From contig ONPG01000002.1 of the NCBI GenBank assembly GCA_900319645.1, positions 62,001 to 126,000 of the forward strand: a stretch of DNA of 64,000 bases. The letters run 5' to 3'. The DNA comes from an uncultured Bacteroidales bacterium. GTDB taxonomy: Bacteria > Bacteroidota > Bacteroidia > Bacteroidales > Paludibacteraceae. Below, piece after piece: positions 1 to 64,000 of the stretch. Numbering within the stretch: position 1 is the stretch's first letter; every line of letters starts with the position of its first letter. Under the pieces are notes generated by a model, which saw nothing but the letters and a program-made list of their open reading frames with translations, was not told where the DNA came from and did no database searches. Made by a program: the position numbers and the translations under genes.

Positions 1-1976
1 ACCGACATGCCGATCAGCGTCACAACGCCGAGCGAGTGCATTGCTGGATGAACGGCAAAGACAAGAATCCCGATGCCGATCAGCATGATTAACGCAGAGA
101 GCATAATCGATTGTTTGTATTGCGGCAGAATCGTTTGACCGGTTCGGCGTTCGTAGAGCAAGCCCTCCACAATAAAAATCGTATAATCGTCGCCCTGACC
201 GAAGATAAACGTCGCCAGGATGATATTGACGATATTGAATTGCAGGCCAAAAATCTGCATGATAGCCACGATCCAAACCCAACTGAGCATCATCGGCACA
301 AAAGCAATCAACGCCACCTTCAAACTGCGAAAACTAAGCCATAAGAACAGAAATACAATCAGCGAACAGGCGATGCCTATATAATCGAAGTTATCGCTCA
401 ACCCCTGCGTCAAACGGCTGAAATCAAAGCTCTTCGCGGGCTTCCAGCCTCTCATCATCTGATAAAAAGGTGCAAAAACACCACGCTTGAATCCCACTTG
501 CGCGGCTTCGTTCTCAATCATCCCGATGACCGCCTCCGCATCGTGCGTCTGCCAATATGCCGTCCAGCGTTCCGCCCTGTTGGCATGGTCCGCAACTTGC
601 CGCATCGGGTTCGCAACCGAATCAAAAAACGCGATATCCGCACGCTGCTGGGCGGTCATATAATTGATACTCGATGGATTCGGATTAAACAAAGGCTTTG
701 GACTGCAGAATAGCGGCGAAAGAACAAGGAAAAGCCCAAGCAGGCCTGTGACAACCAAGGTGCCCTTCCCTAATTCGTGATTTCCCATTCGTAAATTTTC
801 CCTCGGAAGTTTGATCTCGCGGAGCGGAGTAGGTTGCGCGGACATCAGATGCGGCAACACGAAGATGCAAAAAACGATAGTACCAACTAACATCGCAGCA
901 GCAAAGATTCCCAAATGCTGCATCGCTGTCGCTTTGAGAGGCAGCAAGGCCAAAAACGCACCCACCGTCGTTATGTTCCCCACCACCAGCGGTGAGAGCA
1001 CTTCTTCCAGTGTCTGCCTGACCGACCTCGTATAACGCTGGTGTACCAGCAGATGCAACGGATAATTGACCGCAATGCCGATGAGCACGCTCCCTATTCC
1101 CAACACCATAGCGCTCACCGTCGGGGTGAAGATCCTTAGAACAGCCATTCCTGTTAACCAACCGAACGAAACCGACAGCACTATCAGCCACAAGTCGCGC
1201 CGTCGCGGAAAAGCGTAAGCCAGCAACGCCACAATGAGAACCAGTGAAAGCGCAATACAAATCAGCGAATCCAGTTTGATGCGCCGTGCGTTCTCCACTG
1301 CAATCACCGGTGCTCCGATAAGCCGGAGACTCAATTCAGGAAATTGTGAATGGACAATAGACAACTGACCATTGAGGGAATCCAGCAAAGCCGTATTCCG
1401 CTGCGTCTCGGTGCTTCCGTAAGGAGAAGTGATAAAAGCGTAACTTCTGTTCGGGACCTGCTGCGCGCTGAAAGCGGAGAGATCCATCAAACCCAACGGA
1501 TCCGATTGAATAGCAGTAGCCAGAAACCCTGTTCCGGGTGTTGCCAAAATACGCTTGTCGCGCTCCAACGCTGTACGAATAGCCTCCGCTGTAAACAGCG
1601 AATCCAGTTTCTCGTACTTCTCTTCCTCTATATAATAAGGTAATTGCGCGTAAAGATTTCTCAACTGCTCTGAAGGGTCTGTTGAAATATCCAACAACCC
1701 GTTACCGATAACCAGTTCCTCTATCGCTTCTTCGCGGAGGGATTCGTCTCCACCTTCTACAATGACCACGATCTGAGCCGCTGATTGCCGGGACTGAAAC
1801 TCCTTAAGCGCCTCACGGTCTTCATCCTCCAGTGGCAGAAAATCCATGATGTCCTCGTTGTAACGAAGCGTCAATGCCAACACAATCAGCGGAATAAGCA
1901 CTATTGTTAATCCCGACCACAGCCAGCGGCGGTGGGTGCTTAACCAATCGTATATGTGCAGCAACTTATCGTTCAT
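1..1976 (-). CDS. MMPL/RND-family exporter, partial (C-terminus outside window)
   Basis: Starts at ATG 1976 and I followed the frame to the window edge, giving about 658 residues with the C-terminus missing. The N-terminus has a transmembrane helix at about residues 18-38, followed by a periplasmic loop beginning with the D-F-L-P motif. Near the window edge lies the second membrane block, with FGQGDDYTIFIVEGLLYERR-type residues (about 585-605) typical of MMPL domains. MMPL exporters are regular members of aryl-polyene clusters and probably move the lipidated pigment towards the outer membrane (inference). The start overlaps the ligase stop by 11 bp, so the two are probably coupled. Residues about 200-214 are encoded by a degenerate heptamer array, which looks inserted into the periplasmic loop. 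Confidence 0.93.
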   Translation of the reverse strand, partial: MNDKLLHIYDWLSTHRRWLWSGLTIVLIPLIVLALTLRYNEDIMDFLPLEDEDREALKEFQSRQSAAQIVVIVEGGDESLREEAIEELVIGNGLLDISTDPSEQLRNLYAQLPYYIEEEKYEKLDSLFTAEAIRTALERDKRILATPGTGFLATAIQSDPLGLMDLSAFSAQQVPNRSYAFITSPYGSTETQRNTALLDSLNGQLSIVHSQFPELSLRLIGAPVIAVENARRIKLDSLICIALSLVLIVALLAYAFPRRRDLWLIVLSVSFGWLTGMAVLRIFTPTVSAMVLGIGSVLIGIAVNYPLHLLVHQRYTRSVRQTLEEVLSPLVVGNITTVGAFLALLPLKATAMQHLGIFAAAMLVGTIVFCIFVLPHLMSAQPTPLREIKLPRENLRMGNHELGKGTLVVTGLLGLFLVLSPLFCSPKPLFNPNPSSINYMTAQQRADIAFFDSVANPMRQVADHANRAERWTAYWQTHDAEAVIGMIENEAAQVGFKRGVFAPFYQMMRGWKPAKSFDFSRLTQGLSDNFDYIGIACSLIVFLFLWLSFRSLKVALIAFVPMMLSWVWIVAIMQIFGLQFNIVNIILATFIFGQGDDYTIFIVEGLLYERRTGQTILPQYKQSIMLSALIMLIGIGILVFAVHPAMHSLGVVTLIGMS
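1332..1375. repeat. Degenerate heptamer array inside the exporter gene
   Basis: Read on the minus strand the stretch falls into 7-nt units TCAGTTG, TCTATTG, TCCATTC, ACAATTT. It adds about 14 residues in frame to the periplasmic loop of the MMPL protein. Similar words occur at 8911-8948 and 14971-15006. Confidence 0.6.
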
Positions 1977-3279
1977 CGATGAATTTCACAGGCTTGCGGC
2001 TCTTGGGAGGGAAAATGATTTGCTGGATCACATCTGCTGGCAGAATCTCCACAATAGGTGCGACCCGCAGACGCGAACGGAAATGATCTTTCAACGTCTT
2101 GATTGCCTCTTCGGGCTGAATCGTGTTGTCACGCAGGCCGACACGCACAATGACCTCGTCGGTTCCAGCGTCGGACGGACGAACCACCACCACATAATTG
2201 CTCACAAACGGCGTGTTGTCCAGCACATCATTGATGGCCGGCGGATAGATGGTAGTGCCTTTCAGTTTGATCATGTTGTGCTTGCGTCCGATGAGTGGCG
2301 TAAGGCGGTAACTGTTTCGCCCGCAGGCGCAAGGCTCCACCACTTTCGCGGCGATGTCACCTGTCCGGAATCGCAGCAGCGGCATACCTTCGACACCTAA
2401 GGTCGTGATCACCACTTCGCCCGGCTGACCGTCTGGAACAGGCTGATTATCTTCGCCGATGATTTCCACAATAATCAGTTCCGGGTGTACGTGTCCGCCG
2501 CAGCCGTGCTCGCATTCCGAGAACGTTGCCGACATCTCCGTCGATGAATACGTTGCGTACAACTCCACCTCCGGCCATTTGTCGTGAATACGTTGCCCTA
2601 ACAGGTTCAGCGCAAACGCCTGGTCGCGCAGACCCTCTCCGATACCGATAATTTTTCTTATTGACGAATGCCGATAATCGATGTGTTGTTGCTCGGCGTA
2701 GTCGATTAGTTTGAGAATAAACGAAGGCACGCACATGATCGCCGTGGGATGAAGGCGTTCGATGGTGTCCCACTGTAGTTCGGGAATACCGTTTCCCACG
2801 CGGATGATACTTGCGCCCATACGGCGAATGCCCATCCAGTACGCCAAACCGGCCATAAACCGTTTGTCCATCGTCGTCATGAGTTGCAGAATATCCCCTT
2901 TCTTCAGACCCGCACAGGCAAAAGACTTGTGCTCGTTATATGCCAAACGCTCCAAATCTTTCTCCGTGCAACCGAAGACTACCGGGTCGCCCAACGTGCC
3001 GGAAGTGGTAATATAATCGATGATATCTTCCCGTGCTACGCACAGAAAATCATTGTTAAACTGTTGCAAATCAGCTTTCTCTGTAAAAGGAATACGCTGC
3101 AAATCCTCTATCGTGCAAATCGTCGAAGGATCAATCTTATTCTCGGCAAACAGCCGTTGGTAATACGGCGAGTGTGCCGCCAGATACGCTATCTGCGTGC
3201 GCAGTAATTCCTCTTGATATGCGCGGATATCCGCTACTGATTCAAACTCAATATCCATTGTATGCATTCTTTTTTCCAT
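1966..3279 (-). CDS. PaaK-like AMP-dependent ligase activating the aryl starter acid
   Basis: A 437-residue adenylate-forming ligase of the phenylacetate-CoA ligase family. Visible motifs are the phosphate loop TTSGTLGDPV (residues 91-100), YATYSSTEMS (241-250), RFRTGDIA (303-310) and a C-terminal KLKGTT lysine motif near residue 340. A cysteine-rich turn (CEHGC, then CACG) lies in the region where PaaK relatives often bind zinc. In aryl-polyene pathways such a ligase activates 4-hydroxycinnamate and loads it on an acyl carrier protein; that substrate is inferred from the tyrosine ammonia-lyase in the same operon. The chosen ATG at 3279 has AGAGGAAAG about 8 nt upstream and overlaps the hydrolase gene by 46 bp. 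Later ATGs at 3267 and 3258 are possible. Confidence 0.9.
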   Translation of the reverse strand: MEKRMHTMDIEFESVADIRAYQEELLRTQIAYLAAHSPYYQRLFAENKIDPSTICTIEDLQRIPFTEKADLQQFNNDFLCVAREDIIDYITTSGTLGDPVVFGCTEKDLERLAYNEHKSFACAGLKKGDILQLMTTMDKRFMAGLAYWMGIRRMGASIIRVGNGIPELQWDTIERLHPTAIMCVPSFILKLIDYAEQQHIDYRHSSIRKIIGIGEGLRDQAFALNLLGQRIHDKWPEVELYATYSSTEMSATFSECEHGCGGHVHPELIIVEIIGEDNQPVPDGQPGEVVITTLGVEGMPLLRFRTGDIAAKVVEPCACGRNSYRLTPLIGRKHNMIKLKGTTIYPPAINDVLDNTPFVSNYVVVVRPSDAGTDEVIVRVGLRDNTIQPEEAIKTLKDHFRSRLRVAPIVEILPADVIQQIIFPPKSRKPVKFIDER

Positions 3280-4061
3280 TGTTGACTTTCCTCTGTCCCC
3301 TTGCTCTCTGACGCGCCGAAACCGTGTCCGCCGGTGCGATATTGGAGGTATTTGTGCGGTATCCCCTTCGCCGTGAGCGCCGAATCCAGCATCTCGCTGT
3401 TCTGGTATTTCACAATTGGGTCATCCACACAGTTTACCAAAAACACCGGCGGACAATCAGCAGGAATATGTTTCTCAATCGACAGCGAATCCCGCATCTG
3501 CTTGTTCCATTGACGCCAAACGCCCAAAGCGCCTCGGCGCGAACGAACATGGGCATAACGCTTGTCGCTCATCGTCACCACCGGATAAATCGGGCACAAA
3601 AATGCCGGTTTGACCGCAGTTCGGTTGTGCGTATAACTCATCATCGTCAGGTGCCCTCCGGCGGAAAAACCCATTACGCCTATTCGGTTCCTGTCTATCC
3701 GAAGCGAATCCGCATGCTTGTGTATATAACTGAGTGCGTCCTCCACATCGCTCAGCATGTTCGGGTACTTGTTGCCCAAACCGATGACGCGGTAACCGAC
3801 CACAAAAGCGCTGATATTCGCCACGCGGTATTTGAGCACAAACGCATTGATGCCGTTCGCCTGCAGCCATTCCGCCACTTGTCTGCCTTCGTAATTCATG
3901 TCGTGCCAGCAGTAGCTGCCACCCGGACAAACCACCACCGCAATGCCGGTATTCGTCGCGCTGTCCGCCAAATAAGCGGTCAGACGTTCGGTCTTCGCCC
4001 ACAAGCATTGACCATACATGGTCAATACCAAGAACACTGTCATTTGCAAGTATCTTCGCAT
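3234..4061 (-). CDS. Secreted alpha/beta hydrolase (BD-FAE-like esterase)
   Basis: A 275-residue alpha/beta hydrolase with a signal peptide (MRRYLQMTVFLVLTMYGQC). The nucleophile is Ser133 in GFSAGG, the oxyanion region is CPGGSY, the acid is Asp213 or 214 in VDDP, and the base is His246 in GGHGFG. This pattern fits the acetyl-xylan/feruloyl-esterase-like family. Its role in the pigment cluster is unknown; hydrolysis or transfer of the finished polyene ester outside the cytoplasm is a guess. The frame is open to 4250, but the ATG at 4061 gives an RR-containing n-region. The alternative ATG at 4043 forms an ATGA overlap with the preceding stop. Confidence 0.85.
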   Translation of the reverse strand: MRRYLQMTVFLVLTMYGQCLWAKTERLTAYLADSATNTGIAVVVCPGGSYCWHDMNYEGRQVAEWLQANGINAFVLKYRVANISAFVVGYRVIGLGNKYPNMLSDVEDALSYIHKHADSLRIDRNRIGVMGFSAGGHLTMMSYTHNRTAVKPAFLCPIYPVVTMSDKRYAHVRSRRGALGVWRQWNKQMRDSLSIEKHIPADCPPVFLVNCVDDPIVKYQNSEMLDSALTAKGIPHKYLQYRTGGHGFGASESKGTEESQQWKKECIQWILSLNQ

Positions 4062-6553
4062 ATCGCTTCTACTGTTTGTTGCGCGGTCATTGCTGTTCCG
4101 CATAGACCGTGCAGGAAAATATTCTGTCCGGTCTGATAGAATCCCGGCACACGTGTACGAACCGAACCCACGCCTTCGCTCATGCCGAACATAGCGCCTT
4201 CCGGCGAGAGATAATCGTCGCGGTAAGTCAACGAAGTGGAGCTGAAACAATCGACCACTTTACGCCGTATTCCAGGATAAACCGATTCCAAAATAGCAAG
4301 CACTTCTGCTGTCTTTCGCTCCTTAAACGCCTCGTATTCAGTATAGTTGGACTTCCTATCCTCCTGCCACGGTGCTAATTCTTCATAGCTCATCGGCATC
4401 ACCGTTTCAATTGTCCGCGCATACACCTGCCCGTGTTCTGAACAAGGTGTCATGATTAACAGTTTGTGTTCCGGCAAATAATGGGTCACCGGATCGTATT
4501 CCAAACTATCCGGACGAAGTCGGATATACGTCTTGAACGAACCGGCTGTCTCTGCTGTATTTACAATCCGCTTTTGCGTCACCGCTCTGAACAACGGCAA
4601 ATCCGTCATCTTTAGCAACTGCTTCGGATGAAGCGAACTAACCACTATATCTCCTTCTCCAATGATCCCTTGCGAATGATAAATCTCAAATCCGCTATTT
4701 TTAATTGCTAATTTTGAATTTTTAATTCTCTCAACTTTCTGCGCGAGCAAGATCCTTCCTCCGTGGCGCGTAATATACATCGCCAGATCATTTGCCAACT
4801 TCTGACTTCCGCCCACAAAACGGAAAACTCCGTTCCGGCATTCTTCCCATTCTCTCTCGCCGATGAGTTCCGCAGGCGAGTGGTCCACGCTCGTCGTTAC
4901 TGTATCAGCACTTAATCCTATACAATTCAGCAGGGTAAATAAGGGGTCGCCCGGTCGCAAACCGGAGAGAATGTGCATGCCGGTTGACCAAGTCTCGCCG
5001 TTTTTCTCATATGAATAAAGTCCGCCGCCGAATACCGGCAACTGCTCATAGAGTGTCACTTGATAGCCTTTTTGCGCCAACAATGCACCTGTAAACAAAC
5101 CGCCGACACCCGCTCCCAAAATTGCCACCGACGGACGGTCGCAATGCATCAATGCCTGGTAGTGCAGTTCTACCGACTTGCTCCGGCGTTTGTAATTGCT
5201 GCCGAAAGTGGTGTCATCCGTGGGGATAACAGGCAGAATAGTGAGTCGTACATCGGCCGGACGAATCACAAACTGCTTCTTCCCGATATAATCGACCATC
5301 CCTTCTATCAGCAGGGGCTGAATCGGAAGTTGGTAACTGTCAGCATAGTAGAACGCTCCGCGGTGGAATCGTCCGACTTCGCCGCTGACAGAACGCGTAC
5401 CTTCCGGAAAAACAAATAGGGAATACCCTTCTTCAATAATCTGCTTGACAGCGGCTTCGCGTTTGTCGTCATCCATTGTGTTGGGAAAACAATCCAGATA
5501 TCTGGCCACAATGCCGAAAAGCGGATGGTTCCAGATATATTCCTTGACCACCATCGAAATCTTCGGAGAGAGGGAGAGACACAGCACGACGTCGATGAAC
5601 GACTGATGATTGGCTATCACAACGGATTGCTGGTTGGTCAACTCGCCCTTTACCGTCAGACGAAGTCCTAATATGTTCCTCACAAAATGTGCGGAAATGC
5701 GTTGAGCAAACCGATGGTAGTGTGCTCGTGAGCGCGAATTGCGACCATGTATGGCAAAGTAAATCAGCGTATAAGGATTGACAAAGAAAAGCATCACTAA
5801 TCCGAAATACCCGAAACAGATAACCGTCCGCCAGTACATGTTTATATACCCGAAAAGCAGTGCGCCGATACAGAGGAGTGTATTCAAAATAGAGATCCGT
5901 GTGAAGTCGTATGCCGGCCGGAAATGACTGACACGTTTTTCTTTCGGCGGATAATAGACGCGTATCGGAACAGGTATCAGCGGTACATTGTGCCAGGCCG
6001 CCAAAACCAAAAGTTCCAGCTCTGCTTCGTAACGGCTGGTGAGGATATTCAGACCATACAAACGATGCAGAGGATAAATCCGCATACCTGTTTGTGTATC
6101 CGGCAGATCAATGGTCGTTTGCAACCGGAACCAGAAATTGGAGAACCGGTTGGCGAACTTGCTCTTGCCGTCCATGTTATCGTCCGTAAACTGACGGCTT
6201 CCGACGATGAGGGCATTCGGATGAACTTCCAAGGCCCGGATGAGCAACGGAATATCCTCTGGGTAGTGCTGTCCGTCCGCGTCAATTGTCAGGGCGTAGT
6301 CAAAACCCATTTCCAAGGCTTTCCGAAAACCCGAAGCGAGTGCGCGACCTTTGCCTTTGTTGTGCGGGTGTGTAACTACGGTAACCGGTACATCCATAGC
6401 CGATAACAGTTCCTTGGTGTTGTCCGTACATCCGTCGTCCACAACGATGATGTCGTGCACCTGCTGATGCACGCGACGAACCACATCTACTATTGTTCCG
6501 GCGTTGTTATACGTCGGAATCAAGGCACATATATGTAGCGGTGAATGAAGCAC
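4040..6553 (-). CDS. Three-domain fusion: GT2 glycosyltransferase, PlsC acyltransferase, FAD oxidoreductase
   Basis: One uninterrupted 837-residue frame holds three enzymes. Residues 1-220 are a family-2 glycosyltransferase (LIPTYNN at 11-17, DD at 39-40, DAD at 91-93). Hydrophobic helices follow at about 221-268. Residues 270-465 are a lysophosphatidate-type acyltransferase (NHQSFID with His316 and Asp321, FPEGTRS at 382-388). Residues 473-837 are a phytoene-desaturase-like FAD protein (GAGVGG at 480-485). Aryl-polyene and flexirubin clusters are known to carry such activities; a single tri-domain chain is unusual in my experience. The start is GTG 6553, directly after an in-frame stop; it overlaps the dehydratase gene by 47 bp. 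Residues about 607-620 are encoded by an AATTAAAA-type heptamer array. A true fusion is more likely than an error because the linker reads cleanly. Confidence 0.9.
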   Translation of the reverse strand: MLHSPLHICALIPTYNNAGTIVDVVRRVHQQVHDIIVVDDGCTDNTKELLSAMDVPVTVVTHPHNKGKGRALASGFRKALEMGFDYALTIDADGQHYPEDIPLLIRALEVHPNALIVGSRQFTDDNMDGKSKFANRFSNFWFRLQTTIDLPDTQTGMRIYPLHRLYGLNILTSRYEAELELLVLAAWHNVPLIPVPIRVYYPPKEKRVSHFRPAYDFTRISILNTLLCIGALLFGYINMYWRTVICFGYFGLVMLFFVNPYTLIYFAIHGRNSRSRAHYHRFAQRISAHFVRNILGLRLTVKGELTNQQSVVIANHQSFIDVVLCLSLSPKISMVVKEYIWNHPLFGIVARYLDCFPNTMDDDKREAAVKQIIEEGYSLFVFPEGTRSVSGEVGRFHRGAFYYADSYQLPIQPLLIEGMVDYIGKKQFVIRPADVRLTILPVIPTDDTTFGSNYKRRSKSVELHYQALMHCDRPSVAILGAGVGGLFTGALLAQKGYQVTLYEQLPVFGGGLYSYEKNGETWSTGMHILSGLRPGDPLFTLLNCIGLSADTVTTSVDHSPAELIGEREWEECRNGVFRFVGGSQKLANDLAMYITRHGGRILLAQKVERIKNSKLAIKNSGFEIYHSQGIIGEGDIVVSSLHPKQLLKMTDLPLFRAVTQKRIVNTAETAGSFKTYIRLRPDSLEYDPVTHYLPEHKLLIMTPCSEHGQVYARTIETVMPMSYEELAPWQEDRKSNYTEYEAFKERKTAEVLAILESVYPGIRRKVVDCFSSTSLTYRDDYLSPEGAMFGMSEGVGSVRTRVPGFYQTGQNIFLHGLCGTAMTAQQTVEAICEDTCK
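4696..4733. repeat. Heptamer array inside the fusion gene
   Basis: On the minus strand it reads AGAATTA, AAAATTC, AAAATTA, GCAATTA, AAAATAG. The encoded peptide RIKNSKLAIKNSGF shows the expected 7-residue period (21 nt) within the FAD domain. Confidence 0.65.
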
Positions 6554-6881
6554 TTATAGAATGATTAATCGATATTTGACAATTGATAGTTTGTTCTTTG
6601 ACCGCCGGAATAGTGATGGTCACTTCCTGGTCGGGTAGAACGGGTTGGCGGAATTTGAGATTGCGAACCGATGTGAAACGCACTTTCTGTTCCCCAAAAG
6701 CAGCCAATAACTCTTCCGCTATTTGTATCAAACAGGCGCCGGGTACAATAGGATGTCCTGGGAAATGACCTGCAAAAATCGGATGGGACGCATCAAAACG
6801 AACCCGGTATTCCGCTTCGCGGCTTTCCGATTCAGTTTCTCGGCTTTCGACGATATAATATAAACTATTTCGCAACAACAT
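6507..6881 (-). CDS. FabZ-like 3-hydroxyacyl-ACP dehydratase (hotdog fold)
   Basis: A 124-residue single-hotdog protein with the FabZ motif AGHFPGHPIVPGA; the catalytic His is expected at residue 39 or 43. It should dehydrate 3-hydroxyacyl-ACP intermediates to build the conjugated double bonds of the polyene (role inferred from family and operon). The ATG at 6881 overlaps the LolA-like gene by 17 bp, and the end overlaps the fusion gene. Two stretches look like repeat insertions: residues about 11-25 (ESRETES, ESREAEY; a 7-residue period) near the N-terminus, and about 98-108 near the C-terminus. The core HFPGH region is untouched. Confidence 0.9.
   Translation of the reverse strand: MLLRNSLYYIVESRETESESREAEYRVRFDASHPIFAGHFPGHPIVPGACLIQIAEELLAAFGEQKVRFTSVRNLKFRQPVLPDQEVTITIPAVKEQTINCQISINHSISASFTATYMCLDSDV
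6558..6590. repeat. Heptamer array near the end of the dehydratase gene
   Basis: Minus-strand units ACTATCA, ATTGTCA, AATATCG, ATTAATC, ATTCTAT. They code for the stretch around TINCQISINHSI just before the last beta strand. Confidence 0.55.
6809..6850. repeat. Second heptamer array in the dehydratase gene
   Basis: Minus-strand units TCGAAAG, CCGAGAA, ACTGAAT, CGGAAAG, CCGCGAA, GCGGAAT. The peptide repeats as ESRETES then ESREAEY, a clear 21-nt period. Confidence 0.6.
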
Positions 6882-7269
6882 TCTTAAATTCGATGATAGT
6901 GGTGTCTCCGTTTTTCTCGATGAGTTCCACCTGTTTGGCTATGTGGGTCTCTTCATCCATACGGACGATAACCGATTGAAACAGTTTCTTGCTTTCCCGC
7001 TCCATTTTCCCGTCGGTCTTTCCTTCCGACGCAATAGATGCCATAATCATCCGTAGTAACTTTTGCACCTGCGGATTGACATTTGAGCGGTCGCCGTCTA
7101 TTTCCCAAATGACGTTATTCGGTGTCTCGTACGCCCAATGCAGATACTCCGGCGCTCGATAGATCATTTTGCCCGTGGACACCTGCGGTTCGCTGAACAG
7201 GGCGGAGTTCTTCGTCTGTACAAAGTCAGCTTGGATACTTACTATCGCAGCTAAGATAAACGCTAACAT
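6865..7269 (-). CDS. LolA-like periplasmic lipid/lipoprotein carrier
   Basis: A 134-residue protein with a short hydrophobic N-terminus (MLAFILAAIVSI) and the LolA-family opening IQADFVQTK followed by GKMIYRAPEYLHWAYE. LolA-like carriers are standard members of aryl-polyene clusters and are thought to ferry the lipid product across the periplasm; that role is inferred. The signal peptide is short, so cleavage should be close to residue 13. The start ATG 7269 follows the SMR-like transporter gene by 12 bp, and the end overlaps the dehydratase start. Confidence 0.85.
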   Translation of the reverse strand: MLAFILAAIVSIQADFVQTKNSALFSEPQVSTGKMIYRAPEYLHWAYETPNNVIWEIDGDRSNVNPQVQKLLRMIMASIASEGKTDGKMERESKKLFQSVIVRMDEETHIAKQVELIEKNGDTTIIEFKNVVAK

Positions 7270-7281
7270 AATAATCCTTTC

Positions 7282-7632
7282 TCAATTTACTACCAAATAA
7301 CACCCTGCCATAATCAGCAGTATTCCAACCCATTGTGTCCAAGCAATCTGTTCGTGGAAAATCAGCATGGCGGCAATCATTCCGAATACGTACGCCAAAC
7401 TGCTGAGCGGATAAGCCTGCGAGAATGACCAGTGTTTGAGTATATACATCCAAAGCAAACCAGCCGCAGTGAAGGACACGCCGCATGCCAGCCACCACCA
7501 GTTGGTCAGTTGGCTCACGAAGAACGACCACGTCCATGAGGCTTTGTCGAAGGCATTGAGTGCCATTTTCATGAGTATCTGTCCTCCGCAGAGAAGGATA
7601 CTTTGCAGGATTGCCAGAATGATCAGTTTCAT
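7282..7632 (-). CDS. Small EamA/SMR-like membrane protein
   Basis: A 116-residue protein with four predicted transmembrane helices (about residues 3-23, 42-62, 71-92, 97-115). The layout and the loop YPLSSLAYVFGMI resemble ArnE/ArnF and SMR-type half-transporters that flip lipid-linked compounds. In this cluster it may help flip a lipid-linked intermediate, but this is only inferred from position. The gap to the ketosynthase stop is one base, so it should be translated in series with it. Confidence 0.8.
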   Translation of the reverse strand: MKLIILAILQSILLCGGQILMKMALNAFDKASWTWSFFVSQLTNWWWLACGVSFTAAGLLWMYILKHWSFSQAYPLSSLAYVFGMIAAMLIFHEQIAWTQWVGILLIMAGCYLVVN

Positions 7633-7633
7633 T

Positions 7634-9352
7634 TTACTCGTTCTTTATATATACACATGCACGGGCGATGTTCTGTGTCCGCTCGCCAATGAGTGCCAAC
7701 ACCTCGTCCCACGCATCTACTTGTTCGTCGAACTCCAACACCAACGCCGAACGAATCCGTCCGAGTGCCATCTGGCTTCGGATATCCGTCATTGCACAAG
7801 CCAGTGATTGCTTGCCCTGCGAATACGTGGCGTTGTAACCGTGATTGCCCGTCAGAATAGCCATAAGCGAAGCGACAGTGTTGTGCGTTGATTGAATGAA
7901 CGGAGTGGGCTTGAGCTCTTGTTCGCCGGAGGCAATCATGTCCTGCAAGAAACGCATCGATTGCAACATACACCCCCATTGGGTCGCACAAACGATGGCG
8001 TCCGGCTGTTCGATGCCTGCGTCTTGTAACGCTTTACGCGCCACGCTGACCAACTGCCGCATCTGCGGCGTCATCCGGCGTGCTTCCGAGGCGGTTACTA
8101 ATGATTCGGTTAGCATCTGCTCATCCACTTTTTGCACTAATCCCGATTCTTCCAAAATGGCTTCGCTTAGGTCGATTCCACGATCCGAAAGCACTAACGA
8201 CGATTCGTTTCCGCCGAAACCGAAAGCATTGCACAGCACATGGTGAACGGGCTGATGAAGCGTTTGTGTCACCGGCGTAGTGAGTCCTTCAGCCGTCAGT
8301 TCCCAGCGTAAGTTAGCAGGCACAAAGCCATGATTCATCGCTAACACACAGATGGCTGCTTCGATGCCTCCGCTGGCAGAAGTCGTATGTCCCGTGAAGG
8401 CTTTGGTACTACTGATTGCCGGTAACTTACATACGCCTAAGAGACGCCTAACAGCCGCTGATTCCGAAGCATCATTATTCGGCGTGGCTGTCCCGTGTGC
8501 ATTGATATAATCGATTTCTGAAGCTTGTAATCCCGCCATCTCCAGTGCGCCCTTCATCGCCATATAGGCGCCTTCTCCGTCGGGCGACGAAGCGGTCTGA
8601 TGATACGCATCGCAGGTGTTCGCGTAACCACCGATATAGCCTAATATCTTCGCACCGCGAGCAATCGCATCTGCTTCATTCTCAATCACTAAATAACCGG
8701 CTCCCTCACCGAGATTCAAGCCGTTGCGGTTGGCGTCAAACGGTCGGCAAGGCTGCTGATCCAATATCATCAGCGTTCTAAATCCATTGAAATGGAATAG
8801 ACTCAGACTCTCAGCTCCTCCTACAATCGCGCGTTTGGCTTGACCCGTACGCAGCATGTCGCAGCCCAGCATAATAGCATTGAGTGCCGACGAACAAGCG
8901 GTGGAAGGGGTGATAATTGATAATGGAGAATGGTCCATTGATAATTGTTCTGCGATGGCTCGTGTCGATTCTCCGGCCTCGTGAAAACGGATGTTCTCTG
9001 CCGCTTTGCCGACGTGGTAGTCCTGCCAATGCTGCTCGGTCAAGTCCATTCCTCCGACGGTAGTGCCGGAGATAAAGGTGTCGCAAGGTGCTTGAGACAT
9101 TGAGATTGCTTCCCTTGCTGCCATGATGCCGAGCAGCGAAGTGCGAGGCAGCGGTTCGTCGCCAAGACCTAATCGTTGCCTGAGTTCGTCATTGCTCAGT
9201 TTGACTTCGCCAACAGGATATTCGGAATGCACGCTGCCTAAATAACACATCGGAGCAATTCCCGAGCGTTGCTCAAGAAGCGATTGAAGTGTCTCCGCGC
9301 AGTTGCAGCCGATAGCACTTACTATTCCTATGCCGGTGATCGCGATCTTCAT
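7634..9352 (-). CDS. Ketosynthase fused to a chain-length-factor-like domain
   Basis: A 572-residue protein. Residues 1-390 form a complete beta-ketoacyl-ACP synthase: Cys153 in STACSSA, His286 in NAHGTATPNND, His322 in KAFTGHTTSASGG, and GFGGNES near the end. Residues about 415-572 resemble the incomplete ketosynthase-like (Ketoacyl-synt_2, chain-length-factor) domain, with FIQSTHNTVAS, and appear to lack an active-site triad. In type II aryl-polyene systems a ketosynthase pairs with such a partner; having both in one chain here is notable. A heptamer array codes for residues about 135-148, just before the active-site Cys. The ATG at 9352 is followed by a typical KS start (MKIAITGIGIVSAIG). 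Confidence 0.9.
   Translation of the reverse strand: MKIAITGIGIVSAIGCNCAETLQSLLEQRSGIAPMCYLGSVHSEYPVGEVKLSNDELRQRLGLGDEPLPRTSLLGIMAAREAISMSQAPCDTFISGTTVGGMDLTEQHWQDYHVGKAAENIRFHEAGESTRAIAEQLSMDHSPLSIITPSTACSSALNAIMLGCDMLRTGQAKRAIVGGAESLSLFHFNGFRTLMILDQQPCRPFDANRNGLNLGEGAGYLVIENEADAIARGAKILGYIGGYANTCDAYHQTASSPDGEGAYMAMKGALEMAGLQASEIDYINAHGTATPNNDASESAAVRRLLGVCKLPAISSTKAFTGHTTSASGGIEAAICVLAMNHGFVPANLRWELTAEGLTTPVTQTLHQPVHHVLCNAFGFGGNESSLVLSDRGIDLSEAILEESGLVQKVDEQMLTESLVTASEARRMTPQMRQLVSVARKALQDAGIEQPDAIVCATQWGCMLQSMRFLQDMIASGEQELKPTPFIQSTHNTVASLMAILTGNHGYNATYSQGKQSLACAMTDIRSQMALGRIRSALVLEFDEQVDAWDEVLALIGERTQNIARACVYIKNE
8911..8948. repeat. Heptamer array next to the ketosynthase active site
   Basis: Minus-strand units ACAATTA, TCAATGG, ACCATTC, TCCATTA, TCAATTA. 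They encode EQLSMDHSPLSIIT immediately upstream of STACSS, where most ketosynthases have only a short linker. Confidence 0.6.
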
Positions 9353-9360
9353 TCGGGGAA

Positions 9361-9618
9361 CTATTTCGTGCGGTGTTCCTGGATATATTCAGCCATCGTG
9401 CGCACGGACTGGAAGATAGCTTTGCCGGCTTTCGGGTCTGCAATCTTAATACCGTATTCGCGGTCCATGAGCATAAGCAACTCAAGCGCATCAATCGAAT
9501 CCAAACCCAAGCCTTCGCCAAAGAGCGGAGCATCGGCTTCGATATCTGCAGGAGTCATGTCCTCAAAATTGAGTGCTTCAATAATCTGTGATTTCAGTTG
9601 TTCAATCAGTTGTTCCAT
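9361..9618 (-). CDS. Acyl carrier protein (first of two)
   Basis: An 85-residue acyl carrier protein. The phosphopantetheine attachment site is Ser41 in GLGLDSIDALELL. The frame is open to 9675, but the ATG at 9618 gives a normal ACP start (MEQLIEQLKSQII) and a 17-bp overlap with the preceding gene. Aryl-polyene pathways use two ACPs; this one lies between the fused ketosynthase and the KS-like protein. Which ACP receives the aryl starter cannot be told from sequence. Confidence 0.92.
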   Translation of the reverse strand: MEQLIEQLKSQIIEALNFEDMTPADIEADAPLFGEGLGLDSIDALELLMLMDREYGIKIADPKAGKAIFQSVRTMAEYIQEHRTK

Positions 9619-10150
9619 ATATAATTTGCATTTTAGCGTAAAATTCATTGGGTTTGCTACACTCACACCAGCCAACTATCAAAGTTGAAAGTTGAAAGTT
9701 GAAAGTGGAAAGGATGATTTGCTCTAACTGTTCCGGGTTGTTGAGAATGTAAAACGATGTTTCTCCTTGGATGTGGTGGCGGATAGCAATCTCTCCGGTA
9801 ACAATGTTCGGCAGGGTATAAACGAAAAGTGCCGGGCTAGGGTAGTAGTTGCCTTCCGAGATTGTAGCCAGATAATCGGTGTCGTTCTTGATGCTGGCAC
9901 TTCGGTTCGCCAAAATGATGGAAATTTTCTCATTTTCACATTTGCTTATTTTCTCTTTTAGCAGTATTTCTGCGGCAATGAAACCGAGTCGGCAAAGAGT
10001 GTCCATCTTGAAGAACTTCGGGTAATCGCCTGCAAAACGACGATAGAGTTCCACAAGCATCTTTTCGCCTGTTTCCGTCGTCGCTATCTGTTGCCCGTCC
10101 AAGAGAACTGATGTCGGCGTGATTTCTATTTCTCGTAGTACTTGGTACAT
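9602..10150 (-). CDS. Short ketosynthase-like protein of flexirubin/aryl-polyene clusters
   Basis: A 182-residue protein resembling the short 3-oxoacyl-ACP-synthase-like proteins of Bacteroidota pigment clusters: FKMDTLCRLGFIAAEILL, ANRSASIKNDTDY, YPSPALFVYTLPNIVTGEIAIRH. It has no KS active-site cysteine motif, so a structural or chain-length role is likely. The start was set to ATG 10150, four bases after the upstream stop; an ATG at 10180 would overlap that gene by 26 bp. Two repeat arrays lie in the frame: residues about 63-76 (KEKISKCENE) and 145-158 (STFNFQLSTL). The first is nearly identical to two arrays in the neighbouring ketosynthase. Confidence 0.82.
   Translation of the reverse strand: MYQVLREIEITPTSVLLDGQQIATTETGEKMLVELYRRFAGDYPKFFKMDTLCRLGFIAAEILLKEKISKCENEKISIILANRSASIKNDTDYLATISEGNYYPSPALFVYTLPNIVTGEIAIRHHIQGETSFYILNNPEQLEQIILSTFNFQLSTLIVGWCECSKPNEFYAKMQIIYGTTD
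9677..9714. repeat. CTTTCAA heptamer array in the KS-like gene
   Basis: On the plus strand GTTGAAA is repeated about four times with a perfect 7-nt period. On the coding strand it reads in frame as STFNFQLSTL. The same unit occurs between genes at 63329-63366. Confidence 0.8.
9923..9960. repeat. EKISKCENE-coding repeat, copy 1
   Basis: Minus-strand units GAAAATA, AGCAAAT, GTGAAAA, TGAGAAA. The word AATAAGCAAATGTGAAAATG is shared with 10211-10252 and, with one change, with 10892-10927. Confidence 0.8.
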
Positions 10151-10154
10151 CCTT

Positions 10155-11126
10155 TTACTTCTCAATTCGTATTGCAGCATTCACGCCTCCGAAGCCGGAA
10201 AGCATCTTTATTATTTTCACATTTTCACATTTGCTTATTTTTACATTTTTTGCCATTTCTGCGCAGAGGATGGTCTCGAGTACACCAGCGGCCCCCATCG
10301 TGTGACCGAAATAGGGTTTGAGCACACTCATCGGTACATCCTCTAATCCTGCCCGTTGGAGAGCGATACGCTCCATGTCATCGTTATAAAGCGTACCTGT
10401 TCCGTGCACGCCAACGAGTGCTATCTCGGAGGGTTGTATGCCTTCTGTTACGTCCATCAAACAAAGGTAAGCGCCTTCGCCCGTACGGCTTGGAGCAGAG
10501 ATGTGGTTTGCGTCGTTGTGGATGCTGCCCGCCACTAATCGCCAGCTGTCGGTCGGCTCTGTTGTATAGATAATCGTCGCTGCGGCTTCGCCGAGATTGA
10601 GTCCTTTGCGATTCGGATCAAACGGTGTGCAGGGTTCGGGAGAGAGAGCCTTGAATGCCTGAAAACCACTGACGATGAACCGGCTCTGAAGATCACATCC
10701 CACGACTACGGCTTGTCGGTACAAACCGCTCTCCAATAAGCGCATAGCGGTTATCTGCGCGCAGACACCGGATGTGCAGGCATTGCTCGCCACTATCGGG
10801 GGATTCGGGTTGTCGAAATGCGCAGCTATCTGTTGTGCCGGAGTCCACAGGTCTAAATGGTCGCCTTTGGTGGTCGAGAGGATGAAGATGGTTTGCTCAT
10901 TTTCACATTTACTTATTTTCTCATTTAAAGCTAAGTTAATGCTTTTGATGCATAGCGGAATAAATTCCTGCGGGGTGTCAAAGAGCGAAGCACAGAACGG
11001 CTCTACATTGGCAAATCGGTCGGAGTAGTGTTTTAATCCGCTACGACCTGCTTGCACAGCTTCTATATTCGCCTGTGTGCCTTCGCCTAAAGGCGAGATA
11101 ATACTATGTCCTGCACAATAAATCAT
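10155..11126 (-). CDS. Beta-ketoacyl-ACP synthase, compact form
   Basis: A 323-residue ketosynthase, shorter than the usual 390-420. The triad is present: Cys117 in SNACTSG, His241 in VGVHGTGTLYNDD, His275 in KPYFGHTMGAAG. It should extend the polyene with malonyl units. Two in-frame repeat arrays are visible, at residues about 66-78 (NEKISKCENE) and 291-305 (KNVKISKCENVKII), both on likely surface segments away from the triad. The start ATG 11126 overlaps the dehydratase stop as ATGA. The N-terminal region between residues 1 and 60 is more compact than in FabF. Confidence 0.9.
   Translation of the reverse strand: MIYCAGHSIISPLGEGTQANIEAVQAGRSGLKHYSDRFANVEPFCASLFDTPQEFIPLCIKSINLALNEKISKCENEQTIFILSTTKGDHLDLWTPAQQIAAHFDNPNPPIVASNACTSGVCAQITAMRLLESGLYRQAVVVGCDLQSRFIVSGFQAFKALSPEPCTPFDPNRKGLNLGEAAATIIYTTEPTDSWRLVAGSIHNDANHISAPSRTGEGAYLCLMDVTEGIQPSEIALVGVHGTGTLYNDDMERIALQRAGLEDVPMSVLKPYFGHTMGAAGVLETILCAEMAKNVKISKCENVKIIKMLSGFGGVNAAIRIEK
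10211..10252. repeat. EKISKCENE-coding repeat, copy 2
   Basis: Same word as copy 1, in the same strand and reading frame, here coding for VKISKCENVKII near the C-terminus of the compact ketosynthase. Confidence 0.8.
10892..10927. repeat. EKISKCENE-coding repeat, copy 3
   Basis: Third near-identical copy, coding for NEKISKCENE near residue 70 of the compact ketosynthase. All three copies lie within 1 kb and are read in the same frame. Confidence 0.8.
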
Positions 11127-11512
11127 TCGATAGTTGCTATTTTGAGAGTAGTAGTAGCGATGAGTTCATCGCCGATGCGAGTAGTACATTCCATAAGCGA
11201 GATATTCATCACTTCTTGTACAATGACAGCTTCGGTGGTAAGTGTCTCTCCTACATGTGGAAAGCGTTTTACTTCCATTTGTTTGACCGCTCCGATGTAG
11301 CCGATGGTGTTTCCTGCGCGTGTAGCACAAGTCTGCGCAGCATTCTCCATGAGGCCGGATAGCGGCAATATATTTTCTGCCACTAACGGACAATCCGCCG
11401 GAACCGTGAAACGAGTGCGAGCAAGCGAATGATTCACATCTTCGACCGTATCAATGAATACAAATGGTGGCCTTTGAGGAATAAATGATAATATGTCTTT
11501 GCTTGCTTCCAT
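11123..11512 (-). CDS. ApeP-like hotdog dehydratase
   Basis: A 129-residue hotdog protein opening with DILSFIPQRPPFVFIDTV, the form seen in ApeP-type dehydratases of aryl-polyene clusters; it lacks the HFPGH signature of the other dehydratase in this operon. In characterised systems the two dehydratases act as partners; that pairing is inferred here. The end overlaps the compact ketosynthase by 4 bp (ATGA). One base separates its start from the acyltransferase stop. Confidence 0.82.
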   Translation of the reverse strand: MEASKDILSFIPQRPPFVFIDTVEDVNHSLARTRFTVPADCPLVAENILPLSGLMENAAQTCATRAGNTIGYIGAVKQMEVKRFPHVGETLTTEAVIVQEVMNISLMECTTRIGDELIATTTLKIATIE

Positions 11513-11513
11513 T

Positions 11514-12389
11514 TTACTTTGCCCAAAAATCGTACATGTTAAACCATTGATACGGATAGCGAATGGTCATATCCTCTAATTGATTCGCATACTCATTTGC
11601 CAGGGCTTGCACTTGATCTTTCTTCGACAAATCATGGTCCACTTCCAACTCACGGCAATATACTTTGTATTTGCGTGCGCCCTCTTTTATAACAAAAACC
11701 AAGAGTACAGGCTTGCCCATCATTACACTTATCTGAAATGCACCCTTTGGAAACAAAGCATCAGCCCCCATAAACGGACAAACAATGCAACTATCCTCCA
11801 TTCGGCGATCCGCTCCCATCGACAACACTTCGCCTCGCTGCAACACTTCGTTGATTCGATACACATGACTCATATCATCGTTTTGAACCAAAATCATTTC
11901 TATGTTATTCCGTGCCAGTACTTTTGCCCTATTCGCCGTAACTACAGGCGATTCACCTCCATATGCCAAAATGTGCATCTTCTTTTCCGGAGTCGAAAGA
12001 AAATAACCCGCCATCTCCGTATTCCCCAAATGGGAGAAAAGCATAATAAATCCTTCCTCGCTCTTCACACGGCCGTAATACAAATCACTATTCTCCACCT
12101 CCACCGCATACTCGCAACCCGCATACACCGCAAAACGATCCAAAATAGCTTTGCCAAATTGATAGAAACTACGGTACACATCTATCACCGACTGAATACG
12201 ATTTCTTCCCCTGCGACGATGAAATCGGTATATCCCCCTCCTCGGAATAGGACGGACTATCACATACCAAACCAACCACAAATGCATCAACCCGTAGATG
12301 ATTCGTATATCTACATGACGCATCATTCCCACTAATGCACGTTGCATCCAATGAGTGCCGCCAGTTTGTCCTGTCCACTTCTCCGACAT
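11514..12389 (-). CDS. HtrB/LpxL-type acyltransferase
   Basis: A 291-residue lauroyl-acyltransferase-like protein. The catalytic HX4E motif is HLGNTE (His120, Glu125), preceded by EEGFIMLFS. A hydrophobic stretch at about residues 30-46 anchors it in the inner membrane. In aryl-polyene clusters such enzymes attach the polyene or fatty chains to a lipid anchor (role inferred). One base separates it from the ACP stop upstream. The sequence around 12170-12260 carries the usual arginine-rich segment after the anchor. Confidence 0.9.
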   Translation of the reverse strand: MSEKWTGQTGGTHWMQRALVGMMRHVDIRIIYGLMHLWLVWYVIVRPIPRRGIYRFHRRRGRNRIQSVIDVYRSFYQFGKAILDRFAVYAGCEYAVEVENSDLYYGRVKSEEGFIMLFSHLGNTEMAGYFLSTPEKKMHILAYGGESPVVTANRAKVLARNNIEMILVQNDDMSHVYRINEVLQRGEVLSMGADRRMEDSCIVCPFMGADALFPKGAFQISVMMGKPVLLVFVIKEGARKYKVYCRELEVDHDLSKKDQVQALANEYANQLEDMTIRYPYQWFNMYDFWAK

Positions 12390-12390
12390 A

Positions 12391-12633
12391 CTATCCCACG
12401 TGTGTCTCTATGTAATCGTAGAAATCCTGTAAGGTCTTCACATTCTTCAGTTCCTCCGCTTTAGGCTTGAAACCGAACTCGCGGTCCACAAGAACTACGA
12501 TATCCACAAAATCAAGCGAATCAATCTCTAAATCATTTTTTAGTGTCGCTTCGGGTGTCAGCATGGCGGCTTCCATCTCAAACTCGTCCACCAAAAGTGC
12601 ATTCACCTTTTCGATAATTTCCTGTTTAGTCAT
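12391..12633 (-). CDS. Acyl carrier protein (second of two)
   Basis: An 80-residue acyl carrier protein with phosphopantetheine Ser39 in EIDSLDFVDIVVLVD. It is closer to classical AcpP than the other ACP, with a leucine-to-valine-rich helix II. It is preceded by the methyltransferase after a short gap and followed by the acyltransferase one base later. Confidence 0.95.
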   Translation of the reverse strand: MTKQEIIEKVNALLVDEFEMEAAMLTPEATLKNDLEIDSLDFVDIVVLVDREFGFKPKAEELKNVKTLQDFYDYIETHVG

Positions 12634-12641
12634 ATATTTTT

Positions 12642-13742
12642 TTATTGTTTTTTACAAATTAAAATGGAGTGTCCGCCATTTCCAATGCGGTCATGTATAG
12701 TTTCAATCTCGAGACCTGCATCGTGAATGAGACGACTCATATCATCCGTGTTGTACATCTTGCTGTTTCCGTTTGCCATCGCTGTGAAATACAAGCTCGT
12801 CATCGTCAAACTCATGGCTGCCGGCACATAATCTTGCCTGTCCCAAAGCGTTTCCATAATGTATATGCGATTGTCGGCATCCAGAATGGCTGCGGCTCGA
12901 CGGAGAATAGATACGATCTGAGGTTCGCTGAAGCAATCTAAAAACTGCGACATCCAAATGACGTCAAAACGCTGGTCGGTGGGAAACGTTTGAGAATCGT
13001 CCAGCAGATTCATTCCGATACCATGAATACGATCTGACCCCTTCTTGTCTTTCGTCGCTTCACGCATCAACGCTATCTGTTGGGGCAGGTCGCAAATCGT
13101 CACCTCTATCGTCGGATTCGCCGCAACACAACGCATTGCAAACCTGCCTGTGTTACCTCCCACATCCAACAGAGTACGTGTATTATTTGCATCTATGATT
13201 GACAGAGCCTCGTCAAAGGAATGGTCGGAATAATAATGGTCGAACCCGAACCAGCTTTTCTGAACGTCCGCTGAAAGACTACTCAGTCCTTCGTAAATAG
13301 TTGGCCAATCACCGAAATGTTTCAGTCCTGCCGGACGACCTTCTTCAAGCGCTTTGTCCAACACAAACCAACCTTCGTAATTGACTTCATGGTTGAAATC
13401 TATGTCTGCGCGTATCATGGCATCACGTAACAGGAACCATCCTGTCTTGGCTATGCGGAACTTGTCCGTTTGCGTATCGATGAGCACTATATGCGTCGTC
13501 AACGATGCCTCCATCAGACATTTGACCGCATAAACGCTCAAGCCCGTTTTCGCTGCTATCTCTTCTTGTGTAAGCCCCTCCGGATGCTCGTTCAGCATCT
13601 CCAGAATCCCGTACTTGATCATCAAACGGGAAACTTGGAAAATCACAGGGCCCCACGAGTATATATGCGCCATCTCTTGCGCCTGACGAGCATTGTACGG
13701 CTCTTTCGTGAATGCAGATTTTAAACGTTCAAATAAATGCAT
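12642..13742 (-). CDS. SAM-dependent O-methyltransferase
   Basis: A 366-residue class I methyltransferase with an N-terminal winged-helix dimerisation domain (about residues 25-110, LTQEEIAAKTGLSVYAVKCL) and the SAM motif LLDVGGNTGR at 191-200. The catalytic domain continues to the end (GNGGHSILICKK). This matches small-molecule O-methyltransferases; methylation of the aryl ring hydroxyl or ring carbon of the pigment is the likely job. The regiochemistry cannot be read from sequence. The ATG at 13742 follows the ketosynthase stop by 11 bp. Confidence 0.9.
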   Translation of the reverse strand: MHLFERLKSAFTKEPYNARQAQEMAHIYSWGPVIFQVSRLMIKYGILEMLNEHPEGLTQEEIAAKTGLSVYAVKCLMEASLTTHIVLIDTQTDKFRIAKTGWFLLRDAMIRADIDFNHEVNYEGWFVLDKALEEGRPAGLKHFGDWPTIYEGLSSLSADVQKSWFGFDHYYSDHSFDEALSIIDANNTRTLLDVGGNTGRFAMRCVAANPTIEVTICDLPQQIALMREATKDKKGSDRIHGIGMNLLDDSQTFPTDQRFDVIWMSQFLDCFSEPQIVSILRRAAAILDADNRIYIMETLWDRQDYVPAAMSLTMTSLYFTAMANGNSKMYNTDDMSRLIHDAGLEIETIHDRIGNGGHSILICKKQ

Positions 13743-13753
13743 AATCAGTTGGT

Positions 13754-14971
13754 TTATATTCTCCTTAGAACGATCGCACTATTTGTTCCTCCAAATCCGA
13801 AACTGTTACTTAACACGGTCTGAAGAGGTGTCTCTATCGTTTGTGTGGCAAGCCGTAAGGTGGCAGCACTCGGGTCTATTTGCTCGAGGTTGATGTTCGG
13901 CGCTACGAATCTGCCTTGCATCATCAGAATGCTATAAACCGCTTCGCTCGCTCCTGCCATCCAGCACTCATGTCCGGTCATGGATTTCGTGCTGCTGATC
14001 CATGTGTGCTTGCCTCCGAATATACGCGTCAATGCTATCGCTTCTTCCTCGTCACCTTGCTTCGTAGATGTAGCGTGGGCATTCACATAATCTATCTCCT
14101 CCGCTTTTATGCCTGCGTCCTCGAGTGCGCGTTGCATGGCAATGAACGAGCCTTCGCTGCTGGGCTGTGAAATGCCTCCTCCGTTGCTGGAGAACCCATA
14201 ACCGCACACTTCTGCGAGAATGGTTGCTCCGCGGGCGATGGCATGGTCGTAGTCTTCCAACACCAACGCAGCCGCTCCTCCGCTGGGCACTAATCCGTCA
14301 CGGGCGGTGTCGAACGGCCGGCTGGCTTTGGCGGGATCTTCCACACGCGCCGAGAACGTACCGAGCGCGTCAAAAGCCGCCATGGCGTACGGGTTCACTT
14401 CCTGCGCGCCGCCGACTAAGACCATCTCCTGCAAGCCCTGGCGAATGAACATCGCCCCTAAACCAATCGAGTGGCTGCCGCTGGCACAAGCTGCGCTGAC
14501 CGAGAAATTGATGCCTCTCAGGTGGAAGATCGTACTGAGATTCATGTTCACGGTCGAGTTCATGGACTGAAAAATGAGTCCGCTTCCCAACAGCGAGGTG
14601 TCATGTTTCTCCAGCATCGTCTCGTGCATCTCCACGGTCGGTTTGGCTGTACTGTCGTTGCCGAAGAGGATTCCCACTTCGTTTGCTTGCAAATAACTAT
14701 CATCTATCTGCGCTTGCTCGAACGCTTCGCGTGCAGCCATATAGGCATACATCGCTTCCTGCGACAAACCCACACGCAGACGGCGATGCAGATATTCTTT
14801 CAGATCCGGCGTCTCCACAATGCCGGTTAGCGGACTACGGAAACCGTACTCCGTACGCGCAGCATCGATGCCGATGCCGCTTTTTCCTGCGCGCAGCGAA
14901 GCTTCCACTTCCGCTTTGTTGCGACCGATGCACGACCAAATGCCAATTCCTGTTACTACAACTCTTTTCAC
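13754..14971 (-). CDS. Beta-ketoacyl-ACP synthase (FabF-like)
   Basis: A 405-residue full-length FabF-type ketosynthase: Cys162 in VSAACASGSH, NAHATSTKQGD, KSMTGHECWMAG and NSFGFGGTNS. The likely start is GTG 14971 (MKRVVVTGIG); the frame also opens at TTG 14980, but those bases belong to a heptamer array (AATTGAG) that runs straight into the start codon. This leaves no normal spacing for a Shine-Dalgarno site, though Bacteroidota rely on it weakly. The middle VNMNLSTIFHLRG region is typical of the third ketosynthase in aryl-polyene clusters. Confidence 0.92.
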   Translation of the reverse strand: MKRVVVTGIGIWSCIGRNKAEVEASLRAGKSGIGIDAARTEYGFRSPLTGIVETPDLKEYLHRRLRVGLSQEAMYAYMAAREAFEQAQIDDSYLQANEVGILFGNDSTAKPTVEMHETMLEKHDTSLLGSGLIFQSMNSTVNMNLSTIFHLRGINFSVSAACASGSHSIGLGAMFIRQGLQEMVLVGGAQEVNPYAMAAFDALGTFSARVEDPAKASRPFDTARDGLVPSGGAAALVLEDYDHAIARGATILAEVCGYGFSSNGGGISQPSSEGSFIAMQRALEDAGIKAEEIDYVNAHATSTKQGDEEEAIALTRIFGGKHTWISSTKSMTGHECWMAGASEAVYSILMMQGRFVAPNINLEQIDPSAATLRLATQTIETPLQTVLSNSFGFGGTNSAIVLRRI

Positions 14972-15006
14972 AATTCTCAATTCTCAATTATCAATTGTCC
15001 ATTATC
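14971..15006. repeat. Heptamer array abutting the ketosynthase start codon
   Basis: Plus strand reads CAATTCT, CAATTCT, CAATTAT, CAATTGT, CCATTAT with a 7-nt period. It fills the whole gap between the FabG-like gene and the ketosynthase GTG. Confidence 0.8.
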
Positions 15007-15730
15007 CTATTCCTCCGGCTATTTCGATAACTTGTCCGGTGATGTATGCCGCTTCGTCGGAACAGAGGAAAGAGACGAGCGCTGCTACTTCTTCCGGCTG
15101 ACCGAAACGCCCTGCCGGAATGGTCTTTTTCAGTTCCGCTTCATCCAGATCCGCGGTCATGTCTGTCGCAATAAATCCCGGTGCAACGGCGTTGACCGTC
15201 ACTTTGCGGGCGGCTACTTCTTTGCTCAACGCTTTAGTCGCGCCGATAAGTGCCGCCTTGGCTGCGGAATAATTGACCTGTCCGGGCAACCCGCTCACGC
15301 CCGAGATGGAACTGATGTTCACGATTCTTCCGTTCCGCGCGCGAACCATCGCCGGCAGCACATGCTTGGTGGTGTAATAGAACCCTTCCGTCGTCGTCCG
15401 TATCACCTCGTGCCAATCTTCTTCTCCCATGAAGACCAGTAAACCATCTTTTCGGATACCCGCATTGTTGACCAACACGGATATATGTTCTCCTTCGTGC
15501 ACCGCATTCCAAGCCGTCAATGCCGCTTCGATAGACTTGCCGTCCGAGACATCGAAAGGCAGCAACTCTGCCTGACCGCCATTCGCTTCAATAGCGGATT
15601 TCGTGGCTTCGGCGGCTTCGGTATTGCTGTGATAATTGATCAAAACCGTGTAACCGTCTTTGGCTAAACGTTCTGCTATCGCGCGACCTATTCCGCGGCT
15701 TGCACCTGTGACTAAAGCGTATTTATTCAT
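15002..15730 (-). CDS. FabG-like 3-ketoacyl-ACP reductase
   Basis: A 242-residue short-chain dehydrogenase. The cofactor motif is TGASRGIG (residues 8-15), with NNAG at 88-91, catalytic Ser near 140-141 (NISSISG) and Tyr154-Lys158 in YSAAK. It would reduce the 3-keto group of each extension step with NADPH. The length equals FabG. It overlaps the end of the ammonia-lyase gene by 8 bp, which suggests translational coupling between starter synthesis and chain reduction. Its 3-prime end meets the CAATTNT heptamer array. Confidence 0.95.
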   Translation of the reverse strand: MNKYALVTGASRGIGRAIAERLAKDGYTVLINYHSNTEAAEATKSAIEANGGQAELLPFDVSDGKSIEAALTAWNAVHEGEHISVLVNNAGIRKDGLLVFMGEEDWHEVIRTTTEGFYYTTKHVLPAMVRARNGRIVNISSISGVSGLPGQVNYSAAKAALIGATKALSKEVAARKVTVNAVAPGFIATDMTADLDEAELKKTIPAGRFGQPEEVAALVSFLCSDEAAYITGQVIEIAGGIG

Positions 15731-17237
15731 TTCTCAAATATTTCTCAATTTTTGCCAAATCCTCATAAAACGGCGTGTCCTCCACGATGGTCGGTGTGAG
15801 TGCACGAATAGCTTCGTATTGCGCTTTGGTTGCCGGCGCTAACAGCCCGGCGATACCTAAACAATCCACGGCTTGCGCCATCGCCAAGTAGAGTACCGAC
15901 AAAACCTGATAGCAGTTGTCAATCACCTGCGCGCACAACTCTGCGCTATTCGTACCCATCGACACAATGTCCTGATTATCATTGTTGTTCGGGATCGAGT
16001 GAACGTAGTTCGGCATCGCGAGTGTCTGGCACTCCGCGGTCGTACTCGTTGCCGTGAACTGACACGCCTGAATGCCGTAGTTCAGACCCAACGTACCTTT
16101 GTTCAGGAACGGCGGAAGGATGCCGTTGATGCGGTCGTGGCAGAGGTAATTGAGTTGTCGCTCGCTCACCATCGCCAGACGAACCATCGCTATTTTCATT
16201 TTGTCCGCCTCCAGCGATATATAATCGCCGTGGAAATTGCCGCCGTGATAGACGTTCTGCGTCTCGGGATCCACAATGGGATTGTCGCTCGCGGCATTCA
16301 GTTCGTCCTCTATCACGCTGCGGCTGTAAGCCAAGGTGTCGTATATCGGACCTAAGATCTGCGGCGCGCAGCGCAGCGAGTAATATGCCTGCACTTTATC
16401 CTTGAAAACCTTTGTACTTTGTGCCTTATCCCCTTGCACATACAATGTGTTTTCGCGTTTTTGGAGCCTCTGCGATCCCTCACTCATAGCGCGCATCTGT
16501 TCGGCGATGGCTATCTGCCCGGGGTGTCTGCGGCTCTCGTTGAGCGGAGCCGCCATCAGGTCGTCGTAACTGCCGGCTATCTCGTTCATCCACACAGCCG
16601 CTACAGTTGCCCAATGCAGCAGTTTCTCTGCGTGCAACTGGTTCACCGCGCTGATTCCGGTCATGACGCTGGTCCCGTTCGTGCAACTCAGCCCCTCGCG
16701 GATGTGTATCTCTATGGGCTTCAAACCACATTCGTCCATCACCTCTTTGGTCTGTCTCCATTCGCCCTGATAGTGGACTTTTCCTTCTCCGATGAGGCAT
16801 AGCGCCATGTGCGCCAGCTGAACCAAATCGCCGGACGCGCCCACGCTGCCGTGTTTCGGGATATAGGGATATATGCCGCGGTTGATGAACTCTGTCAGCA
16901 GCCTCACCAACTCAGGATGTACGCCGCTTTTCCCTTGCGCGAACGAGCCTATACGTGCGAGCATGCCCGCGCGTACAAAAAAATCGCTCAACGGCTCTCC
17001 CATGCCCGTAGCGTGCGAGCGGATGATATTGTACTGCAATTCACGCAGATGGCTATCCTCCACGCGCCATTGAGCCATCGGCCCGAAACCCGTGTTGATG
17101 CCGTAGATGATCTTATCGCTTGCAAAACGCTGGAGAAAGGCATAGCTCTCAGCGATGCCTTGCTCTGTTGCATCCTCTATGTGCAGGCTTTGCCCGCCGT
17201 AGAGGATGTCACGAACTAAATCGATAGTGATTCTCAT
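15723..17237 (-). CDS. Tyrosine ammonia-lyase (FjTAL-like, MIO enzyme)
   Basis: A 504-residue aromatic amino acid ammonia-lyase. The MIO-forming Ala134-Ser135-Gly136 lies in GSVGASGDLVQL; GINTGFGPMAQ, the RSHATG substrate loop (73-78), YHGGNFHGDYISLE and HSIPNNNDNQDIVSMG are all present. These blocks match what I recall of the tyrosine ammonia-lyase of the Flavobacterium johnsoniae flexirubin cluster, so the product should be 4-coumarate, the starter of the pigment. Histidine lyase activity is the alternative, but the context argues against it. Residues about 265-276 (QGDKAQSTKVF) contain an ACAAAGTACAAAGG word also found in two other genes here. The gap to the upstream gene is 3 bp. Confidence 0.93.
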   Translation of the reverse strand: MRITIDLVRDILYGGQSLHIEDATEQGIAESYAFLQRFASDKIIYGINTGFGPMAQWRVEDSHLRELQYNIIRSHATGMGEPLSDFFVRAGMLARIGSFAQGKSGVHPELVRLLTEFINRGIYPYIPKHGSVGASGDLVQLAHMALCLIGEGKVHYQGEWRQTKEVMDECGLKPIEIHIREGLSCTNGTSVMTGISAVNQLHAEKLLHWATVAAVWMNEIAGSYDDLMAAPLNESRRHPGQIAIAEQMRAMSEGSQRLQKRENTLYVQGDKAQSTKVFKDKVQAYYSLRCAPQILGPIYDTLAYSRSVIEDELNAASDNPIVDPETQNVYHGGNFHGDYISLEADKMKIAMVRLAMVSERQLNYLCHDRINGILPPFLNKGTLGLNYGIQACQFTATSTTAECQTLAMPNYVHSIPNNNDNQDIVSMGTNSAELCAQVIDNCYQVLSVLYLAMAQAVDCLGIAGLLAPATKAQYEAIRALTPTIVEDTPFYEDLAKIEKYLRNE

Positions 17238-17240
17238 TCC

Positions 17241-17798
17241 TTAGAATTGAACGACCATTGCCAAACCATTCGAGGCGGGCTTCAGGCCGAACGTTACTGC
17301 CATGTTGTTTTTAGTTTGAACTTCGTTATATACTTCGTGTGAGTTATTGCGTTTGATGCCTCCCACTACCAAGCACGGAATCGATCCTGCCATTAAGAGC
17401 GAACCTGCAGCTAATGTGATAGCTCCGCCGACAATCATGTTGGAGTTGTAAGGGGTACGAGTCTTGTTTTGCGTATAGATGTAGTCATATGCTCCCACAC
17501 AATACACCGCTGTTCCGGCTACAAATACTCCAATACCACTACCCAATAAACCCCATCCGGCTTTCCACAGTTTGTTGCCTTTCTGGTAACTGTTCCATGC
17601 TTCGGTACAATTCTCCTGAATAAATTGCAGGTATTGCTCTTTGGTCATGGTTTTGTCCCCCCAAATGTAGTTGTCATCCACTTTTGTGATGAGCATACTA
17701 CTTGGTTTCGGCTGAATGGCTGTTGCCACGTTTTCTTGTGCCGACATGTTTGATGCGGCAAGAATAATACACCCGAGAAGGGCTAACATTTTCTTCAT
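17241..17798 (-). CDS. Secreted/membrane protein of unknown function, first gene of the pigment operon
   Basis: A 185-residue protein with a signal peptide (MKKMLALLGCIILAASNMSA) and two further hydrophobic segments (about residues 77-100 and 123-147). No catalytic motif is recognisable. It is the first gene behind the operon promoter and lies 3 bp before the ammonia-lyase, so it is co-transcribed with the pathway. A role at the inner membrane or periplasm in product handling is possible; the family is not one I can name. Confidence 0.75.
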   Translation of the reverse strand: MKKMLALLGCIILAASNMSAQENVATAIQPKPSSMLITKVDDNYIWGDKTMTKEQYLQFIQENCTEAWNSYQKGNKLWKAGWGLLGSGIGVFVAGTAVYCVGAYDYIYTQNKTRTPYNSNMIVGGAITLAAGSLLMAGSIPCLVVGGIKRNNSHEVYNEVQTKNNMAVTFGLKPASNGLAMVVQF

Positions 17799-17826
17799 AA
17801 TATCATTCCTTTCTTAAAAAAGTTTG

Positions 17827-17858
17827 CAAAGATACAAAAAATAAATGGCATTTACAAA
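17827..17858 (-). promoter_or_regulatory. Promoter of the aryl-polyene operon
   Basis: Minus strand TTTG (17855-17858), 20 bp, TATCTTTG (17827-17834), the Bacteroidota sigma-ABfr form, 29 bp before the first start codon. No other promoter-like site of this form was seen between here and position 1. Confidence 0.7.
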
Positions 17859-17920
17859 TAAAGCGCCAAAAATCTTGCGTTTGTCATGTTTTTTTTACTA
17901 AAAAACATCTTATACAAAAA

Positions 17921-17948
17921 AAAGTGACCGGAAAAAGCCCGGTCACAT
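17921..17948 (-). terminator. Terminator of the lipoprotein gene
   Basis: Inverted repeat GTGACCGG/CCGGTCAC followed on the minus strand by a run of T. It sits about 20 bp after the lipoprotein stop and isolates it from the pigment operon. Confidence 0.85.
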
Positions 17949-17968
17949 TGATTTAAGAAGTGCGAATC

Positions 17969-18355
17969 TTATTGATTTACGACGAACTCAATATCCTGAT
18001 TCTCGCCTCTCTTCAAGGTCACTTCTTTGTCTTTCCAACCTCTGGTTTCTTCATCATAAACAATGAAGATATACTTTGCGCTGGCAACGCCCATCATAAT
18101 CTTGAGGTTTGCGAGACCTAACTTATTGGTTTTTGCGTACTCCCAAGTTCCGTCGTCAAGACCGATCAGTTCTTCGGGAGAAGGAATAATTGCACCGATG
18201 ATCATTGAAGCTTTGTCGGTGTAGAACACCTCACGACCTGCTACCGGATCTCCGTCTTTGTCCTTAACGGACACGGTTACATTGGCGTTGTCAAATTTAC
18301 AACTTGTGAAAGCGATAGCTAACACGGATAACAAAGCAAAAAATACCTTTTTCAT
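17969..18355 (-). CDS. Small lipoprotein with an Ig/carboxypeptidase-like beta domain
   Basis: A 128-residue lipoprotein; the lipobox is AFTSC, with Cys19 as the lipidated residue. The mature part begins with NVTVSVKDKDGDPVAGREVFY, the look of a small beta-sandwich (carboxypeptidase regulatory-like) domain, and ends with LKRGENQDIEFVV. Function unknown. It has its own promoter and terminator, so it is a single-gene unit between the pigment operon and the hydrolase gene. Confidence 0.82.
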   Translation of the reverse strand: MKKVFFALLSVLAIAFTSCKFDNANVTVSVKDKDGDPVAGREVFYTDKASMIIGAIIPSPEELIGLDDGTWEYAKTNKLGLANLKIMMGVASAKYIFIVYDEETRGWKDKEVTLKRGENQDIEFVVNQ

Positions 18356-18400
18356 AATTATAAAGAATTTGAATTAAACATTCTCTTTCAAAACTGGGTG

Positions 18401-18432
18401 CAAAAATAGTACTTTTTTTTCAAATAGCCAAA
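18401..18432 (-). promoter_or_regulatory. Promoter of the lipoprotein gene
   Basis: Minus strand TTTG (18429-18432), 20 bp, TATTTTTG (18401-18408). Confidence 0.65.
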
Positions 18433-18487
18433 TTATTGCATGTATTTTTAACAAAAAAGTATTTTTTTGCGCAAAAGGACCTGATTT

Positions 18488-19360
18488 TTAGAGCTTATTG
18501 TTCAGAAATGCTATCCAATGGAGCAAGTGCTCGTGCGTCATTTCGTGACCGCAGTCGTAAGGCTCCACTTGAAAATTCTTCCGGCAGGCGGAAAGACTCT
18601 CAGCGTTTTGATACGCAGAGTCAATCGACCGGATACAAGTATCGACTGCTGTTGTCGGGAAAAGGCGGTCGTGCAAGCCGTATTGGAGCAGGAAAGGACG
18701 CGGAGCTATATCTGCCGCCACCTCGGCAAACTCCCGCCATCCGCCTTGCGCCAACTCTTCTTTGTCGGTCGGGAAAATCCTTTTGCGAACCATACAAAGC
18801 CATGAGTCGTTGTAGCGGTTTTGCGCCAGAGTGGTCATCCAGTGGGCGGCGATACAGGCTTTGGCACGATTGTCGTCGGCAGCGAGGTTCCATGCGCGGT
18901 AAGCACCGTAGGAGAAACCGGCTACGGCAATACGTGCGGTGTCCACATAGGGTAGCGAACGCAAGTAGTCGATACCCGCACGGTCGTCCTGTAGCACACG
19001 TTCGTACCATTCGCCAGCTCCCCCCAGCGAGTCGCTGAACTGGCGTTGGGTAAGTGCAGACCGGCGTGTGCCCCAATAAAGTGCATCGGCACAAAAGACT
19101 ACATAGCCGCTGGCTGCCAGGCTATCGCCTATCGCCATGCCGTTGTAGTAAGGTTCCGGATCGTTTCCGACCACCTTTCGCCAGCCTTTCGCAAAGCGTG
19201 CTCCGTGGTCGTGCAGCAGTAATACCGCCGGCCATCCGTTCTCCGGCTGCTGGCCTTCGGGCTGCAGCAGAATACAGGAGTCGCTTGGCGCAACACGGTT
19301 CTCCTTATGGGCGCACGCGCTCAGTAAGAGCAGGCAGATAAGTATCGCGGATAAACGCAT
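18488..19360 (-). CDS. Alpha/beta hydrolase lipoprotein (dienelactone-hydrolase-like)
   Basis: A 290-residue lipoprotein: signal sequence MRLSAILICLLLLSAC with lipobox LSAC (Cys16). The fold is alpha/beta hydrolase, with the nucleophile elbow GFSYG, the acid in GLHDRLFP and the base in DCGHEMT. An LLLHDHG segment precedes the fold. A surface-exposed esterase or peptidase is likely; the substrate is unknown. The gene overlaps the TPR gene by 56 bp, so the two form an operon together with PPi-phosphofructokinase. Confidence 0.85.
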   Translation of the reverse strand: MRLSAILICLLLLSACAHKENRVAPSDSCILLQPEGQQPENGWPAVLLLHDHGARFAKGWRKVVGNDPEPYYNGMAIGDSLAASGYVVFCADALYWGTRRSALTQRQFSDSLGGAGEWYERVLQDDRAGIDYLRSLPYVDTARIAVAGFSYGAYRAWNLAADDNRAKACIAAHWMTTLAQNRYNDSWLCMVRKRIFPTDKEELAQGGWREFAEVAADIAPRPFLLQYGLHDRLFPTTAVDTCIRSIDSAYQNAESLSACRKNFQVEPYDCGHEMTHEHLLHWIAFLNNKL

Positions 19361-20006
19361 AATCGGGATATTCTTTCAGCAGTTCTTCGCATTTGCGGAT
19401 GGCTTGGTCGGTATCGCCCTGTTTGTCGTAGCATTGGGCGATATACATCATCGCCGCTGCACGCCACCAGCAGTAGTACCACTCAGGATCCTGAAAGGCT
19501 TTCTCGGCGCGCAGGAAAAGTTGCAAGGCTTCTTTCTTGTTGCCGAATGGTTTCGGCGCGTAGAACAACGCCATGCCGCAGTACGTGAGCGTCAAGGGAT
19601 CTTCCGGGGCTTTTTTGACCGCTTCGCGTGCCAGATCAAGCGATTTGACAGGATGAAACGACTCGCGAAGCCTGAGTTCGTACACATAGACAGCGGACAT
19701 ATACATCTCGTAATGGCCTGCGGGTAGTGATTCTTTGGCTTGCTCCGTATGTTGGCGGAAATCAGCCACATAAGGCTTAGCCGCCTTTTTGTCGCTATCC
19801 ATGAGTGCCGCGCAGTAGCCATATTCATAGGGCAGGGAAGAGCCTTGGTCAATATACGCTTTCCACACAGACATGTCGTTGCGCAGATACGCATTGAACA
19901 ATTCCCTGTCCGCACTAAAATCGCGTGCGGACAGGGAAAAACCGCATACTATACAAAGGAGCAATAGTATGCCCCTTTGTACTTTGTACATTGTTCCTTT
20001 GTACAT
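19305..20006 (-). CDS. Periplasmic TPR-repeat protein
   Basis: A 233-residue protein with a signal peptide (about residues 11-27) and tetratricopeptide-like helices, clearest at the C-terminus (YIAQCYDKQGDTDQAIRKCEELLKEYP residues in two helices). The first ten residues (MYKGTMYKVQ) are encoded by a GTACAAA heptamer array, which thus supplies the start codon; ATG 19991 is an alternative start. The family name is not clear to me. It starts two bases after the PPi-phosphofructokinase stop, so it is translated from the same mRNA. Confidence 0.8.
   Translation of the reverse strand: MYKGTMYKVQRGILLLLCIVCGFSLSARDFSADRELFNAYLRNDMSVWKAYIDQGSSLPYEYGYCAALMDSDKKAAKPYVADFRQHTEQAKESLPAGHYEMYMSAVYVYELRLRESFHPVKSLDLAREAVKKAPEDPLTLTYCGMALFYAPKPFGNKKEALQLFLRAEKAFQDPEWYYCWWRAAAMMYIAQCYDKQGDTDQAIRKCEELLKEYPDYAFIRDTYLPALTERVRP
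19970..20006. repeat. GTACAAA heptamer array forming a start codon
   Basis: Minus strand ATGTACAAAGGAACA, then ATGTACAAAGTACAAAGG. It shares ACAAAGTACAAAGG with the ammonia-lyase gene (about 16411-16428) and korA (about 56171-56186). Confidence 0.7.
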
Positions 20007-20008
20007 TA

Positions 20009-21676
20009 TTATTTGCCTCTTTCGAGCAACAAAGTGCGTGTCGGCTGGTCGCAGACCTCGGTCGGACCGTAGTACTGAATCGGCCCCGGATAGATGTAAC
20101 TGGTCTCAGGATCAGCCCAAGCCTCGCGATGTGCCTGCAGATATTGGAACGGCTTGCCGTTGAGGTCCACAAGTGCTTTCTGGATAACCGGTTTCATCTT
20201 ACCGTTACGTTTCTCCATGTTCATCATCATCGTGATAGGTACACCACCTGCAATCCACTCGGCTGCGGGCTTGGTGAGATTGCGAACGAGCGACATGTAT
20301 CCGGTCTTGCCTGCTGCGATGAGGTGCGTAGCATTCACGCCGATCGAGTAGCAGTAGTCGGCATCGAAGTTCGACGGGATAGCGCAACGGCCTTCGTAGC
20401 CGAAGAAGTGGTTAAGGGCAGAGAACTTGCCTTTGTACTCGCCGTTTGCTTTGAGCACAGCCAGACGTTTCTGAACCATTTCGATGAGCAGTTTCTCGGT
20501 CTCGATCTGCGATACCATAACGTTTCCGTGCGGGTCACGGTCGAGCGTGAGCTGCTTGGCGATGCCCTTCGGAAGCGAACGGAACAACTCGCAGGAAGCC
20601 GGTGTCAGTTTGGATTTTACGTATTCGCGTTTTGCGTCGTCACCGTCGAGCGAAGTGAACTCCTCGTTGTTGGCGAGCATGTCGTTGAGCTCCTGAATGA
20701 GGACACGCATAGCCGGAATAAACTCGATCAGACCTTCAGGAATGAGCACGGTTCCGAAGTTCAGACCTGCGTTTGCACGGGCAACAATGACCTTTACGAT
20801 ACCCTCAACGATCTCGTTCAGCGTCATCTTCTTGGCCTCAACCTCCTCGGAGATCAAGCAGATATTCGGCTGGCTCTGGAGCGCACACTCCAATGCAATA
20901 TGGCTTGCCGAACGGCCCATGAGGCGGATGAAGTGCCAGTATTTCTTCGCGGAGTTAGCGTCGCGCTGGATGTTACCGATAAGCTCGCTATAAACCTTGC
21001 AAGCGGTGTCGAAACCGAAGGAAGTCTCGATCATCTCGTTCTTGAGGTCGCCGTCGATGGTCTTCGGGCAACCGATCACCTGAATGCCGCATTTCTTCTG
21101 CAGATAGTACTCGGCGAGAACGCAAGCGTTGGTGTTCGAGTCGTCACCACCGATGATCACTACAGCCTTGATTCCCAGTTTGTTGCAGATCTCGATACCA
21201 TTGTCAAACTGCCAGGTCTCCTCCAGTTTGGTACGACCTGAACCGATGATATCGAAACCGCCGGTGTTGCGGTACTCGTCGATGATAGCACCTGTCAACT
21301 CCTGATATTTGCCGTCAATCAGACCCGAAGGACCGCCGAGGAAACCGTACAGTTTGTTCTCCGGATTGAGTGCTTTCAGACCGTCATACAGACCGCTGAT
21401 GACATTGTGACCGCCGGGAGCCTGACCGCCGGAAAGGATCACGCCGACATTGAATGGTTCTTCTTTCGACTTTTGACTTTCGACTTTCGACTCAGCCACC
21501 GGCTCCATGGTAATAACCGGCAGACCGTATGTGTTCGGGAAGAGTTTCTGAATCTCCTCCTGGTCTGCTACTGACTGAGTTTTCTCGCCTTCTACGAGGC
21601 GAACTGCTCCTTGCAAAGCTACCGGCATCTTCGGCTTATAGGCCTGACGCGCAATTTGTAATGGACTTTTTTGCAT
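20009..21676 (-). CDS. pfp: PPi-dependent 6-phosphofructokinase
   Basis: A 555-residue diphosphate-fructose-6-phosphate phosphotransferase of the long (plant/Bacteroidota) type. It shows the GGQAPGG phosphate loop, GGDDSNTNA and the PKTIDGDL substrate block with the catalytic Asp. It converts fructose 6-phosphate and PPi to fructose 1,6-bisphosphate reversibly in glycolysis. Residues about 60-71 ([13 protein letters not shown]) are encoded by an AAGTCGA heptamer array in the N-terminal linker, before the first core strand. Upstream lie a normal promoter and a damaged second copy of it. Confidence 0.96.
21462..21494. repeat. AAGTCGA heptamer array inside pfp
   Basis: Minus strand units GAGTCGA, AAGTCGA, AAGTCAA, AAGTCGA, AAGAAGA: five near-perfect 7-nt units coding for [12 protein letters not shown]. 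Confidence 0.8.
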
Positions 21677-21691
21677 AATGGTATATTTTAG

Positions 21692-21730
21692 TGTTTTAAC
21701 GATTTAACAATTTAACGATTTAACAATATT
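21692..21730. repeat. Octamer array upstream of pfp
   Basis: TTTAACGA and TTTAACAA alternate (four units of 8 nt) in the untranslated leader between the pfp promoter and its start. Confidence 0.75.
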
Positions 21731-21732
21731 GC

Positions 21733-22049
21733 CTGCAAAATTACTACAAAAATTGCACATATGCAAGTAAATGGGTATTTTTTTTGAGAAAATTGCGATT
21801 TTATCGCGTATATGAGGGTGCCGAGTGCCTATTGGGAGCTTGCTCACAGATAGGTAGTCGGCGCCCTCATACGCAGGACGTCAGTACGTTTTCTCAAAAA
21901 AAAACCGCTTACTTGCATACGCACCGCAGGGTGCGAACGTAATCTCGAGGTGGGACGGCATAGCCGTGTCGGTGCCCTCGAAATTACTACAAAAATTGCA
22001 CATATGCAAGTAAACGGGCGTTTTTTTTGAGAAAAGTGCGATTTTATCA
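21733..22049. repeat. Duplicated pfp promoter region with hairpins and an inverted copy
   Basis: A 70-bp segment (21733-21803) returns nearly unchanged at 21979-22049. Between them lies a shortened inverted copy (21887-21921: TTTTCTC, A-run, CTTACTTGCATA). At the centre of the large inverted pair sits a strong hairpin, 21812-21870 (ATGAGGGTGCCGA with GTCGGCGCCCTCAT, inner stems CCTAT/ATAGG and GAGC/GCTC). A second hairpin, 21945-21981 (TCGAGG/CCTCGA), replaces the TTTGC of the distal promoter copy. No gene is visible at 21677-22230. Confidence 0.8.
21736..21767 (-). promoter_or_regulatory. Promoter of pfp
   Basis: Minus strand -33 CTTG (21764-21767), 20 bp, TAATTTTG (21736-21743). Confidence 0.7.
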
Positions 22050-22230
22050 AAAAAATGCTGCTTGCTATTAGTTTTCATTTCCGTGACCATCTCGCGACTA
22101 TTGCGGACGTTTAGGTATTTTTTATCCGTTTGTTGCCGTTTTTTTTGTCTGGCTCTTCCCGTTTTTCTCCCTCCAATGCTATCTGTGCCTCTGTGCTGAC
22201 TTTACGCCACCTTTGGGCTACCCTTGCGAA

Positions 22231-22950
22231 ATGTACGATTATTAAGATTTTGGTAAACACGACTCGCTTACGACTCACATACGGGACACATACGGGAGGA
22301 TACCGACTCAAAAATCGCCCATTTTTGCCCCGAAAAGTGTACGATTTTTAAGATTTGCCTCTTTCTTCTCACGCTTTTTTTTGTTGCTTTATCAGCATCT
22401 CTCAAGCATCTCTCGAGCCACTATCAAGCTTTCTCTGTAAATGTCCGATTGTTAAGAATAAGGTAAAAAGTCAAAAGTCTCGAATTTTGAATTTCCATTC
22501 ACGAATTCACAGATTCACACATAAATGTGTCTTGATTGTATTGGCGATTCTATAAACTAATACTATATAATATAATTATAATAATATATTAATATATTAT
22601 TAAGGCTATTTGCTGAAGATAAAAAGATGTGTGAATTTGTGAACGTGTGAATTATCGGCGTCAACTTTTTCAGGATAGAAACTTGTCCAAGGCGTCAACT
22701 TTTTTAGGATGATTGTCAACTTTTTCAGGACGAATGTCTATGTATTTTGTAAATCGCATACTTTTGACTTTTTACCTTTTTGGGGACTTACAGTATCGGC
22801 ATCCTACGGTCACGTACGGGATGCGAATGTAATGCAAATGGTTTTGACAGGTAGATGGAAGGCAATCTGCATACTACAACCACGTACACGATGCTCGCGA
22901 AATGGTCGCCATAACGAAATGGAGTTGAAAGGTATATGATTATTAAAAAT
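22231..22950. repeat. Composite non-coding repeat, copy 1
   Basis: Homologous over its length to 34993-35763. Order: three 19-bp motifs ATGTACGATTATTAAGATT at 22231, 22337 and 22441 (steps 106 and 104 bp); a 319-bp element with inverted ends (22460-22778); a GCATCC/GGATGC hairpin near 22800-22825; then a fourth, weaker motif at 22934. No protein frame is conserved between the copies. The bases from 22951 to the first gene at 23051 show nothing I can name. Confidence 0.85.
22460..22778. mobile_element. 319-bp element with 19-bp inverted ends, copy 1
   Basis: Ends AAGGTAAAAAGTCAAAAGT (22460-22478) and its exact reverse complement (22760-22778). Inside are an ACACAT/ATGTGT hairpin, an AT-only stretch near 22558-22605, and three direct copies of GTCAACTTTTTCAGGA (22660, 22694, 22715). 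There is no coding capacity; the look is that of a MITE or a structured RNA locus. Confidence 0.7.
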
Positions 22951-23050
22951 AAGGTAAGAAGGAGATAGTCGTATTAGTTGTAGTACGTTGTATCAACCAT
23001 TTGTCTATTATTTGCCTCATCATAGAAATAACTCAGGTGACGAACACATC

Positions 23051-23823
23051 TTAAATTGCATTTTCATCGGCTTGGTAAATATATTCTCCCCATTGACAAT
23101 AACTTTCCGATGCGTGCCAAATAATACATCTGTTAATAGAGTTGTCAAACTTAGTATATTCATTAAAAGCAAACCAAGTGACTTCATTTTGCAATTCTTT
23201 CAGTACTAATCCATCGGCAGTTATATCATACAAATCAAAACTATTACAGCCTCTTTGACCTCCCCCATGATTGCAAATCACCAATTCATCTTCTTCATCG
23301 AAATCCACATCTGCAAATTGGAAATCCGCCTCTAAAAGCAAAGGGTTTTCACTACAAACCTCTTCGTCGTGATATTTGAATATATATGCATCTTCTTTTC
23401 CGAATCCTTTGAATGAGTTGCTGAATATGTTCATTATTTTTCTACTCAAAAAGTATTCGCATTCATCATTTCCGGAAATCCATTTTCCCATTTTGCTTAA
23501 CGCGAATTCATTCCCTGTTTGAACATTATGAAAAATTATATATACACCTGATTCGTAACTCCAGCCTCCCCATCGGTCATTCTTGTATTCCTCTTGGTAA
23601 ATAGGATAAAATATACCGCAGACCTTGTAGTCGTTAACGATCGTGTCATAACAAAAATAGACGTTTGTAATATTGGCGCTATCTTTCAGCGGATTCCTTT
23701 GCTTCAACTCTTGTACCCACTCGGCATTGGAAGATACTTTTTGTGGCACATAGGTATTAACTTGTTTCGTGCAAGCAGTGGCAAAAAGGAGGATATGTAG
23801 AAAGTATATTTTTTGTCGCTCAT
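23051..23823 (-). CDS. Lipoprotein of unknown function with a frame slip at a poly-A run
   Basis: The long frame begins at GTG 23749, but in-frame codons upstream read KIYFLHILLFATACTKQVNTY, a full lipoprotein signal with lipobox ATAC and no start codon of its own. An ATG at 23823, overlapping the upstream stop as ATGA, enters this frame only if the run of six A after ATGAGCGAC (23809-23814) had seven. So the gene is either off by slippage (phase variation), damaged, or misread by one base. The mature 230-odd residues are acidic and beta-rich (DVDFDEEDELVICNHGGGQ); I recognise no family. It is the last gene of the AT-rich cassette. Confidence 0.7.
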
Positions 23824-24314
23824 AATTTTATTCTCATATCAGGATTATAGTGTATCTCTAATTGTCTAATTGCGTCTATATCCGGTATCCACTTGCCGTT
23901 TATGTCTTGTTTCGCGAAGTCTTTCACTTTGTATTCATATCTTTGTGGTATACCTTTCCATATATCCTCTGATATATGAGAAGGACGTTCCAAATATGCT
24001 TCGTCGTTTACTATTGCTATATGGAATTTTCGATCTATATTAGGAAATAATATATTCATAAACTCTTCGTCCCAATCATCATATCCTCCACATATAGAAT
24101 CTAATTGATATGTAGCTGGAGCGTCGAGAAGATACTTAACTAAGTTGTAAATATCTTTAATCAGTTCCTCACTCATCTCAAATATTTCTTCACGCCATAC
24201 ATAAGGTTCATAATCGTCCGGCTCAAAAGAATCAATAAGTTCTTGCAACTCCTCCTCTTCCGCCATTTTCCCTTTTTCTTCGGAGAAGTTGAATAAATCA
24301 TCTGAATTATCCAT
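23820..24314 (-). CDS. Acidic cytoplasmic protein of unknown function
   Basis: A 164-residue, strongly acidic protein (LQELIDSFEPDDYEPYVW, then DDWDEEFMN) without signal peptide or membrane helix. No family is recognised; the acidity resembles immunity proteins of toxin systems, but no toxin is visible. It starts 2 bp after the upstream stop and ends in an ATGA overlap with the lipoprotein gene, so the cassette is one transcription unit. AT-rich codons suggest transfer. Confidence 0.7.
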   Translation of the reverse strand: MDNSDDLFNFSEEKGKMAEEEELQELIDSFEPDDYEPYVWREEIFEMSEELIKDIYNLVKYLLDAPATYQLDSICGGYDDWDEEFMNILFPNIDRKFHIAIVNDEAYLERPSHISEDIWKGIPQRYEYKVKDFAKQDINGKWIPDIDAIRQLEIHYNPDMRIKL

Positions 24315-24316
24315 AG

Positions 24317-24898
24317 TTATAATAGCGTGTCACTAATTGCCTTTTGCCTTTGTAGTAGTTCTTCAAATTCTTGGTCGGAATAGCCTAATTTATGTATTAT
24401 TTCCAGAACGCGTTCTTCTGTATGAACTAATGGTTCAAAAGACCAAAGCGCATAGCAATTGAAAGCAACCATATCAATAACATTCTTGTCCTGTATAGAG
24501 GAGACCATTTGAATTATATCATCCATGAAAGAATCATCCTCTGAAGCATTAATGGTTTTTTGTAGATAATTTTTCACTTCTTCAAGACTTATTCCTACGC
24601 ATTTAGAGATAAACGCTATCAATTTTTGTGACTCTTGTCTTGCGTGGGGTGTTTTTGCAAGTCCACTACAAAGAAACATCAAACTCATGCAATTGAGTTT
24701 TTCTTTGTGAGATAAATTTTGATATAAAGGTAAGCAATTTGATGGCGAGCCCGACATTGTTTTGTTTATCTCAGAATTGTTTTGTATATGCTTGCTTGAT
24801 TGAGTCCTATCTGCATCATCTATTCTATCAGCAGCTCTATAAAACAATCGCGCCAGAATGAATAATACGATAGCAATGATAATAAATACTATAGCCAT
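24317..24898 (-). CDS. N-terminally anchored protein of unknown function
   Basis: A 193-residue protein with one membrane helix (AIVFIIIAIVLFILARLFY, residues 2-20) and a helical cytoplasmic or periplasmic domain (SHKEKLNCMSLMFLCSGLAK). A DnaJ-like or TerB-like helical bundle is possible from the helix pattern but not demonstrable. Part of the AT-rich cassette; 21 bp after the next gene. Confidence 0.7.
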   Translation of the reverse strand: MAIVFIIIAIVLFILARLFYRAADRIDDADRTQSSKHIQNNSEINKTMSGSPSNCLPLYQNLSHKEKLNCMSLMFLCSGLAKTPHARQESQKLIAFISKCVGISLEEVKNYLQKTINASEDDSFMDDIIQMVSSIQDKNVIDMVAFNCYALWSFEPLVHTEERVLEIIHKLGYSDQEFEELLQRQKAISDTLL

Positions 24899-24919
24899 AA
24901 ATTAAATATTTGATAAATT

Positions 24920-25321
24920 TTAGAATCTCTGCTTCATTTTTCTCAGTATGTCAGCAGCGATAACATTCCTCATTTCATCTTGATCCATATCATCAGGGAA
25001 TGTCCATGTCAATTGAAAAGATGGAACAACAGGATTGTTCTTTACCTCGTATTGAATGATAACCTTGTTGTCAGTAGATTGTTGGATGTGGAAAAGCGTT
25101 GTTCCTCCATAGTTAGAAACACCAGCTTTAATATAAGTACGTGTTTCCACAAATATCTTACTATCTTTATGCCCACTAAGGATGTTATTCAAGAGTTTTG
25201 CATATTTAACTCTCATTCCCCCGCTATTATTTACACTACCAATTACCTGTCCCGATGTAGAACCTAACTTGAATGCGATGACAACAACTACCGCAATTAC
25301 GATTATTATAACCCAAATCAT
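24920..25321 (-). CDS. N-terminally anchored small protein of unknown function
   Basis: A 133-residue protein with a membrane anchor (MIWVIIIVIAVVVVIAF) and a beta-rich soluble part (TLFHIQQSTDNKVIIQYEV). No family recognised. Same strand and spacing (6 bp from the next gene) as its neighbours, and the same low GC. Confidence 0.68.
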   Translation of the reverse strand: MIWVIIIVIAVVVVIAFKLGSTSGQVIGSVNNSGGMRVKYAKLLNNILSGHKDSKIFVETRTYIKAGVSNYGGTTLFHIQQSTDNKVIIQYEVKNNPVVPSFQLTWTFPDDMDQDEMRNVIAADILRKMKQRF

Positions 25322-25327
25322 AATATT

Positions 25328-25633
25328 TTAGATATTTATATTATTAACTAATTCGTCTTTATCCTCTTTTTTGGGTAAAGATTCTTTTACGAGACGTATT
25401 GCCCAATATACGGCAACTGGGAGAATAGAATATATAATGAACTCTGTTATATCATATACTCGCATATAATGTCCATACTCATCTTCAAATGGGAAAAATT
25501 CATTTTCCACATGACCTAAATAATGGTTGATTTCTATTTCTCCAAAGAAATTGTCTCCTGCTACAAGAAAAATAAGATGTAGCATTACCCAGCAAATATA
25601 TGCTGCCAATAATTGTTTTGTTAATGGTTTCAT
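25328..25633 (-). CDS. Small two-helix membrane protein
   Basis: A 101-residue protein with helices at about residues 8-27 and 66-84 and an acidic loop between (HVENEFFPFEDEYGHY). The ATG at 25633 was preferred over TTG 25642. Function unknown; member of the AT-rich cassette. Confidence 0.65.
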   Translation of the reverse strand: MKPLTKQLLAAYICWVMLHLIFLVAGDNFFGEIEINHYLGHVENEFFPFEDEYGHYMRVYDITEFIIYSILPVAVYWAIRLVKESLPKKEDKDELVNNINI

Positions 25634-25719
25634 TTTATTCAAAAATTTAATTAGTTATCTAGATAATTTAATACTAGCTATTTTTATTGTTTATGCTAAA
25701 GCATGATTTTCGAAAGAAA

Positions 25720-26388
25720 TTAAAACATCATTTCATCTCGAATTTTATCTTGCGTATCCCACAAAATGTAGGATTTATATCTATCAAGAACTTTATCTAT
25801 GAAAGTATTTATAGTTGCTTCCTGTTTCTCATCATAATCATAAACTACTGATGTGTCTTGTTTTAACCGTTGCATGAAATAGAGAGATTCCGTTATTTCA
25901 TCGCATTTATTGTTTATTTCACATGAATCCAAACGGCAATATAAAGAATTTATCAAGTCTTTGCCCATATATAAGCCTTCCATAGAAAAAGAATATACTT
26001 CTCCAGAGAGAAAATCATTATATATTTTGGATATGATATATGCTCTTTTTAGAGCCCCTGAATAATTGGATGGAGATTTCATAACATCTTCCTTCTCTGA
26101 GTCTCTCACATACCGCAATGTACAATAATGTGCAGCATATAAAACCATTTGAGAACGTAAAGAATAAGGTAATTCGTTAGGCTCTTTTGTTGTTAATAAA
26201 TAGAAAAAGGTATCCCCTAACAATGCGTAATGCTGCTGTTTTGTTAAATCTGCTCCTCCTAATGTAATAGCTTTTTCCAAACTATCACAAGCAATAGCGG
26301 TTTTAATTTCGTCACCGCTCATAAGTGCATTGTGAACATTCAATGCTTTTTCTTCTAATGAAGATAGATTGATAAATTCTGTTTCCAT
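25720..26388 (-). CDS. Helical protein of unknown function
   Basis: A 222-residue, mostly helical cytoplasmic protein with possible TPR-like helix pairs (EEKALNVHNALMSGDEIKTA and HYALLGDTFFYLL). No signal peptide. It is the first large gene of the AT-rich cassette, separated by 86 bp from the next one. No family recognised. Confidence 0.68.
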   Translation of the reverse strand: METEFINLSSLEEKALNVHNALMSGDEIKTAIACDSLEKAITLGGADLTKQQHYALLGDTFFYLLTTKEPNELPYSLRSQMVLYAAHYCTLRYVRDSEKEDVMKSPSNYSGALKRAYIISKIYNDFLSGEVYSFSMEGLYMGKDLINSLYCRLDSCEINNKCDEITESLYFMQRLKQDTSVVYDYDEKQEATINTFIDKVLDRYKSYILWDTQDKIRDEMMF

Positions 26389-26443
26389 ATATTATTTTGT
26401 TTTAAAGAATACTACTTACTCTTTATCTGATTTTTAAAGAACT

Positions 26444-26581
26444 CTAATAGTCAGTATCAATTTTAATTATTATTTTGGGATTCCCACTGCTATCATGGCT
26501 ACACTTAAAACTACAAATACTCCATAAAGACAATAAGACAATAATTAATATTACAATCCAATTGTTAAATTTGTCATTCAT
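26444..26581 (-). CDS. 45-residue membrane peptide
   Basis: A short frame from ATG 26581 to TAG codes for a single hydrophobic helix (NWIVILIIVLLSLWSIC, residues 7-23) with a lipobox-like SICS, then a polar tail with two further Cys/Ser-rich turns. Its base use fits the AT-rich cassette that follows. It could be a small lipoprotein or a toxin-like peptide; expression evidence is lacking. Confidence 0.45.
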   Translation of the reverse strand: MNDKFNNWIVILIIVLLSLWSICSFKCSHDSSGNPKIIIKIDTDY

Positions 26582-26641
26582 ATTTAATCCTTTTTTTTGG
26601 GGGGGGTATTATAACTTTTGTGCCTCATCAGTGGGGCATCT

Positions 26642-26674
26642 GTATGACGCGAGCAAAGCGCATCGGAGTCATAC
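26642..26674. repeat. Hairpin GTATGAC/GTCATAC
   Basis: Inverted repeat with inner GCGAGCAAAGCGC; preceded by GCCTCAT-GGGGC. It lies just before an ACTACTTTTGCAAAA promoter-like stretch, as other hairpins in this window do. Confidence 0.6.
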
Positions 26675-26769
26675 TATTTTTACTACTTTTGCAAAACGTA
26701 CAAACTACTATATTTTAGTCTGTTTCATGGCTTATGTGCATGAAAAACGTGAGGCTTGTTAGCTTCAAT

Positions 26770-26902
26770 TTGGAATCTTGAGGAATTCTGGACTACCTTA
26801 ATTTGACCAAATATTTACTGAACAAGGCTCACGCATGACGTGAGCAAAGCCTTGTTCTTGGTCAAATTAAATCTTAAAAGTGTCCAGTTTTCAAGATTCC
26901 AA
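26770..26902. mobile_element. 133-bp imperfect palindrome
   Basis: Nested arms pair from outside in: TTGGAATCTTGA/TCAAGATTCCAA (12 of 12), CTGGAC/GTCCAG, TAATTTGACCA/TGGTCAAATTA and AACAAGGCT/AGCCTTGTT. There is no coding capacity; it looks like a MITE-type hairpin. The rest of 26903-27052 holds no gene; a TCGGC/GCCGA hairpin lies near 26996-27012. Confidence 0.75.
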
Positions 26903-27052
26903 GCTCTTAGCTGAATGCTTTATTATTTATGTATGTTGTTTGTCTGTTGTTTTATGCCATAGGCGGTAATGTTGTTTTTGTTTCTATTTTTTTTATCGGC
27001 AAGCTTGGCCGATACATTTCTCTGTGTTTGACGTCTCGGAGATGGGACGGGA

Positions 27053-27754
27053 TTATTTTACTCGATTCAATATCACTTCCGGATTCAAGTCCATCCGCAT
27101 AATAGCAGATAGTTTCTTGCCTAAATCCTTGACCGAATGACCGCAGTGATACAATGTGTCATCAATAATTATCCAACGGTCATGCGAGGAGTTTGACCAC
27201 TTATGCGTGTTAATAGGTTGCTTGCCGTTGGATGCGTTATGTGCGTCACGCAGGGTTTTATATTCACCATCAGAATAAATATCTGCGGATACGCCTTTTG
27301 TACGTACATCTAGCATTTCGAACGTTGCTGCATCTATATATGGATCAACAATAATCACACGTTTCTTTGCCATCTTGATTAGTTTCTCCAGTAGTACGCG
27401 CGCCTCAAAAAATTGTCCTTCAAAGAAAACTTGCTCTATCGGCGGTACATTCGTACGAACGAAGAAATCCACCTTGTCTTGCAAATCTTTTATCTGATCT
27501 GTATGTTCTTGGAGTTTACGGTCTATGCGATTTTCTACCGCCACAAGACGTTGGTTAATAGCGTAGCCTCGGAGCAAATAATCCTTTAATACTTGATTTG
27601 CCCATTGGCGGAATTGCGTGCCACGTTTGGATTTAACACGATAGCCAACAGAAATAATCACGTCCAAATTATAGTATTGCACCCTACGAGATACTTGTCT
27701 GCCTCCTTCGTTTTGAACTGTTAAGAAATCCTGAACAGTTGCCGATTTTTGCAA
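27053..27754 (-). CDS. RhuM-like protein, N-terminus missing, with PLD-like C-terminal domain
   Basis: A 233-residue protein from TTG 27754. Residues 10-75 match the RhuM family (TVQNEGG, YYNLDVIISVGYRVKSKRG, FRQWANQVLKDYLLRGY). A coiled segment follows, then a phospholipase-D-like or helix-turn module (KRVIIVDPYIDAATFEML, later HDRWIIIDDTLYHCGHSVKD). The usual first 80 or so residues are absent and a stop lies directly upstream, so the gene is 5-prime truncated. RhuM proteins occur on mobile islands; the function of this remnant is unknown. Confidence 0.8.
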   Translation of the reverse strand: MQKSATVQDFLTVQNEGGRQVSRRVQYYNLDVIISVGYRVKSKRGTQFRQWANQVLKDYLLRGYAINQRLVAVENRIDRKLQEHTDQIKDLQDKVDFFVRTNVPPIEQVFFEGQFFEARVLLEKLIKMAKKRVIIVDPYIDAATFEMLDVRTKGVSADIYSDGEYKTLRDAHNASNGKQPINTHKWSNSSHDRWIIIDDTLYHCGHSVKDLGKKLSAIMRMDLNPEVILNRVK

Positions 27755-27826
27755 ATTTTTGTATTATCTTTCGCTTTTAGGTCACCGCTTTTTTACGCTG
27801 TCGGTGAGGTCAAACCTGGGTATATT

Positions 27827-28072
27827 TTATGCCGGAGTGCCTATTTCATAAAGATACTCGGGGGCAATATCTAAACGACCTTCTTGCCATGAAACTGTCC
27901 AACCATCCAATTGGAATTGGCTAAACAATTGCTTGTCCTGAAGAGACGCAAACAAAGGATGTGACGCGATAAACTCCTTTGCATCAAACACACGTTGCTC
28001 GCCATTAGAAAAGGACAAAGACAAACGGTAATCGCCTAAATACTTGGCACTATTTACCCAAATCAGATTCAT
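27827..28072 (-). CDS. DUF2442 domain protein
   Basis: An 81-residue protein with the DUF2442 pattern: YRLSLSFSNGEQRVFDAKEF, then FSQFQLDGWTVSWQEGRLDIAPEYLYE. ATG 28072 lies one base after the DUF4160 stop (TTG 28081 would overlap). DUF2442 and DUF4160 genes are usually adjacent and have been suggested to act as a toxin-antitoxin-like pair; this is not proven here. Confidence 0.88.
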   Translation of the reverse strand: MNLIWVNSAKYLGDYRLSLSFSNGEQRVFDAKEFIASHPLFASLQDKQLFSQFQLDGWTVSWQEGRLDIAPEYLYEIGTPA

Positions 28073-28073
28073 A

Positions 28074-28331
28074 TCAGTCAAGTGGTTTAATGTTAATAAT
28101 CTCTTCGCCTTTCTCCATGCGAAGCCAGTTCTCTTTCAGTTCGTCTTTATGCTGATCGTACCACTCATATACAAGATTCAGTACGCGGCGAGGTAAGTTA
28201 CCATTGATTTCGCCTGTATTAATATCCATAGTAGCACGATAGTCATTATAACGAATATGAAAATGCGGAGGATTATGCTCCGAATTATACATTGTGATAA
28301 CGATTCCATAAAAACGACTGATTTCCGGCAT
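28074..28331 (-). CDS. DUF4160 domain protein
   Basis: An 85-residue protein with the DUF4160 signature MPEISRFYGIVITMY and NPPHFHIRYNDYRA. The frame opens further upstream, but that part contains the promoter, so ATG 28331 is the start. First gene of the two-gene unit with DUF2442. Confidence 0.9.
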   Translation of the reverse strand: MPEISRFYGIVITMYNSEHNPPHFHIRYNDYRATMDINTGEINGNLPRRVLNLVYEWYDQHKDELKENWLRMEKGEEIINIKPLD

Positions 28332-28357
28332 AAATGTTAGTGCTAAGATTTCGGCTG

Positions 28358-28389
28358 CAAAGTTACACAAAAAAAATGACACTTGCAAA
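28358..28389 (-). promoter_or_regulatory. Promoter of the DUF4160/DUF2442 pair
   Basis: Minus strand TTTG (28386-28389), 20 bp, TAACTTTG (28358-28365). The -33 end lies within the ispG terminator. Confidence 0.75.
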
Positions 28390-28406
28390 TAAAAGTGCCA
28401 TTTTTA
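28375..28406 (-). terminator. Terminator of ispG, overlapping the next promoter
   Basis: Minus strand ATGGCACTT/AAGTGTCAT stem, then a run of eight T; the loop holds the TTTG of the downstream promoter. Confidence 0.75.
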
Positions 28407-28432
28407 TGGAATTTTGTATTTTTCAGAAAGTT

Positions 28433-29842
28433 TTATGCTTGCGCATTTTTGTCGCTCTCGATAAGTGCCAGGAGTTGCTCTACGGCTTCTTCCTGCGGGA
28501 TATTTTTGAGGACACACTCTTTGCCGCGGTAGAGGGAGATACGGTCACGGCCGGCTCCCACGTATCCGTAATCGGCGTCCGCCATCTCGCCGGGACCGTT
28601 CACGATACAGCCCATGACGGCAATCTTGAGACCTGTGAACTGTACTGTCGCTTCTTTGACCTTGCGGATGGTTTCTTCCAGATTGAAAAGCGTACGTCCG
28701 CAACCTGGGCAGGAGATATACTCCGTTTTATATATACGCACGCGCGCGGCTTGCATAATGTCCTTGCTCAGGAAATTGAGTTTCGTCTCCGAGAAATTGG
28801 GATTTACCAGTGTTAACTCGCCGGCTTTGTATTCCCACAGCAATCGGCCTGTTTCTGCTGCGGCTTGCAGACAGAAGGTCTCCCAGTCTTCCTCCAACGA
28901 AGAGTAGCGCACTTCCACTTGACCGCCGATATTGTCCAACACCTCTGCGGTTATACTGCCATCGTAACGGGTGGAGTCTTCGTCTGCGAAATAATCAACC
29001 AGTTGTTGGGCTACAGGAATCTCGTTCTCCGGCGCTTCGCTGAGGCTCACGCGGATCGTGTCGCCTATACCATCAGCCAGCAAAGCGCCGATGCCCACAG
29101 CCGATTTGATACGTCCGTCTTCGCCTTCTCCGGCCTCGGTTACGCCCAGATGCAAAGGGAAGGACATATGCTCGTGTGCCATCGTCTTCACCAGCAGGCG
29201 TACGGTATCCACCATGACACGCGTGTTGGAAGCCTTGATAGAGATGACGATATCGTGAAAATCGTAGCGCACAGCCACGCGCAGGAACTCCATGACCGAC
29301 TCCACCATGCCAGCCGGCGTGTCGCCATAACGCGACATGATACGGTCGCTCAACGAACCGTGGTTGACACCCAGACGAATAGCCGTTTCGTGTTCGCGGC
29401 AAATATCCAAGAGACGCACAAAACGGTCTTCCAGACGTTTCAGTTCCGCCCGGTATTCTTCGTTGGAGTAGTCAATGTGTTTGAACTTGCGCGCCGGGTC
29501 GATATAATTACCTGGGTTGATGCGAACGGCTTCCACCACTTGTGCGGCGGCATCAGCCACATCGGCTTGGAAATGCACATCCGCCACCAGCGGAACTGCG
29601 GTCAAGACCTGTGCGTGAATCTCTTTGAGCGATTCCACTTCGCGCAATCCCTGCGTAGTGAAGCGCAGAAGCTCCGTTCCGGCTTCTATACATCGTCGCG
29701 CCTGGTCCACGGAGCTTTCTATGTCGTTGGTATCGGTGTTCGCCATCGTCTGAATCCGAACCGGATAATCCGAACCCAAAAAGATGTTTCCAACCTGTAC
29801 TGTTGTCGTCTTTCGACGGTTATATGTAAGATTTATTTGCAT
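28433..29842 (-). CDS. ispG: 4-hydroxy-3-methylbut-2-enyl diphosphate synthase
   Basis: A 469-residue IspG (GcpE), the sixth step of the MEP isoprenoid pathway. TIM-barrel motifs at the N-terminus (VRIQTMANTDTND, VADVHFQ, AVRINPGN) and the [4Fe-4S] domain at the C-terminus (SCPGCGRT and MGCIVNGPGEMADADYGYVG) are intact. Bacteroidota IspG usually has a long middle domain and about 600 residues; here the part between about residues 290 and 370 is short, so most of that insert is gone. The frame is intact, so it should be active. Confidence 0.96.
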   Translation of the reverse strand: MQINLTYNRRKTTTVQVGNIFLGSDYPVRIQTMANTDTNDIESSVDQARRCIEAGTELLRFTTQGLREVESLKEIHAQVLTAVPLVADVHFQADVADAAAQVVEAVRINPGNYIDPARKFKHIDYSNEEYRAELKRLEDRFVRLLDICREHETAIRLGVNHGSLSDRIMSRYGDTPAGMVESVMEFLRVAVRYDFHDIVISIKASNTRVMVDTVRLLVKTMAHEHMSFPLHLGVTEAGEGEDGRIKSAVGIGALLADGIGDTIRVSLSEAPENEIPVAQQLVDYFADEDSTRYDGSITAEVLDNIGGQVEVRYSSLEEDWETFCLQAAAETGRLLWEYKAGELTLVNPNFSETKLNFLSKDIMQAARVRIYKTEYISCPGCGRTLFNLEETIRKVKEATVQFTGLKIAVMGCIVNGPGEMADADYGYVGAGRDRISLYRGKECVLKNIPQEEAVEQLLALIESDKNAQA

Positions 29843-29898
29843 AAAATAGGGCTTTTATATCTAAAAATGTATTATTTTTTAAAAAAAATCAAAAAATA

Positions 29899-29930
29899 TT
29901 TGGTCATATCAAAAAAAAGCAGTACCTTTG
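29899..29930 (+). promoter_or_regulatory. Promoter of tRNA-Lys
   Basis: TTTG (29899-29902), 20 bp, TACCTTTG (29923-29930). The core ATATCAAAAAAAAGCAGTA is shared with the secA promoter. Confidence 0.75.
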
Positions 29931-29988
29931 CACCCGCTTTTGAAAAAAAGCCGGGAAATAATCGTTCGAGGCTTACGAGCCGAGATAA

Positions 29989-30061
29989 GAATCAGTAGCT
30001 CAGCAGGTAGAGCACATCCCTTTTAAGGATGGGGTCCTGGGTTCGAGCCCCAGCTGGTTCA
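29989..30061 (+). tRNA. tRNA-Lys (TTT)
   Basis: Cloverleaf: acceptor GAATCAG/CTGGTTC, D arm AGCTCAGCAGGTAGAGC, anticodon stem CATCC/GGATG with loop CTTTTAA (anticodon TTT), T arm CTGGG-TTCGAGC-CCCAG, discriminator A. CCA is not encoded. Confidence 0.96.
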
Positions 30062-30065
30062 CAAG

Positions 30066-30090
30066 GAAGAGAGTTTCGGCTCTCTTTTGC
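30066..30090 (+). terminator. Terminator of tRNA-Lys
   Basis: GAAGAGAG-TTTC-GGCTCTCTTTT hairpin with T run directly after the tRNA. Confidence 0.75.
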
Positions 30091-30133
30091 AAATAAAATT
30101 CATTTTATTTTGCCATTTGCAGGATTTTGCGAA

Positions 30134-30176
30134 CGTAATTTCGGGGGAAACATAGTGGCGGAGTCCGAAATTACTA
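30134..30176. repeat. Hairpin GTAATTTCGG/CCGAAATTAC
   Basis: Inverted repeat with a GCGAACGTAAT left flank and ACTAC right flank, the same arrangement as at 21935-21987. It looks as if a hairpin had been put into a TAnnTTTG promoter box. Confidence 0.6.
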
Positions 30177-30280
30177 CTTTTTTTTTGCAAGCAACTGCGC
30201 AAAAAAGTATTCCGAAAGTGCTTTTTTTCTTTGGCACGGAGTTTGTAGTGCTCTTTCAGCAAATTTTAATTTACGACACT

Positions 30281-31625
30281 ATGAAAAAGATATTTAGATT
30301 TTTTGGCATCGTGCTGCTCATTGCAGCCGTCAGTGCCGGAACAACGCTCGCCGTGCTGAAATACGGCAACTCCAATTACCAAATTTCAAATCTCAAATCC
30401 CAATTAGTTTCCGACTCCGTTGAGATTCCGGCTGCTTATAGCCGCTTTGCTTCTTTGCCGCAGGCCGGAGAGACGGATTTTACGCAAGCGGCCGAACTAT
30501 CTGTCAACGCCGTTGTGCACGTCAAGACGACGTATCGCAATCAGGTTTCGTCGCAGCAGATGGATATCTTTGAGTTCTTCTTCGGCCGTCCGGGGCAACA
30601 ACGCGAAATGCCGGCACAACAGGCTTCCGGTTCGGGTGTGATCATCGACCAACCTGCCGGTGATCCTCATGGGCAACTCCGACGACCTGCGTGTCGGCGA
30701 ATGGGTGCTCGCCGTCGGCAACCCGTTTAATCTGACTTCGACCGTCACAGCAGGTATCGTTTCTGCGAAAGCACGTAACATCAATATCCTCAACGCGGAA
30801 ATGAAAATCGAGTCGTTCATCCAGACCGACGCCGCAGTCAATCCCGGCAACTCCGGCGGTGCGCTGGTTAACACGCGCGGCGAACTGGTGGGTATCAACA
30901 CCGCCATCGCTTCGCGGACAGGTTCGTATTCGGGCTATAGTTTTGCTGTTCCGGTGAGCATTGTGCAGAAAGTGGTGAGCGACATCCGCCAGTACGGTAT
31001 TGTGCAGCGTGCTATCCTCGGCGTACAGATGCGCGAGATCACGTCCGAACTGCAGAAAGAGAAGAAACTCAGCACGTTACAAGGCGCGTACGTGGAGCGC
31101 GTAGTGCCGGACGGCGCGGCAGAGAAAGCCGGTATCCAAAGCGGCGATGTGATCACACGTATTGACGACGCAGCGGTCAAGACAGGCACAGACCTGCAGG
31201 AACATATAGGTCGTCATCGTCCGGGAGACGTAGTCTCCGTCACACTCCTGCGCGACGGCAAAACGCTGACCGTCCAAGCCACACTGACCAACCGCGAAGG
31301 CGGCACAGGAGTCATCTCCGCAGAGGACAAAGTATCCGTCTTAGGTGCTACTTTCTCCGAACTGACCGACGCACAGAAAGAACGCCTGGGCATCAACTAC
31401 GGTCTGCAGATCAAATCCCTCAAAGCGGGTAAACTGAAGAGTGCCGGCGTACCGGTGGACTTCATCATCCTCAAGGTTAACAACCGTTCTGTTCGTACAG
31501 AAGAAGACCTGAACGACATCGTCCGCCGTGCCAACTCCGCCTCCGAGCACGACCGCGTCCTCTTCATCACCGGCTGCACCCCTCAAGGCCGCGTCCGCTA
31601 TTACGCTGTTAATCTGGCAGAGTAG
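30281..31625 (+). pseudogene. HtrA/DegP-like serine protease, internal deletion with frameshift
   Basis: The N-terminal part (from ATG 30281; membrane anchor at residues 7-27, ending ASGSGVIID near 30650) and the C-terminal part (from about 30652; [18 protein letters not shown] onward to 31625) belong to one HtrA protease but are in different frames. The segment expected between them (GGYIVTNNHVI with the catalytic His, and the Asp strand, about 55 residues) is absent. The catalytic Ser (NPGNSGGAL) and two PDZ domains remain. As it stands the product is a dead protease. A real deletion and an assembly collapse are both possible. Residues 30-42 come from a CAAATCT-type heptamer array. Confidence 0.88.
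30372..30406. repeat. CAAATCT heptamer array in the HtrA gene
   Basis: Units CCAATTA, CCAAATT, TCAAATC, TCAAATC, CCAATTA, coding for SNYQISNLKSQL just after the membrane anchor. Confidence 0.75.
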
Positions 31626-31627
31626 AA

Positions 31628-31752
31628 ATGTACGTTTATTAAGATTTAATCACGGTATCTCGTCGGTATCCCGTCGGTCTATCGTCCCGTATCTTTCCCG
31701 TATCCTAGCCGTACGCGGCAGGTAACCACAAAAAGTGACGATTATTAAGAAT
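31628..31752. repeat. Pair of 19-bp motifs 106 bp apart
   Basis: ATGTACGTTTATTAAGATT at 31628 and AGTGACGATTATTAAGAAT at 31734. The spacer repeats the words CGGTATCTCGT, CGGTATCCCGT, CCCGTATC. A short, free-standing form of the composite repeat array. Confidence 0.75.
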
Positions 31753-31780
31753 TAGCGGGCAACCATCATGGCTGCCCGCT
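31753..31780. terminator. Hairpin between htrA and leuS ends
   Basis: AGCGGGCA/TGCCCGCT stem between two converging genes; T runs on both sides are weak. Confidence 0.5.
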
Positions 31781-31803
31781 AATTTATAGATTTGTTTGAG
31801 TTT

Positions 31804-34617
31804 TTACATCACAATATTCACAATTCTGCCGGGGACGACGATGATTTTCTTAATCGCATTGCCGGCGAGGTACTTAGCCGTGTCTTCGTGCGCGAGAACG
31901 AGTTTCTCCACTTCCTCTTTCGGGGTGTCTTTCGGGCACTCGAAGGTGAAACGCACTTTGCCGTTGAACTGAACCGGATACTTCTGGCTGTCCTCAACCA
32001 AATACGTTTCGTTGCAAACCGGCCACTCGGCATTCACAACGAAGGAAGAAACCTCGTCTAAACATGCTCGAAGGTCAATGAAGTTTTCTGAGGGAACTTT
32101 CTTGCTGATTGCTTGGCATCTATGCCACATTTCCTCTGCGATGTGCGGGGCGTACGGAGCAAGAAGGATAGCTATCGGCTCAAGGATCGCACGCTTGTTG
32201 CATTTGAGGGCAGAAAGTTCGTTCTGCGCGATCATAAACGCCGGAATAGAAGTATTGAACGAGAAGTTCTCAATGTCCCACGTGATTTTCTTAATGAGTT
32301 TGTGCAGGCTCTTGAGCTCTTCTTTTGTCGGCTCTTCGTCGGAAATCGTCTCGTACATGTTCCACAAGCGTTTGAGGAAACGATGCACGCCGTCGATACC
32401 GTTCGTATCCCACGGTTTGGACATCTCCAACGGACCGAGGAACATCTCATACAGACGCAAAGTGTCTGCTCCGAACTTAGCGATGACATCATCGGGGTTG
32501 ACGACGTTGAACATAGACTTGGACATTTTCTCTACAGCCCATCCGCAGATATACTGCTTTGCGCCGGCGGTGTAGCCAGTTAACTCGGACGAGGTACCAT
32601 CGGCAAAGACGAACTCGGCGTTCTTGAACTCCGGCATCCATGCGCGGAAAGCGTTGATGTCGAGCACATCGTTGTTGACGATATTCACGTTCACGTGAAT
32701 CGGCTGCACTTTGTCCTTGTATTCCGGGTTCTCGATGAGGTTGTAACTGATATAGAGGTTACCCGTCGCGCCCTCGCCAATATACCGATAGACGAAGTTC
32801 GAGCGACCTTGAATCATACCTTGGTTGATGAGTTTCTTGAACGGCTCATCTTCGCACACATAGCCCAAATCATACAAGAATTTATTCCAGAAACGCGAGT
32901 AGATTAAGTGTCCCGTAGCGTGCTCCGAACCACCCAGATACAAATCCACCTGACGCCAGTAGTCGTTCGCCTGTTTACCCACGAGGGCTTCGTCATTATG
33001 CGGATCCATATAACGGAGATAGTAAGCAGACGAGCCTGCAAAGCCCGGCATAGTGCAGAGCTCCAGCGGATAACCTTCGTACTCCCAGTTCTCCGCATTG
33101 CCCAACGGCGGACGACCATCGGCGGTCGGCTTGAAGTCTTTCACTTCCGGCAACTCCAGCGGCAACTTGTCTTCCGGCAAGGTATAAGGCATGCCGTCCT
33201 TGTAATACACAGGGAACGGTTCGCCCCAATAACGCTGGCGAGAGAAAATAGCGTCACGCAGACGATAATTGACCTTCACGCGACCAATACCCGTGTTGGT
33301 GATATATTCCTTCATCGCCTGGATCGCGTCCTTGACCTCCATGCCGTTGAGGAAACCGGAGTTGATCATCTTGCCTTCCTTGGCATCGAACGACTCTTCG
33401 CTCACGTCCGCTCCTTCAATCAGCGGAATAATCGGCAGGTTGAAATGCTTCGCAAACGCGTAGTCGCGGCTGTCGTGAGCCGGAACCGCCATGATAGCAC
33501 CTGTTCCGTAGCCCGCGAGCACGTAATCGGAAATATAAATAGGAATCTCGCCTTGCGTAAGCGGATTGATAGCATAAGAGCCGGTGAACACACCCGTCAC
33601 TTTGCGGTCGGCGATACGCTCACGCTCCGTGCGGTTTTTGCAGCGTGCCAGATAAGCGTCCACTTCCGCTTTCTGCTTCGGCGTTACGACGCGGTTGACA
33701 TACTCGCTCTCCGGCGCAAGAACCATAAACGTCACACCGAACACGGTGTCCGCACGCGTGGTGAAGATCGTAAACGGCGCATCCTGCCCTTTCACGGCAA
33801 ACTGCATCTCTGCTCCTTCGCTTCTTCCGATCCAGTTACGTTGCGTCTCTTTGAGGGATTCCGTCCAATCGATTCTATCCAAGCCCGCCAACAGACGTCC
33901 GGCATAAGCGCTTACGCGCAAACACCACTGTCTCATCACACGTTGCTCCACCGGATAACCGCCGCGCACACTCAAGCCTTCGGACACTTCGTCGTTCGCC
34001 AACACGGTTCCGAGCTTCGGACACCAGTTCACTTTGGTATCCGCCAGATAAGCGATACGGTAGTTCATCAACCGCTCTTGTTTCTCGCGCTCGGAAAGCG
34101 TCGCCCATTTCGGGTCGTTCGCCTCAAACTCCGCAATCAGTTTGCTAATCGGCTGGGCTTTCTGCGTCTTCGGGTCGAAATAGGAGTTGAACATCTGCAC
34201 GAACGCCCATTGAGTCCACTTGTAGAACTTCGGATCACACGTGCGCACCTCGCGGTTCCAGTCGTAGCAGAAACCGATTTTCTTGAGCTGCGAGATATAG
34301 CGGTCGATGTTCTCGAACGTCGTTTTCTCAGGGTGTTGACCTGTCTGAATAGCGTACTGTTCCGCCGGCAGACCGTAAGAGTCAAAGCCCATGGGGTGGA
34401 GTACGTTAAAGCCCTTCAACCGTTTGTAACGGCTGTAAATATCGCTGGCAATGTAGCCTAACGGGTGACCGACATGCAGTCCCGCTCCCGAAGGATAAGG
34501 GAACATATCCAACACATAGTAGTGCGGCTTGTCGGATTCATTGGAAACGGTATAAACGCCGTTCTCTTCCCACGCTTTTTGCCACTTTTTCTCAATCTCT
34601 GAAAAGTTGTATTCCAT
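31804..34617 (-). CDS. leuS: Leucyl-tRNA synthetase
   Basis: A 937-residue class I synthetase. HVGHPLGY (HIGH) is near residue 48 and KMSKS near 700; the CP1 editing domain sits between them ([18 protein letters not shown], later [19 protein letters not shown]). Full length for a bacterial LeuRS of this phylum. It has its own promoter about 140 bp upstream, behind a small ATTTACG heptamer array in the leader. Confidence 0.98.
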
Positions 34618-34621
34618 ATAG

Positions 34622-34668
34622 TATAATTTACGATTTACAAATTTACGATGTACGATTTATTTACGATT
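34622..34668. repeat. ATTTACG heptamer array in the leuS leader
   Basis: Units ATTTACG, ATTTACA, AATTTACG, ATGTACG between the leuS promoter and start. TTGGTCATGTGACCAA, a perfect palindrome, follows at 34668-34683, and an ATTACGC/GCGTAAT hairpin at 34689-34723. Confidence 0.7.
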
Positions 34669-34755
34669 TGGTCATGTGACCAATTAATTACGCTTTTAGG
34701 CGTAACGCTTGTAGGCGTAATCTGCTCCATTCTTATTCCGAAGCAATTTTGCTTG

Positions 34756-34787
34756 CAAAATTACTACATTTTTTTGATATATGCAAG
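34756..34787 (-). promoter_or_regulatory. Promoter of leuS
   Basis: Minus strand CTTG (34784-34787), 20 bp, TAATTTTG (34756-34763). Confidence 0.7.
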
Positions 34788-35057
34788 CGTTCGGGCATTT
34801 TTTTGCCCAACAGAACAAAAAACTTCTACTTTTCAAAGAAAATGAAGAAAACTTTGCATCCGAAATCGTAATGTGTATTACGGTATCGTTTGTTACTATC
34901 AGTGAATAATTCCGACTATTTCTTGTCCGTTTATCCTAATCTCATGTCTTATACTTGCGCTCTTCTATCGCTATCAATGGAAGATATGTAAAAGTATCCG
35001 ATTATTAAGATTTTGGCAAACACGAGCGACATACGGCTCACATACGGGACACAACCG

Positions 35058-35164
35058 TGAAGCGGAATAGGCGCACCGCAGAGTGTCCAGTGGACAGTCA
35101 AGGAGTAAGTGCGCCGCGCGAGTTCGCGGAGCGAACATAGAACTCCTTAAAGCCGACACAACCG
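35058..35164. mobile_element. 107-bp hairpin insert with 10-bp direct repeats
   Basis: GACACAACCG occurs at 35048-35057 and again at 35155-35164, like a target-site duplication; copy 1 of the composite repeat lacks the insert. Inside are GGCGCAC/GTGCGCC and AAGGAGT/ACTCCTT arms, a GTCCA/TGGAC stem and GCGAGTTCGC. It is too short to code. Confidence 0.75.
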
Positions 35165-35319
35165 GCTCCAAAATCGCCCTTTTTCGCCCCGAAAAATGTA
35201 CGATTATTAAGATTCACGTAAACGGAAAGCATACCAACTAATGACCGTCAATCAGCATATCTCAAGCATCTCTCGCGCCACTATCAAACTTTCTCTAATA
35301 ATGTCCGATCATTAAGAAA

Positions 35320-35638
35320 GAGGTAAAAAGTTAAAAGTATCGAATTTGAATTTCCATTCACTCCTTCACAGATTCACACATAAATGTGTCTTGATTGTAT
35401 TGGTACTAATATCAAAATAATACTATATAATATAATTATAATAATATAATATTATATTATTAAGGTTATTTATTGAAGATAAAATGATCTGTGAAAGTGT
35501 GAACAAGTGAATTATCGGCGTCAACTTTTTCAGGATAGAAACTTGTCCAAGGAGTCAACTAATTCAGGAAGATTGTCAACTTTTTCAGGAAGAGTGTCTA
35601 TGTATTTTGTAAATCGCATACTTTTGACTTTTTACCTT
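35320..35638. mobile_element. 319-bp element with inverted ends, copy 2
   Basis: Left end AGGTAAAAAGTTAAAAGT (one change), right end identical to copy 1. The total length is again 319 bp, and the three GTCAACTTTTTCAGGA-type repeats are kept (35520, 35554 with changes, 35575). Confidence 0.7.
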
Positions 35639-35837
35639 TTTTCAGTACTTTTGCTATAGGCATCCTACAGTCACGTACGGGATGCGAATGTAGTGCGAAC
35701 GAGAATGGAAGGTAAATGGAAGGTAAATGGAAGGTGGTTGAACGGAATATGATTGTTAAGAATTGTTTCACGGAACACTACAATTATACTATATCAAGTT
35801 TTTCGAGTCACAATTCCTCGTTTATTATATATACAAA

Positions 35838-35862
35838 AGCAGGCGGAACATGTCCGCCTGCT
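35838..35862 (-). terminator. Terminator after the truncated sorted protein
   Basis: AGCAGGCGGA/TCCGCCTGCT hairpin, followed on the minus strand by TTTTGTAT. Confidence 0.85.
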
Positions 35863-35888
35863 ATACATTAAAACGGTAGCCTTAATAA

Positions 35889-36215
35889 TTATTCTGCAAT
35901 CACAAGTCTGTCTTGTGTGGGATTCGGATAAACGAGGCAAGTAGTGGCACTTTGCACATCTTCAATGCCTTGTTGTTCATCTGGTTCACCATAACGAATG
36001 TGACGAATGTCCTTGATTGCTGTCTTTGAAAGCAAGAAGTCGCCATGTGAGAATACAAAGAGAGAATCCGGCGTTACTTTTACATAGCCGACTTGCGCAA
36101 GTGCATTTGCCTGTTCATCTCCATTTAACGGCTGGATGATTAGTGCCGTTTCTGCCCAACTTATCTCTATGCTTGCTGCTACAGCGAACAATAGGGTATG
36201 TAATTTATTCTTCAT
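35889..36215 (-). CDS. Truncated paralog of the sorted protein at 37252
   Basis: A 108-residue secreted protein, clearly a copy of the protein at 37252-37734 (both carry ALAQxGYVKVTPDSLFVFSH and KDIRHIRYGEP). It ends right after VYPNPTQDRLVIAE. The full paralog continues into the type IX sorting domain; here AAAAT has been lost within GATTGAAAATGCAGAA, giving an early TAA, and the sequence then diverges. So the signal peptide is kept but the C-terminal sorting signal is broken. Probably a decaying duplicate. Confidence 0.8.
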   Translation of the reverse strand: MKNKLHTLLFAVAASIEISWAETALIIQPLNGDEQANALAQVGYVKVTPDSLFVFSHGDFLLSKTAIKDIRHIRYGEPDEQQGIEDVQSATTCLVYPNPTQDRLVIAE

Positions 36216-36380
36216 ATTATTACTTCGTTATATCAACTATTTCCCCATAATTGTCCTTGCCGATTGTGGGTAGAATATATTGCATATTACGTGATTTTGA
36301 ATCCCTCTAAGAACCGTTTACTCCCCGGATAGGGCCTTTTAAACACGATAACATGCTTTCGCTAATACATTAGCTACACC

Positions 36381-37247
36381 TTATTTCGAAAAAACTCCTC
36401 GTACAGAAGCTCCTATATGCCTATCCCAACTCCTCGATATGTTGAATACGTCAACATGATCTCTATTCGTAAAACAATAAGCGCCTGCTGCATATTCTGG
36501 ATCTACATTAGAACTCCAATAAATTGCGCCTTGCCCCTCACTAATAAAATTGCCATAATCCCCCCAATCATCATAAGTATCATACCACATATCGCCTGCT
36601 AAAGGCATGAAAATTGAGTTGCCATTTAATGCTGTAAAACGTACCCCAGGATGAAAGTTAATGGTATCAAAAGTGAGCGTGCAATAGTCTATAAGTTCTT
36701 GCCACTCGGCTTTAGTCGGAGTTCTCCAGATCCCTCCCATATTAGTAGAAGCAGCATCGTCTTCTGGAAGTAGTGTTGACAACTCATCTATTGTCCCATG
36801 ATCAGAGTCCAAACAATATTTGTTCATTGTTTTGTAGTATCCATATTTGTAATTGTAGAAATGATAACTATCCTTAGGTTCAACTTCGCCCCAAGCATAG
36901 TAATTACCATAATCCTCAGGATTCTCTGCTCCGACATTGGCATCTGCCCACATAACACTCAATCCTAAATCGACATAGCGATATCCATTATGAAATGTTT
37001 CTTCATTTGGACAAATTGTATCATGAACAGTGATGTACACGGTATCATGCACCTCTTTGATAATTGTGCGCGGGAGAAGAATGTGTAAGGTGTCGGCTGG
37101 CTCGCCTTCTCCAAATGTAACACTGTCGATTTGAGCAATCGGGTTGCCCATCATCAAATTACCATTGTACCAGAAGTACTGATTTGTTTGTGCATTTGCA
37201 CAGAGTGCCATTACGAAAACGGCAAGAGATAAAAAGAACTTTTTCAT
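36381..37247 (-). CDS. Secreted FISUMP-type surface protein
   Basis: A 288-residue protein with a signal peptide (MKKFFLSLAVFVMALCANA) and a FISUMP (Fibrobacter major paralogous) domain: YRYVDLGLSVMWADANVGAE, YAWGEVEPKDSY, GGIWRTPTKAEWQELID, IYWSSNVD and GASVRGVF. These domains are common on Bacteroidales surface proteins; function unknown. An acidic linker with HDTVYITVHDTI repeats joins the N-terminal IDSVTF module. It follows the sorted protein gene by 4 bp, so the two are co-expressed. Confidence 0.85.
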   Translation of the reverse strand: MKKFFLSLAVFVMALCANAQTNQYFWYNGNLMMGNPIAQIDSVTFGEGEPADTLHILLPRTIIKEVHDTVYITVHDTICPNEETFHNGYRYVDLGLSVMWADANVGAENPEDYGNYYAWGEVEPKDSYHFYNYKYGYYKTMNKYCLDSDHGTIDELSTLLPEDDAASTNMGGIWRTPTKAEWQELIDYCTLTFDTINFHPGVRFTALNGNSIFMPLAGDMWYDTYDDWGDYGNFISEGQGAIYWSSNVDPEYAAGAYCFTNRDHVDVFNISRSWDRHIGASVRGVFSK

Positions 37248-37251
37248 AACT

Positions 37252-37734
37252 TTAATGTTTTATAAATTTAACTGTTTGAGTGTTCAAAAGAAGCAAGTAC
37301 TCGCCTTGCGGCAGAGGACTTACATTGAGTGTCGCATTCCCATCTTGCAGGTTAGCGGTTTGCAGTAAGCGTCCGTTGATGTCAAATATATACACTTTTT
37401 CGCCTTCTGCATTTTCAATCACAAGCTTATCTTGTGTGGGATTCGGATAAACACGGCAAATTGTGGCACTTTGCACATCATCAATGCCCGTTAATTCCTT
37501 TGGTTCTCCATAACGAATATGGCGAATATCCTTGATTGCTGCCTTAGACAGCAAGAAATCGCCATGCGAGAACACAAAGAGCGAATCAGGTGTCACTTTC
37601 ACATAGCCGATTTGCGCAAGTGCATTTGCCTGTTCATTGCCGGTTAACGGCTGGATGATTAGTGTCGTTTCTGCCCAACTTATCCCTATGCTTGCTGCTA
37701 CAGCGAGCAATAGGGCAAATAGTTTGATTTTCAT
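37252..37734 (-). CDS. Secreted protein with type IX sorting domain
   Basis: A 160-residue protein with signal peptide (MKIKLFALLLAVAASIGISWA), an N-terminal module with SLFVFSHGDFLLSK and IKDIRHIRYG, and a type A C-terminal sorting domain (VYPNPTQDKLVIENAEGEKV, NGRLLQTANL, PQGEYLLLL, TVKFIKH). The sorting domain means export through the type IX system. ATG 37734 was chosen over TTG 37740; it follows the zinc-ribbon gene stop by 2 bp. A truncated paralog lies on the other side of the FISUMP gene. Confidence 0.85.
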   Translation of the reverse strand: MKIKLFALLLAVAASIGISWAETTLIIQPLTGNEQANALAQIGYVKVTPDSLFVFSHGDFLLSKAAIKDIRHIRYGEPKELTGIDDVQSATICRVYPNPTQDKLVIENAEGEKVYIFDINGRLLQTANLQDGNATLNVSPLPQGEYLLLLNTQTVKFIKH

Positions 37735-37736
37735 TT

Positions 37737-38048
37737 TCAAAATAATGGATCGGTATGATAATTCGTTTGATTATTCCTTTTCGAACCTCTGCATTCTTCT
37801 ATCTCTTCTATTTCACGTATCTCATAATCCTCAACATCATCAAAAGGATATAGCGTGAATCGCAACTCAAGGGGTGCCTCGCATTTTTCACAATAGATTG
37901 TGCCTACGAAAAATTGTCTTTCTCCCATACCTTCTTTAGTTCCTACTTCATTCCTCTCTAGTTCAAAATTACTGAGATTCTTGATTACATCATACTTAAA
38001 TGAATGTTTACATTTTGGACATTCAATGTCAATAAGTTTATTTGCCAT
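37737..38048 (-). CDS. Zinc-ribbon protein of unknown function
   Basis: A 103-residue protein with two CxxC knuckles (CPKCKHSF near residue 10, CEKCEAPL near residue 53) that should bind zinc, and an acidic tail. No wider family is recognised. First gene of the unit leading to the sorted protein and FISUMP gene. Confidence 0.75.
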   Translation of the reverse strand: MANKLIDIECPKCKHSFKYDVIKNLSNFELERNEVGTKEGMGERQFFVGTIYCEKCEAPLELRFTLYPFDDVEDYEIREIEEIEECRGSKRNNQTNYHTDPLF

Positions 38049-38229
38049 AATATTAAACTGTTTTTGATTTGCCTACTCTTCATCGGATTTTCGGCTTACT
38101 CCGTTTATAATTAATTGTTTGAATATACAACAAAAAACGCGAATAACTATTTGTTATCCGTTTCTCGAGGCTGTAGGAAATGCCTTAGTTATCAGATATG
38201 CAAACAGAAACTCGCGCCGTGTATATATC

Positions 38230-38267
38230 CGCCAACACACTATTAGAATTGTCCAATAGTGTGGGCG
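38230..38267. repeat. Hairpin CACACTATT/AATAGTGTG
   Basis: Perfect 9-bp arms, extended by CGCC/GGCG, in the gap 38049-38468. It may end transcripts of the ATPase/STAS unit, but no T run follows. Nothing else is recognised in this gap. Confidence 0.6.
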
Positions 38268-38415
38268 AGTTGTACACTCGTGAGCATCTACTTACTTGTT
38301 CTCTGAATAACTATCTCTCAACTTCCTACATTTCGAGAAATCAGATTACAAGCGTGTAAACGCTTTTTCAATATGTTTTGCGCAACGCTTTGCGCGGTTT
38401 ATGTCTTTTTGTTGT

Positions 38416-38474
38416 TTTCTCCTTTCCCTGAGTGCTCAGAAGCACCGTCTCGGAGAGGGACGATGATTTTATTT
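38416..38474. repeat. Dispersed 57-bp repeat, copy 1
   Basis: About 80 percent similar to 39639-39695 (shared core TTTCTCCTTTCCC, then GAAGC, CCGT, CGGAGAG and GGACGAT). It overlaps the stop codon of the STAS-like gene. Confidence 0.65.
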
Positions 38475-38804
38475 TGCCATCAGTTGGCGTTGGACGCTGC
38501 CGATGGTGGCACAATGGATAATTGGCATGTCACCTGCCGTGTGTTGACGCGGAAGGAAACGACCTTTGGTGACAGCAGAGAGCATCTTCTCTACAAATGG
38601 TTCCAGATTGATCAAATCCACATGCATTTCGCTATGCGTGAGGTTGTAGAGTTCATCTGCTGCCGAACGGGAGATTTGCTCTACACCCTCCATATCCAAC
38701 AGATATTCGTTCTCTGGACTCAACGAAGCAGCCAAACGCTCCATCATTTGACGCGTGTGCAACTCAGCGCCATATTGTTCTTGTATGTTAATAATCTGTT
38801 TCAT
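38469..38804 (-). CDS. STAS-like (DUF4325) regulatory protein
   Basis: A 111-residue protein with a STAS-like fold pattern (YLLDMEGVEQISRSAADELYN), the family found next to histidine-kinase-like ATPases. ATG 38804 was preferred over TTG 38810. It lies 2 bp after the ATPase stop. The pair could work like an anti-sigma/anti-anti-sigma switch, but no sigma factor is nearby. Confidence 0.78.
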   Translation of the reverse strand: MKQIINIQEQYGAELHTRQMMERLAASLSPENEYLLDMEGVEQISRSAADELYNLTHSEMHVDLINLEPFVEKMLSAVTKGRFLPRQHTAGDMPIIHCATIGSVQRQLMAK

Positions 38805-38806
38805 AC

Positions 38807-39523
38807 TCAACTCATGTAATCATATAGGTTAAAACCATCGGGCACTTGTGCTGGAATACGTACCATAATCATTGTGCCCTTAAAATCTATCTCCGGCGGC
38901 AAGGCGAGGATCTTACGGTTATTTGCCGCTTGCAGCAATAAAGCGCTTCCCGATAATACGGCAAACTCGCCCTTTAGTCCATCCACCACCATTTTCATAT
39001 TCGAAGAGATGCCATAACCTCGGTTCTCTGTGTCCGGCAGGTTTTTTACAGAATATCCGTTTTGCGCGAGATTAAGGGCATCGGCATCGCTATCTCCTAA
39101 TTTGTCAAGGTGTTTTTGTGCCGCTACATAGCTTCCATATATAGTTATACCGAAATCTGCAATAATGATCTCAATGTTTTTTGCCGCTTTGTTGTACATC
39201 AAATACGCATAGCCTTTGTCCGTTTGGGCATGTTGCTGAATGTTACAAATCAATTCGTCCAGCAAATAAGTCAGCGGCATATTAAGCGACTTTAATAGCT
39301 CTGGCACATAAGGTTGCAGGTGTTCTTTCAGTTGCGCAATAACACTCGCCGTAGATTCGTCGTCCAATGCAAACGGCACTATCAGCGCATTTGTTTCACC
39401 ATAGAAGAGAGTGGTCATCGCATCCAAATAAGGATATGCTGACCCCTTTAGATTGCTCTTGGTGACACAATCAAAAAATGCCGACAAAGTGCTTTCCAAC
39501 GAAAATATGTCTGTGTCGTTTCG
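38807..39523 (-). CDS. GHKL (histidine-kinase-like) ATPase
   Basis: A 238-residue protein. The GHKL ATP-binding boxes are visible: N box LLDELICNIQQHA, G1 ADFGI, G2 GYGISSNMKMV and a final MIMVRIP strand. There is no sensor or phosphoacceptor domain, so it is an RsbW/SpoIIAB-like or stand-alone ATPase. The frame runs to 39619, but that part holds the promoter; ATG 39523 (MRNDTDIFS) is the start. It is followed by the STAS-like gene. Confidence 0.82.
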   Translation of the reverse strand, partial: RNDTDIFSLESTLSAFFDCVTKSNLKGSAYPYLDAMTTLFYGETNALIVPFALDDESTASVIAQLKEHLQPYVPELLKSLNMPLTYLLDELICNIQQHAQTDKGYAYLMYNKAAKNIEIIIADFGITIYGSYVAAQKHLDKLGDSDADALNLAQNGYSVKNLPDTENRGYGISSNMKMVVDGLKGEFAVLSGSALLLQAANNRKILALPPEIDFKGTMIMVRIPAQVPDGFNLYDYMS

Positions 39524-39546
39524 CATGTCTTTGCAACTTTCGGCTG

Positions 39547-39578
39547 CAAAGTTACTACTTTTTTTTGAATTATGCAAG
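39547..39578 (-). promoter_or_regulatory. Promoter of the ATPase/STAS unit
   Basis: Minus strand CTTG (39575-39578), 20 bp, TAACTTTG (39547-39554), 24 bp before the start codon. Confidence 0.75.
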
Positions 39579-39604
39579 GGTATTGTCGTAAAAATCGAGT
39601 TTGC

Positions 39605-39637
39605 AAAAAAAATCTGCACTTTTGATGCAGATTTTTT
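39605..39637 (-). terminator. Terminator of the Bro-N gene
   Basis: AATCTGCA/TGCAGATT hairpin with T runs on both strands. Confidence 0.8.
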
Positions 39638-39638
39638 C

Positions 39639-39695
39639 TTTCTCCTTTCCCGGAGTGATCGGAAGCTCCGTTCGGAGAGTGGACGATTATTTTAT
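39639..39695. repeat. Dispersed 57-bp repeat, copy 2
   Basis: Second copy of the element at 38416-38474; both lie just behind the 3-prime end of a minus-strand gene. Confidence 0.65.
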
Positions 39696-39762
39696 CCTTT
39701 TAAAATACGTTTGCTTTCTACATTCTAAGACCAAAATCTTCAATTTCTTGCGTATGGGTCAT

Positions 39763-40632
39763 CTATTTATTTTCCTTGTCTTCGAATGGCAATTCTGCTT
39801 TGCCTTTTTCTTCTATGGGGCGGATGTGGTCCGAAGCGCGTTCAGATGAGATGACGGAATGACCTAAACGACTCTCGATGTCAGCGCGTGCGTTGCGAGC
39901 TACCTCGCCACCTTCTTTAGCTGTTTGGCGGCTCTGAGCCATGCCTTTGGGATTACGCTGACGGGATATTTCCGTGGCGGTCACTTCTGCAAGCGTGTTT
40001 AGCGCCAGTTCCACATTTGTCATGTTATCACGCAGGTTCTCTTTGGTCAGACCTTTGTGGCGTTTGTATTCACCGGTGGTCATTCCGCTCCAAGCCTGCG
40101 TGAGGACATTTGTGAGAATTGCAAAATCCTTCTGCTCTGTGATACCTGCACGATGCCATTCGTCCGTCAACTCTTTGCGCATCTCGATGGAGCGCATCCT
40201 TTCGTTAATCCATTTGTCGGAATAACCTTGGCGGCGATAATCCTCTACCGCCATTTGGAAGGTCAGCTCCGGATCAATCATCTGGTCTATGCGCTGCTCG
40301 CCTAATTTTGCCAACCATTGTTTGACAGGCTCCGCTTTCTTAGATGGAATAGACTGAATGAGACGGAAAATACCTTGTAAATCAGCCGCCAGTGTAAGTC
40401 TTTTCTTTCCTGTTGGGGTCATCATCATTACCTGGGGACAATTTGTCCCTAGGAACAATCCAACTTCTTGATCACGCTTGCGTAACTTCTTCAAATAGTC
40501 TGTCGGATTGGTACTATCCGTTAACACCTGTACTATATCTACGACAGAGAAATAGTACTTTTCTTGCTCGGCATCCCACACGATGCGGACACGCTTTCCT
40601 TCAAACAGTTGTATGGCAAAATTATCGTCCAT
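39763..40632 (-). CDS. Bro-N (DinD-like) family protein
   Basis: A 289-residue protein with an N-terminal Bro-N/antirepressor-type domain (IVWDAEQEKYYFSVVDIV, DYLKKLRKRD, GKKRLTLAADLQGIFRLIQS) and the conserved DinD-like C-terminal part (DEWHRAGI, KDFAILTNVLTQAWSGMTTGEYK and GLTKENLRDNMTNVELALN). This family is often linked to mobile DNA or DNA-damage responses; here it sits between tkt and the accessory genes. Function not established. Confidence 0.88.
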   Translation of the reverse strand: MDDNFAIQLFEGKRVRIVWDAEQEKYYFSVVDIVQVLTDSTNPTDYLKKLRKRDQEVGLFLGTNCPQVMMMTPTGKKRLTLAADLQGIFRLIQSIPSKKAEPVKQWLAKLGEQRIDQMIDPELTFQMAVEDYRRQGYSDKWINERMRSIEMRKELTDEWHRAGITEQKDFAILTNVLTQAWSGMTTGEYKRHKGLTKENLRDNMTNVELALNTLAEVTATEISRQRNPKGMAQSRQTAKEGGEVARNARADIESRLGHSVISSERASDHIRPIEEKGKAELPFEDKENK

Positions 40633-40647
40633 CGTTTTGTGGTATTC

Positions 40648-42657
40648 TTACAGCAGCTTCTTTACTTGGTCATAGACGTTCTGGGCGGTGAAGCCGAGTT
40701 TTTCGTCGAGGACCTTGTACGGAGCGGAGAAACCGAAGGAGTTGAGACCCCAGATGGCACCGTTTTCGCCGACGAGACCTTCGAGCGTGCAGGGCAGACC
40801 TGCGGTCATACCGAAACGCTTAACGCCTTTCGGGAGAACGGCATCTTGGTACTCTTTGGGTTGCTCACGGAAGAGACCTTCGCTCGGAACGCTGACGATC
40901 TGCAAGCGGATACCTTCTGCGCGGAGCAACTCTGCGCCTGCTAACAACGTACTTACTTCGCTTCCCGATGCCAAGAGAACTACTTGCGGATTCTCGTCTT
41001 GACTCACGATATATGCTCCTTTGCGGAAGCCTTCGAGGTTGACATTAGGCACCGGAGCTATGTCCTGACGGCTGAGGATAAGTGCAGTCGGGGTATCGGT
41101 GTTCTCGATCGCTGCACGCCAAGCGAGCGTCGTTTCTTCGGCATCGGCGGGACGGAGAACGAGCATCGAGGGTTTGCCGGAGTGGTTGTGCAGTTTCTCC
41201 ATGAGACGGATCTGTGCTTCTTGCTCTACAGGTTCGTGGGTCGGACCATCTTCGCCGACACGGAAGGCGTCGTGCGACCAGATGAACTTAACCGGCAGTT
41301 CCATGAGGGCCGCCATACGTACCGCGGGTTTCATATAATCGCTGAAGACGAAGAACGTACCGCAGGCAGGGATGATTCCGCCGTGGAGCGCCATACCGAT
41401 CATGACGCACGCCATAGTGAGTTCGGACACACCTGCTTGGAGGAATTGGCCAGAGAAATCGCCTTTCTTGAAGGCGTGGGTTTTCTTGAGGAAACCATCG
41501 GTCTTGTCGGAGTTCGAGAGGTCCGCGGAAGAAACAATCATATTGCCCACGTTCTCTGCGAGGAAGGAGAGAACCACACCGCTTGCGTTGCGGGTAGCTG
41601 CTCCGGCTTTCTGCTGGATCAGACTCCAATCGATGCACGGCGTCTCGCCGGACATGAAGGTCTCGTATTCATTGGCAGCCTGCGGATTAGCCTGCTTCCA
41701 CTCGTAGTAAACCTCGTATTTCTTGTTGCACAACTCACGCAGTTCCGCCGCACGGTCGTCGTATAGTTTCTTCACTTCGGGGAAGATTTGGAACGGGTCT
41801 TCTGGGTTTCCGCCGAGGTGCTCGATGGTCTTCTCAAAGGATGCACCGGCTTTGGAGAGCGGCGCGCCGTGAGTCGAACATTTACCTTCCCAGTTAGCAC
41901 CTTCCGCGGTCACGCAGCCTTTGCCCATGGTCGTATGACCGATGATGAGCGACGGCTCGCCTTTGTGGGCTTTGGCTTTGATGATAGCCTCGCGGATCGC
42001 ATCGGGATCGTTACCCGGGATTTCTTGTACGTACCATCCCCACGCTTTGTATTTGGCGGCGACATCTTCGGAGGTCACTTCGCCACAACCCGTAGATAGC
42101 TGAATCGTGTTACTATCATAGAACATAACGAGGTTATCAAGCCCGAGGTGTCCTGCCAGACGACCTGCGCCTTGCGAGATCTCTTCTTGTACACCGCCAT
42201 CCGAGATGAAAGCATAGATGGTCGGGTTGTGGATCTCTCCGTAACGCTGGTTGAACCACTTGGCTGCGATGGCTGCTCCGACAGCAAACGTGTGTCCCTG
42301 ACCGAGCGGACCGGATGTATTCTCAATCATTCGCTCAATCTCACGCTCGGGGTGTCCGGGTGTGACCGAACCCCATTGACGGAGGTTCTTGAGGTCTTCG
42401 AGCGTGAACTTTCCGGCTAAGCAGAGTTGTCCGTAGAGCATCGGCGCCATGTGTCCCGGATCGAGGAAGAAACGGTCACGTGCTTCCCACGCGGCATTGT
42501 CCGGGTCGTATTCGAGGAACTCGCTAAAGAGGACGTTGATGAAGTCTGCGCCTCCCATGGCTCCGCCCGGGTGACCACTCTTAGCTTTCTCTACTGCTGC
42601 AGCAGCCAGGATACGGATGTTATCCGCTGCACGATTCAAAACTTGTGTCTTTTCCAT
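40648..42657 (-). CDS. tkt: Transketolase
   Basis: A 669-residue transketolase of the pentose phosphate pathway. The TPP site is GDGGVQEEISQGAGRLAG to DSNTIQ; His residues sit in GPLGQGHTFAVGAA and STHGAPL; the pyrimidine domain carries SADLSNSDKT and FIWSHDAFRVGEDGPTHEP. Full length. It ends 16 bp before the Bro-N gene start. Confidence 0.98.
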   Translation of the reverse strand: MEKTQVLNRAADNIRILAAAAVEKAKSGHPGGAMGGADFINVLFSEFLEYDPDNAAWEARDRFFLDPGHMAPMLYGQLCLAGKFTLEDLKNLRQWGSVTPGHPEREIERMIENTSGPLGQGHTFAVGAAIAAKWFNQRYGEIHNPTIYAFISDGGVQEEISQGAGRLAGHLGLDNLVMFYDSNTIQLSTGCGEVTSEDVAAKYKAWGWYVQEIPGNDPDAIREAIIKAKAHKGEPSLIIGHTTMGKGCVTAEGANWEGKCSTHGAPLSKAGASFEKTIEHLGGNPEDPFQIFPEVKKLYDDRAAELRELCNKKYEVYYEWKQANPQAANEYETFMSGETPCIDWSLIQQKAGAATRNASGVVLSFLAENVGNMIVSSADLSNSDKTDGFLKKTHAFKKGDFSGQFLQAGVSELTMACVMIGMALHGGIIPACGTFFVFSDYMKPAVRMAALMELPVKFIWSHDAFRVGEDGPTHEPVEQEAQIRLMEKLHNHSGKPSMLVLRPADAEETTLAWRAAIENTDTPTALILSRQDIAPVPNVNLEGFRKGAYIVSQDENPQVVLLASGSEVSTLLAGAELLRAEGIRLQIVSVPSEGLFREQPKEYQDAVLPKGVKRFGMTAGLPCTLEGLVGENGAIWGLNSFGFSAPYKVLDEKLGFTAQNVYDQVKKLL

Positions 42658-42707
42658 AATATTGTAGTGTTATTGATTTATAAATTCTTTGATTTATAAT
42701 TTCTCCC

Positions 42708-43427
42708 CTAAAACCTGTATCCGATATAGTAACTCATTCCCCAAGCCATGTCGTCGCGTGAACCGTAGCCCGGGATATAAAGAGGATAGGCGAGGGCTTC
42801 TACGCGGTCGGTGGTTTTCTGGCGGGTAAAGAGGAATTTCATGCGTAGCATCCACCCCATTGTAAAACCTTTATAGACATCGACCTGACATCCTGCGACC
42901 ACTTCTCCCCAGCAATCCGCGCGTGTGCCGTAATAGGGCAATGCGGCTGTGCGGGTGTTCTCCTGCCGCATGTGTTGGACAGCCGTTCCAAGTCGTACGC
43001 CCACCAGTAGTGCGTGAGGCGACGTGGCGGCACTTTTCTTGAGCGGGTTGATATCGAGTCCCACGCGGAAGAATCCTCCTTGCCCGCGGTAGTGGAGCGA
43101 ATCGCCTTGTGTCAGTTCGCCTCGCGTGGGTAGAGAGGCCGTGGCGGGCAATGTACCGGCGTAGCCGGCTTCGAAAGTAGGGTAGAGGCGGTTGATCAGC
43201 CTCCAGTTGATGCCGGCTTCGTAGTGCTGCACGTATCCTTTGTGGACAATCAGGTCGAGGACAGTGGCACCCAAATCCAGTTTGACCGTCATGCCTTGAT
43301 ATACTTTGTTCACATTCGCCGTGTCGGTCTGGGTTTCGTGCGCACGGAGAATGGAAAAAGGAAAAGAGAAAACGGAAAGGATTATCCATCCTAACAACCA
43401 TCTGCTATGTCTCCTTTCGTTATTCAT
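42708..43427 (-). CDS. Outer-membrane protein of the DUF6048 family
   Basis: A 239-residue protein with a signal peptide and alternating beta strands ending in YYIGYRF, an outer-membrane barrel signature. DUF6048 is the family I recognise (Bacteroidota-specific, function unknown). Residues about 16-27 of the signal peptide (VFSFPFSIL) are encoded by a GGAAAAG heptamer array, yet still hydrophobic enough to serve. Part of a unit with the next gene (23 bp gap). Confidence 0.78.
   Translation of the reverse strand: MNNERRHSRWLLGWIILSVFSFPFSILRAHETQTDTANVNKVYQGMTVKLDLGATVLDLIVHKGYVQHYEAGINWRLINRLYPTFEAGYAGTLPATASLPTRGELTQGDSLHYRGQGGFFRVGLDINPLKKSAATSPHALLVGVRLGTAVQHMRQENTRTAALPYYGTRADCWGEVVAGCQVDVYKGFTMGWMLRMKFLFTRQKTTDRVEALAYPLYIPGYGSRDDMAWGMSYYIGYRF
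43345..43379. repeat. Heptamer array coding for part of a signal peptide
   Basis: Plus strand GGAGAAT, GGAAAAA, GGAAAAG, AGAAAAC, GGAAAGG. A related TTTCCGT/TTTCAGA array fills the gap at 43430-43456. Confidence 0.6.
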
Positions 43428-43450
43428 CTTTCCGTTTTCAGATTTTCAGC

Positions 43451-43990
43451 TTACATAAGCGACTTCGCCTCGTTTTTCAGTTCCTCCATAGCTACTTCGT
43501 TGGGCGTAGTTCCGTTTTCCGCGTAAGCGGTCAGGAGAGTTTTTGCGTAGTCCATTGTGGTAGCGTCTTTGGGCATTTTGGAGGCTATTCCCACCACGAA
43601 TGCTGCCATCTCGTCCCGTGCATGGATAAGATGGCTCCACACTTCGTCGCTCACGTATATCTGCTGGCTTTGATTGTGGTCAAACTCCGCGCGGATGGCT
43701 TGCAAGAGATATTGCTGCATCTGTCCGATGGTCCAAGAACTCATGGCTTCGGGCTCTTTGGCACGCAACTCCATGATTAGGTGTTCGGGCGTAGTGCGCT
43801 CTAATAAGAGCGCCAGGCGCTCGTAGGCACGCAGACGAATGGGAGATATAGCTTTCTGGCTCTCCCTTTTGAGTTCAAACTGGCGTTTTTTCTCCTCGTT
43901 GCGGAACTGTGAGTACTGAATCAGCCAGAAGCCAAAAATCAGTATGGCTACGACCAATATGATTAATAACGCTGTTTGCATAAACGACAT
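43451..43990 (-). CDS. Membrane-anchored protein conserved in Bacteroidales
   Basis: A 179-residue protein with one N-terminal helix (TALLIILVVAILIFGFWLI), then a charged coiled region (RNEEKKRQFELKRESQK) and a helical domain with RLRAYERLALLLERT. This layout is common beside DUF6048 genes; function unknown. Own promoter upstream. Confidence 0.78.
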   Translation of the reverse strand: MSFMQTALLIILVVAILIFGFWLIQYSQFRNEEKKRQFELKRESQKAISPIRLRAYERLALLLERTTPEHLIMELRAKEPEAMSSWTIGQMQQYLLQAIRAEFDHNQSQQIYVSDEVWSHLIHARDEMAAFVVGIASKMPKDATTMDYAKTLLTAYAENGTTPNEVAMEELKNEAKSLM

Positions 43991-44006
43991 CTTTTTAATT
44001 CCGCTG

Positions 44007-44038
44007 CAAATTTACTACTTTTTTTTTACATATGCAAA
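44007..44038 (-). promoter_or_regulatory. Promoter of the 43990/43427 unit
   Basis: Minus strand TTTG (44035-44038), 20 bp, TAAATTTG (44007-44014). Confidence 0.75.
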
Positions 44039-44068
44039 AAAAATCGCCCCGAAGGACGATTTTTTTCA
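44034..44068 (-). terminator. Terminator of serS
   Basis: Minus strand ATCGTCC-TTCG-GGGCGAT stem with a tight UUCG loop and T run; it overlaps the -33 box of the next promoter. Confidence 0.88.
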
Positions 44069-44080
44069 TTTCAATATCTT

Positions 44081-45448
44081 TCAACGTATCATGTCGTCGC
44101 CGAAGAACGGTTGGAGTGCGGCAGGGATGCGGATGCCTTCGGGTGTCTGGTTGTTCTCCAGAAGGGCAGCTACGATACGCGGGAGTGCAAGCGCAGAGCC
44201 GTTCAGCGTGTGGCAGAGTGTCACTTTCTTATCCTCCGTACGGCGGTAACGGCACTTGAGGCGGTTTGCCTGGTAGGTGTCGAAATTGGAGGTCGAAGAA
44301 ACTTCGAGCCAACGATGTTGTGCTTCGCTATAGACTTCGAAGTCGTAGCAGAGGGCAGCGGTGAACGACATGTCGCCTCCGGAGAGACGGAGAATACGAT
44401 ACGGGAGTTCGAGTTTCTGAAGCAGACCTTCTACGTGTGCGAGCATCTCTTTGTGTGAAGCGTCGGAGTGTTCGGGTGTGTCGATACGCACGATCTCGAT
44501 CTTGGAGAACTCGTGCAGACGGTTGAGACCACGAACGTCCTTGCCGTACGAGCCAGCCTCGCGGCGGAAGCACTCTGTGTAAGCGCAGTTCTTGATCGGC
44601 AGCTCTTTCTCGTCGATGATGACGTCGCGGTAGAGGTTGGTTACCGGCACTTCGGCGGTCGGGATGAGATAGAGGTCATCCACTTCGCAGTGGTACATCT
44701 GTCCCTCTTTGTCGGGCAGTTGACCTGTTCCGTAGCCCGAAGCAGCATTCACTACCGTCGGCGGCATAATCTCTGTGTAGCCGGCTTTGTTGGCTTCGGC
44801 GAGGAAGAAATTGATGAGTGCGCGCTGTAATCTTGCGCCTTGACCGATATATACGGGGAAACCGGCTCCCGAGATCTTTACTCCCAGGTCAAAATCAATC
44901 AGGTTGTATTTCTTGGCGAGATCCCAGTGCGCCAGTTTCTCGCTCTGGGCTATACGCTCGGCGGCGATTTTCTCATCCGTCTCGCTGTCCCAATCACGCA
45001 GCGCTACTGCGCCGTTCTTGGCGATCGCATCCATCATCGATTGGTTGGGCCAGTTGCCGATAGTGACAGCCAGGTTGTCCTCGGCGGAAGCACCTTCGGG
45101 CACGATGTCGTACGGGATATTCGGAATCGTGAGCAGCAGTTTGGTTTGTGCCTCTTCTGCTTCGGACATTTTCACGTCGTACTCAGCGATTTGTGCTTTG
45201 AGTGCACCTGTCTGTGCTTTGGCCTCTTCGGCTTCGGCACGCTGGCCTTTTGCCATGAGAGCACCTATCGATTTGCTGATTTTGTTCATTTCGGCAGAAG
45301 CTGCGTCTTTCTGTTGCTGTGCTGCTTTGCGCTCGGCGTCCAGACGCAACACTTCCTCGATGGCTTCCGTAGCTCCGGCGAAATGCTTTTTCTCCAAACC
45401 CGCAATCACACGGGTTTTATCGTCATAGATTTGTTTTAATGTTAACAT
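44081..45448 (-). CDS. serS: Seryl-tRNA synthetase
   Basis: A 455-residue class II synthetase, longer than the usual 425. It has the N-terminal coiled-coil arm (about residues 30-110), motif 2 (TECFRREAGSYGKDVRGLNRLHEF residues split across the strand pair) and motif 3 (NGSALALPRIVAALLENNQ). It charges tRNA-Ser. Single-gene unit with its own terminator. Confidence 0.97.
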   Translation of the reverse strand: MLTLKQIYDDKTRVIAGLEKKHFAGATEAIEEVLRLDAERKAAQQQKDAASAEMNKISKSIGALMAKGQRAEAEEAKAQTGALKAQIAEYDVKMSEAEEAQTKLLLTIPNIPYDIVPEGASAEDNLAVTIGNWPNQSMMDAIAKNGAVALRDWDSETDEKIAAERIAQSEKLAHWDLAKKYNLIDFDLGVKISGAGFPVYIGQGARLQRALINFFLAEANKAGYTEIMPPTVVNAASGYGTGQLPDKEGQMYHCEVDDLYLIPTAEVPVTNLYRDVIIDEKELPIKNCAYTECFRREAGSYGKDVRGLNRLHEFSKIEIVRIDTPEHSDASHKEMLAHVEGLLQKLELPYRILRLSGGDMSFTAALCYDFEVYSEAQHRWLEVSSTSNFDTYQANRLKCRYRRTEDKKVTLCHTLNGSALALPRIVAALLENNQTPEGIRIPAALQPFFGDDMIR

Positions 45449-45488
45449 AAATTAGACCATTTCATTAAAAGAATAAAGACCGCTTCGC

Positions 45489-45509
45489 TAAAAGACAAAA
45501 GACAAAAAT
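45489..45509. repeat. AAAAGAC heptamer array upstream of serS
   Basis: Units AAAAGAC, AAAAGAC, AAAAATG just before serS, on the far side of its leader. Confidence 0.55.
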
Positions 45510-45581
45510 GTGTCAGTCGATAGTAATAAGTCTTTATTCCATTGTCCTTATACTATTGTCAATAAATTCAAACAAAAATCT

Positions 45582-45611
45582 CCCACCAGAGCCGAAGCTT
45601 CGGTGGGAGAT
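45582..45611 (-). terminator. Terminator of rplU-rpmA
   Basis: Minus strand TCTCCCACC/GGTGGGAGA stem followed by TTTTTGTTTG. Confidence 0.88.
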
Positions 45612-45631
45612 GGTGATTTCTCTCTCGCCGA

Positions 45632-45898
45632 TTAAGCTTCTGCAGCAACCGGCTGGATGGAGACGTACGATTTGTTGTCGCGACGCTTGCGGAAATTAAC
45701 GATTCCGTCGCAGAGCGCGAACAGCGTGTGGTCGCTACCCATTCCCATGTTTTCACCGGGATTGTGTACGGTACCACGCTGACGTACGATGATGTTACCT
45801 GCCTTTGCGAATTGACCACCGAAGATCTTCACGCCAAGACGTTTGCTTTCTGATTCACGGCCGTTCTTGGAACTACCGACACCTTTCTTGTGAGCCAT
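45632..45898 (-). CDS. rpmA: Ribosomal protein bL27
   Basis: An 88-residue bL27 ([48 protein letters not shown]). No cleaved N-terminal extension. It lies 18 bp after rplU, the standard order. Confidence 0.98.
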
Positions 45899-45916
45899 AC
45901 TGGTTGTCCTTTCTTT

Positions 45917-46237
45917 TTAAGCAATAACAATTTCTTTAACTACTACGTTGGTCAGATCCTGACGGTGACCATTGAGTTTGCGGAAGCCTTTGCGACGTTT
46001 CTTGTGGAAAACAAGGATTTTCTCGCCACGGCACTCGTTGTCGAGCACTTCGCAAACCACTTTAGCGCCTTTCACGTAGGGAGCGCCTACTTTAACTTTG
46101 CCATCTTGGTCGATGAGCAGCACGTTCTCAAACTCAACCGTTGCGCCCTTCTCGAGCTCGTTCATGCGGTTGATGAACAGTTTTTTGCCAGCTTCTACTT
46201 TAAACTGCTGGCCTTTCATTTCTACAATTGCGTACAT
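45917..46237 (-). CDS. rplU: Ribosomal protein bL21
   Basis: A 106-residue bL21 ([20 protein letters not shown] at the start, [18 protein letters not shown] near the end). First gene of the rplU-rpmA operon; promoter at 46370-46401. Confidence 0.98.
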
Positions 46238-46369
46238 GTAATACGTTTGTTTGAATGTTAGTGCGGTGCGGCGGTCTTTATACGAAAAGACACTTATACG
46301 AGCCTAATCCGCGAAAAATATAAAATGCTATTTTTCTCATGTGCGAGACACACTCGACAAAAAAGCGTG

Positions 46370-46401
46370 CAAAGTTACTGCTTTTTTTTTGATTACGCAA
46401 A
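46370..46401 (-). promoter_or_regulatory. Promoter of rplU-rpmA
   Basis: Minus strand TTTG (46398-46401), 20 bp, TAACTTTG (46370-46377). Confidence 0.78.
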
Positions 46402-46509
46402 TATTTCTGCTTTTTTTTGCAAATTTTACGCATTTTGGCCATTTTGAGTTTGCGTTCCGGGGTGTAGAAAGGTGTGTATTTTCGGTTTGTCGTCAAGGTA
46501 TCGAGCCGC

Positions 46510-46553
46510 TAATCACGCTATAATCACGCTATAATAACGCTATAATCACGCTA
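46510..46553. repeat. Four tandem 11-mers
   Basis: TAATCACGCTA repeated four times without gaps; the third copy has one change. Between the rplU promoter and the GGGA-rich block. Confidence 0.9.
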
Positions 46554-46661
46554 TTTTAACCAACAAAAACCCACCACGAGGTAACCATAGCCCGACCCTT
46601 CCACAATGGGAGAGAGGCGGGGGAACGGAGAGGCGGGATGGGAAAGGGGCGCGGGGGAAAG

Positions 46662-46907
46662 GACGATGAGAGGGACGCGGGGGGGGGGCGATGAGAGGGA
46701 CGCGGGATAACATCCCGCATTTATATAAACAGATGCCCCCCATCCTAACGAGACGAGGCTGGAGAAGGAAACGGGGAGGCGGGAAGGGAATGGGGAGGCG
46801 GGATGGGAACGGGGGCGGGAAGGGCGATGAGAGAGACGCGGGATAACATCCCGCATTTATATAAACAGATGCCAACCCCATCCTAACGAGACGAGGCTGG
46901 GGAAGGG
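46662..46907. repeat. Direct repeat of about 81 bp in a GGGA-rich block
   Basis: Copies at 46688-46768 and 46824-46907, with a third partial start at 46662. Each contains the palindrome GCGGGATAACATCCCGC and the word ATATAAACAGATGCC. The surrounding plus strand (46590-47010) is almost pure purine, rich in GGGG runs and GGAAACGGAAAGG words. No gene in 46238-47240. Confidence 0.85.
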
Positions 46908-47072
46908 AATGGGGGCGGGACGGAAGATGGAAACGGAAAGGGGGACGGAAGATGGAAACGGAAGATGGAAACGGAAAGGGGAACGGAAAAGGAGGAAACG
47001 GAAAGAAAAAGGCTGACAAAATGGCAGTTTTTTCTTTTGGTATAGCTTTTGTGCAATAAAAATGAAGGTAAA

Positions 47073-47104
47073 TTTGCATATATCAAAAAAAAGCAGTAAC
47101 TTTG
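47073..47104 (+). promoter_or_regulatory. Promoter of secA
   Basis: TTTG (47073-47076), 20 bp, TAACTTTG (47097-47104); the core is shared with the tRNA-Lys promoter. Confidence 0.78.
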
Positions 47105-47240
47105 CACCGCTTTTTATGTGCGTGTGCGCAAAACTTATATATAAATAACGCAGAACAATGCACATGAATCAGATGCCCGGATGAGCGGAGATTAGAGCCC
47201 GGAAAAGCGGGGGATTATAATGTAAATATAGAAACGAGAT

Positions 47241-50200
47241 ATGAACTTTTTAGAAATTATTACGAAACTGTTCGGCAACAAGGCGCAGAAAGATATGCGC
47301 GCCATTCAGCCGATAGTGGATCAGATTAAGGCTGAGTACGAGAAAATCGACCAGCTGAGCAACGACGAGTTGCGTGCACACAGTTGGGCGCTGATGGATA
47401 AACTTCAGGCGGCTGTGGCGGACAAGAAAAAACGTATTGCCGACCTCAAGGCTTCTATCGAAGGCACCGAGATCGAGCAGCGTGAGAAGATTTACAACGA
47501 AGTGGACAAACTGGAGAAGGAAATCAAAGAACAGTACGAGAAAGTGCTGAATGAGATTCTTCCGGAGGCTTACGCCATCGTCAAGTCCACAGCGCGGCGT
47601 TTTGCCCAGAACGAGACCGTAGAGGTGACCGCGACCCAGATGGATAAAGATCTGGCGGCAGACCCGCGGTTCGATTTTGTGGAGATTAAATCCGTTGCAC
47701 CTGCCAATACAGAGGATTACACGGTGGGCGATTTAGCCAAGCCGGCTCCCAAAGAGATAGCCGTTTATCACAACCACTGGATGGCGGGCGGTAACGAAGT
47801 GACTTGGGACATGATCCACTACGACGTGCAGTTGTTTGGTGGTGTCGTTTTGCACCAAGGCAAGATAGCCGAGATGGCGACGGGTGAAGGTAAGACCCTC
47901 GTGGCGACGCTGCCTGTTTATCTCAACGCCCTGACGCACGAAGGTGTACACGTAGTGACGGTCAACGACTACCTCGCCAAACGTGATAGCGAGTGGAACG
48001 GCCCGATTTATATGTTCCTTGGTCTGACGGTGGATTGTATCGATAAACACCGTCCTAACTCTGACGAACGCCGCAAAGCTTACGCTTGCGATATCACGTT
48101 CGGAACCAACAATGAGTTCGGATTCGATTACCTGCGTGATAACATGGCTACTTCGCCGCTTGACCTTGTGCAGCGCGGACACAACTACGCGATAGTGGAT
48201 GAGGTGGATAGCGTCCTGATTGACGATGCCCGTACACCGTTGATCATCAGCGGTCCGGTTCCCCGAGGCGAGGACCAGATGTTCGACGAATACAAAGACC
48301 GCGTGGCGAACTTAGTACGCCAGCAAACGACGCTGACGACGAAGTTGCTTGCCGAGGCGAAGGCGAAAATGGATTCTTCGGACGAGAAAGAGAAAGAAGC
48401 CGGTGAACTGGCTCTGTTCCGTTCGTTCAAAGGTATGCCAAAGAGCAAGGCGCTCATCAAATATCTCTCAGAACCCGGTGTGAAAGTGCGCATGCAGAAG
48501 ACCGAGGAGTTCTATCTCCAGGAGAACGAGCGGAATATGCACGTGGCAACCGATGAACTCTATTTCGTCATCGACGAGAAGAACAAATCCATCGAGCTGA
48601 CCGACAAAGGTATTGACGCCCTGACCGGAACTACCGACGACCCGGATTTCTTCGTTCTGCCGGACGTGGGTTCGGAAATGGCGGAACTGGAGAACGAAAC
48701 AGGTCTCTCCGCCGACGAGCGCCAGCAGAAGAAAGACGAGATACTGACCAACTACAGCATCAAATCCGAGCGTGTACACACCGTACACCAGTTGCTCAAA
48801 GCCTATACCTTGTTCGAGAAAGATGTGGATTATATCATCGATAACGGCGAGGTGAAGATCGTGGATGAGCAGACAGGCCGTGTGATGGAAGGTCGTCGCT
48901 GGTCGGACGGTTTGCACCAGGCGGTCGAGGCCAAGGAGAACGTGAAGGTAGAGGGCGCAACGCAGACTTTTGCTACGATCACGTTGCAGAACTACTTCCG
49001 CATGTACAACAAACTTGCGGGAATGACCGGAACCGCTGAGACCGAGGCGGGTGAGTTCTGGAATATATACAAACTCGATGTAGTGGTAATCCCGACCAAC
49101 AAACCTATCGCCCGCAACGATATGAACGACCGTATCTATCGCACCAAACGCGAGAAATACAACGCCGTCATCGACGAAGTTGTTAATATGGTGGAGCAGG
49201 GCAGACCTGTTCTGGTGGGTACGACCAGCGTGGAGATCTCGGAATTGCTCAGCCGCATGTTGAACCTCCGCAAGATCAAGCACAACGTCCTCAACGCCAA
49301 ACTCCACCAGCAGGAGGCGCAGATCGTAGCCGAGGCAGGACGTGCAGGTGTCGTAACGATCGCCACCAACATGGCAGGTCGTGGAACCGATATCAAACTG
49401 ACACCTGAGGTCAAAGCGGCGGGCGGTTTGGCAATTATCGGTACAGAGCGTCACGAGAGCCGCCGTGTGGATCGTCAGTTGCGCGGACGTGCCGGACGTC
49501 AGGGTGACCCGGGTAGTTCCGTGTTCTACGTATCGCTGGAGGACGACCTCATGCGTATGTTCGGCTCCGAAAGAATCGCAGGTGTGATGGACAGAATGGG
49601 ATTCCAGGAAGGCGAGATGATCGAGCATTCGATGATCTCCAGCTCTATCGAGCGTGCGCAGAAGAAAGTGGAGGAGAACAACTTCGGTATCCGTAAGCGC
49701 CTGATCGAATACGATGATGTCATGAACCAGCAGCGTAACCTCATCTACGCCAAGCGTCGTCACGCACTCATGGGAGAGCGTATCGGCGTGGATATCACCA
49801 ACATGATCTACGAGATTGCAGAGAATATCGTGGCTGACGCCAAGACGGCAAGCGACTACGAAGGACTGAAAGCCGACACCTTGCAGGCTTTTGCGATTGA
49901 AGTGCCTTTCGATGAGGACACTTTCAGCCGCGGCAAACGTCAGGAGTTGAGTGACCGTCTGGCTGAAGCAGCACTCGACAGTTTCAAACGCCGAATGGAC
50001 AAACTGATGCAGGTGGCAGATCCGGTGGTTCAGAAAGTGTATGAGGAGAAAGGACAGATGTATGAGAACATCCTTATCCCGATTACAGACGGCAAACGTG
50101 TTTATAACATCTCCGTCAACCTCAAGGCGGCGGCAGAGAGCCACTGCAAGGACGTGGTGAAGGAGTTCGAGAAGCGGATGTTGCTGTTCGTGATCGACGA

Positions 50201-50639
50201 CGAGTGGAAAGAGCATCTGCGTCAGTTGGATGACCTCAAGCAGAGTGTTCAGAACGCTTCCTATGAGCAGAAAGACCCGCTGTTGATCTACAAACTCGAG
50301 TCGTTCAATATCTTCAAAGGAATGCTGGACAACCTCAACCGGCGTGCGATAGCAATCTTGCTTCGCGGTCAGATCCACACTCAGGAGCCGGATCGCGTAC
50401 AACAGGCTCAACAGCAACGCCGCATGGATTACAGCCGTTACCGCACGCAGAAAGATGCTGTACAGCAGGCCGCCCAAGCCAGCGGAGCCGCTGCAGCAGC
50501 AGGTCGTGACACGCGTGAGAACGCTCGTCCCGAGCCGATTCACGTAGATAAGCGGCCTCGTCCGAACGATCCATGCCCATGCGGAAGCGGCAAGAAGTAT
50601 AAACAATGTCACGGCAAAATGAATCCCGCAGGCATTTGA
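47241..50639 (+). CDS. secA: Preprotein translocase ATPase SecA
   Basis: A 1132-residue SecA, the motor that drives unfolded preproteins through SecYEG. Walker [38 protein letters not shown] and the helicase motif [13 protein letters not shown] are present; the C-terminal zinc finger is [14 protein letters not shown]. It is long, as Bacteroidota SecA are, with an inserted helical part at about residues 60-110. Its last 34 bases overlap the next gene. Confidence 0.98.
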
Positions 50640-51832
50640 GATTCCCGTTTGTAATAGGGTTGTTGTTTTGTGACGTCACGTTTGTGGCGGCACAAAACGA
50701 TAGTACCACCATGTACGAAGGGCGTGTGATTCAGTACGCCGACACGTTTCGTATTGACACCCAGCAGAAAACCGCAGATATCGATCTCCTGCTGTTGGAT
50801 CTGGTGGCGAAGCAGAGTGCCGACTTGTACGAAGGAGACACGGCTTACGTGCTGACCCCCGAGGAACGTATTCTGCTTGATTCGCTCCAACGCGAAGCGG
50901 CAAGGCTTGATTCGATCCGCGTGGTAAACGCCCAGTTCGTGCAACAGGTGGAGGCGAAGATACCAGCCATCGAGGTCGAGAAATCGTGGGTCAAGGACGA
51001 GGTGGAGGACCGAAACGACGTCCTGTTGGCGATCCGCAATATGCGCACGCCTTGGCGCAAAGAGGCGACGGTGATGTTGCAAGTGACGCAGAACTACGTT
51101 ACCGACAACTGGTATCAAGGCGGTTCGTCCAGTTTCGCTGCTATGGGAATAGCCAAGGGGCAGGTCAACTATATTACCGACCGTTTTACATGGGAGAATA
51201 CCGGCGAATGGCGAATGGGCGGCTCTACCATCTCGGCTGACTCGCTCCACAAAGTGAACACCACCGACGATCTCTTCCGTCTCTACACCAAAGCGAACCT
51301 CAAGGTTGTGGAGAAGATCTTCGCCTCGGTTTCGATGGAGTTTGAGACGCGTTTTCTGCCCACCTACAAATCCAACTCGATGAACATGAAATCCGCTCCG
51401 TTCTCGCCGTTGCGTTTCACGGCAACCGCCGGTGTGGATTTCAAGCCGGTTAAGAACCTGAGTATCACCGTATCTCCCTTGGCGTACAAACTGGTTCACG
51501 TCAACGACACCGCTCACGTGCTCGTGACCGACTACGGATTGAAAGAAGGCGAACGGACGCAGAACAACGTAGGTAGCGCTGTGCGTGTGGAGTATAAATG
51601 GAAACCTGTGCGCGAGGTGCAGCTGGACGGTAAGTTCTATATGTACACCAACTACCAGGACATCGAACTGGACCTGGAGATCAACTGCGATTTTATTATC
51701 AACCGTTTCTTCTCCGCCCGGGCGATAATCCATCCCCGATTCGACAGCTCGGTGATTATGAAAGGTGATACGCGCCCCAAGATACAGTTCCGTGAACTGC
51801 TCTCAATCGGTTTTGCGCATAAATTCCGGTAA
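50606..51832 (+). CDS. Outer-membrane DUF3078 protein
   Basis: A 408-residue protein with a signal peptide ([17 protein letters not shown]) and DUF3078 features ([39 protein letters not shown], final FAHKFR strand), a predicted barrel. Function unknown. Overlaps secA by 34 bp in another frame, so the two are co-transcribed. Confidence 0.88.
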
Positions 51833-51843
51833 ACGGCGGAGGA

Positions 51844-52395
51844 TCAACCTTCGCAAAGAATAACGAGTTCCTGCCAGCGGTTGAACGCCTCGGAACCGTA
51901 TTTCCAGATATTGTATTTGATTTTGTCTAAAGCCACTTCTTCGCCGAGGTGGCTTTTTGAGTAGAACTTGTCGGCGTAGCAAACAATCTTCTCTTCGAGC
52001 GACTGGGGGCAGTAGTCCCGTTCAGGAATAGGGAGATCTTCGCGAATAATCTGCTCGATGGTGATACCTGTCCCAGTGTGTCGTTCTGCAACGAGTGCGT
52101 GCTTTGGAAACCCTTCGTTGCGCAACAGTTCCGCACCTAAATAACCGTGCTCGATGTATGTGTGCGTACCGTGGCAGTGGATCTTAGGCGCGTTGCAGTA
52201 GAAAATACCTATATCGTGCAGCATCGCAGCCTCTTCGACGAACGTACGGTCCACCAACCCGTCTGCAACCCACTGCGGGTGCCGATCGACGATTTGCAGC
52301 GCACGGTCGGCTACTTGTCGGCTGTGTGTCACCAACACGTGCCGCAACTCTGCCTGCCCGCCGTAATACTTATCTATGAGTGCTAAATAGTTCAA
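51844..52395 (-). CDS. HD-domain phosphohydrolase
   Basis: A 183-residue HD-domain protein: THSRQVADRAL, EEAAMLHDIGIF (HD pair), HTYIEHGYLGAELL and HALVAERHTGTG are the expected metal ligands. The start is TTG 52395, giving the family-typical MNYLALIDKYY. The substrate (nucleotide or cyclic dinucleotide) is unknown. End of the nadK-lgt-fmt unit. Confidence 0.85.
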   Translation of the reverse strand: MNYLALIDKYYGGQAELRHVLVTHSRQVADRALQIVDRHPQWVADGLVDRTFVEEAAMLHDIGIFYCNAPKIHCHGTHTYIEHGYLGAELLRNEGFPKHALVAERHTGTGITIEQIIREDLPIPERDYCPQSLEEKIVCYADKFYSKSHLGEEVALDKIKYNIWKYGSEAFNRWQELVILCEG

Positions 52396-52444
52396 TTTCA
52401 GGAAAATTTAAAATGAGGATTGACGATATTTCGAGATTACGTAA

Positions 52445-53377
52445 CTATTTTATCCCGTTGAGGAATGCCTTGGTTTCCATTCGTTTTTTGCCGGGCACTT
52501 GCAGTTCGAGGATACGCACTGCGCCCTCTTTGCAGGGGATGATGATATCTTTCTTCGATATCTCGGTATCTCGATATTTCGATATTTCGACCTTATAGAT
52601 CTTGACGTTCTCGAAGGTCTGTTGGTTGATAGTGAGGTTCGCCCATGCTGCCGGATACGGACTCAGTCCGCGGACGAAGTTGTGTACCTCTTCGGCGGTT
52701 TTGTCCGCAAAATTGATCTCGCAATCCTCTTTGAAGATCTTCGGCGCGGGTCGCAGTTCCGAGGATTCGGGCTGCGGTGTTGTAGGTAGAGCAATGCCTT
52801 TGTTCTCGCAATCTATGATGAGATCCACCGTGTTCAGTACCATTTTCTTGCTTAATTCCATCAGCCGGTCGTGTACAGAGCCGACGTTCTCATCGTCACC
52901 GATGGGGATACGTTCCTGCAGGATCATGTTGCCTGTGTCTATCTCATGCTTGAGCATAAAAGAGGTCAGTCCGGTCTCTTTGTCGCCGTTTATCACTGCC
53001 CAGTTGATTGGCGCTGCACCGCGGTACTGCGGGAGCAACGAACCGTGGATGTTGAATGTACCTAAACGCGGCATTGCCCAAACAACTTCGGGCAACATGC
53101 GAAACGCCACTACGATCTGCAGATCGGCGTGGTACGAACGCAGTTCTTCCACAAACGCTTCGTCTTTCAGTTTTTCCGGTTGTAGCACAGGAATACCTGC
53201 TTCCAATGCGTATTTCTTGACGTCCGAGAACTGCATTTGGTGTCCGCGTCCGGCTGGTTTGTCCGGCATAGTAACCACGGCTACCACGTTGTAACCGCCT
53301 TCTACCAACGCACGCAGACTTGCCGTAGCAAACTCCGGCGTGCCTAAAAATATGATTCTAAGATCAGATTTATTCAT
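52445..53377 (-). CDS. fmt: Methionyl-tRNA formyltransferase
   Basis: A 310-residue Fmt: FLGTPEFA at the start, MPDKPAGRG, NIHGSLLPQYRGAAPINWAV with the catalytic Asn/His, and a C-terminal tRNA-binding domain. Residues about 261-276 (KVEISKYRDTEISKKD) are encoded by an exact octamer array within that C-terminal domain. It formylates initiator Met-tRNA. Confidence 0.97.
   Translation of the reverse strand: MNKSDLRIIFLGTPEFATASLRALVEGGYNVVAVVTMPDKPAGRGHQMQFSDVKKYALEAGIPVLQPEKLKDEAFVEELRSYHADLQIVVAFRMLPEVVWAMPRLGTFNIHGSLLPQYRGAAPINWAVINGDKETGLTSFMLKHEIDTGNMILQERIPIGDDENVGSVHDRLMELSKKMVLNTVDLIIDCENKGIALPTTPQPESSELRPAPKIFKEDCEINFADKTAEEVHNFVRGLSPYPAAWANLTINQQTFENVKIYKVEISKYRDTEISKKDIIIPCKEGAVRILELQVPGKKRMETKAFLNGIK
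52548..52592. repeat. Octamer array inside fmt
   Basis: Minus strand TCGAAATA, TCGAAATA, TCGAGATA, CCGAGATA, TCGAAGAA: five 8-nt units in frame. Confidence 0.85.
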
Positions 53378-53414
53378 TTTCGCATTTCCTCATTTTTTTA
53401 CTTTCGCATTTTGT
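53376..53414. repeat. CATTTTCG-type array between lgt and fmt
   Basis: CATTTTCG, CATTTCCT, CATTTTT, then ACTTTCGCATTTTG; it codes for the last residues of Lgt (QNAKVKK) and reaches the fmt start. Confidence 0.6.
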
Positions 53415-54316
53415 CTGTACTTAGGATCGAGACTTTCCGGCTGTTTCTCCACCACGGGACTGAGCGGTCTTTTATACGCGCGTATAATAAGGTACGCGCC
53501 CAGGAGGATAAATGGGATACTGAGCAGTTGTCCCATATTGAGCACGTGTCCTGCCTCGAAGGCTTCCTGGTCGTTCTTGATAAACTCCAGCAGGAAGCGG
53601 GTGACGAACACGATTTCGAAGAACACGCCGAGCAGCAGTCCTTCGCGACGGCGTGCATCGGTGTACCAATACAGAGGCCAAGTAACAGCCAACGCTGCTA
53701 AGCAATAGAGCATTTCGTATATCTGCGTCGGGTGGCAGGGGACGGTTTGACCGTCGCGGACGAAGATGAATCCCCACGGCAGGTCGGTCGGTCCGCCGTA
53801 TATCTCGCTGTTGAATAAGTTGCCCAAACGAATCAGAAAACCCGTGACGCACACACCTACGCAGAGCCGATCAAGGATCCACAGCCAACTGGTGCCGAAC
53901 TGCGGGTAACGGCTGAAACGGTATTTATTGAGCAAGACGGCTGCGATGATGATGCCGATCGTTCCTCCGTGACTTGCCAAACCGCCTTCCCAGATCTTAA
54001 GCATCCACAAAGGGTGCTCGATATAAGGATTCCGGTACGTAAATTCCCAGTTGAACAAATACCACGGGTTGCCGTATTGATGCCACTCGTAGAATAAGCA
54101 ATGCCCCAAACGAGCACCGACGATAGCACCTATCGTGATCCAGAAAAAGAGCTGATCAGACCATTCTGCCGGACAATTCTCCCGTTTGTACATCCGCTCA
54201 TTGATCACCCAGCAAATATAAATACCGATTGCCCAAAGCAGGCCGTACCAGCGTATTCCTCCGTCTCCGAAATGTATAAGAATGGGATCTACGTCCCAAA
54301 CGATTGAATTAAGCAT
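53390..54316 (-). CDS. lgt: Prolipoprotein diacylglyceryl transferase
   Basis: A 308-residue Lgt with seven helices; GARLGHCLFYEW, SHGGTIGII and RLGNLFNSEIYG with the essential arginines are present. It adds the diacylglyceryl group to lipobox cysteines. ATG 54316 was chosen over TTG 54319. Confidence 0.96.
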   Translation of the reverse strand: MLNSIVWDVDPILIHFGDGGIRWYGLLWAIGIYICWVINERMYKRENCPAEWSDQLFFWITIGAIVGARLGHCLFYEWHQYGNPWYLFNWEFTYRNPYIEHPLWMLKIWEGGLASHGGTIGIIIAAVLLNKYRFSRYPQFGTSWLWILDRLCVGVCVTGFLIRLGNLFNSEIYGGPTDLPWGFIFVRDGQTVPCHPTQIYEMLYCLAALAVTWPLYWYTDARRREGLLLGVFFEIVFVTRFLLEFIKNDQEAFEAGHVLNMGQLLSIPFILLGAYLIIRAYKRPLSPVVEKQPESLDPKYRQNAKVKK

Positions 54317-54323
54317 CAAAATT

Positions 54324-54367
54324 ATTTACGATTTACAAATTCGTTAATTTTCAGTTTTCAATTTTCA
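54324..54367. repeat. Heptamer array between nadK and lgt
   Basis: ATTTACG, ATTTACA, then AATTTTC, AGTTTTC, AATTTTC, AATGTTC; two array types joined. Confidence 0.75.
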
Positions 54368-54376
54368 ATGTTCCCC

Positions 54377-55279
54377 CTACTTTCCCCAATTCAGCTTCGC
54401 TTTGAGCGATTTGAGGAAACTGTTGTCTCCTATCTGTACGACCTTGACGGTGTACGGGGCGCGTTCGATATGCAGCGTCACGTCTGTGCTGAGGCTCTGG
54501 CTGCGTCCATCGACGGAAACCATAAACGCATCGTAACGGCTCTCCACCCGGATGTCGAACCTCCAGTCGTCTGGCACCACAATCGGCTTGACCGTCAGGC
54601 TATGCGGAGCGATAGGGGTTAGGATGATACCACGGCTCTGCGGGACCATCAGCGGGCCGCCGATAGATAGGTTGTAGGCCGTGCTGCCTGTCGGCGTGGC
54701 GATGACCAGACCATCGGAGTGATAAGTGTGCAGATGCTCGCCGTTGACCTTCAGCTCGATGGTGATCATACTACTCAGACCTTCCTTGAGAATCGCAATC
54801 TCGTTCAACGCGTTGGGAGCCATGATCAGTCCCTCGCGTTTGTTGCCTCGGTTGTCCAGAACTGTCACGTTCAGAAGGCGTCGTTGCTCGATAGTGTATT
54901 GTCCTTCCATCAGCTTGTGCAGAATCATATCCACGTCCTGGCTCTGCACCTCGGCTAAGAATCCCAAATGTCCGCAGTTGATGCCGAGTATCGGGATATT
55001 CTTCTGCCCGATAGCCGCTGCACTGGTGAGGAACGTACCGTCACCGCCTACCGAGAGGGCAAAATCAATAGCGTTGATCATCTCAGAGGCAGACCTTCCA
55101 CTTTCCGACCATTCGCCGTTCAGTTCCGGGAAACCGGCGTACTCGCGAAGGTTGAGCTCCTGCCTTAATTCTTGCGAGAGATACACCTCTACGTCCTTGT
55201 CGGACATAAACTGCAGAATGTGCTGCACCTCCTGCAAAGTCTCGCTTTTCATCGCGTTTCCAAAGATAGCTATTTTCAT
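54377..55279 (-). CDS. nadK: NAD kinase
   Basis: A 300-residue NAD kinase: SVGGDGTFLTSAA, GINCGHLGFLAE, LNEIAI and the TPTGSTAYNLSIGGPL block. First gene of the nadK-lgt-fmt-HD unit, divergent from korA. Confidence 0.97.
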   Translation of the reverse strand: MKIAIFGNAMKSETLQEVQHILQFMSDKDVEVYLSQELRQELNLREYAGFPELNGEWSESGRSASEMINAIDFALSVGGDGTFLTSAAAIGQKNIPILGINCGHLGFLAEVQSQDVDMILHKLMEGQYTIEQRRLLNVTVLDNRGNKREGLIMAPNALNEIAILKEGLSSMITIELKVNGEHLHTYHSDGLVIATPTGSTAYNLSIGGPLMVPQSRGIILTPIAPHSLTVKPIVVPDDWRFDIRVESRYDAFMVSVDGRSQSLSTDVTLHIERAPYTVKVVQIGDNSFLKSLKAKLNWGK

Positions 55280-55315
55280 ATACCCGTATTACGCAGATAG
55301 TAATTAATTTGAGTG

Positions 55316-55347
55316 CAAAAATACAACAATTTTTTAAAATATGCAAA
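55316..55347 (-). promoter_or_regulatory. Promoter of nadK
   Basis: Minus strand TTTG (55344-55347), 20 bp, TATTTTTG (55316-55323). Confidence 0.72.
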
Positions 55348-55394
55348 TTTTTATTGTTTTTTGTCCGCAAATGTAACAAAATTCTCTGTTTGTA

Positions 55395-55426
55395 TTTGCA
55401 TATGTCGAATTTTTGTTGTAATTTTG
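55395..55426 (+). promoter_or_regulatory. Promoter of korA-korB
   Basis: TTTG (55395-55398), 20 bp, TAATTTTG (55419-55426). Confidence 0.75.
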
Positions 55427-55455
55427 CACACATTTAATACCAAACACAGAAAACA

Positions 55456-57333
55456 GTGAAAAATATTGTAGTTCGATTTTGCGGAGATTCGGGTGACGGC
55501 ATGCAGTTGACGGGCAATATGTTCGCGCAGTTGGCAGCCGAAATGGGAAACGAGATCTCCACGTTGCCGGATTTTCCGGCAGAGATTCGTGCGCCGCAAG
55601 GGACACTGGGCGGCGTGAGTGCTTTCCAAGTGGAATTAGGCAAGGAGGTTTATACCTCGGGTGACAAAGCGGATGTGGTGGTGGCGATGAACGCTGCTGC
55701 ACTCAAAGTATGTACATTGGGTTCGCATTTCAACCACCCCGAGGCGCGTTTTGACGACCAGTTCGCGCTCTACCACCGTCACGCTATCGTGATCGTGGAT
55801 ACGGACAGCCTGACGGACAAAGACCTTGAGAAAGCCCAATACCACACCGCCAATCCGTTTGAGGAATTAGGTGTACCCGAGTCTGTCCAGATTGTGCCCG
55901 TGGCGCTTACCACGCTCACGAAAGAGGCTTTGAAAGAAAGCGGAATGGACAACAAAGCGGTTCTGAAATGCCGGAACATGTTTGCGTTGGGACTGATCTA
56001 CTGGCTATTCGACGAGCCGATGGAGAAAGCTATTCATCTGCTGGAGGAGAAATTCAAGAAGAAACCGGCTCTTGTGGCTCCGAACACCAAAGTGATGGTG
56101 GACGGCTATAACTACGGTCAGAACCTTGCGCTCAACGTACAGCAAGTACACCTGGAGGAAGTACAAGGGAAGGACGTACAAAGTACAAAGGGCACATATA
56201 CCTCTATTGCGGGCAACAAAGCGACGGCCTGGGGACTGATTGCGGCGGCAGAGAAAGCCGGCAAACGGCTGTTCTTGGGCTCGTATCCTATTACTCCTGC
56301 GACGGATATCCTGCACGAGTTGGCAGGACGCAAAGATATGAATGTGATGGCTGTTCAGGCCGAGGACGAGATAGCCGGTGTGTGCACGGCTATCGGCGCG
56401 GCTTTTGCCGGCGACCTGGCTTGCACGAGCACGAGTGGCCCAGGTCTGAGTTTGAAGAGCGAGGCTGTCGGTCTGGCTGTGATGGCGGAGTTGCCGTTAG
56501 TGGTTATCGACGTGCAGCGTGGCGGTCCGAGTACGGGTCTTCCGACCAAGACCGAACAGACAGACCTGCTGCAGGCACTTTATGGTCGTAACGGTGAGTG
56601 TCCGGCAGTGGTGATTGCGGCCTCTTCGTCCGCCAACTGTTTTGATTACGCGTACGAGGCGTGCAAGATAGCGTTGGAAAATATGACACCCGTAGTGTTG
56701 CTGACCGATACCTATCTGGCAAACGGGACGGCGCTGTGGCGGATCCCGAAATTAGCGGAACTGCCGGAGATCAAGCCGCAAAGTGTGCCGGAAGAACTGA
56801 AAGGAAAATACAACCCGGCTCTGCGTGACGAGCGTGGAGTTCGTTACTGGGCGTACCCGGGCTTGGAAGGGTACGAGCACAGGAATATCGGTCTGGAGCG
56901 TGACGCCGAGCGTGGCACTATCTCCACCAACCCTGAGAACCACGAGCGGATGGTTGTTGCCCGTAAACATAAGATCGAGCAGATAGCCGATGCTATTCCC
57001 GAGCTGAAGGTCATCCACGGTGAAGGACTGGGGGGCAAATGCACCAAGGACACGCTGCTGGTAGGATGGGGTAGTACCGAAGGCCATTTGCATGCAGCAG
57101 CCAATGAGTTAGGGTGCGACTTGGCGCATTTCAACTATATCTGTCCGCTTCCGAAGAACACCCGCGAAGTGCTGAGAGGATACAAACGCGTGATTGTCTG
57201 CGAGCTGAATACCGGTCAGTTTGCGGCTTACCTCAGAAGCCAGTTCCCCGAGATTGAGATAGAACAATATAACGAGATCCAGGGACAGCCGTTCGCTGTA
57301 GAAAGAATAGTGCACTTCGTGCAGAGTGAATAA
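55456..57333 (+). CDS. korA: 2-oxoacid:ferredoxin oxidoreductase, fused gamma-alpha subunit (KorA)
   Basis: A 625-residue chain. Residues 1-190 are the gamma domain (VVRFCGDSGDGMQLTG, PDFPAEIRAPQGTLGGVS); residues 255-625 are the alpha domain (GSYPITPATDILHEL, AEDEIAGVCTAIGAAFAG, TSGPGLSLKSEA). With KorB it oxidises 2-oxoglutarate (or a related 2-oxoacid) to the CoA ester and reduces ferredoxin. The start is GTG 55456. The linker between domains (about residues 227-244, VQGKDVQSTKG) carries a GTACAAA repeat array. Confidence 0.95.
   Translation: MKNIVVRFCGDSGDGMQLTGNMFAQLAAEMGNEISTLPDFPAEIRAPQGTLGGVSAFQVELGKEVYTSGDKADVVVAMNAAALKVCTLGSHFNHPEARFDDQFALYHRHAIVIVDTDSLTDKDLEKAQYHTANPFEELGVPESVQIVPVALTTLTKEALKESGMDNKAVLKCRNMFALGLIYWLFDEPMEKAIHLLEEKFKKKPALVAPNTKVMVDGYNYGQNLALNVQQVHLEEVQGKDVQSTKGTYTSIAGNKATAWGLIAAAEKAGKRLFLGSYPITPATDILHELAGRKDMNVMAVQAEDEIAGVCTAIGAAFAGDLACTSTSGPGLSLKSEAVGLAVMAELPLVVIDVQRGGPSTGLPTKTEQTDLLQALYGRNGECPAVVIAASSSANCFDYAYEACKIALENMTPVVLLTDTYLANGTALWRIPKLAELPEIKPQSVPEELKGKYNPALRDERGVRYWAYPGLEGYEHRNIGLERDAERGTISTNPENHERMVVARKHKIEQIADAIPELKVIHGEGLGGKCTKDTLLVGWGSTEGHLHAAANELGCDLAHFNYICPLPKNTREVLRGYKRVIVCELNTGQFAAYLRSQFPEIEIEQYNEIQGQPFAVERIVHFVQSE
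56138..56189. repeat. GTACAAA-type array in korA
   Basis: GTACAGCAA, GTACACC, GTACAAGG, GTACAAA, GTACAAAGG words in the gamma-alpha linker; shares ACAAAGTACAAAGG with two minus-strand genes. Confidence 0.65.
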
Positions 57334-57352
57334 TTAACAATTAATAATTAAT
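57332..57352. repeat. AATTAAC/AATTAAT heptamers after korA
   Basis: Three 7-nt units in the gap before the four-helix gene. A related ATTAACTA/ATTAATTA stretch lies at 57741-57780. Confidence 0.6.
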
Positions 57353-57375
57353 ATCTCGTGAAGCGGGTGTAAGTG

Positions 57376-57747
57376 ATGGATAATTCCAAACAAAACATAG
57401 GAGTTTTAGAGGAAAAGACCTATTTGTTCGCATTGAGAATCATAAAGGCGTATAAATATCTAACCAATAAAAATGTATATGTCCTATCCAAACAACTTCT
57501 TCGTTCCGGTTCTTCCATAGGCGCAAATTGCAGAGAGGCAACTTATGCACAAAGCAAACAGGATTTTATTAGTAAATTAAGTATCGCCCTCAAAGAAACT
57601 AATGAAACAATCTATTGGCTGGAGTTATTACATGATTCAGACATTATCTCAGATGATAGTTTTGAATCCATTCACAAAGATGCGCTCGAGATTCTAAAAT
57701 TATTAATATCAATTATTAAAACCACGAAGTCTAATATCCAAAAATAA
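57376..57747 (+). CDS. Four-helix-bundle protein (23S rRNA intervening-sequence family)
   Basis: A 123-residue protein with the family pattern KTYLFALRIIKAYKYL, LSKQLLRSGSSIGANCREA and SKQDFISKLSIALKETNETIYWLELL. These proteins were first met in 23S rRNA intervening sequences and are now seen at many loci; the function is unknown. It is lower in GC than korA and korB and separates them, with repeats on both sides, so it looks inserted. Confidence 0.92.
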   Translation: MDNSKQNIGVLEEKTYLFALRIIKAYKYLTNKNVYVLSKQLLRSGSSIGANCREATYAQSKQDFISKLSIALKETNETIYWLELLHDSDIISDDSFESIHKDALEILKLLISIIKTTKSNIQK

Positions 57748-57785
57748 AATAAATATTAACTATACACTATTAATTATTCATTCAT

Positions 57786-58829
57786 ATGGAAGCTTCACAA
57801 TTCAAATCTGATCAATACGTACGATTCTGCCCGGGTTGCGGCGACCACGCTATCTGTATGGCGCTGCAAAAAGCGATGGCGCAGATAGGAATCCCGACAC
57901 ACGAAGTGGCTGTCATCAGCGGTATCGGTTGCTCAAGCCGAATGCCCCACTATCTGAATACATACGGATTCAACACGATACACGGCCGCGGCGGCGCTAT
58001 CGCAACAGGCGTCAAGACTTCGCACCCGGAACTGACCGTTTGGCAGATGAGCGGAGACGGCGACTGTCTGGCTATCGGCGGTAACCATTTCATCCACGAG
58101 ATCCGCAGGAACGTGGATCTGAACGTGTGTATGTTCAACAACCGTATCTATGGTCTGACCAAAGGACAGTACTCGCCGACGAGTCCGAAAGGTTTTGTCA
58201 GCAAATCCAGTCCGTTTGGTACCGTAGAGCGTCCGTTCGTGCCCGCCGAACTGGTGCTGGGTGCCCGCGGTACGTTCTTCGCCAGAACGCTGGACGTAGA
58301 TATGCCGACGACCGTCGATTGTCTGGTGGCAGCCCAGCAGCACAAAGGTTGCTCGATAGTAGAGTGTCTGGTTAACTGCGTGATCTTTAACAACGGTACG
58401 CACGCGTGGATAGCAGACCGTGAGCAACGCGCCGAGCATAGTATTGTGCTCAAACACGGCGAGAAAATGATTTTCGGCAAGAACAACGACAAAGGTCTCG
58501 CCATCGAGATTGACTCGCAAACGTTTGTGCCGAAGCTGATTGTTGTGCCGGCAGACGACGCGCGTGTGCTCGTACACGACGCTCATCAGCCTGATCCGAC
58601 GCTTCACCGTCTCCTTGCCCTCATGGGGCAAGACCGGAACCTGGAGGTTCAAAAGGACGAGACACAAAACGCAAAGGACGACCTGCCTATCGCCTTAGGC
58701 GTGATCCGCAACGTGGAAGCCGAGACCTACAACGACGCTGTGAACAAGCAGATAGCCGAGGTGCGCGGCAAAGCGAAAGCCAAGTGTTTCGATGAGTTGA
58801 CCGCTACGCTGGACCAGTGGAAAATGTAG
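57786..58829 (+). CDS. korB: 2-oxoacid:ferredoxin oxidoreductase beta subunit (KorB)
   Basis: A 347-residue beta subunit. TPP site: FCPGCGDHAICMAL, then GDGDCLAIGGNHFIHEIRRN and NNRIYGLTKGQYSPTS. It pairs with KorA upstream. Residues about 287-298 (VQKDETQNAKDD) come from a degenerate AAGGACGA-type array within the C-terminal part. Confidence 0.95.
   Translation: MEASQFKSDQYVRFCPGCGDHAICMALQKAMAQIGIPTHEVAVISGIGCSSRMPHYLNTYGFNTIHGRGGAIATGVKTSHPELTVWQMSGDGDCLAIGGNHFIHEIRRNVDLNVCMFNNRIYGLTKGQYSPTSPKGFVSKSSPFGTVERPFVPAELVLGARGTFFARTLDVDMPTTVDCLVAAQQHKGCSIVECLVNCVIFNNGTHAWIADREQRAEHSIVLKHGEKMIFGKNNDKGLAIEIDSQTFVPKLIVVPADDARVLVHDAHQPDPTLHRLLALMGQDRNLEVQKDETQNAKDDLPIALGVIRNVEAETYNDAVNKQIAEVRGKAKAKCFDELTATLDQWKM
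58647..58681. repeat. Degenerate heptamer array in korB
   Basis: GTTCAAA, AGGACGA, GACACAA, AACGCAA, AGGACGA, read in frame. Confidence 0.5.
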
Positions 58830-58863
58830 AAAATTGAAAACTGAAAACTGAAAATTGAAAATT
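58829..58863. repeat. GAAAATT/GAAAACT heptamer array after korB
   Basis: Five perfect-length 7-nt units directly after the stop codon. Confidence 0.85.
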
Positions 58864-58867
58864 ATGA

Positions 58868-58902
58868 AACAAAAAGTGCGGGGCTTGCGCCTCGCACTTT
58901 TT
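58868..58902. terminator. Bidirectional terminator between korB and the giant surface protein
   Basis: AAAAAGTGCGGGGC-TTGC-GCCTCGCACTTTTT; T run on both strands, serving two converging genes. Confidence 0.88.
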
Positions 58903-58924
58903 GCTATACAAGCAGAGAAAGATT

Positions 58925-59030
58925 CTCAACTATCCTTTGTCAACGGTCAATTATCCTCCGTCAATAGTTCAACGGTTAACAATCAACTATTAACTAAGAA
59001 ACAACCAACTATTAACTATCAGTTCTCCTC
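58925..59030. repeat. Long degenerate heptamer array
   Basis: About 14 units such as TCAACTA, TCCTTTG, TCAACGG, TCAATTA, TTAACAA, TTAACTA. It is the longest array of the window and reaches the last codons of the surface protein. Confidence 0.8.
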
Positions 59031-62000
59031 TTCTTTTACTTTGATTCCTTGGAGATTGTAGATGCGACCGTTCTTGCGGATGTACATCTGTCCGTTGCGG
59101 AAGAACTTCTGTGCCGGCTGGAGGTCGTGGCTGTCGATATTGTCCACGCCTGTTTTGTTGACATCTTCAATCTTCAGATTCAGGATGAAGATTGAGTCAC
59201 AGCCGTTGACGGAGGAATAAGTGACCGTCAGGGTAGTGTCGCACGCCGGGAGCAGGCTGAGGTCGATGTCCTGCCAGATGACGGAGTCGCCTTCGGAGAT
59301 CGTGAGGTAGTTCGTCATGCGCATGATTGGCAGTACGCGTACCACGAGTTCGACGATGGAGTCGCCGCCAAACTGATTACGCTCGCTGACGAGCACGGAG
59401 TCCACGGTAGAGCGGCGGTAGGTCTTTCCCTCGTAGGTGAAACGCTCACCGGCGCAGAGGGTGACGGTGTCGTTGCCGTAAGTGGTGATCATCGGCAGCA
59501 CGGTCAGACGGAGTGTATAGACCGAGTCGCAGCCGCTGAGGGAAGCGTAACGCACGATGAGCGTAGTGTCGCCTTCCGGCAGTTCGCCCACCGCTATCTC
59601 CTGCCATGTATCCGCCATTCCGGCGTGGATCTCCAGGCTGTCCTCGAAGAGGAATGTCGGGTTGACGTTCACCGTGAGGCGTACCACCGAGTCTCCGCCG
59701 AGGAAATTCTTCTCCTCCAACAGCACTTCGGTAGCGACAGAGTCGTTGTACCAAACGCCTGCAAACTCGACGGAGTCACCTTGGCAGATAGCGGTTTCGT
59801 ATTCACTGTAGAGCGTAGGCAAGGGCAGTACGGTTAGGTTTTTCTCCACCGGCTCGGCAGGTGTGTATATCTCATTACCCTCCTGGTAAGCCGTGAGCGT
59901 CACTTCGCCGGCAGCCAACGCGATGATCTGGTTCGCTGAGTCCACGTAAGCGATTGTGCTATCGGAGCTGGTGTAGAGAACCGGCAGGTCGGAGGACGCC
60001 GTAGCGGTCAGTGCGAAGGTCTTGCCGATATAGAGTTGCGGGATCGAGTCTTCCCACGTGATCGTCTGGCTGAGCGGCAGCACGGTCACGTTGACTTCCA
60101 GATGGAGCGGCAGATAGAGGAACGTGTCTGCGGGCAGGAAGACTACTCCGGCGGCATGTGTGCCTACAGCAAGGATCAGCGTGCTGTCCGCCCATTGGAA
60201 CGTTCCCTCTGTCTCTGTGGCTCCGTTGAGCAGTTGCGATGCAGCAAGCGGCTGCCCGTAGAGGATAGAGGTGGCTTCGGGTGCCTGAATGAGTTGCGGC
60301 TCCACGGCTACAATCTCCTGAACGGTGATCTCGCGTGCAACAGGTTGTGCAGCTTCGTATTGGTCGTTACCCTCCTGGGTTGCCGTAATAGTAACCGTTC
60401 CGACAGACACAGCGTGGAGCTCATTGCCATCCACGTAGGCGACCGTGCTGTCCGAAGTTGTGAAGGTGACTGCCAGACCGGAAGTGGCCTGTGCGTCAAG
60501 GACGAGGATGTCGTCGATGCCCATCGGATGGATAGACTGGGTCCATTCGATCTCCTGGGTGTATTTGCTGACGGTCACTTCCACCGAGGTGGTAGCCGGC
60601 GCGTAGGTGACTGCGTCAGCTGGCGTGAAGATCACGTCGTAGGCGTGCGTACCTTCTTCGGGTTCCGTCTCCGGCGAAGCCCAGGCAAACGAACCTTCTA
60701 CGGAAGCACTACCGCCGGTGAGTTGCGATTCGGCGAGTGTCTGTCCGATCTTGAGTTCCGAAGCCGTCGGCAGGTCGAAGATAATCGAAGGAACCTGACT
60801 GATGACGATGGTCTTGGTCAATTCTGTCGCGTTATAGCGGTCGTCGCCCGGCTGGAGCGCCGTGATAGAAACGGTACCGGCATTGAGAATAACGAGTCGG
60901 CAGCTGTCCACATAGGCGATTGTGCTGTCCGAACTGAGGTACATCACCTCCAGACCGCTGGTAGCGGTAGCGGAGAGCGTGATCTGGTCGGTTGTCATCG
61001 CCGTTTCCGGCAAGTCGAAATCGTTGATAGACTGGTTGAAGGCAATCGTTTTGACGCTCAACTCAATCACATGCGTGTTCGGGTTGGCTTTTCCGTCGGT
61101 GAGCGTGATTCTACCGGTGTAGGTCACGCCTTTTTCGCGCGGAGTAACGGACACTTCAAAACTCTCAGTGGCACGGTCGTCACAGTCGGTTCCGATAGAT
61201 GTTTTGCTTACCTCAAACGGGTTCTCGGCATTGTCACTTTCCACAAGAATATCCACTACATCCATATTGGAACGGGAAACAGAGATGGTCTTTGACCAAC
61301 GTACGTTACGCTCCGCCTCCTCGTCAATGGCCGTCTCGCTGACGATGAACTCTTTCTTGCGAGGAACGGAGATATTCGACACCTCCTGCTTGGAATAATC
61401 ACCTGTGCGGAAACGAATCTTGGTAGCAGACTCTTCCAAGTTGTACGGGCCATAGCCCTTATTGTTTTCGTCCAAAGTAAGCGCAGTAATCTGTTTCCAC
61501 TCCAGACCGGAACCGAAATTAGCGTATTGGTCGATATATATCGGTTCGCGCTCCGACCAAATGTACTGTTTACCACCTGCTTTAGCAGAGAAAGTCAGCG
61601 TAGTCGGTTTGCCTTCGAGTTTATATTCCTGCACAGCGAAGGGGGATTTATGTCCCTGACCAAAGGTGAAACTCTTGTCTGCCAGAGCATATTCGTCGCA
61701 AGCGGCATTCGGATCGCGCACTTTCACGTGTTTGCGGTAAGTAGCGGAGATCCACTCTTCCTCGCCAATCAGTCCTCCCTCTTGGGTAGCAATAATATAT
61801 GCCTCTCCGACCGCCCCGGTGACTGTCAGCGTGGCGTTGTTCTCACCGCCCAGCGTGATACACTCTGCGCTGCCACCTTCGATGGCGTACGTGATAACAC
61901 CGCCGCTTGTAGCCGTAGCATCCAGAGTGATCGTGGAGTGTGCCTGGGTCGTTTTGAGTCCCAGCAGGTTCTGCTCCCAGTTGATGGTCTGTTTCTTTTT

Positions 62001-63095
62001 TGCCGTAACGATAAACTCCTTGGAATCCACTACGGCGTCGTAGATATCATTTCCGGAGGCTGTAATGGTAACTATCGCTGTACCATTGTCGATGGCATAG
62101 AGCGTTTTTCCGTCCGGCGAAACGGCAATCACGTTTGCGTCGGAAGACTCATAGGCAATCTCAGCCTCCTCGTTGTCGGCAGTAGCGATGGCATCTCCGG
62201 TCAGGTTCTCTCCTGCGTTGAGCGTGAAGTTGGTCGCCGTGAGAGCGGCGTTCCAATGGATAGCCTGGCTGCGTTTGGTGGTAGTACCGGAAACGCTTAT
62301 GGTCTTGGTGTTCGAGCCGTTGGAGATAGTAATCGTAGCACTATGATCGCCCACTTCTTTGTCACGATCGTAGGTTACCGTGACCGTTTGCGAGCCATAT
62401 TTGGCTTTAGCTCCAAACGAGGCTGGGGTAACGGCAAAGAAACCGGTGTTGTCGCATGTGACGCTTAATTCATTGATGTTACACCACTCTATGTCGAAGG
62501 ATTTTACTGCTTTGCCGGAACTGATAGTGGCTGTACCAAAGTCAAGCGAAGTGATTATTTCGTCATCGACTACAGGATCGTTCACATAGGCCTGGTCTGT
62601 CACTTTGATATCCGAGATCGTACCGGAGTAGTTTCCACTATAGCACAGTTTGATGTACTTGGTGGATTTAGAAAGGTCAATCGGTGTGGCGGTATAGACA
62701 TCGTCTGAAACGGAAACAGAAGAGGATGTAGGCGTAACCGTTGACCAGATGCGAGACCAATTGGAATTATCGGAACTTTCCTCCACATACCAATCCGGTG
62801 TGGTAGCAATCGTACTATTACACTTGTATTTAAATGACAATTGATAAGGAATACTGCTTTGATTCAACGCAATAACAATGTACTTGTCATCCCAATTGAA
62901 AGGAGCGTATTTACCTAATTTTACCCCGTTTTCCCAGCTGATAGATCCCTCTTTCTTTATGACGGTTTTGCTGTCGTTGTAATGACTTTGCGTCAGATTC
63001 GTGTTGTAGGGCAGTTGTGCAAATGTGTTTGTACTCAGCGCCATGAGTGCGATGAGTGTAAAAAAGTGTTTGTTAAAAGAAGTAAATTTACTCAT
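59019..63095 (-). CDS. Giant secreted protein with Ig-like repeats and a C-terminal sorting signal
   Basis: A 1358-residue protein: signal peptide (about residues 1-26), a lectin-like N-terminal part (SWENGVKLGKYAPF, residues 50-65), several bacterial Ig/MBG-type repeats (TATSGLEVMYLSSDSTIAYVD appears in variants four times, with gaps) and repeats with YxSxxGCDSxxxLxLxV. It ends RKNGRIYNLQGIKVKEEEN after NGQMYI, matching the end of the next protein, so this is a likely type IX sorting signal. A surface adhesin or matrix protein is inferred. Confidence 0.88.
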   Translation of the reverse strand: MSKFTSFNKHFFTLIALMALSTNTFAQLPYNTNLTQSHYNDSKTVIKKEGSISWENGVKLGKYAPFNWDDKYIVIALNQSSIPYQLSFKYKCNSTIATTPDWYVEESSDNSNWSRIWSTVTPTSSSVSVSDDVYTATPIDLSKSTKYIKLCYSGNYSGTISDIKVTDQAYVNDPVVDDEIITSLDFGTATISSGKAVKSFDIEWCNINELSVTCDNTGFFAVTPASFGAKAKYGSQTVTVTYDRDKEVGDHSATITISNGSNTKTISVSGTTTKRSQAIHWNAALTATNFTLNAGENLTGDAIATADNEEAEIAYESSDANVIAVSPDGKTLYAIDNGTAIVTITASGNDIYDAVVDSKEFIVTAKKKQTINWEQNLLGLKTTQAHSTITLDATATSGGVITYAIEGGSAECITLGGENNATLTVTGAVGEAYIIATQEGGLIGEEEWISATYRKHVKVRDPNAACDEYALADKSFTFGQGHKSPFAVQEYKLEGKPTTLTFSAKAGGKQYIWSEREPIYIDQYANFGSGLEWKQITALTLDENNKGYGPYNLEESATKIRFRTGDYSKQEVSNISVPRKKEFIVSETAIDEEAERNVRWSKTISVSRSNMDVVDILVESDNAENPFEVSKTSIGTDCDDRATESFEVSVTPREKGVTYTGRITLTDGKANPNTHVIELSVKTIAFNQSINDFDLPETAMTTDQITLSATATSGLEVMYLSSDSTIAYVDSCRLVILNAGTVSITALQPGDDRYNATELTKTIVISQVPSIIFDLPTASELKIGQTLAESQLTGGSASVEGSFAWASPETEPEEGTHAYDVIFTPADAVTYAPATTSVEVTVSKYTQEIEWTQSIHPMGIDDILVLDAQATSGLAVTFTTSDSTVAYVDGNELHAVSVGTVTITATQEGNDQYEAAQPVAREITVQEIVAVEPQLIQAPEATSILYGQPLAASQLLNGATETEGTFQWADSTLILAVGTHAAGVVFLPADTFLYLPLHLEVNVTVLPLSQTITWEDSIPQLYIGKTFALTATASSDLPVLYTSSDSTIAYVDSANQIIALAAGEVTLTAYQEGNEIYTPAEPVEKNLTVLPLPTLYSEYETAICQGDSVEFAGVWYNDSVATEVLLEEKNFLGGDSVVRLTVNVNPTFLFEDSLEIHAGMADTWQEIAVGELPEGDTTLIVRYASLSGCDSVYTLRLTVLPMITTYGNDTVTLCAGERFTYEGKTYRRSTVDSVLVSERNQFGGDSIVELVVRVLPIMRMTNYLTISEGDSVIWQDIDLSLLPACDTTLTVTYSSVNGCDSIFILNLKIEDVNKTGVDNIDSHDLQPAQKFFRNGQMYIRKNGRIYNLQGIKVKEEEN

Positions 63096-63149
63096 ATCTT
63101 TTTTGTATTATAAGTTCTTTGCGGTATTTTGGCAAGTGGAATTAGCAAA

Positions 63150-63168
63150 ATGTACGATTGTTAAGATT
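63150..63168. repeat. Single 19-bp motif ATGTACGATTGTTAAGATT
   Basis: Lone copy of the motif of the composite repeats, upstream of the giant surface gene and before its promoter box. Confidence 0.7.
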
Positions 63169-63208
63169 AAACGATATTTTTGCTCTGTTTGAAGCCAAAA
63201 AACGTGTG

Positions 63209-63240
63209 CAAAGTTAATACAAATCTTTGATTTGTGCAAA
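63209..63240 (-). promoter_or_regulatory. Promoter of the giant surface protein gene
   Basis: Minus strand TTTG (63237-63240), 20 bp, TAACTTTG (63209-63216). Confidence 0.72.
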
Positions 63241-63328
63241 TTTTATTGACATTATTCGTGCGAATAATAACAAGTCATAGCCGATTATTAAAAAATGACA
63301 ATAAATTGGAAGGACCGAGAGCGATATT

Positions 63329-63366
63329 AAATTGAAAATTGAAAGTTGAAAGTTGAAAGTTGAAAG
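63329..63366. repeat. GTTGAAA heptamer array
   Basis: AATTGAA, AATTGAA, AGTTGAA, AGTTGAA, AGTTGAA, AGTTGAA; same unit as inside the KS-like gene at 9677-9714. A GAGGGCGTG/CACGCCCTC hairpin follows at about 63366-63395 and could end the next gene. Confidence 0.85.
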
Positions 63367-63419
63367 AGGGCGTGCCAATTGATTGACACGCCCTCGTAAA
63401 ACCTATTTGTTTCCTGTTA

Positions 63420-64000
63420 TTAGCGAACGCGTACACCGGCAGCGTTGTACCAGGCGTCGTTGCTGATGATGAGGAACTGACCGTTGAAGAGCACTTTCTT
63501 GAAGCGCTTCTCACCGGAAAGGATGCTCTCAAAGCCTTCGGTCTCGTCTTCTTTAGGACCAAGACCTTCGGTCTCGCTATCGGTGAAGTCAACTCGGTAG
63601 AGGTTGTATTTGCCGGACTGAGCATAATCGTCAGCAATTACATACACAAAGATACATTTGTGTGCAGCGTCCATAGCGATAAAAGTCTGTGCAGAAATAC
63701 CGTTATCTTCAGTAGCGTATTTCGCGCAGCTGTCGCAGTAGTTAGCGTCCACAGAAGCAATGTTTTTGTCGAAACTCAGCTCTGCATTGTCGCGAGAGAA
63801 TGAAGCCAATTCACGGTTGTAAACCAGCTCTACGTCGTCCAAGTAAATTGTATCAAGGACAGAAACTTTGGTGATTGTACCGGACGAATAAGAAGAACCG
63901 CCACCCGGGAGCATGTTGGTCGTGAAGGTGGAGAGGATATAAGCAGGAGCATTCTCCAACGCTGCAGCTGTATATTCAAACGGAACCGAGATACGTTGCC
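63420..64000 (-). CDS. Secreted protein with PCMD-like domain and sorting signal, partial
   Basis: The frame is open through the window edge (RISVPFEYTAAAL in the first codons), so the N-terminus is missing. The visible 193 residues resemble the end of a carbohydrate-related surface (PCMD-like) domain: SSGTITKVSVLDTIYLDDVELVYN, FVYVIADDYAQSGKYNLYRVDF. It ends KKVLFNGQFLIISNDAWYN-AAGVRVR, the same NGQ/YN/G pattern as the preceding protein, a likely type IX sorting signal. Confidence 0.82.
   Translation of the reverse strand, partial: QRISVPFEYTAAALENAPAYILSTFTTNMLPGGGSSYSSGTITKVSVLDTIYLDDVELVYNRELASFSRDNAELSFDKNIASVDANYCDSCAKYATEDNGISAQTFIAMDAAHKCIFVYVIADDYAQSGKYNLYRVDFTDSETEGLGPKEDETEGFESILSGEKRFKKVLFNGQFLIISNDAWYNAAGVRVR

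What the first reader, a model, noticed from the sequence alone, without database searches (positions are those of the whole stretch)
1332..63366. Heptamer arrays invade coding sequences across the window
More than 25 short arrays with a 7-nt (rarely 8-nt) period occur, not only between genes but in frame inside at least ten genes (MMPL, fusion gene, FabZ, two KS, KS-like, pfp, htrA, fmt, korA, korB). Each coding array gives a 7-residue period. Because 7 is not a multiple of 3, in-frame survival needs a matching total length, so this points to selection or to length-correcting loss. Heptanucleotide repeats of this general kind are known from cyanobacteria; I do not know a description of such coding insertions in this lineage.
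Basis: partly seen in the sequence, partly recalled or inferred. Interest (0 to 1): 0.85.

Follow-up and report, generated by a model that had tools for sequence, protein, structure and literature searches.

The report
Heptamer arrays bracket mobile S23 genes
Short 7- and 8-letter DNA repeats are scattered through this rumen bacterium's genome, inside some proteins too, and in it and in distantly related bacteria the same kind of repeat often sits, mirrored, on both sides of a small gene (S23/IVP) whose role is still unclear, which suggests that repeats and gene form one mobile system.

Summary
The arrays are real: 20 with a 7- or 8-nt period at score 10 or more, against 0.3 in Markov sequence; 8 lie in listed genes, against 0.11 after codon shuffling. 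In the two genes tested with homologues, pfp and fmt, the array is an in-frame insertion in a variable loop. The korA and korB arrays start at the stop codons.

The larger result was not in the finding. The window holds an S23/23S-rRNA-IVP gene (57373-57747) between korA and korB, with arrays on both sides. IVP genes of the genus (33 examined), of other Bacteroidales families (29) and of plasmids, mostly cyanobacterial (12), have strongly similar inverted flanks in 17, 19 and 9 cases, against 17 of 1375 control genes, three of them IVP genes. Families without IVP hits carry about 30-fold fewer arrays (0.33 against 10.6 per 100 kb).

Best reading: an array-terminated, IVS-like mobile element that enters operon junctions, can decay to solo arrays, and whose arrays are copied elsewhere. 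The association is firm; mobility and mechanism are inferred. Ten searches of an open-access library showed no report of the link.

The parts
57373..57747 (+). S23 / 23S_rRNA_IVP four-helix-bundle gene (124 aa) in sense between korA and korB
   Evidence: Pfam PF05635 E 3.5e-26; solved homologue 2rld E 3.2e-36; full-length at this junction only in the window and L002 among about 90 junctions read
57329..57353 (+). left array of the IVP element, period 7, overlapping the korA stop codon
   Evidence: pairs with the right array in the RNA fold
57750..57782 (+). right array of the IVP element, period 7, inverted relative to the left, ending just before the korB start
   Evidence: inverted score 32 against direct 17 for these flanks (locus L125)
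55456..57333 (+). korA, upstream neighbour
   Evidence: Pfam POR, POR_N
57786..58829 (+). korB, downstream neighbour
   Evidence: Pfam TPP_enzyme_C
58829..58863 (+). 7-nt array after korB, not coding
21463..21492 (-). coding 7-nt array in pfp (AAAGTCG family), residues 62-72
   Evidence: insertion relative to 27 of 29 congeners aligned; 25-nt core at 4 places in this genome
52555..52590 (-). coding 8-nt array in fmt, residues 263-275
   Evidence: same loop holds other units or no array in congeners
9681..9712 (-). 7-nt array in ORF 9602-10180
   Evidence: score 22.5
9924..9954 (-). 8-nt array in ORF 9602-10180; 21-nt core identical to the array at 10213
10213..10240 (-). 8-nt array in the KS-like ORF 10155-11126; similar to the arms of an IVP element in two congeners (L349, L358)
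10892..10926 (-). third copy of the same 8-nt array family, in the KS-like ORF
14967..15007 (+). 7-nt array at the junction of a KS gene and a short-chain dehydrogenase gene
21686..21727 (+). 8-nt array just upstream of pfp
53375..53395 (+). 8-nt array at the fmt/lgt junction, member of the same dispersed family as 9924
54348..54373 (+). 7-nt array between lgt and NAD kinase
63329..63366 (+). 7-nt array upstream of the 1358-aa ORF

Best explanation
Heptamer/octamer arrays and stand-alone S23/IVP genes belong to one system: an array-terminated, IVS-like mobile element. SHOWN: IVP genes of about 370 nt lie between flanks with 7/8-nt repeats whose units match each other at the same locus, in most cases inverted (45 of 74 examined); they sit mostly in sense between co-directional genes; at two junctions followed, relatives are empty, hold unrelated IVPs with other arrays, hold broken IVPs between kept arrays, or hold arrays alone; array sequences recur at unlinked sites, some inside genes; array load follows IVP presence across families. 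INFERRED: the inverted arms pair in the transcript, as the terminal repeats of 23S rRNA IVSs do, so that operons tolerate the insert; the IVP protein, a relative of the retroelement protein Avd, takes part in movement or copying; arrays grow by slippage in a 7/8-nt register and are copied to new sites; loss of the IVP leaves solo arrays; inside genes only frame-keeping copies in tolerant loops survive selection.
For: Bracketing: inverted similarity >=29 in 17/33 genus IVPs, 19/29 from other Bacteroidales families and 9/12 plasmid IVPs, against 17/1375 control genes, three of them IVP genes. Flank autocorrelation peaks at lag 7 and its multiples in all three sets; lag 8 is clear in the order set and weak in the other two. 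Arms match within a locus, not across loci: own median 29, cross-locus median 16 and 95th percentile 23. Polarity: GC skew positive upstream and negative downstream in 36%, 66% and 67%, against 20% of controls. Sense between co-directional genes: 27/33 and 19/29 against 50/108 small ORFs. Turnover: korA-korB and the junction before a CoA-transferase-like gene; own-genome hairpin relic without IVP whose arms match the L157 element, scores 69 and 70. Related IVPs at different loci carry related arms, 0 of 5000 permutations. Solo arrays of this genome resemble genus IVP arms more than arms from other families (22 against 6 of 52 at >=30). Dispersed copies, reversed control 0 in both: 24 near matches to a 21-mer at about 19 sites, 45 exact copies of a 25-mer in 16 of 61 genomes. 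Co-occurrence: 45 arrays in 424 kb of IVP-rich against 2 in 612 kb of IVP-free families, p 1.6e-4; only 2 of the 45 lie within 400 nt of an IVP.
Against: No target-site duplication, transposase or movement seen. By strict array scoring (>=10 within 120 nt) the enrichment is smaller: either flank 48.5% of genus IVPs against 24.8% of controls and 16.5% of small ORFs, both flanks 12.1% against 3.3% and 3.6%. Arrays far outnumber IVPs (4 IVPs over the cut-off in this genome; 44 arrays in 416 kb). In 10 other genomes solo arrays were not like the one IVP sampled from the same genome (0 of 30 at >=24, against 4.5% of 420 cross pairs). Congeners without a found IVP still have arrays (22 in 344 kb, against 14 in 100 kb with IVP). 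Five of 33 genus, 4 of 29 order and 1 of 12 plasmid IVPs have strong direct similarity. RNA pairing is only moderate: z -2.0, 3 of 100 shuffles as good; duplex energies beat cross-locus pairs, but only 18%, 38% and 58% pass the control 5th percentile, and 15% do in the direct orientation. Among array pairs in general, direct outnumber inverted 84 to 35. IVPs above 70% identity share arms in only 2 of 7 non-orthologous pairs. Some fmt units resemble the local codons, so duplication in place may explain part.
Confidence: 0.55

Rival explanations
1. Arrays come only from polymerase slippage with a 7-8 nt register (Mrazek's proposal as quoted in PMC4679880 and PMC4692102); IVP genes merely prefer to enter array-rich operon junctions or hairpins.
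For: Array units are diverse (146 units in 383 genus arrays); several fmt units contain the local codons; direct array pairs outnumber inverted ones; arrays outnumber IVPs.
Against: Insertion into a direct array would leave direct, not inverted, arms; related IVPs carry related arms at different loci; exact 25-mers with the same internal variant recur at unlinked sites; array load differs about 30-fold with IVP presence.
Confidence: 0.3
2. Arrays are regulatory or translational spacers selected at gene junctions (MacGregor's proposal for TAACTGA); the IVP link is secondary.
For: Many arrays lie between stop and start codons of neighbouring genes.
Against: Unit and presence turn over among congeners at one junction, and many have none; arrays also lie inside proteins; no link to IVP is expected.
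Confidence: 0.08
3. Coding arrays are kept because the periodic peptides are useful.
For: In-frame inserts persist in fmt and pfp.
Against: Residues differ completely among close relatives at the same loop, and some lack them; this fits tolerance.
Confidence: 0.04
4. Composition, assembly or search artefact.
For: Most genomes here are metagenome assemblies; gene calls for controls are crude.
Against: Markov and codon-shuffle nulls, complete plasmid records, and three separate sets agree.
Confidence: 0.03

Closest known systems
Intervening sequences (IVS) of 23S rRNA with the S23/IVP ORF (PMC4990558, abstract lines and passages seen)
   Same: Same protein family by name; element of 428 nt; ORF inside a stem formed by terminal inverted repeats; called a selfish element, function and origin unclear
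   Different: Here it lies between protein genes, and the arms are tandem 7/8-nt arrays with locus-specific units
Heptanucleotide repeats of cyanobacteria and Xanthomonas, and TAACTGA repeats of Beggiatoaceae (PMC4692102, passages; PMC4679880, abstract, sections 3, 12, 15 and passages)
   Same: 7-nt arrays, mostly intergenic, some at operon junctions, some inside ORFs; length and sequence vary between relatives
   Different: Word searches of both texts for intervening, four helix and S23 gave 0; here many units rather than one or a few, and a link to IVP genes
Avd accessory protein of diversity-generating retroelements (PMC10053308, one passage)
   Same: PF05635 resembles Avd according to that passage
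   Different: I did not search for a reverse transcriptase or template repeat near these IVP genes
Foldback-type transposons with tandem-repeat inverted ends, and REP/RAYT elements (recalled, no call)
   Same: Core between inverted repetitive ends; dispersed ends without the gene
   Different: No transposase seen; unit sequence is specific to each locus

Membership tests
S23 / 23S_rRNA_IVP (PF05635) | profile match over the curated cut-off across the whole domain | tested here: met
   91.9 bits against a 33.8 cut-off; positions 7-105 of 106; 2rld match
23S rRNA IVS element | inserted in a 23S rRNA gene | tested here: not met
   between korA and korB; no rRNA in the window by Rfam
23S rRNA IVS element | terminal inverted repeats that close a stem around the ORF | tested here: met
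   fold: left and right arrays pair; inverted score 32; stability only moderate (z -2.0)
23S rRNA IVS element | cleavage by RNase III | not testable with these tools
   needs RNA experiments
Long simple sequence repeats, 7-nt class | 7-nt tandem arrays above chance | tested here: met
Transposon with transposase | transposase gene and target-site duplication | tested here: inconclusive
   only the IVP ORF lies between the arms at korA-korB; no duplication was identified there by eye, but arrays would hide a short one
Diversity-generating retroelement | reverse transcriptase and template/variable repeats | not tested
   not searched

The most novel reading that the evidence does not exclude
S23/IVP genes with inverted heptamer arms are a widespread, unrecognised class of mobile element, found here in Bacteroidota, in Cyanobacteriota and in one Pseudomonadota plasmid, and its activity is the source of the heptanucleotide repeats long noted in such groups, including insertions that rewrite protein loops; the 23S rRNA IVS is one special landing site of it.
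Probability: 0.4. Interest if true: 0.93.

Novelty: new variant of a known kind. Interest (0 to 1): 0.84.

Why it matters
Two old puzzles, why some unrelated bacteria carry many 7-nt arrays and what stand-alone S23/IVP genes are, may have one answer. The link gives direct tests (remove the IVP, watch the arrays), could explain patchy distributions that were put down to unknown horizontal transfer, and shows gene junctions and protein loops being rewritten by short arrays.

Tried and rejected
Independent slippage alone as the source of all arrays: rejected as sufficient because exact 25-mers with the same internal variant recur at unlinked sites, and a 30-mer occurs at 8 places in 7 loci with differing flanks, several in open frames of 150 codons or more. 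It remains possible for part of the fmt cases.

Solo arrays as copies of the same genome's IVP arms: not supported in other families, where one IVP per genome was sampled; supported in the genus (66 genus arms against 58 others).

General inverted pairs as a finder of new cargo genes: in 3.2 Mb, 7 inverted pairs with a gap of 250-700 nt, 2 with an IVP between; the other 5 not resolved. Both arms had to pass the array score, so IVP pairs can be missed.

RNA duplex energies as proof of pairing: only moderate. fmt and pfp orthologues in the korB loci: no hits but the window itself.

Link of the 25-mer to genomes whose sampled IVP has AAAGTCG-type arms: 4 of 5 against 12 of 56, p 0.015; chosen after seeing the data, IVPs sampled one per genome, so not used.

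Rows dropped: three PF05635 hits of the own genome below the cut-off (L126-L128); 10 korB loci with the gene on the minus strand and one truncated locus at korA-korB, and at least three of the loci read there are duplicates of others; 5 distant fmt rows whose loop was not parsed; L368 was translated in the wrong frame in the alignment, its DNA row is valid; 8 of the 62 genus and order IVPs were left out of the IVP profile and (one for a stop, seven not entered by me), which leaves 66 elements with the 12 plasmid ones. Two IVP-rich genomes (G092, G157) gave fewer than 1000 readable bases and count as zeros in the rank test. G+C bands were computed with unreadable bases counted in the length.

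Choice of genomes for co-occurrence: the 20 genomes with most IVP matches (9 or more) and the first 20 listed of 34 without a match; two stretches each.
Full report
WHAT THE WINDOW IS. The window is part of a 2.64-Mb, 48-contig assembly, 84% complete. Its KorB is closest to genomes labelled Bacteroidales or Paludibacteraceae, many from rumen. It holds ketosynthases, an aromatic amino acid lyase and acyltransferases and housekeeping genes such as pfp, fmt, lgt, secA, korA and korB.

THE OBSERVATION. I scored runs of identity at a fixed lag. At score 10 or more the window has 12 arrays of period 7 and 8 of period 8, against means of 0.0 and 0.3 in 20 third-order Markov sequences. In 416 kb of this genome, window included, periods 7, 8 and 11 and some multiples stand out. 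Eight arrays lie mostly inside 28 listed ORFs, where codon shuffling gives 0.11. So the core claim holds. The count of ten genes does not: I find 7 ORFs at that cut, and the korA and korB arrays begin at the stop codons.

CODING ARRAYS ARE INSERTIONS. Two of the 7 ORFs were tested. For pfp, 58 of 61 genomes including our own have a hit, and the 29 congener loci returned were aligned. One (L191) shares the array residues; L189 has other residues at the same length; 27 are 4-6 residues shorter. For fmt, 39 of 41 genomes including our own have a hit; 20 congeners were fetched, and 16 rows including the window could be parsed. Loops are 43 nt without an array in three species; 11 of 16 rows have a 7/8-nt array (some weak, score 8.5 to 9.5), with loops of 58-67 nt and at least six different units (AAAGTCG, TCGAAATA, GGACAAT, GGTTATG and others); two rows have loops of 58 and 61 nt without one. 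One protein loop has thus received different arrays in close relatives. That all lengths keep the frame is what any intact gene must show.

THE IVP GENE. Between korA and korB lies a PF05635 gene, 23S_rRNA_IVP, related to solved structure 2rld, with arrays on both sides. This led to a test on other IVP genes. In the genus, 31 of 41 genomes have IVP hits over the cut-off; in the order, 84 of 119, with up to 20 matches in one genome. I examined the flanks of 33 genus IVPs and 29 IVPs from other families, that is all loci returned apart from three weak hits (four from this genome, otherwise one per genome), and 12 of 25 plasmid records.

BRACKETING. Local alignment of the upstream 200 nt with the reverse complement of the downstream 200 nt scores 29 or more in 17/33, 19/29 and 9/12, against 17/1375 control genes; three of those 17 are themselves IVP genes. 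Direct similarity of that strength is less common: 5/33, 4/29 and 1/12. Strict array scoring gives a smaller contrast: an array at 10 or more within 120 nt on either side in 48.5% of genus IVPs, 24.8% of controls and 16.5% of small ORFs. Flank autocorrelation peaks at lag 7 and its multiples in all three sets; lag 8 is clear only in the order set. The units differ from locus to locus but match within a locus: for example TTAGGCA before and TGCCTAT after the gene (L166), AGTAGGG before and CTCCCTA after in Nostoc (L222), and GAGGACG-type repeats in Azospirillum lipoferum (L224). By eye, an IVP on a contig of the viral collection (L380) shows the same, and another (L379) less clearly. The G-rich strand tends to run towards the gene.

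SENSE AND OPERON JUNCTIONS. By a crude gene caller, 27/33 and 19/29 IVPs lie in sense between two co-directional genes, against 50/108 small ORFs. In 11 annotated plasmid cases, 8 are in sense to both neighbours and 3 antisense to both; three sit inside cas operons. PMC3936711 (one passage seen) had noted IVP genes in cas loci; that passage does not mention repeats.

TURNOVER AT ONE SITE. At korA-korB 90 junctions could be read, at least three of them duplicates. In 38 the gap is 12 nt or less; many others have arrays of differing units (by eye); the window (also as L082) and L002 have a full IVP, and L015 and L067 have IVP fragments between kept arrays. At a junction before a gene that reads like a CoA-transferase (name by eye), of 20 congeners 8 have 4-5 nt, 2 have 25-26 nt without an array, 5 have arrays alone, 4 have an IVP (in one the upstream gene was not recognised), and this genome has a hairpin of inverted arrays with no IVP, whose arms match those of the IVP element L157 (scores 69 and 70). 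Three further species have IVPs there, two 59% alike and a third only 16-20% like them, with different arms.

ARMS TRAVEL WITH THE GENE. Among 66 elements, IVPs 55-70% identical at non-orthologous loci share arm similarity of 24 or more in 33% (55-60) and 64% (60-70) of pairs, against 2-9% in the bins below 55%; above 70% it is 2 of 7 pairs. In 0 of 5000 permutations of arms does the mean for pairs above 50% reach the observed one; the permutation does not allow for relatedness of the host genomes. Solo arrays of this genome are closer to genus IVP arms than to arms from other families or to unit-shuffled arrays: 22, 6 and 5 of 52 at score 30. The opposite result, from 10 other genomes with one sampled IVP each, is 0 of 30 comparisons.

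DISPERSAL. The 21-nt core of the octamer array in ORFs 9602-10180 and 10155-11126 has 24 matches with up to 3 mismatches in this genome, at about 19 separate sites; the reversed control has none. An exact 25-mer with one internal variant occurs 45 times in 16 of 61 genomes, 4 in this one, control none. A 30-mer is found at 8 places in 7 loci with differing flanks, several in open frames.

CO-OCCURRENCE. Twenty IVP-free families: 2 arrays in 612 readable kb, and a Markov copy of them gives 3. Twenty IVP-rich families, two of them almost unreadable: 45 in 424 kb, Markov copy 0. Rank test p 1.6e-4. Other periods rise only twofold. The contrast holds within rough G+C bands, though the middle band has a single IVP-rich genome. 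Only 2 of the 45 arrays lie within 400 nt of an IVP, so it is not due to IVP arms. Inside the genus the contrast is weaker: 6.4 against 14 per 100 kb.

MECHANISM. I favour an IVS-like element. In 23S rRNA the IVS carries the S23 ORF inside a stem of terminal repeats that RNase III cleaves in vitro (PMC4990558, passages). In the window the two arrays pair in the predicted fold and close around the gene, with modest significance. The IVP family is said to resemble Avd (PMC10053308, one passage), which hints at a role with nucleic acid. How arrays are copied is not shown. What sets the 7/8 register is not shown either; slippage is the proposal in print.

LITERATURE. Ten searches of an open-access library listed no paper that by title or abstract start joins S23/IVP genes with heptamer arrays; I opened seven of the papers listed, in part. 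The two main heptamer papers do not contain the words intervening, four helix or S23. Of note, Xanthomonas campestris, rich in GGGAATC heptamers by PMC4692102, is also the source of the structure Xcc0516, whose homologues PMC3936711 compares with IVP proteins. Subscription journals are not covered, so print elsewhere cannot be excluded.

LIMITS. Crude gene calls for controls; metagenome assemblies, so a missing IVP may be a missing contig; one IVP per genome in most tests; no experiment.

Noticed in passing
window 38070-38104 (-): DUF805b RNA motif (RF02914), 42 bits, the only Rfam hit besides the tRNA.
   Followed up: no
window 22259-22780 and 35029-35640: Two intergenic stretches about 12.9 kb apart with similar 11-nt, 21-nt and AT-rich 8-nt repeats; period 11 is also a peak in 416 kb of the genome.
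   Followed up: no
window 46645-47004: Purine-rich tandem repeats with periods 13, 19 and 25 just upstream of secA.
   Followed up: no
L126 (G000 C16), L035 3136-3690: Longer four-helix-like proteins (about 185 aa; L126 a PF05635 hit below cut-off, L035 by eye) also lie beside 8-nt arrays.
   Followed up: partly
L217, L220, L221: IVP genes inside cas operons of cyanobacterial plasmids, with arrays around them.
   Followed up: partly
L122, L129, L130, L137: Compound arms in which short units alternate with small palindromic pieces (GACCGCTTCGCTG type), giving longer units.
   Followed up: partly
window 3234-17798: Cluster with aromatic amino acid lyase, ketosynthases and O-methyltransferase, perhaps for an aryl-polyene-like pigment (pathway name recalled).
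   Followed up: no
L102 6832-7397: A gene that reads like ribosomal protein L17 (by eye) is flanked by inverted 7-nt arrays without an IVP.
   Followed up: no
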